From positions 6,618,342-6,682,341 of the forward strand of contig NC_049995.1 in the NCBI RefSeq assembly GCF_000003815.2: a stretch of DNA of 64,000 nt, written 5' to 3'. Of the stretch, positions 1 to 64,000 are shown piece by piece. The notes under the pieces are model-generated. The model had not been told where the DNA came from and ran no database searches. It worked only from the letters and a program-made list of their open reading frames with translations. The DNA comes from Branchiostoma floridae. Taxonomy: Eukaryota > Chordata > Leptocardii > Amphioxiformes > Branchiostomatidae. How positions within the stretch are numbered: position 1 is the stretch's first letter; each line of letters starts with the position of its first letter. The position numbers were made by a program, and so were the translations under genes.

Positions 1-1890
1 GTTTCAGCTTTTGTCAACTTTGTTGTCATATCTATTGTTGACTCTGGTTCAGTTACCAATGACAATGTTGTCGTAGACACCGCTGTAGGTAGGTCTCTTG
101 TTGATGAAAGCGATGCTGTGTTAGTTATGTCTGTTGTGACATTTGGCATGGTCGTTGTGAGTCTTACCAATGAAGTAGTTGGTTGTGTTGTCTTCCTCCT
201 GGTCGTTGGCGACTCATAGGTTGTTTCAACAGCGAATGTTGATGCCTCAGAGGTGGATTCTATAGTGGTAGTTAATGCCTCANNNNNNNNNNNNNNNNNN
301 NNNNNNNNNNNNNNNNNNNNNNNNNNNNNNNNNNNNNNNNNNNNNNNNNNNNNNNNNNNNNNNNNNNNNNNNNNNNNNNNNNNNNNNNNNNNNNNNNNNN
401 NNNNNNNNNNNNNNNNNNNNNNNNNNNNNNNNNNNNNNNNNNNNNNNNNNNNNNNNNNNNNNNNNNNNNNNNNNNNNNNNNNNNNNNNNNNNNNNNNNNN
501 NNNNNNNNNNNNNNNNNNNNNNNNNNNNNNNNNNNNNNNNNNNNNNNNNNNNNNNNNNNNNNNNNNNNNNNNNNNNNNNNNNNNNNNNNNNNNNNNNNNN
601 NNNNNNNNNNNNNNNNNNNNNNNNNNNNNNNNNNNNNNNNNNNNNNNNNNNNNNNNNNNNNNNNNNNNNNNNNNNNNNNNNNNNNNNNNNNNNNNNNNNN
701 NNNNNNNNNNNNNNNNNNNNNNNNNNNNNNNNNNNNNNNNNNNNNNNNNNNNNNNNNNNNNNNNNNNNNNNNNNNNNNNNNNNNNNNNNNNNNNNNNNNN
801 NNNNNNNNNNNNNNNNNNNNNNNNNNNNNNNNNNNNNNNNNNNNNNNNNNNNNNNNNNNNNNNNNNNNNNNNNNNNNNNNNNNNNNNNNNNNNNNNNNNN
901 NNNNNNNNNNNNNNNNNNNNNNNNNNNNNNNNNNNNNNNNNNNNNNNNNNNNNNNNNNNNNNNNNNNNNNNNNNNNNNNNNNNNNNNNNNNNNNNNNNNN
1001 NNNNNNNNNNNNNNNNNNNNNNNNNNNNNNNNNNNNNNNNNNAATGTATGTAGTCAACGGAGCTGTTGTTTCTTCAGTCGAACCCAATGTTTTCTCTGAA
1101 GAAACAAAGATAGTCTTGTCATCATCGGTTGTGAAAGGCTCTGTTTGTATATTTACTGTTGTTTCAGATGTTTCTGAGTCAACTGTCGTTTCCAGACCAT
1201 CACCAGTGTATGTAGTCAGCGGAGTTGTTGTTTCTAAAGATTCTTTAGTCGGATTCAATGTTCTCTCTGAAGTAACAACGATAGTCCGGGTATCAGCGGT
1301 TGTTGAAGGCTCGGGAGTCATCTCTACCGTTGCAGAAGGTGCTGTGGTCTGTGATGGCGTCTGTTCTATATAGTGCGGTGTGCCTCCATCATGTTCTGTT
1401 GTCGGAAAAATCGTCACCCCTGTTGTGCTATCTCGTGATACCCGAGACACATCATCGATCGTAATTTGAGTATCTGTAACGCCATCTATCCCAGTGCCAC
1501 TCGGCTGTTCCGAAGAATAAACAAGAGTTTGAGTTGCTCCAGTTGTAATATCTGGTGATATCCGTCTTGCATCTAGCAGGGGCAAACCATCAATGGTCGT
1601 TTGAGTATCTGTAACGCCGTCAGTCCCCCAAGTCCAACTTGATTGCTCCGTAGAATATACAAGATCTTGAGTTACTCCAGCAACTTTTACTTCTGAATCA
1701 GTTGAGGTGGGCGTTGCTACAAATGAAAGGACACTCTTACGTTGTATACGACGTTGCGTTGCTTCTTTTGTTGATAGGTCTGTTCTTGTAACAGACAGAT
1801 TTCCTATTATTGTTTCCCATGTAGGAGCAGGCGATGTCACTGTAACCCGTGTGGATGACTGTGATGTAGGTTCCACACCTCCAGAGGGAT
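1..1890 (-). CDS. Partial Thr/Ser-rich mucin-like extracellular protein exon
   Basis: I do not recognise the family. On the minus strand the frame from about 1890 down to 1043 is open and dominated by Thr, Ser, Val and acidic residues. After the gap (283-1042) one frame is open to position 1 with the same composition (runs such as EALTTTIESTSEAS), so the exon continues past the window. Two internal repeat types are visible: a unit of about 45 residues built on GVTDTQTTID / GVTDTQITID with VYSSEQ, and a longer unit built on TSERTLNPT / SSEKTLGST with ETTxPLTTY. Such composition suits an O-glycosylated, mucin-like secreted or membrane protein; that role is inferred. No ATG begins the frame. An in-frame stop lies just upstream and a plausible acceptor (ttgctag) precedes 1890, so 5' exons must lie to the right. 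A signal-like MKVLILLFA sits there in another frame and may belong to it. Confidence 0.55.
283..1042. other. Assembly gap (760 N) inside a repetitive exon
   Basis: Unknown bases. The flanking exon carries tandem repeats, so the gap probably holds more repeat units. The reading frame on the two sides need not be preserved by the N count. Confidence 0.95.
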
Positions 1891-2577
1891 CTAGCAAATA
1901 ACAATATTAATACCTTCATTGCAAGAAGGAAAATGAGATTTACAGATAAATCAAAAGGCAAATAACTATTCTGAATCCAAGTCTACTTAAACTTTTTATG
2001 GGTTCGACTGGAGTTTCTAGATTCTACGAATTACGAATTACACTGAAAACTATATCGTGATGTCTAGGAAATATAAACAACATTATAATATAGGGACATA
2101 TAAGTCAATATGGGTTTTCAGTCAGGCGTTTGTAGTATATCCCGTGGCCGAATAGTTCACTCCTAGGTCAAGTAACTCCTATTAGACCTTTACTCCTAAC
2201 TTGGCCAAATTCCCTTATTACTATTCTGCCAGGCGGGAGTTAGGTACATGGTAGAAACTAATCAAAGAGCCCGACTGATTGAGTAGAAATCTTAAACACC
2301 ACGGATCTCTCGGACGAGAAAAGGAGTGTATTGTCTCTCTGGACTAGGCCTCCGGCTAACTCATCCCGCGTAATTATAGTGCTGAAGCGAGAAAAACAAA
2401 GCACCACTTTCCGAAATGTGCCCCCACCCTTCCGTGACAAATGTTAACGATTCTTCAAACCTTATTGTCACCTTTTGACATGACATGGTTATAGTCAACA
2501 TTTCATCATGCATTACATATACAGAGAAAGAAGGGGGAGAGCGACACAGAGAAAGGGGCATTGAGAGATCTCGATAT

Positions 2578-2620
2578 AGACAGACAGAGACAGAGAGAGA
2601 GGGAGAGAGAGAGAGGAGCT

Positions 2621-2661
<41 letters not shown>
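2578..2661. repeat. GA/CA-rich microsatellite
   Basis: Imperfect then perfect (ga)n tract of about 85 bp; simple sequence with no coding content. Confidence 0.9.
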
Positions 2662-2666
<5 letters not shown>

Positions 2667-2930
2667 GCTACAGCCTACGCAGATAGAAATCCAAATATTG
2701 CTGTGAAATGACACTTCACTGATATAACTACACTGATATAATTCCTTTGTTGTACATGTAGAAAGGTTTTCCTTCATAATGAAGGTGCACGCTTTCTAGA
2801 CATGGATATAATACACGCATTTTCTCCATATCTATGTCGGATTAACGAGACTCAGTCTTAAACTATATGTCCTTGGCACATTTTTTCAGATTTCCGTCGA
2901 TCAAAGCTGGCCCTGTTGCATGTAAATGTG

Positions 2931-3020
2931 TAATCTCCAAGCAGATCTTGCTGTGGCCAATAAGTCCTCTGCCGGCTAAACTCCTTCCCATTTGCCACAG
3001 CAAGATCTGCTTGGAGATTA
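2931..3020. mobile_element. MITE, AAGCAGATC family, 90 bp
   Basis: A near-complete palindrome: starts taatctccaagcagatcttg and ends with its reverse complement (caagatctgcttggagatta). The same 9 bp, gtaaatgtg, flanks both sides (2922-2930 and 3021-3029), which is a target-site duplication. Further copies sit at 42174, 47498, 53155 and 54866. No coding capacity, so it would need a transposase in trans. Confidence 0.85.
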
Positions 3021-4639
3021 GTAAATGTGACCCTTTTAGCCCCAGAGGGGATTCTCGGAAGAGGCCTAAAAATATCGTGGCACACCCTGTACATAATTAT
3101 CCCGGTATCATAGAATGATAGCTTGATGTCACCCGATGATTTTTCGGTTATGATATTTATACGTAGAATATACATATTCGTAGAATTTTCAAGCCTGGCT
3201 ACAGCTAGGGTTAGAGTTGGTGTAAATGTCACCAGACCGTAACTACCCATTTTAACGTCATAGACAGACAACACCTGTGTAACCGGCGGTGCGGAACGGG
3301 ACAGAACCGCGTAACCCGCGTTTCCAAGTTGCTCCACAATTCAACCATTTTCTGGAGCCGGTTTTCCCATCCAAACTCACCACCATTTATCGATTCAGCC
3401 TGCTATCATAACGACGCGGACACTTTCAGAAAATATGTTGCTTTGACAAAAAACTGTTTGAACTTTCTGTGCTTGTGTAAATTGAAAGGTGACAGATGTG
3501 TGTGATTTTGACACACAATTCTCAATAAAGACATATATTCTCGGTGTCTATTATTGCTATTTTTGATGTTTTTTTTATCGTCGTCATTTTCCGCATTCAC
3601 TTGTAGCAATGTGCTGTAAGAATGAAAATACAAATGTATCGAACTTATCTGCGTTGGTAGCAATCATATAGTACAATACTAAAGAAGGTATTGATCCTGA
3701 AGAGGGCGACAGTGGTCGTTGAAAATTTGATCCGTGTACCTTTGCATTGGAAGAAATTTTCATTGTACTATACAATACAAAACTATAAAAACATTGTACT
3801 ATAAAATGTACACATATAAACGGTGCATCATGAAAAGAATAAACGAACAACCAGAAAATCTAGTAACTGGGTAGGAATTCAAACAAAAGATCGCACTTCC
3901 GATAAGGATAGGCGCTCTCATGTGTGGACGATGCCTTCGGCTACTTTCATCGTAATTATATGGCAATACAAAAGCGACAAACAAAGGTCCATTTTTCAAA
4001 TTGTGTCCCCACCTTTCCTTGCAAATGTTTTCACACCTTGTCCTCACTTTTTTGCCATTACAGTCAGCACGTATTGACTTAAGTATGTTTTACCGTTTAG
4101 TTAAAGACCCATGAGATGATATGCTAGCCGTGTTTTGTCACATAAGTCACAAGTAAACGTTTGAAAGAAATCGTAGACAATGTTCCCTAGGGGACTCACT
4201 TAGATCCACTTTTTCTTTCTTATCTAGACAAACATTAGATAACAATACTGTATGAGAAGACCCACGTTCTCTGCTGTTAAATGTATAACCTTTATTCGTT
4301 CACGTCTCAAAACTGACTTCTAAACCTGACGTACATGTATGTTTCTACTCCACATGCATTGCATGTACCTTTTCATGATATTTTAGACAAATGACCAGTA
4401 ATATGGATCCAAGGTAGGTTGAGAACATGTGCCTAGATCTTTATCTCCATTTTCTATCTTTGACTTATTTCTGCGAACGAAGTTTCTGGATATAAGTTTC
4501 TCTAATAAAGCTTGAAAATGAAAATGAACTTTTCCAAAATACTATCAATAAATTCTATTTGGGTCTGCAAATTGTAAATCACATGTGAGACCAGATTAGT
4601 CAAACATAACTTATCAATGATATTTCGTTGTTCTGTATG

Positions 4640-4740
4640 TAGCTTCTTAGTACTGTTGTCTATATAGCTATTAGTTGTTATTAGTTGCTATACATTGTAT
4701 CTTGTGCGATTGTTGAGCAATAAAATTCATTCATTCATAC
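4640..4740 (+). repeat. Possible 3' tail of a LINE/SINE
   Basis: The stretch ends in an AATAAA-like block followed by a short (attc)n tail, as seen at the 3' ends of many CR1/L2-type retroposons. No coding part is present, so this rests on the tail alone. Confidence 0.3.
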
Positions 4741-4969
4741 AAATTTACAAACTTTAGAGTACCCTTTTGCATATAATTTCATATAGTCTGCATTCTCATC
4801 TACATAGACCACTAGTCTACCTTTTTAACTGTGTTGACACACAATATTTAGACTATTCCACATATGCTTGCAATTATAACAAGAATGTGTATAGACAACG
4901 AAGAAAAAACATCTAACAGCTTGTAAATCAAATATGATATGCTTTGGCAAAAGCCTAATAACCAACGAT

Positions 4970-4990
4970 TTATATATATATATATATATA
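4970..4990. repeat. (TA)n microsatellite
   Basis: Perfect alternating TA tract of about 21 bp. Confidence 0.9.
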
Positions 4991-6166
4991 CATGTATATG
5001 TGTGCATGCAACTTAAAAGTTAGCAACATGATAAAATGATTATGGTATTAGAACAATGTTAAAGATAAGCACTGTATCCACTCACAAAAACAATCTTACA
5101 TCATGATTGATAACAGGCAGAGTCCATTTACAACTGTCTTAGGATTGCCCATGTCTTGGTAGTCCTTCAATTACCCAAGTATAGTGTGGAAAATGCTATA
5201 CATAAACAAGTTATACACAATTTCTATTCCAAGTGTCACATGTGTTTACCGAAAAGGCACACAAAAGACTTCAATGCAAAAATAGGTCAATTTTAGCCTG
5301 AACTTTCTCGTGGATTTCTTGCCTCAACACTGATTCTCATTAGGTTTAACAGTAACCTGTTAAAAATCTGAGAATAAATTTCCATATGTAGTAAAAACTT
5401 TTAAATGAAATGTGTCGGCTGAAATAAGGGAAAACATAGTTACATACCTGTAGTTCTGGTTGATTGCACTGCATAACAGGTGTGATGAAACAGAACAAAC
5501 TGCAAGAACAAAATTCTCAACGAATACTCAAAAATCCCACTCAACGTTGTCCCGCGCAGCATTTTCCAAGCAGTTGCTATCTCTGGAGTCACCCACACTT
5601 TGGTGAAAACCAGAAAAAGTCTCCACTGAGGTACAGTACCGTCATCATCGAGATAATAATTGAATAGAGATCTGAGAAGAAATGTCGCGAGATTGTTGTT
5701 GAGTGTTAGTCATATCCTGACAGGTTGCAGCTTGGGGTTATATCCAACATGTGTGTCTTAGTAATTTTGTGACCTATATAAGTGCCACGGATAATGTTTC
5801 AACTTTTACACACAAGGAATTCATTATGTTTGCTTACACCAAAGCATCATTAGCAAAACAAAAGCTATTAAAATGGTAATGAAATGGGCTTTTGCTATAT
5901 TTTCTTTTAAACTGAAACTGCGCTGTAAGGAAACTTAGACTCAGACCATTCTATTCAACTGCACAAGGCCGACTGAAAAGGTGATCTCAAATTAAGAACT
6001 TTTCAACAAAAATGAGCCAGGATATAGAAGTTGACATTTTTTGAATGAATAAATTACCTAAGAGGGCCAATTCCATTAAATAAAACAGGATCTATACATA
6101 ATAGAAAACACAATATATTTGCCTTCAAACATATCTGTTGTAGAAAAATAGAAGCGAGAAGAGTCA

Positions 6167-6266
6167 NNNNNNNNNNNNNNNNNNNNNNNNNNNNNNNNNN
6201 NNNNNNNNNNNNNNNNNNNNNNNNNNNNNNNNNNNNNNNNNNNNNNNNNNNNNNNNNNNNNNNNNN
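6167..6266. other. Assembly gap (100 N)
   Basis: Exactly 100 N, probably a gap of unknown true size. Confidence 0.95.
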
Positions 6267-7084
6267 ATGTGATCAGTTCTATTGTTAACCCATACTGGGT
6301 TTTTCTGCAATGACTAACACTGGGACTTTGTTTTTCTGACAAATACCCAGTGGCCTATTGCAACAAATGAAACAAGCAGAGTCTGGTGATCACCCAGATA
6401 ATAGTTCTGTTAAAAACTGCCAAGCCCCGATATATCTGGGATAGCGTATTCCCCTGAAGTAGTAGCTTTGTAGCACAAAAACTCCGGAAGTTAGGGACTT
6501 CGGTCTTGTTCGGGGGGTTCTTTTTGGAGGTCAGCGGCCAACCCTGGCACTAATACCATTTTATAGGGCTGAAAAGGGGCAGTTTAAGGGTTATTTATGT
6601 TGATCTCTCGCATTCACTTTAAGCTACCTCAGTTGATTTTTTCAAACTTTTGTTCACAAATTGTAGAATAGTGGTACTGTATATCACTAGTGCCATCTCC
6701 TAATAAAACAAAGAAACAAAACCTGAGTGAAAATGAGTTTTAAGTCTGTTTGTTTGTCTTTGTGTGTGTTTAGGTGGAACACATTGCTTTATTCAAATCA
6801 GACTTTAATTCAGATCCCCATTTTAACAGTTCAGTTAATCATTTCAAAGCTGTAGCCAGAAATCATGTTATTAACAACCTATTACACCCACTTAGTCCTG
6901 TGGTTAAAAGAGGACTTACAATGAGTGGCCAGAACTGTTGGGTAGAAATTTGGGCACAATTTTTTCCAGGTCAATTGTCCACTTTCTACTTTTGTCCTGC
7001 TGTAATTTCTGGTTGACTGCCTTGTACCATGTGACCCCTTCCCCTTCAAACCAATTGTTCCAGTCAGGAGAATAGCAGTACCAG

Positions 7085-7250
7085 TACTGTAAACTGTTTT
7101 ATGTTTGTGGAGCTTAATTTTGCAGCAGGCCTACGTAAGTTTGGCTGGAGAAAAGGAGGCAGAACTCTGCGATTTAACAAAGCATATCTACAGTAGTAAG
7201 ACAGAGCGATGAGTTGCATTGAGCTCAAACCACAAACATAAATCACTGTA
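7085..7250. mobile_element. Small palindromic MITE (TACTGTAAA family)
   Basis: Terminal inverted repeats: left arm begins tactgtaaactgttttatg and continues ttgtgg to 7110; right arm, from ccacaaacataaatcactgt to 7250, is its imperfect reverse complement. The interior has no open frame. A related element begins at 39934. Confidence 0.6.
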
Positions 7251-8188
7251 AATATTTCACAATTTACGGTATATTTGAAGGTTTAACCAGTCATTTGACC
7301 ACTTGAGTTCTTGAAATGCACCTAACTTTGACATCTTAAAACATGATGACATGTATCTCTATCACTTACTCAAGAACCTAAATCACTCCAAAAAAAAATT
7401 ACGTTATAAGGTTTTTAGAAAACTTCTTTGCAAACAATCCCTCTATATACAATATCAAACAAGTCTATTATTTTCATCGAAAACTATGTAGGTTTAAAAC
7501 ATTTTCATACCTATTGCGATATAAAATTCTTGACTATTTACATAGTATGCAAGGATGACTTTAAAGCAGTAAAAGAAGAAAAATTTCATTTTACATCTAA
7601 TTGCATTTCTTATCTAAGGTCTTGTTTGTGCAAAGAAGCAAATATGAGTTTCCAGTATCTCAATTGCATGTCTTTATGGTATTAGCACTGCGTCTTTCCA
7701 GTTCTGGTATAGTTGTATGATATTGGCACATATTTTTCTGAGTTAGCTTGAGATGGAGTCAACTTAAGACACATTTTCCCTGAGTGACAAGAACTCTGGG
7801 CTACTTAAATATAGCCAGTCACATTGAGCCACCTCCAGACCTGACTCTAGTCACTTAGTGCATGGGAGGGTCAAGTCATGTTTTTTTACAGTGTAAAACT
7901 GCTGAATTGACTTGGAATTAACGTGTATGGTGCATTTGCTAGCACCATTTTTAGTCAACAACTATCTATTATTTTCTTGCTATTTCAAGTAAATTTATTG
8001 AGCATGTTGGTCTCCTAACTGTTGCATCAATAGTAGCCAAGATATGGCAGAAGGCTGGGGTGGATCCTGAATTACTGTAGTCAGAGTTTGAATATCTGGA
8101 ATACAACAGAAATTCAGAAACCAACTTGAGGTGTCACAGAACAAGAAGGGAACATAACAGAACGAAACTGAACTAGTTGTGGTTGACG

Positions 8189-9223
8189 TTAGCTTTGTTG
8201 TTGTAGTTTTTGTTTTTGTCTCATTTCTTCGACTGGAAGGTACCAATCCTTTGGAGGGGTGACTCGACGCGGCCACACGGGGTTCACGTAGTATTTTTGT
8301 TGCAGATGCCTGTCCTCAACCTTTAACAGTTCTTGCTGTTGAATATAAAAATACACAGCTGTCATTTTTAAGTAAGGAAAGTAAAAAACAACAGCAAATG
8401 ACATCTATATCATTAGACATGTTTGTGTTATTGAAAGAACTAGACATACTCATCACTTTAAACCAGTGGAAATCTATTATGGTGACAAAAATTATCATTA
8501 ATGAAAGCGCACATACACAAAAATTGTGATGAAAGTCATAAGTTTAAAATACACATTCCTTGCCACTATTCATGGTCCATCCTAAGCAATTTTTCTGAAT
8601 CCAAACCATGATGGCTCTGCCTATCTTTTCTCACAAAAAAAAAAAAAGATTTAAAAAACAGTATGAGACAAAAAGTGTAAGGATAAAAATGACTGACTCT
8701 CGGACTCAGAGGTGAGTAAAATAATCAACAGCACATGCCAAGAAAAGTCATTCTCCCCATCAGGCTTTTAGCCAGGCAGGCGTATGACCTGTTAAAAAAA
8801 TAACTCAAATTGTACGCCCTTAGACTGGGGAGCAGATCCCCTGACAAGCATGAAATTCTGATTGACCAAGGATGCTACAGGTCACATGTGACCTGTCTGA
8901 CAGTAAATGTGCTTCATTCCCCCAAATTTGCACCACAAAATATGGGAAATGGTGTTTCAGAGAGTTATAGATTTCAAAATTTTCTGAGTGAGGATGTTCC
9001 CAGACCCCCTACAATACTCATGCCTGCAGTGCTTGCCAAACGGGAAGAAATTTGGACACCCTATGATAAAATCCTAGCTAAAAGCCTGCTCACTATAGCT
9101 CTCCTCTCACCTTTGCTTCTTCTGATTTGGTTTTCATCCAGGCTGTACAGGCTTCATAGTCCTTCTTCCACTGACCACACTCTGGTTTCTCTCCATAGAC
9201 ATAGTAGGAATGGAACCGGTGTC
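8189..9223 (-). CDS. C22orf39: C22orf39/PANTS-like small Cys protein (first exon missing)
   Basis: Two minus-strand exons: 9223-9111 (acceptor ctgtag, donor gtgaga) and 8335-8189 (acceptor ttcaacag, stop at 8189-8191). They join in phase 0. The first gives HRFHSYYVYGEKPECGQW followed by KKDYEACTAW, matching human C22orf39 (HHYYVHGERPACEQW, RDLASCRDW) including a C-x9-C spacing. The second ends NPVWPRRVTPPKDWYLP, matching VWAPRQSPPPDWHLP. This is the UPF0545 family, whose mouse member PANTS is reported as a synaptic plasticity regulator; the amphioxus role is unknown. The N-terminal exon with the first Cys pair was not found between 9224 and 9501 and may lie in the gap 9502-10200. About 85 residues are seen; the human protein is slightly longer. 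RAD21 lies divergently upstream. Confidence 0.8.
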
Positions 9224-9466
9224 CTACAGCTGGAACAAGGAAATAAAAGAAAAACATATTTTTAGGGCTTTCTGGAAAAGTTAAACTTTAATTTCAAACA
9301 CGAAAATTGGACTGACCCAATGGCATGATGCTGCAGAAGCAGTAGATTTTTTTTTTCATTCCTTGACAGAGACTGGAGCTGTTCAGTCGAAAATTTGGGT
9401 ACAGTTCAACTTTTTCAGAATGTCTTCTACTTACACATATGAACTTTCAAGTTATTTTCAGGGCTA

Positions 9467-9501
9467 CACCAAAAAGTAGTTACTCAAGCAACTGGATATG
9501 G
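9467..9501 (+). repeat. Copy of the ACTCAAGCAACTGGATATG dispersed repeat
   Basis: Contains tactcaagcaactggatatg directly against the gap at 9502, so the repeat probably caused the gap. Other copies: 16778, 18733, 19381, 27310, 48083, 54511 and 54620. Confidence 0.75.
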
Positions 9502-10200
9502 NNNNNNNNNNNNNNNNNNNNNNNNNNNNNNNNNNNNNNNNNNNNNNNNNNNNNNNNNNNNNNNNNNNNNNNNNNNNNNNNNNNNNNNNNNNNNNNNNNN
9601 NNNNNNNNNNNNNNNNNNNNNNNNNNNNNNNNNNNNNNNNNNNNNNNNNNNNNNNNNNNNNNNNNNNNNNNNNNNNNNNNNNNNNNNNNNNNNNNNNNNN
9701 NNNNNNNNNNNNNNNNNNNNNNNNNNNNNNNNNNNNNNNNNNNNNNNNNNNNNNNNNNNNNNNNNNNNNNNNNNNNNNNNNNNNNNNNNNNNNNNNNNNN
9801 NNNNNNNNNNNNNNNNNNNNNNNNNNNNNNNNNNNNNNNNNNNNNNNNNNNNNNNNNNNNNNNNNNNNNNNNNNNNNNNNNNNNNNNNNNNNNNNNNNNN
9901 NNNNNNNNNNNNNNNNNNNNNNNNNNNNNNNNNNNNNNNNNNNNNNNNNNNNNNNNNNNNNNNNNNNNNNNNNNNNNNNNNNNNNNNNNNNNNNNNNNNN
10001 NNNNNNNNNNNNNNNNNNNNNNNNNNNNNNNNNNNNNNNNNNNNNNNNNNNNNNNNNNNNNNNNNNNNNNNNNNNNNNNNNNNNNNNNNNNNNNNNNNNN
10101 NNNNNNNNNNNNNNNNNNNNNNNNNNNNNNNNNNNNNNNNNNNNNNNNNNNNNNNNNNNNNNNNNNNNNNNNNNNNNNNNNNNNNNNNNNNNNNNNNNNN
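9502..10200. other. Assembly gap (699 N)
   Basis: Unknown bases. Frames spanning this gap are artefacts. Confidence 0.95.
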
Positions 10201-10292
10201 CACAAGGGTAGTATGGCTGTAATATCAAACATAAATCATGTTACTGAATTATACACATTGCACATTCTAAAACTCACCCGTTGTAAAACTAC

Positions 10293-11350
10293 TAACGGGG
10301 GCCGCCCTAAGATGCCGCCTGTCCTAAGGTGCCCATATTTTTTGCTGATCTTATTATGCATAAGTACGCCGTGTTTGTTGCCACTGACTATGATGATTAG
10401 AAAGGTAAATAAACCAAGTCAAAACAAACAGCTTTTTTTTCTATTAAATTTTTTTTTACACATGTTCACATCCCCTTTTTTTTTGAAGACATAATTTTCA
10501 CAATAATGTTGGTAATGCCGAATCACTGTGGTCACCTGTTACTAGGTATTGGTGGCTCGTGGCCATAAATAAACAACCAATAAAAAACAGCCACACAACT
10601 GTCATACACATAAGGAACAAAGCTTCACAAAACACTACAAATATTGGTCTTCAAATGTTTGTTGAGTAGAAGACCGGCCATAGAAAAAAAAACCATAAGC
10701 ATCATCGCCGTTGTTTTCCCCAGGGAGCGTGGCCCCGCAGGTGGCAGACGAGCGAACGCCCTAAAGATTTGTTACTTTAAAAATGATTCGTACCGTCTAT
10801 AAAAATGAAACTTCACAGAGAGATGTCGAATATGTTTTTTTGTGATTTTGGTGTTGTCGTTTTTCGTAATGATTTTGTTAGTCGGGCCGCCGCATTCAGT
10901 GCATTTCGCCCATTTCCCATGAAAACACGACCTGGATTGTGAATGATTTAGCCCTCCTCGCGGGAGACAAGAAGCACACACAATCACAATTCTACTGTCA
11001 AAAGAAAGCTAATATATCATAAAATTAGAAGTTTTATTTATGTTTGTCTAAATTGGTCACCAGCTTTCGAAGAGAGCAAATTCCAAAAGCGGGGCAAGTT
11101 AGGACGCACTGTTTAACGCGGCTCAAAATCGGAATTTGTATTCACGATAACGTCCTCTGCGTTTTCCAGTTGTAACGCGGAGGGTGAAGGGTTCATGAAC
11201 AGTATGGATGCCTTCCTTATTCAAGTATGGTCTCTAGATGACAGTTAAAAATTCATTAATCAAAACTTGACCACTCTTTGGCAACTAGTGATGGAGCGCC
11301 GTGAGTTCGAGCGCGTAAAAAAGGGGGGCATCTTAGGGCGGCCCCCGTTA
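10293..11350. mobile_element. Non-autonomous DNA transposon with 24-bp terminal inverted repeats
   Basis: Left end taacgggggccgccctaaga followed by tgcc is mirrored exactly at 11327-11350 (ggcatcttagggcggccccc then gtta). The 1058-bp interior has no transposase-like frame. Both ends carry TA, so a TA target duplication is possible; no longer flanking duplication is clear. Superfamily not assigned. Confidence 0.75.
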
Positions 11351-12464
11351 CTTCTACTAAAAAGCAAAAGATTGCATAAACTAACAATTTTCAAATCAAT
11401 TTTAGGCTGTCAGTTACTTCTTTATGATTTATTCAACTCCAAACTCAAGGAGTGACAGGCAGAGCAAAAATATATATATTTACAATCATGTCCTCAAAAC
11501 TTTTTTTGTTTTTTTAGTTTTAAAAAGATTCTCTGTGCCCTGCCTCCTAACCTACAGCGAACTATTATTTTTGTCCCCATGCATGTTGCTGCCCATGCCC
11601 CTCCCCATTCGGCCTACTTAACCCGAATTTTGCGGGGCTTTAGACAGTATAGAATGTCAACAACCTGGGATAATGAAAGTATGGTTCATTTTGTACCCAC
11701 AGTCATGATATATCGTTGACTTCTGGCGTAACTATACCGAGAACAGATGAACAACATTTCACATCAAGATCACATCACCTTCCAAATCTGTTCATTGGAC
11801 GCCGCCATGATGATGATGATGATTACACAAGAAATTGGGCGATTCCAAACTTGTAGTGAAGGGTGGTCATATCGTTAGAGAGTAAAAGCTACTTGATAAA
11901 ACAAAGTAATATTTCATAAATTTCTCAAATTCATTCATAAAATGAAGTAAATGATACGTTTTCAATATTTCTCTCTTTTCTTCATGTCTTTCCTCTTCAA
12001 TTCATGTTTCACCTACTGCTAACATGGTTTCAACCAAGTTCAGTCCTGGTGACCTCTGACCGAACTTTTATCATTTCCATATTTCTGCAATTTCTGCCTT
12101 TTATTAGTTAGAATATGACAATAGGAAGGTCTCGGTAGTCTTATGATTCCATTATTATAACTACAAGTTTTGTTTTATGTTGAATCAGACGATCACAACA
12201 AGACGCTTGTTGGGACGCTATCGCAAGTAAGCGTCCGAAATAACCTTCCGCCGAGTAAGCGTCATCATATCCTTTCGCGTACAAAACAATAAAATCACTA
12301 TTCTGCAAAATTATACACTATGATGTAGATCAAAATTGTACCAATATGTATACTTTTATCAATTTTTGCAAACAAATGATATTTGATAATTGAAATGTAC
12401 TCTTTTTGCTATTTTATCATGAGAACTACTTTCTTTGTGTGCAGTGGTACGGTCGAATTTAAAC
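11351..12464. other. Stretch with no recognised gene
   Basis: No convincing exon. Around 12190-12265 there is a cluster of gacgctt / aagcgtc words in both orientations, perhaps a decayed palindromic element. Confidence 0.55.
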
Positions 12465-12745
12465 TGTGTATTTAGGCGGGAAGCGTAGGACGCCATTTTG
12501 TTGGCGTGTTTTGATGAGGTATAATTGCACCTGAGATTTTCCTGTTTTTGCACGCTAAAACGGGAAAACAAGAACATCATACCTGTTCTGATCTCTTCTT
12601 GGAGCTTTTCAGAAGATATTCTGAGGTGAGTTTTTGTTCAGGCATCATTTTGTAGTGTAGTATTGGGCAGAAAACCCGCATAGATTTGGGCGGGATTTTC
12701 ACGCAGACGAGCGAAAACTCAGGTTGTCTAGCTGTCGAAAAATCG
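12465..12745. promoter_or_regulatory. Candidate RAD21 (or bidirectional) promoter with E2F- and YY1-like sites
   Basis: Contains tttaggcgggaa (12471-12482) and tttgggcgggat (from 12685), both close to the E2F consensus TTTSGCGC/GGCGGGAA, and cgccattttg (12491-12500), a YY1-like site. Such combinations are common in cell-cycle and housekeeping promoters. It lies about 2 kb upstream of the first RAD21 coding exon, whose acceptor at 14581-14584 implies an upstream non-coding exon, and upstream of the divergent C22orf39-like gene. Motif reading only; no transcript evidence. Confidence 0.3.
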
Positions 12746-12878
12746 ATCTTACGCACTTGATCAACCGTTTCTTTACCATTTTTGTAAAATACTAGAAGAA
12801 GTCTGCGTATCATTATTTTCATAATGTTTTTGCTATATATACGTAGATTGGGTCGTTGAAAACCAAACGTTCTGCGAT

Positions 12879-12978
12879 NNNNNNNNNNNNNNNNNNNNNN
12901 NNNNNNNNNNNNNNNNNNNNNNNNNNNNNNNNNNNNNNNNNNNNNNNNNNNNNNNNNNNNNNNNNNNNNNNNNNNNNN
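12879..12978. other. Assembly gap (100 N)
   Basis: Exactly 100 N. It falls in the presumed first RAD21 intron or 5' region. Confidence 0.95.
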
Positions 12979-14584
12979 CGTTATTATCATATAGCCTATC
13001 CAACTGACAGTTATTTCACACAAATTCATTTATAACAAATAAACACTTTAATACATTACATAAAAATACATTTGCAATATATATATTGTACAATAGTGTC
13101 TATATATAATACAAACATTAAACTATTTCATCATCATCATTTAAGTAATAATTTTAACTAATCATCTGTTTGTGAGATAGCATATCAGCATCAACATGTG
13201 GCTTATTTGCAATACAAACTACATGTATTAAGTGGAGTCCTGGTACCCCCCATGCAGAGCCTTTTCACTTGGGCACGACAAAGTACGTATATATGAAGTG
13301 ATTTAGGAAGGTACCGGCTTAATCACGTTAGAAAGCCATAATGAAAATGTGTAAAATCAGCATAATTCCTTTTCAAGTATCCCTATATTCCCCATGTGGA
13401 GCCCTAATTAACATAACCAATCAATCATAATATTTTTGACAGTTATGCATGGTTTACACACAAACAACAGTACAAAAAAAATTCATGACTGTCCCCTGTA
13501 TAATGGTGCGGTCCAAAAAGTGGTCGGTTATTAGAATAACCGACCACTTTTGAGGTTACTGCCTGATAACCCATGGGAAATGGGGGCCTCTGATTGGCCA
13601 ACTCCATCTGGCTATATGATAATACGTTTTATCTCAACTCTACATCAATTTTTCATGGGGGTGGGGGGCGTGTTGTCTGGATGTTGTTGTCGTTGAACTA
13701 TAAATACTAGTCCTGTTTCCCTCCGCAATACATAATCTATGCTTCAACTGGTCCCAAAGCATTGTTTGTTTTTCAAAATGTGTATTGACTAGTGACTTCT
13801 GAACGTGCTTTTGGGTGTCACTGTTTTAGTTGAGAGACAAAAAATTTTGGTCTTTTGGTAACTTTCTGATTACAATAATGCTAGTGGGATCATGGCATTC
13901 ATAATTTGTAAGTTGTTCATGTACAGGTATCAAGTTATTAAGAAAAAAGGCGTCGATATATGTTAATAATATGAATAACAAATATGTGTGAAACTCGGCA
14001 TAGTGCGCTCTTACATGACACCACCGCCAAATTTTACTGTCTTGTAAATTTGTATTGTCTGACTGCCTTCTCTACAGCTAACATATGCAAATCTAACTAG
14101 TATTTAAAGAACTACAATGGAATAGGTGTCAGCCTGCTTGAAATACCTTTATAATCATAATGGCCTTATGTTTAATTTCTGTAATTTGTTGTCAAAGTAA
14201 TGTTTACATTGCAACCATCCCACTTGACTGTATGTAACATTCTTAAAGATCATAAATCTGTCTCTGCACCAGGATTTGATATGGATTTTTAAATTCAAGT
14301 GACATGATCAGACCTCTATCACTCTTCTTTATTTTCCCTGGAAGAAAAATTGATGGAGGTAACTTATGTCCAGAAGTTGTCTTGTGAATCTTATCCACAG
14401 AATAAATTGATTTGTCATTATAAGTGAAATAGAATATCGTTAACTTGGATGCATATCTTTGTGTTTAAAGCTAGTTTCACTTTATCCTTTGACAGTGTTA
14501 CTTTTTAGACAAAATTTTGTACTCTGTTTTTTTAATCTGTGGCAAAACGTAAAGTCAATCATAGTTTCTTCTTTCCCAATTCAG
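12979..14584. other. Presumed 5' intron/UTR region of RAD21
   Basis: No coding exon seen. It contains a perfect 17-bp-arm hairpin (13516-13551) and ends with a polypyrimidine tract and cag acceptor just before the RAD21 start exon. Confidence 0.5.
13516..13551. repeat. Perfect 17-bp inverted repeat (hairpin)
   Basis: Arms aaaagtggtcggttatt and aataaccgaccactttt separated by 2 bases. It is probably the core of a palindromic mobile element, but a longer inverted repeat is not obvious. Confidence 0.8.
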
Positions 14585-14597
14585 TGAGTGAGAGACC

Positions 14598-17500
14598 ATG
14601 TTCTATGCCCATTTCATCTTGAGCAAGAAGGGCCCCCTGGCCAAGGTGTGGCTCGCTGCTCACTGGGACAAGAAGCTGACCAAGCAGCATGTGTTCGAGA
14701 CCAGCATTGAAGGCAGTGTGGAGAGCATTCTTCATCCAAAGGTACTGTGCATTACAAATTTATTTATTGATGAGGGAAGAGTGTTTTTGCCAGGCCTTTA
14801 CAGCTGTGATTTGGCCCCTAGAATGTAATTCAGGCACCTATGCTGTGTTTCAACCAGAGAAAGGTGCCTTTTTGTTTTGTAACAAAGGTAAAAAAAAAAG
14901 TTGTCTTTCTCACTTTTTTCAAAGTTTCTGTCAGTATGTTTGGCCCGCAAAATGCAGGAATTACTAGGGTTACAGATTTTAAAAAAACTTAGGGGGAGGA
15001 TTCCCCCAGACCCCCTACAATTCTAACTCCTGTATGATGTATCGCGCACTTCTTTACCTTTGCTGTACAGGGTTCTAGTGAGGATTTTATTTTAGCGTAG
15101 TGGGAATGGCATGGTAGCAAAGCGACTAATCAGGAGATTGGTGTGGAAGGGGGGGTCTTGGTCCTTCCACAGTGAGATTTGAAGATGTAGAGTTAAAAGT
15201 TAGGATCTTGGGGTCAGTTTTGAGTGGCATATCATCATTTTTCATTGTTCAGACATTTATCAGTCATTGTTGAACAAGCAAATGACAGCAAAGCACCACT
15301 ACACTAGTTAAAAAGTAGCGTAGTGGCCCTTATTTTAGCGTAGGGGTCACAAATTTTAGCGTAGTGGCCCACTACGCTAAAATGCAGTAGCTAGAACCCT
15401 GCTGTAGTTAGATGCTTCTATGCTGTGAAAAAATCCAGGTGAGAACAATAACCGGTTGAAGGGGAATATGCCAGTCAAGGCCTGATCGACTGATCCGAGA
15501 TTCCAACAAGGATATAATGTATCTTTTCAGGTGAAGATGGCTTTACGAACATCAGGCCATCTCCTGCTGGGTGTCGTGCGCATCCACAACCGCAAGGCGA
15601 AGTACCTTCTGGCCGACTGCAACGAGGCCTTCGTCAAGATTAAGATGGCGTTCCGGCCTGGCGTTGTGGACCTCCCAGAGGAAAACCGAGAAGCAGCGGT
15701 GGCGACCATCACCCTTCCCGAGGTGTTCCACGACTTTGACACCACAGTTCCTGACTTGAAGTGAGTTATAAAGATTGTAATATTCTCTTTGTCTTTATGT
15801 ACCCAGGTTTTCTGTTAGATGTATCTGGGTGTGTCTGTTCTTGTGTGTTCGTACTTATTTGAATACGCCATCAGTAGAGTGGAAGGAATTGTCATCGCAA
15901 AGGTCAGACTTGCATTTGTAACAGGTAGTATTTAGTTTAGATGTGTGAAACTTGCAAGGAACTTAACAGTATGTTAGCAATCAGTATGTGGCACTCATAT
16001 ATCATTAGGACCTATTTGCTCTACATTATTATGAGAAATGATTACTAATTAGATCATACAAGCATTTTTTCAATATCATATCTTGCACTTTAGTCGAGGT
16101 ATTCATGTAGTTTTCATTGCTAGCTCAAAACTGCAATGTAATAAAAGTACAGTGAACAATATTGGCTTCTTTTAGACATGATATGATACATTATGTGTTC
16201 TAACTGTTTTGTGTTTCCTGCTGCAGTGACTTTGACATGCAGGCGTTCACCATGAACCAGAGCCGTGTGGAGGAGATCACCATGAGAGAGGATGTGGGGA
16301 ACATCAACATGATGGAGACAGACGCCTTCGGTGAGGGGAATTTTTGAGCTAGATGTTTACCAGGGCTCAAAGTTAGATGCCTTCAGTGAGAGAGATTTGT
16401 TAGCTTAAGGTGTAGCCAAATTTGTAACCGATAGGAAGAAATATCAGCTCTTTCAAAATACTGAATGGTTTTCTCTGGCTGTTAAATGTGATGCAACATG
16501 TGTTTGTATCAATGTATCCGTATTGTCTTTTATCATGATTTAAATCGTCCTTTATCTAAACATGTCACATTCTTGTGAGTAATTCAATACTAATTAAAAT
16601 GTACTGTAAATCGCAGTGCATAAGATGCAAATGCACTTCAAAATACTAGCAACTGATTTTAGTAAAACCTTTTTGTTTGCTCATGTTAAAACGAATGATT
16701 TGAAAGATTTTTTGTGATCATGTATGGTTATAGTCTTGTGGTACATTTAGACTCATTTTGAGGACAATAAAACTAACAAAATCATATCCAGTTGCTTGAG
16801 TAAATGCTTTTTAACTAACAGATACATTATTTTGACCTCAGGTGATCTTCCTTTCGACGACAAGGAAATGTTGCGAGATGCCAGCAACATGGACGAGACC
16901 CTGTACAACACGGCTGACGCCAGCAACCTGCTGCTGGACAGCGATCACAACAAGAAGGACGAGACGGTAGAGAAGCGCCACCCCGAGCTCAGATATGACG
17001 ATCCCATCAAGGATGACTTTGGTGGAGCTCCCGGAGACGGTATCCTCGGTAAGTACTGTAAATTATTAAATATTTGTATTCTTGGTGAGTACATATAGAA
17101 TACAACTTGGGGTGTTCCGTATCGCCCGAGGTACGGCCTGACCTATTTGTATTATACCCTGTAAGTAACTTTTTTTTCTACAAAAAAATTGCAAGGGGAA
17201 GCATTGCAATTGAGCACAGCCACCAAGTGGGAGACATAAGGTTCTCCCTACCATGGTGTGAAGTTTTTGATAAATAAATAAAAATAGCGGATTCTATGGC
17301 TTCCTATGGGCCAAAAATACAATCAGACAGATTACAGTTGAAGACTGTGGCCATATGTGCTCCCTGGTCAATCAGAATTTTATGCTTGCCATAGGATCTG
17401 CTTCCCAGTGTAAATAGATAAATAACATTGTTCAAAATTCCCTACAATATTCTGTGTTCTGGTACAGGTGCTGACTTCCTGGGTGCTACAGCTGGGGACT

Positions 17501-20500
17501 TGTTCGGAGAGGCTCCTGGTGCGACTGGTGACATCTCCATCGGACCTGAGATAGCAGCAACACCCATCCCTGAACAGGCCAATGGTAAGCCTAGGAAAAA
17601 ATTGTTGTGTCCTGTTTCCCTCCCTACCCTAGAAAAACCTGCCAACCCTAGACTTTTTGGGGGGATGGGAAGTGTTGTCACATAGTATGCAAAGCTGGTG
17701 TGTTGTACCCGCTAGGAAATATCAGCTATGTCACTAAAACGTACATTCGTAGCTGATATTGAAAATTGATTGGCCAATACAGTGATGAAAAACACATACA
17801 AATGTTCGATCTGTTTCAAACATTTGTGAAATAGCAGATGACTATAAATGTGCATTTTGCAACTATTTATAAATCATTGACAAGAACTGAAAGATCTGTG
17901 ATAACTGGTTTGATTACAGACAAGGAGCGTGCAGGTCCTAGCGGTGAGTTACAGCCAGACCAGAACGCCACAGCTGTCGCCGATCAAACAACCCTGGTAC
18001 CAAACGAACGAGAGGCGTTCGCGTTAGAGCCACTAGAAGTCACAGGTAAGTTTTATTTTGTTCTGAGCAGTTTTATATTCCTGTGTTTTTAGTATTGTCA
18101 TACCTTGATTTAGCCCCAGTAGGATTAAATATTTCAAGGTTTCAATACGACATTTACCACAAAGAAATACATTGTTGTATTTGACACTACATAAAATTAT
18201 ACAGATTTACTTGGTAATACAAATGTTCTACTGGATTTTTCCAATAAGGCTTACCAAAATGAGTTGTTTTCATTTGCTTAGGCTTTCTGTTTTTTCCTGT
18301 TTTATGTTGGTTTTATTTCGTTATTGTTGAATGCATGAGGAAGTTATTCGTTTCCGTTTTTGTTCAGGTCCTGCGCCAGCCGTGGCAGGTAAAGGATGGT
18401 TTTTCGGACACACTAACCGTAGAGTTTTCACTAGAGTGTGTGCAGTGCCTCTGTTTTTTGACAACTTCTTACACAAGTGTGGTTTTTCTTAGATATAGAG
18501 ACTAAGACTGTGTTTTCTAAAAGAAAAGATTGAAGTTTTGCAGTGCCTGTCACTAATTCTGCTCACTTCTTTTCAGATTTAGGTTGTTTTCTTATTCCTA
18601 GCCATGTTGTGGTGTCTATCCTACTTAAGCTTGAGTTTTCTCCTCTGACTGAGTGTGCATGTGTCTGATTTTTCCAGTCAGGTTGCAAGCAGTCAAGATG
18701 ATGTATCTTGATAAAGAACGTGATAGAGATATGCCAAAAAGCAGTTACACGGGCAACTGGATATGATTTTGGAAATGAGGATGTAGGAGATGAGTATTAT
18801 CGGGCCGATTTACGTATAGATTCGTGTCCCATCCTACGCGCAAAGGCTAGGCAGGCACAGTGTATAGGAACACCGTGTTAGTCTTGGGAACCCGGTGCAT
18901 CATTTCCTTGTCAATCCCAGGGGGAAGGTTTGACCAGGTCGGCGGTCAGGCTAGTCTTTCTATTTTTTTTGTTCTGTTTTTCAATTTTTTTGAAAAATTT
19001 TTTTATTTTTATATTTAAATAAAATTTTATAATATATAATATAAATATAAATTTTTTTTAAATAATAAATATTTTAATATAATTATTAATTATTATTAAA
19101 AATATTTTTTAATAATATATAAATATTATTTTTTATTATAATTTAAATAATAATTTATATAAAAATATAAATTAATATAAATTAATTAAATAATAATTAA
19201 AAATTAATATAAATTAAATTTAATAAAATATAAATTAATTTCAAAATAATAAAAAATTATTTTAATAAAAAATTTTTTTTTTATTATTTTAAAGCTAGTT
19301 ATTTTCTTAATTTTTTATATTTTAATACGGTTGTCTTAAATCTAGCCACAAAGAATAACTGGGGCCCCTAAGAGATTTCCAAAATCATATCCAGTTGCTT
19401 GAGTAACTGCTTTTTGGCGTATCTTATTACCAGGATGTCTCACCCTCATTGACGTATCTTGATAGAGATAGCAGGTTCAATGCTGACTACGAGTCTTGAC
19501 TTGTTAAAACAGGTGTGAAAGAGACCAGAGTGCGTAAGAAGCGGAAGCTGATCGTGGACCCGGTGATCGAGCTCGCCAGCTCAGAGATCCGCGCCCAGCT
19601 GGAGGACACCTCGGACATTGTGACGACCCTTGACCTGGCCCCGCCCACCAAGAAGCTGATGCAATGGAAGGAGATGGGAGGAGTGGACAAGCTGTTCACC
19701 ATGCCGTGCAGGGCTGTAGGGGCCAAAGTCTTGTTAGCTGTAAGTTGGGGTCCTTCTCTTAGTTTGAACAAGACAGTTAACAAGATATCGTCTTTGCAAT
19801 TAGAATAGAAAGGGTGAACAGAAGCTAGAAATTCATTAAGAATGTATATTTTGGTGCTATCCTGCTCTCAAAGAGTGGACAAACTGTTCACCATGCCGTG
19901 CAGGGCTGTAGGGGCCAAAGTCTTGTTAGCTGTAAGTTTGGGATCCTTCTTTAAACAAGACAACATTGAGAGAATTGACAGTGCTTACCACTCCATTCAA
20001 CTACAGTGGACAAAACTGCATCTTTGCCAAAGTCTTGTTAGCTGTAAGTTTGGGTCACAATTCTAAACCAGCGTCCAGCCAGGCTGTATGTGGAAACAAT
20101 CCCATGACTTTTTTCTTTACGTCTTGTCTTACTTTTCGTTCCCGTCTGGGTTGAAAACTTGATGCAGACCTAAACAAGACAGCTGTAGGGGTCAAAGTCT
20201 TGTTAGCTGTAAGGTAGGGTCCTTCTTAAAACATGACATTTGACCTTGCAACTAAAAATGAAATTTGTCATCTAGTGATGATGAAGAGAAGCTAAAAAGT
20301 CATGAAAATTTTATATTTTGAGCTATCCTCCTCTCGAAACGATAAAATACATAACACATTAGAAGATGTTTGTTGAAGGAAAATTTTGTTAAGTGCTTTC
20401 CCTCTGTCTTCAGATTTTCCACAGAAATTTGACGACTGTCATCCCAGAGGACCTGAGAGAAGAGAAAGGATCGACAGTCGATGATGAAGAGAGAATGGAG

Positions 20501-23500
20501 ACTGAGTCCACAGAGATGGGAAGAGATGACATATATGGTGAGTTCTTTTTGTTAGTTTAACCATTTCAATTATGAACAAAATATCTCAGTTAAAAAAAGA
20601 TTTAAGATTGCTTTATCTGAATCATTGATACATCCTCAAAAATTTTAATTCATAGATTTTGTTAGTCTTTTGTTAGACTGTACTCCATCACCACAGAAAA
20701 CGGTCATTAACAGTAGACAAGGGCACTTTGTGTGTATGGTAGGTTGACTAAATTTTAAGTTCCTTTTCATTCATAAATCTTTGTAAGAGTTCTTCTTTCT
20801 TTGGATTTTTTTGGAAATGTTGGTCATTCCCTAACATGTTTTTTTCTGTGACCAATGTTGGAAGCAAGCAAAATTGCAAAATGACATTAAAAATTAAAAA
20901 AAAAAGCACTTTATGTTGAGGTGTTTTTTTTTGCTTTACTAAAAATTCCCTTTTATCCATAAATCTTTGTAAGCATTCATTCTTCCTTTTGTACTTTTTG
21001 GAAATGTTACTCATTCCCAAACATGTTGTTTTCAGTGACTGATGCTCAATACAAGCAAAGTTACCAGTGAAAGGGTATGTCACACCGTAAGGGGTGGTAT
21101 AACCTTGTCGTGTGTAAGCACGTCGAGCGATCATGTTGACAATGCAAGTAAATGTCTGATTCCTTTCCAGACGATGGCCCAATGTCATTCGGCGGTCCCG
21201 CGTCAGTGTCCAGCCTGGGCAGTGTTCCGGAGCCGCTGCCCATGGGAGACGATGATGATGATGATGACCTGCCTCCCAAGTCGGTGGAACCGCCGGAGGT
21301 GCCCGAGAGAAGGCCCTCGCCCGCACCGGAAGAACAGGTAGGAAAAATATCCGGAAACACAAACACACAGACAGACACTCCAAAATCTAGGCAAAGATTG
21401 TGGATAGATTTTTGTCAAGTTGTATTGCTGCATATTTTGTCATTTATGAAATGAAATACAATACACTACAAGTACCTACAGTTAGGGATTTTTTATTTGA
21501 AAGGTCATTTTGTTTTAGCTCAATTTTTGTTGTGCAAGTCTTGAGTCTTGGCCTTATTTGTTAAAATGGCAAAATAAAGACATTCCAACCTTCTGTGAAA
21601 GACATACTTAAAAAAAACACATTTGTTTAACAATTTATTTGACATCAAACATGTTAAATTGTTGAATTTTTCATTTGCAAGTGAACATATTAGATATTTT
21701 GTTTCAGAATTTTTCTAGTGCAAGATATCTTGCACTTAGTTTTTGTTTTTATTCTTATATACACCTTGGAGTTTACATGTAGACAATGTGTTTTCCATGC
21801 TTCTGATTCTGAATATGATTTTACACGTGCTTACGTTATTTCATGCTTTCTGTCTGTCTGCTTATGATTTTGTATGCTCTATGTCCCCAGGCTGTTGTTA
21901 GTAAGAACAGTAGGGCCTCTCCATCAAAGCGCAAGGTAGACAGTGGCTTTGTGTTGGGTGGTTTGCTGTGTGTGAAAAATAACATTAATTTAGTGTAGTA
22001 TAGGCATCCCTAGCCTGCTAAAGGGTAGTAATCTGGATTGTTTGAAACTACAAGAATGGCATGTGAAACTTTTGAATGATAAATGGTTTACTTTAATCTT
22101 ATTTCTGTAATCTAACAAAGTCTTAAAAAAGACTCAGAATGGCAGAGGTACTAGTACTAGTAATAACTAGTATACTAAAATGTGTCATATAATGGCACAA
22201 ACGGTGATCAGTAAGGCTTTGAAAGCATGTGGACAGCATGTTGGACAAACTTTAAAAAAAATCCAGTTGCTCAAGTTATTTGGATTCTTGGGATTGGACT
22301 TCAAACTAACTTATTCATTTGGTGCATCAGTTATCTTTCCCGTTGCTATTTTTGGTGTTCAAGATTTGTAAGAAAAATTGTAATGTTGTCTCATACCTTA
22401 TATAGTAAAAGCACCTTGCTATTGAAAAGATGTAAATTTTGATCCCTTACTTTCTCTTTTAGTAGTATATGTCCATAGAATGCTTGCTGTGTGTTGCTTT
22501 TGTTGTCAAGATTCTTCCATGGTTTTACAGATCTTTTGAGATTTGGAATTATTTTTGCTTGATTCCTGTCAAACTGCACTACGTGTTAACAGGGCAAGCT
22601 ATAAAGAATGTCTATATTTGCATCTACTGTGAATGTGAGTGTGTTGACTAAGACTTCCCTCCCTGTCTGTGTTTCAGAACCAGCTGGGTGGAGTAGAAGA
22701 CTTGTTTGGCGGGGCAGCAGACAGTCCTGCTGTGGACCTTCCCCCAATGTCACCTGTCAAGACACCATCATCATCACCCAGAAAGGTAAACTATTTCATC
22801 TTTCTGCTTACTTACAGCTGTAGAAATTCTTACTCTTCAGTGAGCAGTGGAGAAGAAGAATCCATTGTGACCCGTGATGCCATCACTGTTGTCCATGTTG
22901 AAGGTCTAGAAGCCACTGAGGTCTTCCAGGGTTCTAGCTAGCGCAAAGTTGCGTAGCGGCCCGCTACGTTAAAATTTTGGACCGCTACGCTCATTTTGGG
23001 GCCGCTACGCTTATTTTCAATACAAAGTAGCGGCATTTTGACTGTATTTATTTGTGCAATAATGCCAGATAAAATGTAAAAAAACGTTGGTTTCAGTTGT
23101 TTCAGAGGGAATCGCAATGAGCAAAACACAAATACATGTGACGGCGCTGCCTGGCGTGACTTATCAGGTCCCATGTGCACAGAGCGCACGGCCGAGGCGG
23201 GTCTTCATGTTGCCCTCCCATATGTGGCAAGCCCAGAGCCATATTTGGGCTAGACTGGCTTATTACGACTTGCCGAGGGAGTGTCCTTGTATGACAATCT
23301 TTTTCGTGGAACTTGAACAACTACAACTACAAATACGTTTCCTCCACGTCCTCAACGCTTTTTCCTCGTAACTTGCGCGCCTAACCTCACTAAACTGCAT
23401 TAATAATTTTTAAGGATAGAAAAAATAATAATCAGACACTTGTCCCTCATACACTTGGCACGTCCCGATCAGGCCGTGGGAGGCTGTTGAAAAAGTTCGT

Positions 23501-25432
23501 CACAGTAGCAGATACTTTTGGTCATTTTATCAAAGCAAAAACTAAACTAACACTATATAATGTGAAATATTTTTAAAAAGTTGGAGCACTGTTACCATCA
23601 GATATGCTTTATGAGCATTTGTTTTTGTCATTTAATCATCAGATATTGTCAGTTCAGTCTTTGTTTTGGAAATTCCAAATGCCGTTTGTCCTCCCCAAAA
23701 GTAAACCTGACTTGACAACACCCCCAAAAGGGCGGAGTCTGCACTGCCAGCAGGCTGGTGCCAGAGACTGTCCAGTGCAGTGGGCGGAGTCAAGTCTCTT
23801 TAGCCTCTAAAAAGTTTTGCCGACAGCACGGCCCCAGTGCAGTGGGAGGAGCATTGTGCATACAAACCGTGGGAATGAATTTTCCTGGAGGGACCCGCCT
23901 CTTAGATGAATACATTAAACCATATTTGGTGTGTCTCAAAGGAACGTGTTTTCTTTCTATCTTTTGGTAGTGCCTGCAGAGGAATCAGCAATACGATATG
24001 ACATGTAGGGGGAGGTGTAAAATGTAAAGTGTGTTCTGTGTTCTTTCTCTCACTAAATTTCTGGAATTGATTTACAAGAGAGGTAGAGTGGCTTACATTG
24101 ATAAACATGTTTTGGCAGTGTGATGTAGCCATTCTTTTTTCAAGTAGTGTAAACATTGTTCCCACTGCCATGAAATTGAATACAGTATTCTGAACATTGT
24201 ATGGAAATGGAGGAACATTGAGGAAGTCTAAGCAAATTTGGAAATGTATGCAGAAATGATTACAGACTTTTGAAATTAATTCTTATCTTTGATTTGACTC
24301 TCAAGTAACTTTTAGTAAAATGATGTTACTTACCTGTTTCTAGGTTTACCTGTTAATTTTTTGTTTCTATGTATGAGTTAAGATATCTTGTGACAAGGTC
24401 CTTTGTAAGGGTAACACAGTGACAAGATGCAAAAGTATAAGAATTACCCATCAAGAATACATAGTGAGAAAACAACAATTTTCCTTTTATAGGTCCCTAA
24501 GAATTGCCCATTTCAATTTTATATTTCCAAAAGCTCCATACCGTGGAAGGGGGGGAAACCCCCTTCCACACCATCCCCCCCTCGGTCGCTTCGCGCCCTC
24601 GAGCTTGGTCGCTTCGCTCCCTCGCCTGTACCACTACGCTCAAATTTCATCCTAGCTAGAACCCTGTCTTCCTCCCTTTAACATGTCCACAAACTCTTTA
24701 AAAAACTACTAAGTAGAAGAAACCAGCTTCTGGGGTAGTTTCAGACTTGAAACCTCAAGAAATGCATGTTCAAGAACCCAAAACACTTGGAGAAGAGTGA
24801 GGGTGACAACGGTTGAAAACTCAAGCCATTGCAGAGGCATATTGCAGTAGAATTACACATGCTTATTTCATCATGCTTCCATTGCGAATTACGCCTTTAA
24901 CTTTGACAGAAGTTCAGAAATGTCTATTGTCAAACTAAAATAATGATGTGAAACTGGACTGTAACAAGATTGTATGTAGTGGTTGGAGCATTTGAAACTT
25001 GCGTAATTACTTACTGGTTGTTTGCAATGAAATTCATATCTTTATTAAAAGGAAGCAATTTGACTGTATGTTTTCTTGCTTTGTCCTTAGTACTAAACAA
25101 AATGTTCAACTTCCTTACAGTCGTACCGTCCGCGAGGCGGCGGTGGTGGCGACTCCTCACACACCAACGAGACTGAGGAGGAACAGGAAGAGAGACGGCT
25201 GAACAAGCGCACCACACAGATGCTCCACGTCATGGACCGTACCATGGGCAGCGCTGGGTCCATCACTTTCTTCGAGATGACGAAAAAACACACCCGGAAA
25301 CAGGCCGCGTCCAAATTCTACACTCTGCTGGTCCTGAAGAAACAAACCGCCATCGAAGTCGAACAGAAAGAACATTTCAGCGATATCCTTATCACGAAGG
25401 GACCAAAGTTTAACAGTTTAGTCGGGGCGTAG
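14598..25432 (+). CDS. RAD21: Cohesin kleisin subunit RAD21 (SCC1)
   Basis: Exons 14598-14741, 15531-15760, 16227-16330, 16842-17048, 17468-17584, 17920-18045, 18368-18388 (21-nt microexon), 19513-19739, 20414-20537, 21171-21337, 21891-21935, 22678-22785 and 25121-25432. All join in phase with GT/AG sites: 643 residues with the microexon, 636 without (human 631). RAD21 closes the SMC1-SMC3 cohesin ring in the nucleus and is cut by separase at anaphase. The N-terminal SMC3-binding domain starts [21 protein letters not shown] separase-type ExxR site is KEMLR, aligned with human REIMR. The STAG-binding stretch reads [20 protein letters not shown] to [15 protein letters not shown]. An acidic D7 run follows, then the C-terminal winged-helix domain that binds SMC1 ([17 protein letters not shown]...FSDI). 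An acceptor at 14584 implies a 5' non-coding exon. The STAG-coding exon's donor is duplicated downstream. Identification is firm; the microexon is less sure. Confidence 0.96.
15068..15401. mobile_element. MITE with CAGGGTTCTAG ends, 334 bp, in RAD21 intron 1
   Basis: Begins cagggttctagtgaggattt and ends gtagctagaaccctg, with inner inverted blocks ttttagcgtagtgg / ccactacgctaaaa. The 5 bp ctgta flank it exactly (15063-15067 and 15402-15406). A 1.74-kb relative is at 22927. CAGGG ends suggest a hAT-like origin; a 5-bp duplication is unusual for classical hAT (8 bp). Confidence 0.8.
16321..16405 (+). repeat. Diverged copy of the RAD21 exon 3 donor junction
   Basis: The real junction is gacgccttcg|gtgagg at 16330/16331. 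About 50 bp downstream, gatgccttcagtgagagaga with following gatttgttagct repeats the exon end, donor and first intron bases (gaatttttgagct). It is a weak, decayed copy, of the same kind as the better arrays in this window. Confidence 0.45.
16778..16812 (-). repeat. Solo copy of the ACTCAAGCAACTGGATATG repeat
   Basis: Reverse-complement copy (aaaatcatatccagttgctt, gagtaaatgcttttt) placed 30 bp before the RAD21 exon 4 acceptor at 16841, inside the region expected to hold the branch point. Confidence 0.75.
18727..19430. mobile_element. Inverted-repeat element in RAD21 intron 7 with an A/T-only core
   Basis: Left arm (around 18733-18775: caaaaagcagttacacgggc, aactggatatgattttgg) is mirrored by the right arm (19377-19424: ccaaaatcatatccagttgc, ttgagtaactgctttttgg). 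Between them, 18993-19293 is about 300 bp with a single C and no G. No coding capacity. The arms belong to the dispersed repeat that elsewhere carries a hairpin-GAAA motif. Confidence 0.65.
19684..20213 (+). repeat. Four-copy minisatellite spanning the RAD21 exon 8 donor
   Basis: Copy 1 is the true exon end (gt at 19740). Copy 2 (19875-19945) repeats about 55 exon bases plus the donor with one or two mismatches (gt at 19932). Copy 3 (20006-20055) and copy 4 (20181-20215) are shorter but keep caaagtcttgttagct|gtaag (gt at 20044 and 20209). The first intron bases (gtaagttgggg, ccttct) are also repeated. Reading through from copy 1 meets a stop at about 19806, so the downstream donors are decoys or give truncated products. 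Confidence 0.9.
20755..21065 (+). repeat. Two-copy tandem duplication in RAD21 intron 9
   Basis: Segments 20760-20880 and 20943-21062 share cataaatctttgtaag, ttggaaatgtt, cattccc.aacatgtt and caagcaaa blocks in order, about 185 bp apart. Diverged and non-coding. Confidence 0.7.
22927..24666. mobile_element. 1.74-kb element with CAGGGTTCTAG ends in RAD21 intron 12
   Basis: Begins cagggttctagctagcgcaa and ends cctagctagaaccctg, with the 5-bp duplication tcttc on both sides (22922-22926 and 24667-24671). Subterminal blocks (gctacgc / gcgtagc words; gtcgcttcgc) match the 15068 copy. No transposase frame recognised in the interior, which may hold nested repeats. Confidence 0.75.
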
Positions 25433-25642
25433 TTATCGTTACAAGAGTTTTAGAGAGTTATCGTGTATGTAGCTGTATTTTATTCAATTCCTTTTGGTTA
25501 CAGTTGTTGGATACGTAAGTAAATGTAGTCATTATTCGTGTCAGTCCCATAGTCTTTCTCTATTTTGTAACTGTGTGACATGTACTTACCTAGATGGGTT
25601 TTTTGTCTTTTTTCAAATCCTGATTTTAATTTTTGGGTAGCT

Positions 25643-25648
25643 AATAAA
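25643..25648 (+). terminator. Candidate RAD21 polyadenylation signal
   Basis: First canonical AATAAA after the stop codon, 210 bp downstream. A second AATAAA is at 26763; choice between them needs transcripts. Confidence 0.4.
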
Positions 25649-27305
25649 ATGAAAGGGTCCAAAGTTGTTCGAATTGTAGACGTCAAGCAATTTCTGTGTA
25701 CCCGTTTTGTATTGTATAGATAAATATGTAACTTGGTAACATTTATTTAAAAGATATTTTGTCCTAAAAATATCACCAAAAAATATCAGCGCTTTAGTTT
25801 TCTATTGTAGGGCAGTGTATTTGGCACACATCTTAGTTTGTTTAGGACTCCCATGTTATGGTTAGAAAAAGGGGAAAACAATGTTATTTAAGTTCTTCAC
25901 AATAGACTCGTGGGTATAGTGGAGACATGGCAAATGTTCTTCGTTTTTGGCCATCTTTTTTAAGCTTCCTCCAAGGGACTCAACACTTATTAATGTAAAT
26001 TTGCTTATTCTTACTGTGGGTTTTTTTTCTGTAGGGGGAAAAGTAGGTTTTTGCAGTGTTTTTTCAATTCCTGGTTGATACAATTCTGTTGTACACCGTA
26101 GCCATACATTGGAAATACATATCTAGTATCTACAATGTCAGGAAGTCAAACAACTCACTGCAAAAACTACAAAACTAAAACCGGTACCATTGGAAAAGTT
26201 AAGGTTTACCGTATTTGGCAGGGGGAGGAGGTATGCTTCTTACAAAAGAAAAAAAAGACTTAACTCGAGACTTCCTTGTATACTACAATGTCTTAATCAG
26301 CTTAAATTGGGTCTTGTACAGTAAGGATTTGTAGATGCCTATACTAGAATATAAAGGGTAGAAGTAGATATTGTAAATATGTTTCTGGAAACCTCCTATC
26401 TGAGCCTTGTCATAGATTATGTAACCTAGCCCCAGATTTTTTTTGTCTCACCCAGTGTAATTTGACCTATTTTTAATTATTTTCAATTAAAATAAGAGTG
26501 ACATTTATTGCCTGTCAAAATTTTGCATGAGCGACACTAAAGATTTGGTAAAATTACGGTGCTTGGCAAAATCTTGATACATTTGAAGTCAACTTTTTTT
26601 CCTCTTCATTCAAGACTAGTTTGGCTTTTCACAATCCCAGGTATAAATACAGAATACTAGTAAAACAATTCATTATTCAGTGTAAACATCAATACATACT
26701 CAAGGTAGACACATTGTTAGACCCATGTATTCAGTTCTACTATGGAGGTTTTTACATTTTGTAATAAAACAGCTCTTTCTATGTGAATATACTCTTCTGT
26801 TGAGTCATGATTCAACATACTGGCTTAATGCAGTGATGAAGGTTGGTGTGTCTGACTTGATAGTGCTAGTGCTAGCTAATATATAGATGGATGACGCAAG
26901 CCTTCTTCGAGTTCCCACATTTATTAAAATCAGGTATTTGTTGCGAAAACGCTATTCAGCCATATGTCAATTCCCCCAAAAAAGCCATTCAAGGGAGGTG
27001 CTAGTATTGCACATTGCCTTGAATTAATAGTCATGCCTTACCAAATTCTCATAACTTCTACATTTGTACTTCCATTTCACTCGTTCAAAGCAGAAATGCA
27101 GACGGTGGGTAGTTTTGTTTCCATCTATTTATAATTATAGTAGTAATTATATAGATAACAATTGTCATCAAATCTGATAGAAATCGATGAAAAATGTACC
27201 AGTTTGTAAGAGCAGGTAAATCACTTCAGCAACAGCTAGGTTTTAAGTCCACTACCAAACATGCCAGTTGGTGCGGTGATGAAGGTTAGACATCCAGGTA
27301 ATTAA

Positions 27306-27405
27306 GATACAACAAAAAGCAGTTACTCAAGCAACAGGATATGATTTTGGAAACGGTCAGACATTTCAGACAACCATCTGGTGTCTTCTGTCCAGTGTCA
27401 AACTT
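27306..27405 (+). repeat. Dispersed repeat copy with hairpin-GAAA motif on the minus strand
   Basis: Holds agttactcaagcaacaggat, then aacggtcagacatttcagac. Read on the minus strand it gives a hairpin agaca...tgtct followed by GAAA, in the same place as in the 48083 and 54511 copies. Confidence 0.65.
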
Positions 27406-27572
27406 TGATGCAGTAACTGGCAAGAGGACAGTACAGACGAGACAGCAGGAATGGGCTATGAATGGTGTTGGCACAACGGTTGGCTACAGACAAATATAAA
27501 GAAAAGCAATGATGGACTGATGTGCAAACAGTACAGATTAGACAGTCCACCACTCAGATAACAGTACTAGTA

Positions 27573-30354
27573 CTAGTATGAATAAGTTAAGCTTATCTGC
27601 AATGCATAGATATCACCACATGGAGTTTTAGCATCCGGACCTACACCCCCAACCACTAGCATCTGTCCATTCATAATGCAGGTCACATGGCCGGATCGCT
27701 TCAGCGAATTTTTCTCGTTCCATGACTTTAAGTGGTACCAGGCGCCGTGCTTTCCCCCAACGTCAAAAAGGAAGATGTCGTCGCATACGGTATCCCTCGC
27801 ACGAGCGAAGCATTCGCCTCCGTAGAACACGACGTATCGACCAATGGTAGTGGCTGTGTGGTGGTGGATTCCTTTGGGCGCCTGTTTTTTTGCTACGCCC
27901 TGTTCCACCAGTTTGGTGAAGCCGGCCTCCAAATCTGAACATCTGGCCTCTTCAACCTGCAACGATACAAAAAGAGCCAAACTTGGGAACTTATCTATTC
28001 AATGTCCATGGTTACTCAATTGGTGCTATTATTGTCTGGCTGAAAAATAGTAACAAGCAACTAGGGACATTGGAGATATGTTATATATAACCTCCTTGGT
28101 TCAACCAAACATATGTCTGGAGAAAAATGCTTGTGAAATTAAGATAAACTTGTAGCACTCACTTCAATTTTAAAATTGTTTCAATCACTTATTAAGTAAT
28201 GATTATCCACATATAAATCTAGTTTCACAGCATCTGATGTTTTTTTTTTAAATCTTGTAACACAATTTTTCAAGCTTTCAAAACAAGTATCTTTTATATC
28301 ATACGTACAGATACCATGTAGTTTTCAATATTTTACATTTCAGATATGTTTCCTCTTTCATATTGTATGATTGTATTATGACAATAGGAGAAATATTATC
28401 ATATACTTTTCACATCTATTATGATCATACTGTATGCCTACCTGGATTTTGCTGGGTTTCCAAGTTCCAATGATTTCGTAGTCCCCCGAGTCCCTTCCCC
28501 CAAACACCATCAGGGCACAGGTCTTCTCCCCGGGAACCTTGATCACGCTGGCCGTGTGGCCCGATCGTGACGAGGCATGATATGCGGCCTCCCCGTACTC
28601 ATACCGTCCTTTCTCCACATCCACCTGGAGTCAGAAGAGACAGAGTAAGGAGGTCACTGTCGGTTTCAGGACCGGTCGTATGGAACAACATCACAGAGGC
28701 TGCAAGACACGCTTCATCTCTGAGGTCTTTTAGAGATAGCATATGACAGCATATTTGATAGCATATTTCGTCTTTGTATGTGGACTGGTTTGGAGTAGGA
28801 TTGTGATTATGATTTTTTGGATAGTTAGTTAAATGTAAAGTATTTTTTGTTCAATTTTCTATCAATCTACTTATGTTCCCATGACCACCTACCCCCTCTT
28901 GGAAGAGCAGCTTTGGCAGACAAGGCCATCCAGTCAAAGTAAAGGTTATGTATTATGCATTCATGTCATACCTGGGCTGCAATAACATTCGATACTGATG
29001 TCTTGGACTGGGTGATAAAAAGCTGTATCACACAGACTTCGAAGTTTTACAACACAGGCTTCCATCGAATAATTTGAACATAATCTGTGTAAGCCAAGTG
29101 AGGCGCGGTCGAAAATTCAAATACCTGAAACAACTGGAGGTTTGAACATTGCTGTTGTAACAATTTTTGTTGAGGGCACCAACTTTTCTCAACTTCTGGC
29201 GCATCTTGCATCGAGACAGGTGGGTAGGACATAAATGAAACACAACACGGTGTATTCTATATGTATGTAAATGTACCTTTAGGTGGAACACGCTTCCAAA
29301 CCGTCGCTGCATTCTCACGCCCCCCTCCCGACCAACGACGATCATCTCCGTCTCTGACAGTTTGGTGCATGTGTGACTGCTGAGGCCGACTGGCGGGTCG
29401 TTTGCAGGGCCAGGTCGGAGGTCAGACCACGAGAAGGATTCCGTGTCGAGTAGCGACACGGCGGACGTTCGCTGTTTGCCGTCCCAGCCACCGACCACGC
29501 AGACGTAGCGATCCAAGATGGCGACTGCAGTGTGGTGGCTTCTGGCTGGACCTTCAGTTTTACATCTGAGCAACACAAGAATATTTTTAATATCATCAAT
29601 AGATTCAATACAAAATGTTAAGTCTGCTGAATTGTTTATGACAGAAGACAAAAACATAAGGTAAACTTTGTTACCAGGAAATCTGAATTTGCCTTTTCAT
29701 TGCATCATTGAATAGAAGAAATGTTCTATTATCCATTTTGTATTTATGTCTGTATGTTGACATTGTGTTGTTGTAATACAGACCACTTGTCTAAAAAGAC
29801 CACTTTACACTGGTCCCCAGGGTGGTCTTCTTAGACAAGTTTGACTGTACTCTGGTTTTCTCATAGAGTTCGTCAGGCCAGGTAACGTTAGGAACGGTTG
29901 GTTCCATTTTAGGCCAGGACCCCAATTTTACACCACTTCCGAAAGAGGAAAGCAATCCCTTACTTGATCGAACTCAGGCCCACAGATCTGTGAAATTTGA
30001 TCCAGATGGCCAAGCACTGGTAAACGGATCCGCAATGGAGACATGTTGATTTACATCTATGTTTGGAGTAGAAGGCTGCATACATATTGCAATGGGCTCC
30101 TTGCCTAAAATAAAATTAAAAAAAAGTTTTTACCTGACTTTCTCCCAACCTGCTACTGGATCAAAGACCACGACGTCGTTCAGAGGTTCCTTGGACTGCG
30201 CCACTGTAGTGCCGCCAAAAATGACCAGCTTGCCTCGCACCACGCTGCATGTGTGCGACACCCGGGCCGCTAGGGGGCAGCTCGACACCTGCTGCCAACT
30301 CCACGGTAGACTGCTCCCTCGATCTCCGCTCATTTTCTCACCAAAGAACGTCAC
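27573..30354 (-). CDS. KLHDC9: Kelch-repeat protein KLHDC9
   Basis: Four exons, all with GT/AG sites and matching phases: 30354-30134, 29565-29277, 28624-28442 and 27956-27573; 358 residues, against about 349 in human. Kelch repeats show the double-Gly blades LVIFGGT, VCVVGGWDGK, LMVFGGRDSG, VVFYGGE and MLVVGGVG. Orthology to KLHDC9 rests on family-specific runs: GLSSHTCT, VGREGG..QRR.GS, SRSGH and ARDTVCDD (human ARDTICND). The product should be a cytosolic beta-propeller scaffold; the human protein's function is poorly known (a cyclin A1 interaction is reported). Start: ATG at 30354 or a second in-frame ATG at 30333 (MSGDRGSS). The protein ends with a few non-conserved residues (ISLTYSY) after the last blade. 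It converges on RAD21 and diverges from PYCR. Confidence 0.92.
29785..29840. repeat. Short palindromic repeat in an intron of KLHDC9
   Basis: Arms acttgtctaaaaagaccac and gtggtcttcttagacaagt, 19 bp with one mismatch and an 18-bp loop. Probably a tiny MITE. Confidence 0.7.
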
Positions 30355-31192
30355 AAATACGCCCGAGAATTGGTTCGTAGATCTAGAAGGACGTCATGTA
30401 ACTGACGACGTTTTTGTTTCTTGGAGTGTCGTCCGGCATAGTCCTGTCGTCCGCATCTTCTGGCGGGCATTCACCTGTTTTTACCAACAAACCGACGCCA
30501 TTTTAGAACTTCACAGGACGTGACCGTACAAAAGCGCTCTCTTGCGAGATATAGTAAAACTGCATCAGTATACACTGGAGGAAGACGGCCAGGAAACCAG
30601 TGTTCTGTATATTCTTCTCCCCTTCGCCTTTCCTTTCTTTCTTACTTACGGTACAACTTTACTCCTCCCTTCCATTTTCTTCTTTCTTGCTTGCTGCTGC
30701 CTTAAATTGGTACTTTTTTTTTTTAAGTTCTAACAGAAAGCACCAAGGAGGTTGAAAGGACTGAAAGCACTAACGTTTAATATGACCCACTATCTCGAGC
30801 ACGACTTCTCCGAATATCAAAGAAGCTTATTGTAAAGGAACGAAAACAATTAAACTATAGACATAAGAATGGAAAGAGGAGGGGCACATAAACAAGAAGA
30901 CATACCAAAATACCAGAATTATCTCACGTTGGTTCCTAGAAATGTAAAGAATATCAGATCCAGATGCTACGGAGGAGCGCAGCCTCGTTTTGGTGCACCG
31001 CCAGACGAAAGTCAACACTGCCACGTCGACGTCGCAGACTCCGAAACTAGCCGCTCGTAGAAAATCAAACTGGACCCGCTAGATTCACGGTGAGTTTAAT
31101 CATATACAACGTAGTTTGACTTTTGGACAGCTGATGCAATGTCGGACTTTGTCTGAAACTTGTGTGCTCAAAATATGATGAAGTATTCAGCT

Positions 31193-31539
31193 GTAACAGT
31201 GGGGTTCTAGCGCTGCCAAACTGACCACGCCAACAGCTCTTGAGCTTTTGGTGTTGTGGTTAGCACGTTGGATTTGTGATCCGGCTGCCCGGGTTCGGCG
31301 CGGGTTCGAATCCCGGGAGTCGGGGTGTTGTTTCTTTCTGTTCTTACTCGCCCCTCTGAATTTCTACAATGGTTCCCACGCCGGCCCTGTGAGTAACAGG
31401 CTAGTATGTGCCACACAGGGATGTCGATCTCGGAGATTCGAGGACGAATCTTGAAAAGAAAAGGGGGAGTAGTGTAACAGTGGGGTTCTAGCGCTGCCAA
31501 ACTGACCACGCCAACAGCTCTTGAGCTTTTGGTGTTGTG
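31193..31539 (+). mobile_element. tRNA-derived SINE bounded by 66-bp direct repeats
   Basis: A tRNA-like head at about 31249-31325 has an A box (tggttagcacgttgg) and a B box (ggttcgaatcc, 31303-31313), the internal RNA polymerase III promoter. A 66-bp segment starting gtaacagtggggttctagcg occurs before it (31193-31258) and again identically at 31474-31539. A diverged relative lies at 58303. Either a dimer with a truncated second unit or an LTR-like arrangement. Confidence 0.7.
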
Positions 31540-32864
31540 ATTAATTGACAGACTGTCAAGTATGGTATGTGACCATATGTCAACTGACTGACGTGACAGA
31601 ATATCGATGGACTGATAACAGGGATAGGGGGTGGTGGGAAATCCAAACGTTACAAAAGTTATGATAAATTTTAGGGGGGATTTAAGTTGTTAGAGGAAAA
31701 TATTCGAATTATTGGAAATATCAATAAAGTGAATAGGACCCATTGGGAATTAGACACGTCTGGGCGAAATGCATCGTGGGTGTATTTAAAACTCGGAAGG
31801 GAAGGGCATGTATTTGCCTATTGAACTTGGTGAAAGCCCCTTGGTTTTATTTTGTTGACGCTGAAGTAACTGAATATCTCTTGATTCCTAGAAGGGTAGG
31901 CGCTCATGCATACGAGTTCCTAGATTCCAGGACGGCTGCCATGGTAACGTAAAGCGGGGTAGAGGCCACTAGAGGGACATACAGATCCATAATCTAGTTC
32001 AAGGGCACGAAAATACTTCCACGTTCGGGGTTTAAAAAAAATAGGTCAAACCAGCGCCGACTGGCGATTCAGTGCCAGAAAAGCATTTGGCCTGGCCTTT
32101 TCTTCAAATTCTTGGGATATACAAGGTGATCAAAACTATATTTTACCGTAGAATTGTATGCTGTAAAACAAAAAGGAGAATTTTCGCAGTTGCTTTGACA
32201 TTATGTTCGTGGCTCTAGATCTTCCTAAGGCCGGTCGAAAAAAAAATTATGAAAGGAAAAGGTCACCGTGATTTTCCCACCAACCTCTGCTTGGAGAGTA
32301 CGTCCGCCCTACCCTGTAACGTTAGCCCTACTTTCAACCATGAACTGAAAACCATCGCCGAACACTCAATTTTCTTTCTACCACGAGATTTAATTCCCTG
32401 TTCTACGTTTTGGTATTCTTATTCCAGCTGAATACAGACCATACATGATACAAGTCGATGACAATACAAACCCACTGTCTTGACTTACTTGACCCACTGT
32501 CAATCATAATTATTAATCAACCAATCAGAATGACGGCTTTGGATGGAGATACGGTCTCGGTGAAATGACTCGAATATAATCTGTCTACAGTTGACGCTGA
32601 CGCCTTTCTTTTGCCTTGTCTGGGGGCCTGCCTGGGGGGTCCCCGTGACAACGCTTTAAATTTAAACTGGATTCAGAAGAACATCTTGTCTATGTAACGT
32701 TATTACGCTGAAATCAAGGAAAAATGTGGTCGCAGTGTTACGCAATATGTGAACAAGACGGCTTTCTCAACGAATTAAGTATCGGGAAGTCAAAAAATGG
32801 AAAAGAGCATACAGACCCTCCCGTGTCTATTGTTGTAGGCTTTTGTTGCAATATTCAACGAAAC

Positions 32865-33350
32865 GTGATACAGGTGGTCTGCTTCCTTCTTTTCTCGTAT
32901 AGTAATGACGTCATGGAAAAGTACAGCCTCCCCAGGCCCCACGTGTACACGTGATGACATCATCACGAACACGAACACGTGCACTTGACTTTGATTGGAC
33001 AAATGCTTTAAGAATGTAGCAAGCCACCCATATCCCCCCTATACTCTTAACAAACTGCCTCGCCAAAGTCTACATTAATACAGGGATGTGTTGAATTTAA
33101 TCAAATTGTATTTGATAAAAGATGTGAAAGATTTTCCAGACATGTGTGTTAATCCAAGGAGGTTGATCCTCGGTTGATCCTCCTTGGTTAATCTTAGCAG
33201 GTATTAGTGTTTCATTGTTCGCCGCCCAAAGTGACATTTGATACAGGTGTCTTTGCGACTTCCCTTGTGCCGTCATGGAAAAATACAGCCTGACCAATTT
33301 TTATGTGTTCACGTGATGACGTCGGACTTGCCCACATGTGCACTCGTCTG
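32865..33350 (+). repeat. Diverged direct duplication with CRE and CACGTG palindromes
   Basis: Segments 32867-33015 and 33240-33365 share gatacaggtg, gtcatggaaaa.tacagcct, cacgtgatgac and gtgcact blocks in the same order. The first copy has a perfect TGACGTCA (32906-32913) and the palindrome cacgtgtacacgtg (32940-32953). Regulatory meaning is only a possibility. Confidence 0.5.
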
Positions 33351-34554
33351 AAACAAAACGCTTTCTTTAGTCTTCGGGTGCGGACTTACCTCGTCTCTCG
33401 GCAGTCACTACTACTAAAAGGTAAAAATGTCCCCGTTTTTTCCTCTTTTCTAGTCCGTTTTGTGTCAAACAATTCTCCTTGGGGAGTCTGGGCGCAATCG
33501 GGACCCAAGGGGGGTCAAAAGCTAATATAAAGATTAAAGAGAACGATTTCTTGAACATACAGCACGTACGTCGCAGACATCTATGTTTTGTGTGGTGACT
33601 TTTCGCTCAAGTACCCAATGTAGAAATACTACTGTGAGCTGTCTTTGGCTGCTATTTATTTTTCCATTCGTTTCCGTAACGAATTTTGCCGCTGCCTGTA
33701 CGAAAGTTCTGTTCTATTAGATATAAGTTGTACATTTAATACAGTATATAACGTTACTGTCCTAGCTAGTACTACTAACCTGGTCGCCGGTCTCGTAGCC
33801 CGGATGCCAGACTGTTTCCAGGGCCTTTGCAGCCCAACTCCTCGGCTCTAGGGCCAACGAGCCTCCTATAAAATCTATGTAGCAAGAGTCTCCTGAGATA
33901 GATCCTGATAAATATCATCAATGTCATATTGAGATCTGACCGGGGTCTGGTATCCCAAACCTGAAAAGCTCTTGGGGCACCCGACAACGGCTCACGGCCT
34001 TTTTCTTCTTTCGTTTGGGCTGCCCGCCCTCATCGTTTTGAGGATCGATGTTTTGTAGGAGCCTTTGTAGGAGCGTACACTCCGCTGCTCTTAAGACCAA
34101 GGAGGTTAAAGACCAAGTTTGTAAAGACTAAACGACAAGCGGTGGAGTCTCCACCAGGCCTTCGTACGGGGGTCGTAGATTTTTTTCTCCAGGGTATAAT
34201 AAAAAAAGCCAGCGTAGAGACCAGGCCTATAAAGCTAGCGTTCTTCAACAGTAGGAAATAGTTCGTTTTTTTCTGTGACCGATTTTCGTTGACAAAAAAT
34301 CTATCAAACGAATATTCAGTCAGACAGCTAGTGTCAATATTGCTTTGCATACATTTGATTTGGCGGTAAAATCTATAGTAACAATACTAACATCGCACCT
34401 ATCATTTTCTATTTGCAAGGCAAGAATTTGTATTTTCCAAGGAATGCTATCGTTATTTGACTAATATAGCATTAGACATGATGGAATGGAAAATTTTATA
34501 GGTGCGGCAGACTTGACCGATATTGAATTAGCAATGAATGAATGTCCCGTTGAA

Positions 34555-34870
34555 AGAAAACCAATCACCAATGAGATTGCCTTTTACATCGATAGCTCTC
34601 AACTCCACCAATCAGATCCTCGCTTACACAGCCTTAGGTATATCACCTCATCCAGTTCACGAATCACCAGCAACCAATCACATCAAGTCTTAGAAACAGC
34701 GTGGCCAAGTTGCTTGGCAACAGCCAATCGGAGGGCTGGATACGTCAGCGATCACGCAGGCGCTGCATGTTGGGGGTCATGACCCTGCGGTCGTTGCGTC
34801 AGTAATTTTCCACACAAGGAATTTTTTATGTGCCAGTTTGTATAAAACCATTCATGCCTTTCAGCCAGCA
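34555..34870 (+). promoter_or_regulatory. CCAAT-array and TATA-type promoter of the PYCR gene
   Basis: CCAAT words at 34561, 34568, 34608, 34674 and 34724; the last three fit the wider NF-Y site (R)CCAATC. They precede TATAAAA at 34841-34847. Initiation about 30 bp downstream of the TATA would exclude the ATGs at 34830 and 34854 and leave 34920 or 34956 as start codons. The second of these begins the conserved protein. Confidence 0.4.
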
Positions 34871-34955
34871 ACCAGTCCAACAACCAGCCGAAGAGAAACC
34901 AGACGCTAGTCCAACTTTGATGGGAGATTACACCGTCAAGAAAGATATTTCCGAG

Positions 34956-37900
34956 ATGTCGCTAGCTTTCGTTGGAGCCGGGAAGATGGCCCAGGCCATG
35001 GCGAAGGGTTTCCTGGCGGCAGGTAAGGCCTTTCCCCCCGCCGACACGTGGCCCGAGCGCCGGTGATGCTTTGTACCGGTCCGGCTAGCGGGATCATTGA
35101 TAAATGTGCCTTAAATTGTTTAAGTCGTATATTTCTCTTCGTATTTTGGTAGAAATAAGGTATTATTCGTTTTCTTTGTTTATTTTTCACCCGTCTGAAG
35201 TCTGGCGGATGGCGGTTTACACATAGACAGCTGATGCAATACCGGTTACGGGACAAACCGTTATATATACGACGTCGTTACCGTTCATCATGACGTGCAC
35301 GCTGTGGCTTTTATATTTCTTACGGCAAAACAAAATGATGATTGATTGATTGATTGATAGCGCAAAATATCAATTTTCATCAAATTGCTGCTGCACTAGA
35401 TAATCTTTTAACTGAGCTTAAATGAATGCACATTGACAAAAATGAATGGATTTACACTGGCTTTGAATTGAAGAAGGGAAAATTCCATAATATTTATAAG
35501 CCTTTTAATAGATTCGTATAGAAATTACATGAATACTTTTACATAATTTCTTTCCGTTAAGGTGTATTGAAAGTGAATTATTTGAAAGCAAGGCAATCTT
35601 TGGGGTGTCCAATTTTTAAGGAGAATTTTGCTGAAATTGAAAAAATATATATATATTATCGGCCACAGGAAGATATAGATTTCCACCTGATTGTTTCTTG
35701 TCTTGGAAGTTGAAGAAAAATAATAATTTGGAACTTGGAACAAAGAAAATCACACATGTTCATCCAACAGGGTAAAAGACGGTGAAATTCTAAGTTTTAA
35801 CATATCTTTTTTCTGTTTTGTCCATCAGGAGTGGTAAAAGCAGATCACATCACAGCTACAGCGCCCTCATGTAGAAGTCAACCCACGCTAGAGGTAGGTC
35901 ATTGTTGCAATAACAACCCTCGATTGATAATCTCTTCACTCTATTAAGATTTTGATTGTGTAAAGTGGCTACTTGAACTTGGAGGGGCAATGAGCACTTT
36001 TAATTTATGGTAGTCAGTGACTCACTGTAATACATGTACCTGTTTGATGATGTGTATTTTGGGTCGTTGAGGATCCATTTTATTGCTGTCTCTTGTTTTT
36101 ATGCTGGAGATTTTCATATCAACTACAATTGTGCATATGGTTATAATAGGATCAATGTTTTCAGCTTGAATAGATTGTAAAAACCTCCCCTCCATTTTTG
36201 GATCAGTTCAAAAATGTGATGTACATGTACAGTACCTGTTGTTACCTGGATGATACCATTTCCACGCGGGGTGATTGGGATATTTTACATACTTTTTAAG
36301 TGTGACTTCATACATTCTAAAAGTTCCTTTATATTTTAAGTAGATGAGACTTTTCTCTTTTGTGCAGAAATTTACGATGCAGTAACAGTAGTATTGTCAC
36401 GCACAGTACTACGAAAAAGCAATCCAAAAATTTCCAGCAGAATATCTGATTATAGATAAATCACTACTCGCAACTTTGCAAGCTAAGACAAATACAGGCT
36501 AAATTTATTTAGCTGAGTACAAAGTTTCGAGCCCTGGCCTAGCTATGTTTCTGACGCAATCATACAGGATACGTTTGGTTTAGGTCAGAGGTATGTTGCC
36601 ATATGCAATAGTGTAATGTACACACAAATAACAGCGCTGTATATCCGGCTTAATGATTGGACAAAATGGGGGTGTCAAATCACAAAAGGCCCAAGCACGT
36701 AATGGTTTATTATAATTTTATATTTATATCAATGCCATCTTTTACAATAGAGATTTTAATTTTTCATTACACTGCAAGGTTTGATATGCCCAGTTGCCCT
36801 GCACAACCATACATTGTTTGGCACAAGTTAGTTTCAAACTCAAGTAACGCAGCATGCTAGCTTATTTCGGGGCATAGACTGCAAGTGTCATGCAAGCGTT
36901 GTGTGTACCAAGCCTCAAAATGAATGAATGCCAATTCAGGGCTCAATATAACTTATAATAAGAAGGGGATATTGAGCTATCATACTGATTATAGTGACTT
37001 TCAAATTGAAGATTGTTCCTTTTCTGTTTTCTTCCATGATTTCATCAAATTTGTCCTTAAGTATTATGAACATGGTCAATTGTTCTCTTATTAAAACCGT
37101 ATAATAACACTTTAACAGTTATGTAGATCTTTGGACAACATCCTAAGTTTGATGTACTCATCCCTTAAATATGTGCCTTCAGTGGAAGCAATTTTAAGAC
37201 TGGCGCATAGTGGAATTTTCCACTGGTACCTTTCAGGTGGTCCGTTCGCAGGTAGATCAAAGCAGGTGTGAGAGTCCTTGACCAGTTGACAGACATGTCT
37301 GCAAGCCATGCCACGAGGCAGTGTTCTCCATTGTCCTCTTGTCCATAGCAATTAAGCCAAAAGGTAGTTATACAGATAACGGCCATTTTTCTAATGCCTT
37401 GTTGAGCTAAGAGGATGAAAGATGCGCTGCAACTATAGTAGACATGGATACCAGTCTGTATTGTAGTATATACTGTATGCATATTATTATAATGTTCTGG
37501 GTATGGCTACTATAGAAAAGGGGATTATACACAGACAAAAGTAATTCTGAGCGCCAACAGTTACAAGTACAGCACTAATAAAATGAACATAGTTCCGAAC
37601 TTTGATCTCAGACGACACAAAACCAAGAAAATTAGAAAGTCCTTGACTACACAAGTAGCTAAGCTACACTTAACCAAAGTAACTAGTGTAGTTTACGACC
37701 AAAACGAGGTTGGTTTAGTGAGACGAGTCTTAATTTTCAACGACAGAAAAGTGAGCATTGTCCGCAGACAAAGAGCTAAAGGTTTAAGTCAGATAAACAC
37801 AGTTTTAAGGACATAGAACAAGTAGGTCATTTTATCATCTGAAATAACGGGTGTCCCAAATTGAGGTCATTAGACAGCTGGGGTAGCTGTCTATGGAGTG

Positions 37901-40250
37901 TACTACACTATTTCAAAAAGGCGGTGTCGGATTTCAATGCTGCAGTACAGGAAAATACTGCCAGGAGGCCCAACATGGCAATGTTTCCCTGTAGCTAGCC
38001 ACACACTAAGATCACACAGTTCAATCAATAATGTATCTTGAGTTATACATGTAGTTGCAAATGCACAAACGCAACTAAAAAACAGTGCCTCCGTTGTAGG
38101 CAAGCCTCCTTCCCAGTAACAGTAACAGAGATTTATTGAAATGGGTCATTTTTGTGTGTGTAATGTTTTGACAAATTGTTTGAATAGAAATTATTTCCTT
38201 CATTCCAGGATATCGGTTGTCAATTCACACACAACAACAAGGAAGCAGTAGAGAATAGCGACATCATCTTCCTATCGGTGAAACCACACATTCTACCAGG
38301 GGTGCTACAAGAGATCGCTCCTGTGGTCACCAAGAGACACCTCATGGTTTCTGTTGCAGCAGGTGTCCCACTGCAGTTCCTAGAAGAGGTAAGAAAACAC
38401 TGGTGTGAGGCCTAACAAACTTGATTTAATGGGAGATGATTTTGGCATGTTTTCGAGTTAAGATAATGTGATGGACTATGATACAGCTGGAGAAAGCTGT
38501 CGTGTTTGAATCAAGAACTTTTCTTGATAGCATTAGTAGCTTCTAGGGTTTGCAAGGGTGGTGTTTTGTACATGACTGAAGATAGTGTGTTCAAGAAGAA
38601 GTGCAAATTGACTTTAAGAAATATAGCAATTAGTGTCTACTTATTGCTTATCAATTTTGCTTTTTTTGTGCCAAAAAAATACTTTTATTGCCACCAGCCT
38701 TGTCAAAGAAAGGTGCTCAAAGCATGAAGCAGTTTGGAAACCACATTCAGCGATCCAAAACCCTCCCATAATTACAACATATTTCTAGCCTGGATACGGG
38801 CTACCATTGATGTAAATTACGTCATTAGGAAATGATGTCATGTGAACAGAAAGATTTCACCAATATCATCACTTAGTCTCGCCAGCGATTTTTTATGCAT
38901 TCAGTTGATACACACAGATATTGACGTTGAGTGTTGAAGACTCGAATGCTGTTGCTTAGCAACAGATAATCGTACCCTGTTATTTTTACAAATTGGCTGC
39001 TATGTTTACTGTAACATGCGTGATGTTCAACAGTTGGATTATCAGAGACTTGGAGACCTGTAAGCTGTCATGATGCTAGTATATACATGTTGCAGTAAAT
39101 GTTTGGTTGTGAAAATGAGGAAAATCTCAGAATGATGAAGAAAATGACATAAAAAAAAGACAGTAGTACTATAGTTACCGGAAAGGAAAAAAATCAACAT
39201 ACTGTGAAGTGTGAAATATTTACTTAGTGGTTTTATTCTAGTGGTTTACACCAAGCTTTCAATATCAACATGTGGTCAGTTCTACATACTGTATCATTCC
39301 AATTGTGGGCAACAAAAATCATGGTGGCACAACCTGGCTTTTGACTTAGGTTGCTGCCTATGCAACCTGGCTGAAAAAAGGATTTCGAGCTCAACTTTTA
39401 CTGTGCAAACTTTACAATTACAGTCCAACCAACGTGTTTAGTATCCAGAAGGTCATTGAACAGCCATTTTCTTCCCGTTTTCCAGAAACTTCCCCATAGG
39501 TCTTCAACACTGAAAACCCTTTATTGTGCAAACTTTACCATCACAGTTCAACCAATGTGTGTAGTATCCTGGCAGGTCATTAAAACAACCCTTTTCTTCC
39601 CGTTTTCCAGAAACTTCCCCCTAAGTCTTCAACACTCAATACCTTTTGTTGTGCAAACTTTACCACAGTCTACCAGTCTCACCATTTAAACAACCGTTTT
39701 TTTCCCGTTTTCCAGAAACTTCCCCCGAAGAGCCGTGTGATGAGAGTAATGCCGAACACCCCCTGCGTGGTCCGACAGGGCGCGTCCGTCTACGTTCCCG
39801 GTAGCCACGTGGAGAAGGAAGACTCGGAGATCATCAAGTCGCTCCTCTCGAGTCTGGGGTACTGCAGCGAGAGTAACGAGGGGATGATATCCGCTGTTAC
39901 CGGTCTGGCCGGCAGTGGGCCTGCGTATGTAAGTATACTGTAAATGCATTTAAGTTTGTAGGGAGTTGATTTCATGGTAGCGGGAAAAAGGGACTGTTTG
40001 CGGTGGTGTTAATTTCGTGGTAGCACCATGCACTGTGGTCTCTTACTGCCATGGATAAATGTTCGCGGTGGTTTTAAGTTCGCGGTGAAGTAGCCACTGC
40101 GAACATAAAACCATCGCGAACATTTCTGCATTTATAGTACCTGCTAAATCGCCGGGATTCATTGATTGCTGACTTCTGTGGCCGTGAAATTGATTGATTA
40201 CTCTAAGTGAACTTGAAAACGTGAAAATTTTTGGGAATCATGAAAACGCA

Positions 40251-40297
<47 letters not shown>

Positions 40298-43200
40298 CTC
40301 TTTCTTTCTTTCTCTCTTTCTTTCTCTCTCTGAGTCTCTCTTTCTTTCGACACAGCTATTGGTTTTGCCACCAAGGGGCACGTGGCTAGGGATGTGAGAA
40401 AGTGCAGTCAGCAAATTTTAAATATCCATCACCAGTGTTTTTTGATTACCCTTTCAGTTTGAGAAGACCAACGGCCTTCAGACCCTTTTCCGGCCTGTAA
40501 TAAGAAAAAAATGCAATAAGAAAACCGTAACGTAAAAAAACTATATCCAGTTGTAAAATGCAACCAATGCGACAAAACAGACACCCTAGTTACCAAACAG
40601 CCAATTAGATTTAGCCTTGGCCCTTTAAAAAAAGTTAAACGTGTGTTTCTAAACCCATTCCCTACTTGTTCACTGTCTCTTTAACTGTGTTTATTTGATT
40701 CAACCTTTAGTCCATTGTTTTCTGACAATGCCCCCTTTTCTTTCCTTAAAAATTAATACTACAAATGTACACCCAACAAGGTCGTAACATCCTTGGTTTT
40801 TGTAGATGCCGAAGGACGTAAGGCAAACAATGCAACCGTTGTTCCACCGTTGTTTGTCTTACACAAACATCCTTACCTTATAAGTTGAATACTGTTCCAT
40901 TTTTTTCTTCCCTTTCACTCTCTGCCACCCTTCAGTTTTCTGGATCAACTTAAATTTTAAAAGTAGTCACCCTGGGCTCTAGACTCTACATATAGTGTTC
41001 TAAACTACTTGTATCACTACAATTATCACTTTTCTTATCAATAAAGAATTTTAAGTTATCACTCTTCACATTTCATTTGCAAAAACAGCAGAATACTTAT
41101 ATTTGTCCATTCACGGGTGTTGAGTTTACTAAAAGTGGTCAGTTGCACAGCCATGGCAGAGGCGACGGCAGCAAATTTCTTTTGTGGGGGCAAAATATTG
41201 GTGATAGATTTGTGAGCATGTTGTCCGGTGTTCTGCCTGGCTATGCCGAGTGGAGTTCATGTCGTGACATCACAGACCGCCTACCGTGACGACGGACCCT
41301 TTCACTAATTCTCATAAGCCATGCCCCTTCTGTAGCATTCGTTGTATACTAATGTTGAAGATATAACTTACAAGTTACATCTATTGCTTGACCTAGAATT
41401 TCAAAAGACAGAAAGGTCATTCCTTTGACAGAACGTGACCTTGAAGCTGCCATATTTATTTATTTATCCCCGTTTTCGCACAGATGATACAGAAACGTGG
41501 GTTTTGCTCGGACACCTACAAAGATCCTGTATATGTGGCCATAGGTTTAGGTGGGATGGGGCAGGCATATGTAAGTACACTATGTGGGGTGGGGGTGGTA
41601 GCGTGGTGGTCTCAATTCACAATCACATACTTGGTCTTGGGTCAAAATGTCTGTGCTGGTTATGGAAAGGCTGTTCACCTGTGCGTTTTCAGATTAACAA
41701 GTCAATGTCTTAAAACTTGTCTCGTCTTAATGTCTTAACCTTCATGTAATGTCATGTGAACCATGCAATAAAGAGGGTTGGGTGACCCTAACTGAAGACA
41801 TATAATTGTTTGTGGTGGTGACATTGAGAAAAAAACTTATCAAACTAGATCTGGAACTATATATAGGGAAGGAAATAAAGGTGGTGAGATGGAGGTGTGG
41901 TTAGGTTTGTTGGCCCAGAATCTGAAGGTTGTAAAAGAACCTACAACAGTGGACAGCTTAAAAAGGGAATAGCAGTGCTTATTTGTCGTGACTTACATAT
42001 ATCCATGAAATCTTTCCTAAAAAAATCTTTGTCCAATTTGTAGACATTTCATGTTAAAAAGAACAGGCAGGGTTTTAAAGCTTTTTTCAGTTTGGTAAAT
42101 ATCTGTTTAGTTCACCAGTTGTTAGTTTTTCTGCTTTGGCTGACCGACTGTGCCCTCATGGAACAAAATGTCCTAATCTTGAACCAGATCCACGGTGTGT
42201 AATGTATAGTACATACTTCCCGTGCCCATTTGACTCCCTTAGCCGGCTACACTCCTTGGCCAGCTTTGATACTATCTTATGGCACCGTAGGATCTGCTTT
42301 GAGATTAAAAATGTTCCACATAACTGCCCCAACCAGTTGTAACTGCCCACTGCCCTGCCCCCTTTATTGACCAATCAGCATCAGTGTCTCTCAAAAGGGC
42401 GGGAATGGGATATCCCCAAGAAAGAATGAGGTCACGCACAGGGCACAGTTCAAAAGTTTAACTCCTTGTACGAGGGTAAAAGGCAAGCAACAGCCTTTCT
42501 TTTTACTGAAAACTCGGATTTTGAGGGAAAATCACATGTAGATATGGTGTACATGTAGGTTATTTGGCTTGTATGTTTGAGCGCATGCTCTGCTTTGTAG
42601 TCATTGAAGTTGAAAGAAAGAAAACATTGTTATGTAATGGAGGTAACACAGACACATTGATTGTTTTCTGTCAGTTTCATGGTGTTTGATAAAACTAATT
42701 TACATCAGTCGCTCCGACGGTTACATGTAGGTTAATGGCTGTTACAAAGTGTATCTATTGTTTTTTTTGGACATGATGAAATGACCATAACATGGCAAAA
42801 AGGGACAGGCACCACACCCTATCTGGGTTATGGCTGGATCTCCCCTTTGGGCAGATGTTACCATACATCACAGAATAGAGGGGTGTCCTGAAGTGGAGAA
42901 CAGGGATAAATATTGGTACAAACTGGTTCGGACTGGTTTGCCCCCCTCCCTTCTCAAAAGAAAGAAAACTTTGTAATCTTTCCCAATCAAGAAGGTATTC
43001 AACTGTAATGTTTCATTTGAATAAAGCTTATTCTCAAAACCAGTCGAAACGAACAACAGTTAAACTAAAGTCCTTAACATTAATTAAGTGCAAATCCGAC
43101 CAGCTGTCGAATTTTGGTTTGCTGTTATACATTCATGTTCCATTTAGTGTCTTTTTTTTGTCACAAGCTGAAGACGCCCACAAAATTTGAGAAAGTTATG

Positions 43201-44699
43201 AAATCATGTAGAGCTTTCTAAATGACCAAAATTGTAAAGAAACACCTGCAGTCTGAAATCCTAAGATATGAATCATAAATATGAGAACCCAACCAAGAGA
43301 GAGAAATGAACAAAATTCTGCTGGATCAGCCCGTGTTTACACAATGACAATCTCTCGTTAATGTGGTGGCAACTCGCTAGGAGCGCGATTTTAGTCAGGC
43401 TACGTGATCAGTAGTCGCACACGCAACCTCTAACTTTCAGGGGCTGGTGTGCCCCCCTCCCCCTCGACAGGAACACAATTTCAGCCAGGCCACTGCATGA
43501 CTGACATATGGTTGCAAGATTGCTTATGGCCACCACAAGTCAAACATGGTACATTAACAGTTACATAAGGCTGTATTTTAACCAGTATTTCTGTCTCATT
43601 TCAGGCCTTCACAGCCATCGATGCCTTAGCGGACGGAGGGGTGAAGATGGGGTTGCCACGGGAACTGTCCATCAAGCTGGCGGCCCAAACATTACTGGTA
43701 TGTAGGAAGCCTCTACGAACACTGCTCACTTAGAGCTCAGAATGTCAGTGGCCATTTTTCACAGTATGGTAGGAAGCCTCTACGAACATGGAATATTGGT
43801 TGCCATTTTTCATAGGGAACATGTTGTAGTTGATTTCAATAGGATGCCATAACAGCACCACATGGAAAAGAATACATGAATGAGATGTACAAAAATGTTT
43901 TTTGTCTTCATTTGTGTTTTCAAACTTATAATGTTATCTGTTCTATATAAGCCAACCTCTCAGAAAAGTTTGATTGGAAAACTACAGTCCAGTCTAGAAT
44001 TACTGGTATGTAGAAAGCCTCTACCAACACTGCTCACTTAGAACGTGGAATGTTGAGTACCATTTTTTATAGGGAACATGTTATAGTTAAGTTTTAGAGT
44101 AATTGGTTGAAAAAACATACTCTAATGTACTGTGGTATAAACTCTTTTTTTCTGTTGGAACAATGTTTCAGAATGTGTTTTGTCTTACATTTGTGTTTTC
44201 AAACTTTTAAGTGTTAACTCATCTGCATTATGATCCAGCCTTCCAGAAAAGTGCGATTGGGGAGTTATATTATAATCTAGAATTTGAGTTTGAGAAAAAG
44301 AGAAATTTTGACATTTTGACTCCTTTAAACCAACAACCCGCCACGGTATTCTCTGAAAATGATTTCTCTTGGATTCAGAGAAAACGCTAAATGCAAAATA
44401 GTACCACTATGAATTGTAAAAATTTCCCCTTAACCTCACAATAATGATAAGTATCATTGATAGTCATATGAACATATCAATTTTAAAAGTCTTTGTTCTT
44501 TTTCTTGCAGGGAGCATCCAAGATGGTGCTAGAAACAGGGAAACACCCCATGCAGTTGAAGGACGATGTCTGCTCCCCCGGCGGGACCACGATATACGCC
44601 ATCCACAAGCTCGAGTCCGGCGGTTTCCGCAACTTGCTCATCGACGCGGTGGAAGGGGCGTGCCTTCGTGCAGAAGCCATCGCCAAGAAGGCAAAATAA
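34956..44699 (+). CDS. PYCR3: Pyrroline-5-carboxylate reductase, PYCR3-like
   Basis: Exons 34956-35022, 35829-35893, 38209-38388, 39716-39928, 43605-43697 and 44511-44699, all in phase; 268 residues (human PYCR3 274). It reduces pyrroline-5-carboxylate to proline with NAD(P)H, the last step of proline synthesis. Start at 34956 gives [20 protein letters not shown], like PYCR1; an in-frame ATG at 34920 would add 12 residues. The Rossmann nucleotide site is [26 protein letters not shown] and [11 protein letters not shown] are conserved, as is the C-terminal family signature [20 protein letters not shown]. The tail ([14 protein letters not shown]) and the lack of the PYCR1/2 extension favour PYCR3, a cytosolic form in vertebrates. 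Introns 4 and 5 and the exon 4 acceptor carry junction duplications, and intron 4 has a cryptic exon. Confidence 0.93.
39401..39725 (+). repeat. Three-copy minisatellite spanning the PYCR exon 4 acceptor
   Basis: Units of about 105-125 bp, each with tgtgcaaactttac..., then tcccgttttccagaaacttc and ccc. Acceptors end at 39485, 39610 and the true one at 39715, each followed by the first 10 exon bases. Use of the first acceptor keeps the correct frame but meets a stop near 39689, so upstream acceptors yield truncated products. Confidence 0.9.
39934..40145. mobile_element. Small MITE just inside PYCR intron 4
   Basis: Imperfect inverted ends (tactgtaaatgcatttaag / catttctgcatttatagta) and a palindromic middle rich in gttcgcggt / accatcgcgaac words. 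It starts about 5 bp after the exon 4 donor. Related to the element at 7085. Confidence 0.6.
40255..40348. repeat. (CT)n / (CTTT)n microsatellite
   Basis: Pure ct tract followed by ctttctttct and gagtct interruptions, in PYCR intron 4. Confidence 0.9.
41484..41570 (+). CDS. Cryptic or cassette exon in PYCR intron 4 (exon 4b)
   Basis: An 87-nt open segment, phase 0 at both ends, bounded by a good acceptor (gttttcgcacag) and donor (gtaagt). It encodes [20 protein letters not shown] then GLGGMGQAY. This aligns with the end of exon 4 ([24 protein letters not shown]). The Thr of VTGL is replaced by Ile and the second Ser-Gly is changed, so an active enzyme from substitution is doubtful. It is either a spliced cassette adding 29 residues or a decayed exon duplicate. 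Not counted in the main protein. Confidence 0.5.
42174..42307. mobile_element. MITE, AAGCAGATC family, 134 bp, in PYCR intron 4
   Basis: Ends taatcttgaaccagatccac and gtaggatctgctttgagatta (last 20 match the family); flanks aaaatgtcc / aaaatgttc form a near-perfect 9-bp target duplication. Inner block ggccagctttgatactatct is shared with the other copies. Confidence 0.8.
43690..44290 (+). repeat. Tandem duplication spanning the PYCR exon 5 donor
   Basis: The true junction attactg|gtatgtaggaagcct (gt at 43698) recurs as attactg|gtatgtagaaagcct (gt at 44006) with the following intron (ctctac.aacactgctcactt, catagggaacatgtt). A third, more diverged stretch ends at tctagaattt near 44280. Unit about 300 bp. 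Confidence 0.85.
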
Positions 44700-47497
44700 G
44701 AAACCAAAACCCTTTGGTAACACAATAAGACAAATGAATATCTTCTCTGTTCTATGAATAGTTGAGTATGTCATTCTAGGGTTTGTCGCATAGTGTGTTC
44801 TAATATGTTACACCAAAGTAAGCTCACTAGAGAGTTAACTCTATATTCCAAGGTTCTGCAGTACCTGTGTTATGTGCACGGTGGCGCTTTTGCACAACAG
44901 CAGTAACCCTACATTCCAGAGTTGGTACATGTGACATGAGCACACTTGGTCAGACTGTTTTTGTAGAGTTTTCGTCTTACAGAATTTATAGTTAAAAAGA
45001 TGTTTATATCTATATGTATAGCACTGTATGTTATATAAGGGTTTGTTTTGAAACAGGAAATTATCTGGTTAATGCGCTTAATTTCTCTGAGATGATTTAA
45101 GATCAAGTTCATTATCAAATTATGTGACGCTTTGCATCATAAATATCTGTTGATGAAGCCTAAAATATGGTATGTTTTCATACCACATTTGGCACATGCC
45201 ACAAAAGTTTTAGTGGCAGACATACTGACAGGGATGTTAACTTGTCCCAATTCATTTCAACTACTTAACATATTCTGTGATGGAATTTTCGATACTTATC
45301 ATATATGATTTGTGAAAAAAAAAATTAGATGTTCCTGCCAAAATTATCGATGGAAAATCTGTGACCAAAACATCCCTGTTGTTTTTTGTCATGAGTTTTT
45401 GTGGAACTTAGCTTGGTAAGGAATTATGAAGAAATTTTCTCGCCAGTCCACACATTTGTTGAAAAGGATTGGATGAGGTCTGTGGTGTTGGATGTTATAA
45501 GGATTTAAGAATGTATCTGTTTGATATGTTTAAGCAGAAAAGGGGAAGGTGTTAAGTTTGGGAGTTAAGTAGGGTAACCCTGTTCTTTGTCTGGAAAATT
45601 TGCGGAACTAGAAAGGAATAAGGCAGCATTCAGAAGTTTTAACTCAGAAAAGTGTCAAAATCTTTTGGGCTTTGAGTTGCGGTTTTCATTTACCAAAATA
45701 AACACGCTAAAGCAAGTAGCTGTATAACTTATGACCAACTGGACCTAAGACCAAAGAAACATTTGAAGATATTACGCTAAAAAAAAAGTAGTTAACTGAA
45801 TTTTGTCTACATTTCTTTTTACATTTGCATTATACCAAAACTAGCAAAAGCCCATTGTCAAGATGCCTCTTAAGTACATTGTCCAAAAATAGAACCTGAA
45901 CATAGTCAAAAGTTTTGTACCGCAATTTCACTGTTCTGACATTAGTGAATGTTGCCAAATCCAGACTTGACAACCCTACCTAATTTTACTATTTTAGACC
46001 ATATTGTATTGTTTGGGGAAGGGACTTGTACATTTTTGAAAAACTTCTAGTTTCAGTTGTCAGAGTTTATCTCCTTGATTGGGTGGGGAGGGGGGCACTA
46101 TCACTTGGCAAATAGAAGACGTTAAAACGATTAAAACTACTTCATGTAAGTTTTTTCTAATTTTTCCTAAGTCTAAATTGATGTATGTTTTGGTACAATG
46201 GGGGGAGGGACAAAAAAAGCTGCATATAGTACATTTGAGGGAAAATGTTTTGGGGCTTTTGTAGTTTATTTATTTATTTATTGTTGCGCTAGATTTGTCT
46301 GTAGTTATGTTGGGGAAGGGGGAGGGGGTGCAGGTCTACAGCCTAGTTATAGTAGCCAGCTTTACAAAAAGTCATCTCATACTGTACTACCATGTTTACC
46401 ATGAGTGTATCCATGTTCCTTATTTGCATTGGTTGCAGTAGAAATCAGCTTCAATCAGATTTGTAATTTTTCAATGCTGCAATTTCATATCCTTGTTGCC
46501 ATATTAAGTTGTTTTCGATTACTTTGCAATGCATGATAAGTTTGTAAAAACTTGGATGATACTAGTGTTTAAGCTTTAAGAAATTGTCTAGAACATTCTT
46601 CCACAGTTTGCAGTATGCAAGTACCATCAGAAAGGATATTTTGACTCTCTATAGTTCTTTGGAAATGATATTGGCAATTCAAGAGCACTTACTCAGACAC
46701 CTAGGACCAAATGTCAGCAGGAAAACTCTAAACAGAAACTCGAGGGAAAAGATGATTGTAATGGTTTATGGTGAAAATGCTTATTATGTACATATTGTTT
46801 AGTGGGGAAAGTTAAGTTTGTTTAAATATTGTAATAATGTTAGGATAAGGATTTACATAGCACAAGGGGGAGGGATCAGTACTTCATGCAAGCCTGTACT
46901 TACAGAAATGTTTACCCAACAATTCATCGTAAATCAGTGCTTAAACCTCAAGATTTTGGTACTACACGTTTACTAAGATCAAGGTGAAGTTTGCATTTTG
47001 AGCAATGGATGAAAGCATCCTGTAGAATTTGTGTTTAATTTGCAATTGAACCACAATTCATATCTCAAGTAACATTACAAAAGTTTTCTATTCAAGAGAT
47101 TGAAGAACGTTTGTATGTGAGGTACATTTGTACCAATATTTTTGTAGTTGGGTACTGATTGCACATAGTACTTTTTTTTATGAATTGATAAATGTTGGTA
47201 CAAGTTTGAATGAATCATGTTGATGGTTAGTGGAAAGATTATTGAAGAGGATGTGAGATTGTGGAGACGTTATGGGGGAGAAAGTATTTGTTCGACTTAA
47301 TGTTAAGTTCTTGGAAATTTTCTTCCAAGACATTCACAAAATAAATGGTCCACTTGACACTTGGAACCTGAATCTTGTGTTGATCGTGTTATTGTCAGAC
47401 GAGATTTTCTAAGTTAACAGTACAAATGTATCTTTAACAAACATTAACATAAGGCCTTGGTAATCAGGCAAATAGAAGTGCACAACATCATCAAGCC

Positions 47498-47917
47498 TAA
47501 TCTCCAAGCAGATCCACAGTGGCATAATGAAGTATCAAACCCACCGTAGGATCTGCATTCATTCGGCTTCACAAAAGGCTACAAACATCCAATTGTTGCC
47601 TAATCAAACTGTGCTTGCTGTGTATGTGTTAATTGCCCTCCTTCCTGTTTGGCGCAGATCTCCTACAGGGATGTGTGCGGGTCAATGAACTTGTCCCAAT
47701 AAAGATGTAAATTGCTTGTAAAATCATTAGCACCTCAGATATTCGAGCTGTTGATATGGCACAGGGAGGGGCAGAGACACCTTTATTCAATAGAAATGCT
47801 CCTCCCAGTTCCAGTGAAGGCAGATCTCCGGTGCCAGTTTGACTCCCTTTGGCCCGCTTTACTCCTTGGCCAGCTTTGATACTATCTTATGACACCATAG
47901 GATCTGCTTGGAGATCA
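47498..47917. mobile_element. MITE, AAGCAGATC family, 420 bp with expanded middle
   Basis: Starts taatctccaagcagatccac and ends ggatctgcttggagatca. The 9-bp catcaagcc flanks both ends (47489-47497 and 47918-47926), which shows that the two half-copies visible inside are one insertion. The interior carries extra unrelated sequence. Confidence 0.75.
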
Positions 47918-48082
47918 CATCAAGCCGCACACACATCTTTAGAAATGACATAGCCGCATACGTCTATCACCTGTAACGAAAGAGCTTGAGGAATGAGTTT
48001 AGCAAGAAAAAGACTTGCCTTCTTATGAAATGCAAGTGGCCAGGCACGTTCAACAAATGAAACACACAAGATTATTACACCA

Positions 48083-48166
48083 AAAAGTAGTTACTCAAGC
48101 AACTGGATATGGTTTTGAAACGGTCAGACGTTTCGGATAGAATTCACTATCCTTCGTCAGTGACAC
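48083..48166 (-). repeat. Best-preserved dispersed repeat copy with hammerhead-like core
   Basis: The plus strand reads agttactcaagcaactggat then gaaacggtcagacgtttcgg. The minus strand reads ctgacga (48160-48154), a 6-bp stem ggatag/ctatcc with a 6-nt loop, then gaaa (48134-48131) and cgtc. That order matches CUGANGA - helix II - GAAA of a hammerhead, with one extra A after CUGANGA. Helix I pairing is weak, so activity is uncertain. Confidence 0.5.
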
Positions 48167-51100
48167 AAGATTCTTATTTGTTTTCTCTCATACCGGTACC
48201 TTTGAATTTGGGGTCACATCTTCTTTTACGTATTCATTCTCAGATATCTTTTAGGCAGCTAAAACATGTTTGGATACGAGGCTAAAATACTAGTATACCG
48301 GTTCACGTGTAACGTTACATACTTAGTAGATTTTGTCAGCCATTGGGAATACTGAATAAAGGTAATGAAGCTAGGCTGTTTTTACAGCAATAATACTTTA
48401 GTACAATGTACTTCAAGGTTCTGTTGGACACCAAGCTACAATACTATCAACTGGTTCATGTGTCCATGGATTAGCAGCGACCTCTATCAGCCATGGGGAG
48501 TACTACAAGGAGATAATGTTGATGGGCTGTTCCGTGAACTTTAAAAAAATACTGAAAATCGTACAAAGCAGTCGCAAAATTAGCAAACATATGCCGTACT
48601 GCCAAAGCATATCGAAAACGGATACATAATTTTTGCCTGAAAAAGAATTTTTTTTCTTCTGCAGGGATGGTCAACATGACGATAAAGTACCAAAATGAGC
48701 AATTATGTTGTGTTGTAGCCTAATAATTGCACTGTACCCAGGACTGTAGTTGTAGAAATGAAACTTATTGGATAGTTGTAAAAGTGACACCAATATGGAA
48801 GCCATGAGTGTGGTTGCCAAGTTTGATGGTGATGCCAGTCTACCACACTAGTGTCACTTTTACCACACCAGTACATGTCTTGAATACAGGAATGATTGCC
48901 TTGTTGGCTCTGATACCATGTTTTGTCTCTTTAATTCTTGTTACAACATTCATCACAACATTATGGTGCCTATTTTTGAAATGTAGCCATCTTGTTGTTT
49001 TTTTCACCCATCTTTTTTTACGCCCTATCGCACTACTTTGCAGTCTGCAGAGGATGTCATCCATAAAATGTACTTGCTGTGGCCTTAGCCTTCATTAAAT
49101 TTCAGAATAAAGGAAACCTTCTTTTGGCAAAGCATTCTTAGTTCCAAGTATACGTTCACATCAGTTCGGGGTTCCCAGAAGATATTGATAATCGAAGCAC
49201 GGTGGCCTTAGTAAAACGTACAAGTCTGTACCAGTACTACTGCGCTCAATTTTTGGCAACGCCTCAGGGGCGTAGTATCAGAGTATCCGATTTGTTGTGC
49301 ACGTACAGTCGTACATACATTCTAAAGTACATTCCATAGACAGCATTAAGTCGTTAAGATGTGGAAAGATCTGTATAATACTGAGTGTGTGCCATTGTGC
49401 ATGTAGGGAATGCCAAGAAACGTTTTCTTGCTTATCCATGGAGAAATCAGATTTGCCCTGCCAAGTACGGTAGGATATGCGCTTACCCAATCGCAAAAAT
49501 GGACTAAATCCCAAGCAGCACTTCCCATTTTGACATGTTCTGGACATGTCCATGATAATTAAAGCATAGATTCAAGATTGCAAATGGGTTGTTTGTGAAG
49601 AATTCAAAAACGTATAGGTTAGGACCAGTTTGAGAATTTTATTATTCTTATCTTTTAAACAACAAGAACGACCCCCTCCTCCATTCAACACACTGCAATG
49701 TATACGTAGCCATTGTGCGTTTTCAAAATGAAAGAAATCATCGGGCAAATGTCAAGAAATAGACTTTATTACGACTTCAAACAATAGCATTACAAAGTAT
49801 ACCTACAGCGAAGAATATTGCTTTCGAGTTGAAATTCACAACAACAAAAAACATAAATATCAAGCCTAAAAAAACACATCTAAAACAAATGCAAACATTC
49901 TCACGTCACCATCGATGGAAGGAAGCGTTATTGATTTATATTTATCATTTGGCACTAAAGATTGAAATTCCATTTTTTCAGCACATCCGGCCTGATATAT
50001 ATACACAAAATTATAACAATCTCATACACACGTCTTTGGCTTGAAAACAGCACATATCACGATCTCTTAAGCATGATTTGAGAACAGTGACTAACTAGGG
50101 ATGGTATTGAAAGTGTCCATCTCTACATGATTGAGAAGTTTATTGTATAACTGTACATCGTCGTAAGATCTGCTTTTCCTATGGCCTTAAAAATCCCCTA
50201 TAGTAATTATATGCGCTTAGTCGCCTTCGAATTCCACTATAGTTTCAACGTCTTTAACTTAACTATACCAACTGTGCATGTATATATTTGTTATTTAACA
50301 TTTTTAATCAATACAAAATCTTCAAACTGGACAAGGATATATCACTTGGCTGTGTAAGTAGAACTCATCCTCCCACTTGACTTACACTTATTTTTGTGCC
50401 CATAAACATCTGTACTTTTTTAAGAGTTAATCAGTAGATGTCTCTTGTTCAGCAATGTATGTCATTGTAATTAAAAATGTCTAAAATATATACTCTGCTC
50501 TAGGTTCCCAATATAATACAGCCCACGTGTCAGATCACGCACACACAAAAATCCGTTTCAGAAGAGTACTGGAGAGCTCATAACAATCCACCTAAAACAT
50601 CAGGTCGGTTTTTAAGCTTAAAAAGAAACGAAACAATTAAAATGTAAATATTTTGTCATCCCTAGAATTGTTTGAACCTACGCTCTTTCTAGTCTTATTA
50701 TCAGTTTGAGTCAATATTTGTTATGCTGGAATAGATTGGCATTATCATTTTTCCACTATTTACACGTTTCAAGTTCGATGACATCGCTGTTACCTTTAAT
50801 CATAGACCCATTCTTGACTTAATTGTCCATGAATCACAGTGACTGCTGTTGGTATGAGACACTTCGATGTCTAAAATAAAAAAAAATCAACCCAAGCCAA
50901 TTGTATTGACCGATTTTTCAGTCACTCTATCAAATTTGGTCCATCTATTCAACACACACAAGCGCACACACACACATTTTTCAAATCAGTCTTTAACGCC
51001 CTCCGGTTATTGTAGGGAGTTAGGAGTTTATGTATTTTTCAATCCTAGAGTGATATAATTGCTATACATGTACCTAGTATATGCTCTCCAAACAGATGTG

Positions 51101-51263
51101 TGGATTCAACGCGTTATGTATATCTCTTTAAGTGAGTTGTGGTCAGTCTTGTAGAAAATGACTGCTTCACTTGAAAACCCCCAACAAAAAACGCGAACCT
51201 ATTTTGACAAGTAAAAAGTTGAAACCACACGTCTGCTTGGAGATTGAACCCGCGCATGCGCTC

Positions 51264-54200
51264 TCAGTCGGAGGGGTCCCGACAGTGAGAACAGTCGCGC
51301 ATTTCCTCCTGGAACAGCTCGATCTGAATCGTCGAGGAGTGCACGACGAATCTGCTGCGCACCAAACGGGAGGCTATGTCCAGCACCTCTTGGGGGTCCG
51401 CGTCGACGTCTGGATGAGATATATCGTAATAATAGAAGTTGGTAATTTTCAAGCAGATATCATAGTAGGAAATGAAAAAAACTCAACATTTTCCCGGTGA
51501 AATTTTGCTGTTTTCCTCTCAGTGATATAGGAAACGCTAATTCACAAAAATACATATCTTGTACCTTAACGCTTTTTTGGAAAATGGTTAAGAATAGCCT
51601 GATTAAATCTGGCTTATAGCAGCCCGACAAACATCCGCCGGCCCCATACCGGGGAGGGGCCAGTTACAGCCCTGGACAGCGGAGTTTGTGTTACACAGAC
51701 TAGGTTAAGAAAAGTGGAATTCTAACTGAAGGTGGTGAAGTTTACCGAACGTACGCGTGTTGCGAAGAGGCCGTCTTTTTACTCGGGTAATGTTGCTTGA
51801 AAAAAAAAAGTATTTTGAATTCTTAAGATTGAATTTGATTTGTGGATTCAATCGCTATCCTTTGATTTTGGTTTTTGGTTTAATTCGGATCTCCATTAGT
51901 GACTAGACTGGTATATCACTATTCCTCCAGGTGAAGGATAAAATCACCGTGTGGCTGATACTAGACGGAGCGGCACTGCACCATTGGCGTTGCCAAAACC
52001 TAGCGCACTTACCGACGGCGATGTGGACGGCCAGCGCGTTCTTGCCGACCGTCAGAGACCAGATGTGCAGCCCGTGGACGGCGTGTACTCCCGGGATCGC
52101 CTTCAGACTCTCCTTCACGGAGTTAAAATCCAACCCACGAGGGGTGCCTGCAAACAGACAAAAGATAGCAAGTAGAAGTGGGTACGATTTCAGTACAAAA
52201 TTTACGTTACTCGTACAAAACCGTTTTTTCCTGTTGAATCGGTCCAGAAAAACCGGACCAAAAAAATTAGTGGACCGTGTTTTGGACCGATTCGAAAATT
52301 GATACATTATACCGGCAGGTGTTCATGTGTTTGGGGGCTTACCGGCCCAAGAAAATAACAGAGTTGTTTTGAGTATCGCTCTTTCACAAGTTTTCAAATA
52401 CAGGTCTAGGTTTATGTCCAGATCTGGACCTGGACTGGATATATATAAATACGTATACCTGAATTTTCTGTACCGGTACATGATTGTATTGAATCACTCG
52501 TGGATGAAACAACATGAGCTTCAACACGGTCTTAGAAAATGAAGTTTTAAAAACAACTCGCAAAAATGCCAAAGTTTTAGCAAGGATTCACTAAAATGCA
52601 AATAGGGACACCAAGATGGCGCCGGACACAACTATGACGTCACGTCATGACGTACCTTCCATGAGCACGTTGACGGTGTCCCGCAGGATGCTGAGGGTGG
52701 TGATCAGCACCAGCACAGAGAACATGAAGGTGCAGATGGGGTCTGCTATGGCCCAGTCAGGCTAGGGAGTATAAACATGGTAAATTGGCAATTCTCAAAC
52801 TTACAATTTGGTAATAATGTGTTCGAACAACAGACTTTAAAAAATATTCAGAGGTGTAGACAAGTAAGGAATTGCACTGATTTATACCTGTCTGAACTAG
52901 CGAAAGGCATGCCAAGCTTGAGCCCTCCTTCTATTTTTTTTAAACCCCTGTTATGAACTTTATTAAGAGTAGCAGGAAACCAGCATTGAAGCTCGTGTGA
53001 ATCAAACATAGATCTAGCAAATCTAAGACAAAGTAAACTCCCTTCTAGCTTTCAGAGCTTTTAGTACAGAGGTTTAACATAGACATCAATTAGTGCTGCC
53101 AACTATTCACGAACCCACAGCACAAAACCGCAAGGCTTAAAGGTCCTGTGTCTCTAGTCTCAAAGCAGACCCAACGGTGCCTTAGAGATAGTATCAAAGC
53201 TGGCAAAGGAGTATAGCCGGCCAAAGGGAGATAGCCGGCTAAGGGAGTCAAACGGGCACCTGGTGCCGCTATACTAAGTCCCTGGCCAGCTTTGATACTA
53301 TTTCTAAGGCACCGTAGGGTCTGCTTGGAGACTACTGTGTCTCTTGGTTAACCCCACGGTTACACCGTAATCACTTACCCTGAAGTAAATGATGATAGCG
53401 GCGACCAGCACCCCCAGGCTCTGTACGAAATCCCCGACCACGTGGATGAACGCCGCCCGGACGTTCACGTTTTCTTTCCGGTTCTGCTCGCCTCCGTCCT
53501 CCCCCTTCTCCAGTAACTCCGCCTGCGGATCTCCCATCTGGTAACCCTGACTCTCGATATCAGTCCTCACGATTCCTTCCTCACACGACCTAATGCCGCC
53601 GTAATTATGAGGAATGCCGTTACTTTGGCAGCTTTTTGTCAACTTCTGACTCTCGTCGCATTGCTCGTTAGTACATGGACCGTCCGGTGTGTGACCTTTC
53701 CCAGATTGGTCCTGACCTTCGTGACCTGTTGGCATTTGACCCCCATTGCTCTGACCGTGACCTGTTGACACTTGACCCCCATTGATGTGACCGTGACCTG
53801 TTGACACTTGACCCCCATTGATGTGACCGTGACCTGTTGACATTTGGCCCCCATTGCTCTGACCGTGACCTGTTGACACTTGACCCCCATGGCTGTGACC
53901 GTGACCTGTTGGTATTTGACCCCCATTGCTGTGACTGTGATCCGTTGACATTTGACCTCCGTGGCTGTGTCCGTGACCTGTTGACGTTTGACCTCCGTGG
54001 CTGTGCCCGTGACCTTTGTCCCCGTGACCTTTACCCCCGTGGCTGTGTCCATGTCCGCTGAACCCGTGACTGTGACCGTGACCCCACTGATGGAGGATGA
54101 AACCCATTCTGTAGTGGACGAACAAAATGCTATTTAGCATCAACAACCTTAATATCAATATATTTTCAGATGCGTGCAGTAATATTATATGTACTCTAAA

Positions 54201-57105
54201 AAGCTATAACAAAAGTATTTTTGTGATCAGTTTCTTGACTCCCGTAAAGCATACAAAGTCAATCGGCATCGTTCATATTTCGTGGTGCGAAAAGCTTCAT
54301 GGAGGTAGTGATTCAGGCCAAAGGGTGATCGGAAGTCTAAACCGAGACGGGTGTTGCTACAGGCTCCCCTCGTCTTTGACTTCTGACGAACGACTATCTT
54401 TTGCAAAACTTTTGGCAAACATGATTTGTTCACCATTCTATAGATATGATAAAATTTAAACTACGTGTAGTGTATCCTTACGCCGATGAAGATTAAACAT
54501 CCAGGTAATAAGATACGCCAAATAGCAATTACTCAAGCAACAGGAAATGGCTTTGGAAACGGAGTCAGAGCATTTCAGGCAGAATCCACTACCTTTTGTC
54601 TACTGTCACTAACAAAAGCCGTATCCAGTTGCTTGAGTAACTGCTATGGCGTACGTGTACCTTTAGGCCTTCTCTATAATATCGTTGAAGAGGTTCATCA
54701 GTCACGTATGCAAACAGTTACAACAATTTTCATCAATCAATGACTGTTTTTTGTAAAGGAACAGTACATACCTCCCAAATTTTCGATGTCTACCAGTACA
54801 TCATCGTCAGGGGAATGACCTAGTCTCATTCTCGCGAGAGAACACGAGAGAACACTTCTCTATAATAATCTTCAAGCAGATTCCCGGTGGCATAAGCTGG
54901 CAAAGGAGGTCATCCACCTCCCGGTGCCCGTATGACTCACTTAGGCCGGCTATACTCATTGGCCAGCTTTGACACTGTCTTATGACACCGGAGGATCTGC
55001 TTGGAGATTACTCTAGTCTAGAAGAGCAATAATTTTTGGAAGCTCTTACACCAAATTGACAGCCACCCCACAGGAAGCTGTGATGAGCATGATCTTGGCG
55101 TCGATGTCCATGTCTCTGTGGATGACCCTCATCACGGCGTTATACACCAGGATCCCGGTCACCACCCAGATCAACAACACGGACACCAGGGCACCCATCA
55201 CCTCTGCAGCAGGCAAACATAAACATAAACAATAGAATATATGTGTATCAACAAGAACTGACGTCAACAATAGCGTAACATCATTTCCGCAACAGGTAAA
55301 CAACACACTGGCCAAAGTGATCTTGGACTTTATGTCAAGGGATCAAAGAAGCCTTTACAGCCATCCATAAACATAAACGGTGGGCGCCATAGCTTTCCTG
55401 CAACTTATGATCCACTGCTCTCCGAGTCACGTGTGCTATTTACATAGCGTGACATCACAGCAGCAGTGGATTGTTCATTCCTTACCAAGTAGTAAGTCCA
55501 TTTTTTTGTGTTGGAAATTACAGTTCAACTTTTTCCAGGAGTATTCAAATGAGGATTCGGTATATGATCAGCAATGATATTACGATTTCCAAGCAGATGT
55601 GACGTGTGAACTTACCTGCTCGGTAGTAGCCGAAGTTCATACTCTTGGTGGCGGGCCTTGTCGCGACCCAGATGGCGAACAGACTGATCATGAAGCTGGC
55701 GAAGTCCGTCATCATGTGGGCGGCGTCTGTCATGATGGCCAGGCTCCCGGCAAGGTAGCCGCCTGTCAATCACACATGCAAATTAGTGATGTCACTACAT
55801 GGACGACTTTTGTCACAGTGGTCAGATCGCTGTCAATCACACATGCAAATTAATGACGTCACCACATGGACGAATTTATCACAGTAGCCATGATGGAGAT
55901 AAGACAAAGGACACACACATACATCACGTGAATTTTTGTGATACCACGTGCCCATAACGTTATCGACAATCTCGGCCACCAAGATGACGCAGAGGTTGCA
56001 CATATATATCACGTGACGTATTGTGATATCACGTGACTATCACGTGACTTGCCGACCACCTCGGCCACTATGAAGATGAGGCACAGGATGCAATCGTGAG
56101 ATGACGTGAAATCACGTGACTTAGCGATCACCAGAATACACATATATCACGTGATCTACTGTGATTTCACGTGACTATCACGTGACTTACCGATGACCTC
56201 GGCCACCATGAAGATGAGGCAGAGGATGCTGGCCATGATGAGTTTCTTCCTGGCCGTGGGATCCACGGGTCGGCTCTCCCCCGTGTCATGGCAGTGCGAC
56301 CGGTAGTTCCTACCCAGCAAGTAATGTTCCTGCGAAATGTGTTGGCAATCATCAATATGATATCTTAAACGTCTTTCTTGTGGGTTATGATTAGTTAGAA
56401 CTGTTTTTGTCAATTATAGGTGGTTAATACCCAGCAAGTACTGTTCCTGGTAAACACGTTGATAGACATCACTTTTAATCGTCAAATGTCAATCTTATGG
56501 GTTACTTAGAACTGTTTTCATCAAGTATAAACGTGGAAAGGGTCAGTATTTATGTAGATCCTGGGTACTGTTCATGGGAAATACGTTAACAGGCATCACT
56601 ATGAAACGTTAAACGTCATTTTTGTGGGCTAGTTAGAACTGTTATCATCAATTATACAAATAAAACGGGCCGGTATTTATGTAGTTCCTACCCAGAAAGT
56701 ACTGTTCCTTGGAAATGTGTTAGTAGGCGTCATTATGAGATCTTAAATGTCTTTCTTGTAGGTTAGTTAGAACTTTTTTCTTTAATTACACAAATCGAAA
56801 GGGCTTGTATCAAAATGGCAATTGTTTGATATTCACTCCTTTAGAATCAGGAAAAAAAGCCTTGATTTATGATAAATGCCGAAATTGTCCTTCGGAGTAA
56901 ACAACAATAGAATTCGTTCCTAACAGGGCCATTATCCACATTGAGGGACATGGAGTTTCATTCAAGATGCCCGCTAGTTGCCATTCTCTCCACATACCCT
57001 CCCCGCATGTATAATGGTCCGTCCCTGATACGTACCTCGTCATCATCATTAGTGGACGTGTCCGTGATGAACGGCGTGCATCCACCTGGTCTTACGTCAC
57101 CGCCC
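51264..57105 (-). CDS. SLC30A: Zinc transporter, ZnT2/3/8 subfamily (SLC30A), 5' exon not found
   Basis: Exons 57105-57036, 56329-56191, 55762-55616, 55203-55050, 54108-53379, 52761-52656, 52147-52013 and 51409-51264, in phase; about 541 residues without the start. The protein is a cation-diffusion-facilitator Zn2+/H+ antiporter that loads zinc into vesicles. Six membrane segments are visible. The transport-site motifs are HMMTD in TM2 and HVVGD in TM5. An N-terminal HCH (SHCHDTGES) occurs in ZnT3/8, and the C-terminal domain ends [15 protein letters not shown], like ZnT2 (DMKDCQACQGPSD). The donor at 55050 rather than 55052 keeps frame (NLV|MGF). The TM4-TM5 loop is extreme: about 190 residues, with eight 12-residue His repeats, against under 20 in human ZnT2. 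The first exon must end two bases into a codon and was not located up to 64000; a Penelope-like fragment sits just upstream. Confidence 0.93.
51595..51693 (+). repeat. Dispersed repeat, CTGATTAAATCT family (copy 1)
   Basis: Shares tagcctgattaaatct, cttatagcagcccg, aggggccagttacagcc and gagtttgtgtt with the copy at 61757-61850. Lies in the last intron of the zinc transporter. Confidence 0.7.
53155..53334. mobile_element. MITE, AAGCAGATC family, full-length 180-bp palindrome
   Basis: Ends tagtctcaaagcagacccaa and gtagggtctgcttggagacta (last 20 shown in part), with long internal mirror symmetry (agtatcaaagctggc / gccagctttgatact). The 9-bp ctgtgtctc flanks it exactly (53146-53154 and 53335-53343). 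Confidence 0.9.
53727..54014 (-). repeat. Coding minisatellite: eight 36-bp units in the ZnT His loop
   Basis: Each unit encodes a 12-residue repeat of the form [12 protein letters not shown]. The first four keep most His; later ones read [12 protein letters not shown] or [12 protein letters not shown], losing potential zinc ligands. On the plus strand it appears as repeated gacctgttgacatttgaccc. Confidence 0.95.
54511..54654. repeat. Palindromic copy of the dispersed repeat, with hairpin-GAAA motif
   Basis: Two arms in opposite orientation (agatacgccaaatagcaatt, actcaagcaacagg; and ccagttgcttgagtaactgc, tatggcgtac). Between them the minus strand reads aggtag-tggatt-ctgcct-gaaa, a hairpin with base changes that keep pairing relative to the 48083 copy. 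Confidence 0.65.
54866..55010. mobile_element. MITE, AAGCAGATC family, 145 bp
   Basis: Ends taatcttcaagcagattccc and ggatctgcttggagatta, inner ggccagctttgacactgtct. The flanks (tctctataa / ctctagtct) are not a clear duplication. Confidence 0.75.
55763..56190 (-). repeat. ZnT intron composed of duplicated splice junctions
   Basis: The acceptor side is duplicated: the minus-strand acceptor gtgtgattgacag occurs at 55764 and again 67 bp upstream at 55831, with the surrounding atgcaaatta.tga.gtcac block. The donor side is present three times: the exon end with its donor (56191), a copy at about 56050-56095 (donor would be gcaagt) and a more decayed one at about 55965-56000. Nine CACGTG palindromes lie in the donor-side copies. 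Confidence 0.88.
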
Positions 57106-57158
57106 CTGTAACACAAGAAACATAGTCTCAGTACACCTCCTATACTACTCATTAAGGA

Positions 57159-57809
57159 TTGGCCGCTAGAGATGGTGTAGCCTCCTTCGCAGACTTTGGG
57201 AGCGGCGTTCGCTATTCACGGCTTTCAACATGGGCTGATAATGATACGATTTTTAAGACTTTATATCCGTACACAAAAATAAAGCGCTTACCAACAAGCT
57301 TTGTCATACTCCCGTACGTAAAAGACCTCTCAGAGGCCCTCAGGAGAATCTTTGACACGCACGGAGTCAAAACGTGCTTCAAATCCACAAAGACCCTGAG
57401 ACAGTATTTGGTTGCACCTAAGGATAAAACTCCAAAGGCTGATAAGTGTGGTGTCATTTACCACATTCCTTGCCAAGGCCAAAACATCCGTGGCCCTTGT
57501 CAGGAGTCCTACGTAGGTGAAACTAGCCGCGCTCTCAGAACCAGGTTTCTAGAGCATAGACGGCCCAGCTCAGTCAAAACATCGGAGGTGGCACAACACA
57601 TCCACATAGAATCTCCGGGACACTCTGTGGATTTCGAAAAGGTGGAGATACTTGATTCCGAACAGGATTACTTTCTCAGGGGAGTGAAAGAGGCCATTTA
57701 CATCAGAGCCCATCAACCTTCCCTCAACCGAGACGGGGGCCGATACCGACTGTCAAGCACCTTTGACCCTTTACTGACGTCACACTTCCGTTCCGGAAGT
57801 GCGACTTAG
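57159..57809 (+). pseudogene. Penelope-like element polyprotein fragment with GIY-YIG endonuclease
   Basis: An open frame of about 216 codons without an ATG start, so it is a 5'-truncated remnant lacking the reverse transcriptase core. It shows SFVILPYVKDLSEALRRIF and LVAPKDK, the linker seen after the RT in Penelope-like elements, then the GIY-YIG-type signature GVIYHIPC...C..SYVGETSRAL.TRFLEHR, a His-rich block (AQHIHIESPGH) and a closing EAIYIRAHQPSLNRDGG motif. In intact elements this nuclease nicks target DNA for retrotransposition. No internal stop is seen, so the insertion may be fairly young. It lies just upstream of the first visible zinc-transporter exon, in the opposite orientation, and may sit in that gene's first intron. 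Confidence 0.8.
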
Positions 57810-57917
57810 GTCTTGGGTCATTACAACTTGAGAAGGATCAGAGGACTGATCGAAAGCTTGTTGGTAAGCGCTTTATTTTCCTGTCCGCATATAAAGTCTT
57901 AAAAATCGTATCATTAT
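57159..57917 (+). mobile_element. 5'-truncated Penelope-like retroelement with 65-bp inverted repeats
   Basis: Carries the GIY-YIG-encoding end of a Penelope-like element. A 65-bp segment at 57238-57302 recurs inverted at 57853-57917 (about 90% identical by eye). Inverted terminal segments are a known habit of Penelope-like insertions. Just before the right arm, the string gaaggatcagaggactgatc then gaaagc again gives a hairpin followed by GAAA. Confidence 0.75.
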
Positions 57918-58302
57918 GTTAACTACCGTCACAGATGAACTTACATTCAAACATGGGCTGATGTTAGCCTCCATAGCAGGCTCTCTGGGCCCTTTTCGTC
58001 TTTGTTGTCATACTTTTGCTACCTACTTGGGGAAGGTTAGAATTACATCAAAAAGGGGATCATGACGATGAAAAGTACAAACCTGCACACCCCTCTGGAA
58101 TGCGATAAATGGAACATTCTTATACAGTATATAAACCTCAGTACGGAAGCCATGGGAATGTAACATTTGGGTGGCACTTCGGGGGTCAATAAATGCTACT
58201 AGTTCTAATATAGTACAAGTGGTTTTACAATACTCGGATATTTTATCATGGGAGAGAACAACTTTACGTTGAAGTGGTAGCACACCTCGTGCGTAGAGGT
58301 CC

Positions 58303-58660
58303 TGTAACAGCGGGGTTCAAGGACTGCTAAACTGAAGACGCCAAACGGCTTAGGCCTTTTGGCCGAACGGTTTGCACGTCTGGGTTTGTGCGATTGGCTG
58401 CCCGGGTTTGGACGAATCCCGGAGCGAGCTTGGAGTAAAAACTGTTCTACTCGCCTCTAGTGTTTCAGTCCTTCCCGGTGTGAATAGATCAAATAAATAT
58501 TCAGATATATCCAGCTTGTCTCTTCAGTACGAGCTGAGGTGCTACACCATAGGGCGGTTTACCGGGTATGCAATACAAAGACCTCAATGAAAAGTGGCCT
58601 GCAGGCCGATTTGAGCTTTCATGAATAAATAAAGGTTCAAACAAACAAACAAACAAACAA
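58303..58660 (+). mobile_element. tRNA-derived SINE, second copy, with (CAAA)n tail
   Basis: Begins gtaacagcggggttcaagga, a diverged match to the 31193 copy. The tRNA-like part reads ggctgcccgggtttggacga then atcccgg, then actcgcctct as in copy 1. It ends with gaataaataaaggttcaaac and further caaa repeats, a typical retroposon tail. Confidence 0.6.
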
Positions 58661-58684
58661 AAGATGACACCCCACCGGGGGCCA

Positions 58685-58870
58685 ATGACTGAGTTGTGCA
58701 CACGACTGTGTAACAACAGTTTGAGTCTATATGCCATAGTTCGCTGAAATCCATGCATAGACTTCAATGACCATGACAATTCTAAAGGTGGGGTCGCGAC
58801 AAAGCTTTTTGTTTCCCCACGAATTGGCGTTTAGAAAACAAAAACCGTAATGGCTGATTGCGTAACGACA
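58685..58870. repeat. Diverged duplicate segment (partner at 61925-62050)
   Basis: Both copies share gttgtgcacacgac, tctgaaatc/gctgaaatc, caatgaccatg or similar, and aaaggtggggtcgcgacaaa / cagggtggggccgcgacaaa in the same order. Nature unknown. Confidence 0.55.
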
Positions 58871-58929
58871 ATTTTGTTGACAAGTAGTTGTCTCTTCTTG
58901 CCTACCGAATCCGCTAATCTGAAAAATAA

Positions 58930-58955
58930 CATATATATATATATATATATATATA
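58930..58955. repeat. (AT)n microsatellite
   Basis: Perfect alternating AT tract. Confidence 0.9.
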
Positions 58956-60149
58956 AAGCTCTCCGTTTTAAGCATTAGAAGCCATCGCGTACAAATATTC
59001 ATTTTTAAGTAGTTTCTATCAAAATAGAAATAGATATTTTGGTCTTTTTAACGAATGGGTAACAATGCTCTCATCTGAAAATTGCTATGTTAGGACAGAA
59101 TGTGCCTGAATAGGGATACGATATTCAATCTCCTGTGTAGATGATACGAATCTAAGGCCAGGTTTAGTCCAAATTTATCTTTTATACCATCCCCTTATAA
59201 AAACACTGAAATCATCTCTGGCAACTCGAAGCAAGCACTTTTAAGTAGCCATTTTTTGGTCAGTATAAATCAAAAACACTGCGCCTATTTCTAAGCAAAA
59301 CATCGACAGAGGATAGCACACACACGCAACTGTCCAGACAAACAGATCGCTTACACACACAACCGCTAGGGCACGTCGAAGACATTCCGGACATGCGCAT
59401 TTTGTAGCAACAATGCTCATCCTCTGCATCTGATAGCATGCTTTAGTTTTTCATTGATAGCTATCTTTGTGTAAACAAGTATTTGACGCCACTAGCCGGG
59501 CCTGGTCTGGTCTGTACAAGGAGGTCAAAGACCTCTTTGGTCTGTGTTTGTGTTCCGTTGTAGTCTCCACCAGACTCCCATCTGGCAAAAAAGTAAGAGG
59601 GGACTTTTGCCTAGTTGGGAAGAAAAGCCTATTAGGAGTTAATTGGCCTAGTAGTGTTGGCCGGCCTAGTGGTGAGGAAATAACTCATCTGGTCGGCTGA
59701 CTCCCCTAGCATACTATTTATCTGTCTAGTTTCTACTATTTGAGTTTTTAGACTACCCATCTGCGGAGCCTGGTAGAGGCTAGTTTTCATGGGTTCGCTT
59801 CTACAAATGCTTCTCTTCCCGGGATTAGAAATAAATATAAAACGACAAGACGTCATCGCAACTTGTTTCATTCATGTCGTGCAAAATCAATTTCTTTGAT
59901 ACCCTGGAAGGCCGTAAAATAGAATTAATCGGGCCACTGATTATGCAAATGACATTCACATCTGCATAATTTATGTTAGGATGTAAAGCTCCAATACACA
60001 CTTAATGACACAGAAAAAAGACAAAGTCTATCCTAGATGTCTATTTTTGGATGAGTTTTGCAGGGTAGAATAAACAAGAAGTTGTGTGGGAAGTGACTCA
60101 ATTCCGTCAACACAGGTGGATCATATGGATGATTCAGTGATACAAAAAC

Positions 60150-60650
60150 AGTATTGAAATGGTGACGATTGTCTCTTACAGTCGTGTCGGGGGTGAACAC
60201 AAGACAAACCAAGCCTGGGAAAGAACGGACTGTATGTTAAGTCATGTGATTTTGTCGGAGTTTTCTCTTTTTTTTTGCCGTCACGCATTAGTTTTGGGAT
60301 CTACAGGGGATGTCATTTATAAAACTAGAAAGGTAATATTTGCAAGCAAATACAGAATGTTACCTTCACATGTTGTAGTCTAACACTGGCAACTGTTTTG
60401 TTCATTCTTATTTGAACACTTTTCTAAATGTAGTGACCCGAGCCCCTCTAGATCTGACATTTGCTACATTATGTAACCGAACACCACATGGTGCCTGCTA
60501 CTTTACCGGTTACCATGGTGACAGCCGTCTGGTCCAGGTCGTTGACCTTATTTGTGCGGAGAAGAAGAAGAAACAAAGCAAAAGCAAACTTCTGTGAAGG
60601 TAACATAATTAAGTCAGTGTGGCCTTGCACTTTGTTGGTTAGTAGGTAGA
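60150..60650 (+). repeat. Segmental duplicate A (partners at 61165-61450 and 63528-63680)
   Basis: The left part (cgattgtctcttacagtc, aagcctgggaaagaa) recurs at 63540; the right part (aagcaaatacagaatg, accatggtgacagccgtctg, agaagaagaagaaa) recurs at 61175-61420. No family assigned. Confidence 0.65.
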
Positions 60651-60943
60651 ATCGATTTATTTTGTATTTCTATTTTGATGTTTTTGAAAGTCACTGCGCT
60701 TTTTTTGCGTCAGTAAAGCTGATACGTATACGTCAGGTACACCGATAACCAGATCGTGTTTCAAAAACAAACCATGACGTCAGCTCGCTATGACGCGAGC
60801 ATTGTCAACAATCAATATGTGACATCTCGATCTCTTTGTTTGGGTTGGCAAGCTCTCAAAATAAACATCAACCGACATATTTCCGTTAGCAGTTACGTCA
60901 TTGATATATCTAGAATAATGATACAGAACTAGAAAGATAACAG

Positions 60944-61160
60944 TCTGGGTACCATCCGGATAGCAGTTCGCTCTTGACTTTCTGCTACTTTCTGCTTCGG
61001 AACAGCAGAGAAGCGACTGTATATAATGTGTAATAAAAGTCGAAGCGAGAAGCGATTGTATATAGTGTATAATAAAAGCAGGAGCGAGAAGCGACTGTAT
61101 ATAATGTATACGTATAATAAACGTCGGAGCTAACTACTATCTGGATGGTACCCAGGCTAG
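60944..61160. mobile_element. MITE with CTGGGTACCATCC ends and internal tandem units
   Basis: Left end tctgggtaccatccggatag is mirrored by ctatctggatggtacccagg at the right. Inside, three units of 39, 39 and 45 bp (61008-61130) each begin gagaagcga.tgtatata.tg and contain a taataaaagtcg-like block. Confidence 0.75.
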
Positions 61161-61164
61161 AACA

Positions 61165-61450
61165 GTAACACATGCAAGCAAATACATGATGTTTACAGTT
61201 ACATGGTGTAACCTAACAACTTCCGCTCTTTTTTATTCATACTCAAACAAATGACTATATATGGTGGCCAGCCCCTCCGGCTCAAGCTGTCCTGCCACTT
61301 ACTACATTACGTAATCGAACACTACAGGGTATCATCTGTTTCATTACTAGTGACCATGGTAACTGTCTGGACCAGGTTATTGACCTTAATTGTTTGTAGA
61401 AGAAGAAGAAAGGGAGCAAAAATCTGTTTCTACTTCTGTGAGGGTAAATA
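61165..61450 (+). repeat. Segmental duplicate B
   Basis: Diverged copy of 60340-60600: shares gcaagcaaatac, acattacgtaatcgaacac (versus acattatgtaaccgaacacc), gaccatggtaac and agaagaagaagaaa. The frame readable in copy A is broken here. Confidence 0.65.
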
Positions 61451-61756
61451 TGAAAATGGACTAATGTATAAACCAGCATTATGCAAAAATAATAATGTTT
61501 ATATTATATAGCAACGATAGTCGTGGAGCCATGCTTAAAATGGTAATTAAAAAAAAGAAAATTACAGCTTTACATTTCACTCTATGCAATACAGTTTTAA
61601 ACGTCAACTAACACAATTTTCCCTTCATGGTACTAGTATGTTATGTCTACTTCTATAATATTATTTGTGGTATTCATAGTGATTTTTGTAATATTTTTGG
61701 CAGAAATTGGAGACTAGCACATTCTCCATTGTATTCCCAGATCCTTGGTGTAGTTC

Positions 61757-61850
61757 TAGCCTGATTAAATCTCACTTATAGCAGCCCGCCCAGCATCCAC
61801 CGCTGCCGGAAGGGGCCAGTTACAGCCACGGACAGCAGAGTTTGTGTTTA
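61757..61850 (+). repeat. Dispersed repeat, CTGATTAAATCT family (copy 2)
   Basis: Partner of 51595-51693; see the shared blocks given there. Confidence 0.7.
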
Positions 61851-62260
61851 ATACACATATTAGTGTAGTTCCATATTTGACAAGTACTGGTGTTACCTTG
61901 TTTTTACTTGTGCACACGACTGCGTTTTGGAGTTGTGCACACGACACAATTGTTTAAGTCTCCGCCACAGTTCTCTGAAATCTATTGACGAGCTGAACAA
62001 CAGCATGGAAATTCTCAGGGTGGGGCCGCGACAAAGCCTTAGTATCAACCGAGTATTTGCGTAAAGAAGACCAAATTGCGCGTGACAACGCTGTCTTTTC
62101 CGGTGTACCACGGCAAATCGCACAGAAAACATTTCCGTTCCAAATCCCCCTAACAATGGTCTTGACTGGAGTCATTCTAGTAACCAAAGATATCGATGCC
62201 TGGTAGCTGCTACAGAGCCCATTTCAGCAACCTAAGAAGTACAGAGGCCAGGCAGGGATT

Positions 62261-62376
62261 CTCTTCATGCAGAGGTCTTCATTATGATACTTTCCAAGCA
62301 GAGGTTTTGTTTATGATACTCTTCAAGCAGAGGTCTTCTTTATGATACTTTCCAAGCAGAGGTTTTGTTTATGAGA
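62261..62376 (+). repeat. 29-bp tandem array, four units of two alternating types
   Basis: Units alternate between ctcttcaagcagaggtcttc-type and ctttccaagcagaggttttg-type, giving a 58-bp higher-order unit repeated twice. Confidence 0.9.
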
Positions 62377-63527
62377 CATAAAGAAAATGTTACAAAATTG
62401 AAAGCCCGTTAAAACGCCTAAAAACGTCAACAAACAGTCGGAGCCGAACCGTCTTTTGAAACAGTCGTCACTTCTTTACCTGTATTAGCACGCTCAGTTA
62501 CTTTATGTGTACTAGACAACACTTAAGTCTTAAGGATAACCCTTTTGCTTTTAAAGTTTTGTTTGTTTCTTTTTTTCTTTGTCTGCCTTTTAATGTGGCA
62601 GAATTATGAGATATTGCGCTTCTCTAAGAATGCACTCGAGATCTTTACTTTAAAAAGAGAAACGCACCTAATTGTATCTAAAGTCTTGCTAACTCTCCAG
62701 TATGCCCCCTTGACATTTTTATCCCTACGCTTACGGAAATGCAAATATTAGTTGGGCTTTCTTATTATTTCAACCATGTAAACACTAAGAAATGCCAAGA
62801 CGTCACAAAGGCTACACGGTGACAACTTACTTGAAGACTTGCAGACCTGCCAAATCGTTTTTACGTTCCATTTAATGTTGCGTGTGAACAGATTCATGTT
62901 TCTTTAGAAAATTTTCATTCAAGGTGACAAGAAGTTAAAATACGACATAAAAGAATGAAAAAAGTGTAGATCAGATTTTAAACAGTCCTTTCAAATGACG
63001 AGAAAACTGTTGACAAAAATAAACATTAAAACGCCCATTTTCTTCAAAAGTTGGCCGTATAACGCTACCATCGTTACAGTGGGTGGGATCGTTCTGGTAT
63101 GCTATGACGTGTTGTGGTAAAAAGGGACATGACAAACAGCTGAGTAATACAATACAAAACGTTTACATGGACCAAAACGTGCGCTCACGGAATGCTGAAA
63201 GCTGTTATCGTAGTGACACGAGACACATAAATTTGGTTTCAGAGGGATAAAACATTTGGTCATTCCGCGCTCAAAAGGACGCATGGAATTCTGACTTCTG
63301 ACATCTTATTGATGACATCCACGGGCGCATTGGTTTTCGCCTGTCCCAAAAAATACTGTGGCCACATATTGCCCAATAGCATCCCTGGTAAATCATGATT
63401 TTTATGCTTGACAAATATTGAAGATTTGCTCTCCATGGACATGGTAAAGGGGCACATGGTCCACGGGCATGGTCAGAGCATGGGGCCATAGCCCCCTTTT
63501 AAACAAGAATGCATGGCAGTAAAAATA

Positions 63528-63680
63528 TTATTGAAATGGCGACGATTGTCTCTTACAGTCTTACTGGAGGTGAACATAAGACCAAGCCTGGGAAAGAATG
63601 GTCTGGATGTTAAGTATTGTGTAGCAATTTGTAGCTGGATGTTTCCTTTTTTCGCCCTCGCCGCTTAGTTTTGGGGTCTC
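63528..63680 (+). repeat. Segmental duplicate C
   Basis: Diverged copy of 60150-60310: attgaaatgg.gacgattgtc, accaagcctgggaaagaa, ttagttttggg.tct in order. Confidence 0.7.
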
Positions 63681-64000
63681 CATGACTTTGCTGTAAACGT
63701 TAACTTTGAAACGTCTGATTCTCCAACGACAATATGCAAGATTAAAAAAATAAATATATATCTCAAATATGGATATCTACAACTTGCTTGGGCTTTGAAA
63801 GGTCTTTTAAAGTGTTTCTGCAAATCTAAAGTGGTTTGTTTGTCAAGTCATTTCGAGTTACAGATCTTAACCTGTTTGGGGCAGAGGCAATATTTTTCTC
63901 AGCAAAAGACAAGTAACGTTAAGTACTGTAAGTACTCTGAATTCTGTCCGCCTACCGCCTTGTTTCAACCGCGAATGATCCATTCTCTCTACAGCGAAAT

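Follow-up and report, generated by a model that had tools for sequence, protein, structure and literature searches.

Gene content of the window

The DNA analysed here, hereafter the window, is a 64-kb stretch of the genome of the amphioxus Branchiostoma floridae in which four genes were modelled. The models of RAD21, PYCR and an SLC30-type zinc transporter (ZnT) are backed by Pfam matches and PDB sequence alignments, and a kelch-type gene is an ab initio model (Table 1). Together the four models supply 51 splice junctions, which form the junction sample of the window. No N-terminal exon was found for the ZnT model, and Rfam gave zero matches in the 64-kb window. The PDB sequence alignments cross the RAD21 exon-7 donor, both duplicated PYCR junctions, the ZnT donor and the second ZnT acceptor, whereas the first ZnT acceptor (56329) lies outside the aligned part and is placed by reading frame and splice signal only.

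Table 1. Modelled genes, duplicated splice junctions and comparison arrays (coordinates in the window unless a locus is named)
Feature	Position	Strand	Authentic site	Copies	Spacing (bp)	Exon copied (nt)	Scan score	Basis or remark
RAD21 gene	14598..25432	+						12 coding exons modelled; Pfam and PDB sequence alignment
RAD21 exon-7 donor array	19681..20338	+	exon end 19739 (GTAAGT)	exon ends 19931 (GTAAGT), 20043 (GTAAGT), 20208 (GTAAGG)	192/112/165	59 (first copied unit)	140
RAD21 intronic tandem duplication	20757..21062	+						wholly intronic counter-example, spans no junction
Kelch-type gene	27573-30333	-						4 exons; ab initio model
PYCR gene	34956..44699	+						6 coding exons; Pfam and PDB sequence alignment
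PYCR acceptor array	39397..39730	+	exon start 39716	39486, 39611	125/105	15	76	AG intact in both copies
PYCR donor array	43691..44284	+	exon end 43697 (GTATGT)	exon end 44005 (GTATGT)	308	7	82
ZnT gene (SLC30-type)	51264..56329	-						7 exons modelled; Pfam and PDB sequence alignment
ZnT second acceptor array	55763..55885	-	exon start 55762	55829	67 (unit)	0	82	unit stops at AG
ZnT donor array	55915..56229	-	exon end 56191 (GT)	56053 (now GC), 55964 (now AT)	138/89	39 (first copy)	134
ZnT first acceptor array	56302..56810	-	exon start 56329	56446 (AG), 56573 (now AT), 56707 (AG)	117/127/134	~27	105
Intronic array	L037:2370-3231							spans no junction

A coding exon of ZnT contains a minisatellite of about eight 36-bp units (53692-54083, minus strand), which encodes a His-rich loop and remains in frame because each unit amounts to 12 codons. 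The window has five instances of one 22-base word (16777, 18750, 19380, 27328 and 48096), spread over both strands and with at most two mismatches, where none would be expected by chance; three of the five copies lie in RAD21 introns, and the word looks like a dispersed element. A RAD21 intron also holds a 304-base block of 1% G+C (18977-19280), and between the kelch gene and PYCR lies a 71-base direct repeat (31192-31543) whose copies are 98.6% alike and 281 bases apart. A 217-codon open frame on the plus strand (57156-57809) bears what we take to be a likeness to the GIY-YIG domain of Penelope-like elements.

Tandem copies of splice junctions

Each junction was scanned for the best alignment that includes the splice point and matches sequence of the adjacent intron no more than 1.5 kb away. 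Strong copies of this kind, scoring 76-140, exist for six of the 51 junctions (three donors, three acceptors), and the remaining 45 score at most 27. A prior sequence-only reading had described such duplications in three of five genes, as six arrays that affect donors and acceptors both and have units of 67 to about 300 bp. The six arrays, the three affected genes and the unit lengths all hold, with measured copy-to-copy spacings of 67-308 bp, whereas the number of genes is corrected to the four modelled here. The further statement that the arrays copy an exon end applies well to three of them, barely to two (the PYCR arrays) and not to the sixth, the second ZnT acceptor array, which abuts its junction while the other five span theirs. 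A seventh candidate, at the RAD21 exon-3 donor (16330/16385, score 27), was dropped, as its score is equalled or exceeded at 182 of 1741 random intronic points. At the start of PYCR exon 4 (39716, plus strand), just past the duplicated acceptor, the predicted protein lacks three residues relative to PYCR1, a gap that a shifted splice site could produce.

The sequence-only reading also noted that minisatellites at amphioxus exon-intron boundaries had been named 'mirages' at Adh, and PMC3087553 and PMC3902484 bear this out. The former describes mirages in the globin genes BflGb6 and BflGb9, attributes the name to an Adh3 study (Canestro 2002) and cites further loci, with unit lengths of 10-72 bp for Adh3 and 150-160 bp, including 157, for the globins; the latter adds a mirage at PGBD5, with a citation for troponin C. 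Nine globin loci of the same genome were scanned as a positive control, and two of them have strong junction copies that recover the published periods: 157 bp at the donor of L025 (published 157), and 150 and 158 bp at the acceptor of L029 (published 150-160).

Arrays of this kind might be produced by faulty assembly, given that the window includes 1659 N bases and that, according to PMC3902484, PGBD5 copy numbers differ among assemblies. The same source reports that re-sequencing data confirmed the PGBD5 sequence. Copies within the window differ by several to about 30%, more than collapse or repetition of a read would explain, and protein aligns across at least five of the six authentic junctions. 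An assembly artefact is thus scarcely credible as the source of the arrays.

Junction copies in other genes

Comparison genes were picked from the same genome (513.4 Mb in 431 contigs) by Pfam family only, with arrays disregarded, and comprise eight CCT genes (L030-L037) and four AAA genes (L038-L041). Copies are present at 2/86 CCT junctions, namely the L034 acceptor (78 bp) and the L037 donor (134 bp), and at 5/26 AAA junctions, three in L038 and two in L039. Both families together give 7 of 112 junctions (6.2%, 95% interval 2.5-12.5%) in 4 of the 12 genes, in keeping with the earlier suggestion that mirages are frequent, and the window rate of 6/51 shows no significant difference from this figure (P 0.23). 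L038 is VCP/p97, its five exons aligning to p97 without gaps over 249 residues; its acceptor at 4156 scores exactly 50, which is the cut-off.

The exon finder used for these genes was trained on those of the window, and of its 23 calls that score at least 40, 21 coincide at least in part with a modelled exon and 17 match one exactly. HMM support extends to 37 of 43 CCT exons and to 5 of 13 AAA exons, and the five L038 exons are also PDB-aligned. When the exons of L040 and L041 are joined, stops appear or no single clear frame emerges, so that certain junctions in these two genes may be incorrect; for the joined exons of L039 no frame was obtained. The exon finder puts an L039 donor at 2588, which homology would place at 2538, and the array covers both positions. 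The second L039 hit stems from a predicted ab initio exon of 129 nt that has a 77% whole-exon copy just upstream (L039:876-1172), with differences mostly at the third codon position (7, 3 and 21 at the three positions), and is possibly a true duplicated exon. In L037, an 83-base direct repeat (81%) lies on both sides of a predicted CCT exon (repeat 5975-6428, exon 6086-6265).

A sample independent of gene family was drawn as nineteen 10-kb stretches at fixed positions on contigs 1-19, which are 17-35 Mb long, contig 20 (3785 bases) being too short. These stretches, 188 kb in all, contain 33 predicted exons, with a strong copy at 2 of 64 ab initio junctions, and 35 arrays, of which 3 touch a predicted junction. 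A long minus-strand donor array at L003:6043-7455 has about a dozen units in a 620-base part of it, nearly all with CAG/GTAAGG intact, and the exon concerned is predicted ab initio only.

Fate of the copies

The copies mostly look like neutral leftovers. Authentic and copied sequence mismatch at 24/278 positions in exon parts and at 74/443 in intron parts (11 of the 12 copies), a ratio of 1.93, and an intron-to-exon divergence ratio of about 2 is expected where neutral copies are set against an authentic exon under constraint. Splice dinucleotides are intact in 9 of 12 copies (4/6 donors and 5/6 acceptors), as compared to about 10 expected, by hand calculation, at 8.6% divergence, and among these copies there is thus no conservation of splice sites beyond the neutral expectation.

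Selection for decoy sites had been raised in the sequence-only reading; the copies would then be kept to tune splicing, and some of them do retain strong signals. RAD21 copies 2 and 3 score 8.1 each as donors, equal to the authentic site, and share an identical 29-bp junction core with flanks that cannot be aligned. The PYCR donor copy equals its authentic site at 6.9, and the PYCR acceptor copies score 13.2 and 14.0 against an authentic 14.7 (in this scoring set the positions of RAD21 copy 4, of ZnT donor copy 3 and of one partial PYCR copy were a few bases out; the divergence comparison has the first two right). However, GT is gone from all the listed ZnT donor copies and AG from one acceptor copy, and both retention and divergence agree with neutral decay. 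Translation through the decoys meets a stop in 10 of 11; the PYCR acceptor decoy at 39611 would add 35 residues in frame. It is therefore improbable that selection for decoy sites maintains the copies.

A coding role for the copies was also considered and rejected. Differences by codon position stand at 46/252 for third positions versus 26/506 for first and second positions, a contrast suggestive of coding constraint on part of the copies; this count includes the L039 whole-exon copy, which drives the excess in good part, and a badly placed L039 copy. Once the whole-exon copy is taken out and shared changes are collapsed, the strong third-position signal falls to P 0.067, the exon parts of 12 arrays (two globin arrays included, L034 without a usable copy) having 34 synonymous differences and 26 that are not, where 27.7 synonymous are expected under neutrality. 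The window's four rows in this test have 3 synonymous differences and 9 that are not, which again speaks against decoys held by selection.

Arrays, junctions and chance

Random intronic points in the genes of the window score at least 76 in 49 of 1741 cases and at least 50 in 113 of 1741, corresponding to 1.4 and 3.3 among 51 junctions, in a null that includes the junction arrays themselves. When arrays rather than points are counted, five of seven intronic arrays in the window lie across a junction and a sixth abuts one, as compared to 1.1-1.7 expected (P 0.0016-0.010) if arrays of equal size are placed at random with their reach into exons limited to 60-200 nt. Because the window was singled out for the pattern, it is insufficient by itself for a general claim.

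In the 12 CCT and AAA genes, a small sample, 7 of 10 intronic arrays span a junction, where 1.3-1.8 are expected (P 0.00005-0.0004); with the window pooled in, the figure is 12/17 against 2.4-3.5. Taken alone, the AAA genes have 5/5 arrays on a junction (P 0.0001-0.0008) and the CCT genes 2/5 (P 0.10-0.15), the search having covered 500 bases past the outer exons in AAA genes and only the region between the outer exons in CCT genes. Two low-complexity arrays and the one inside the ZnT exon are excluded from the array counts, and loosening the low-complexity cut-off left the window and CCT classes unchanged.

These counts bear on a serious contender, to which we give somewhat less than even odds, namely that junctions are not preferred at all and that ordinary minisatellites are spread through both introns and intergenic DNA, those at junctions being merely noticed, or recognisable for longer as the exon is conserved. 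Arrays are common everywhere, as in the fixed-position stretches, and the CCT genes alone are not significant. Moreover, there is no point-level excess at junctions, 7/112 junctions comparing with 124/2708 intronic points (P 0.36). A preference for junctions thus survives in the array count and fails in the point comparison, a discrepancy that we think reflects a few long intronic arrays covering many points. Set against an absence of preference are the array count in the family-picked genes, the persistence of the excess among arrays at least 88% alike (5/7 on a junction, P 0.0003-0.0013), and a P of 0.002-0.009 when junction arrays are granted a twofold survival advantage, which becomes 0.05-0.13 when L038 is also left out. 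A junction bias of arrays accordingly has some support, short of proof.

Origin and significance of the arrays

The six arrays are best explained, with a probability of roughly 0.8, as amphioxus mirage minisatellites that stem from neutral local tandem duplication, are common in this genome and, counted by array, are commoner on junctions than size and intron layout predict. A short segment carrying a splice site and some intron, and in five of the six cases also some exon, would have been duplicated in tandem, probably through slippage, template switching or unequal exchange; replication slippage or template switching, as the sequence-only reading proposed, is a plausible mechanism. Intron-side copies would be tolerated if splicing keeps to the exon-adjacent site, as has been reported for other amphioxus genes, RT-PCR in PMC3087553 suggesting regular splicing despite mirages. 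From then on the surplus copies would change as non-coding DNA does, and a few no longer have an intact splice site.

The cause of the array-level excess we can only infer. It may be, although we consider it rather doubtful, that the mutation process itself targets tandem duplication to amphioxus exon-intron junctions at several times the background level of introns, in which case a sizeable share of conserved genes would carry decoy junctions and splicing would regularly have to decide between near-identical sites separated by a few hundred bases. If the rate of 7/112 holds genome-wide, amphioxus would offer many natural experiments in splice-site choice among near-identical competitors, as well as present-day cases for models of how introns slide and are gained. 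Should the junction bias hold up in a larger count, it would suggest that exon-intron boundaries have a mutational weakness that lacks an explanation.

Relation to known mirages and other tandem duplications

Tandem duplication is also the starting point of the Rogers model of intron gain, cited in PMC3087553, and the likeness to the present arrays lies in a duplication that carries splice signals, although no new intron is shown here. That source puts mirages forward as a stock from which new introns could arise, and ZnT intron 1 is largely made of junction copies, as if the arrays were relics of intron birth through tandem duplication of an AG/GT exon segment. Self-comparison, however, finds no match between the donor and acceptor arrays of ZnT intron 1, and the RAD21 and PYCR arrays occupy one intron end; a history of intron birth is very unlikely to account for them.

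As mirages, the arrays of the window have much in common with the published examples, being tandem copies of exon-intron boundaries, at donors or acceptors, of which many but not all keep GT/AG. Spacings of 67-192 bp in five arrays are in line with the published unit lengths, whereas that of the PYCR donor, 308 bp, is longer, and, unlike published mirages, the second ZnT acceptor array copies no exon. Ordinary intronic minisatellites, such as those in RAD21 and L037 (Table 1), are likewise local tandem arrays but lack a splice junction. The literature within reach, most subscription papers lying outside it, yielded no genome-wide count of mirage arrays. RAD21, PYCR and the SLC30-type zinc transporter, all genes new for mirages, join the known mirage loci, as do VCP/p97, another AAA gene and two CCT genes from the sample, and what is new here is a first small count together with a possible junction bias.
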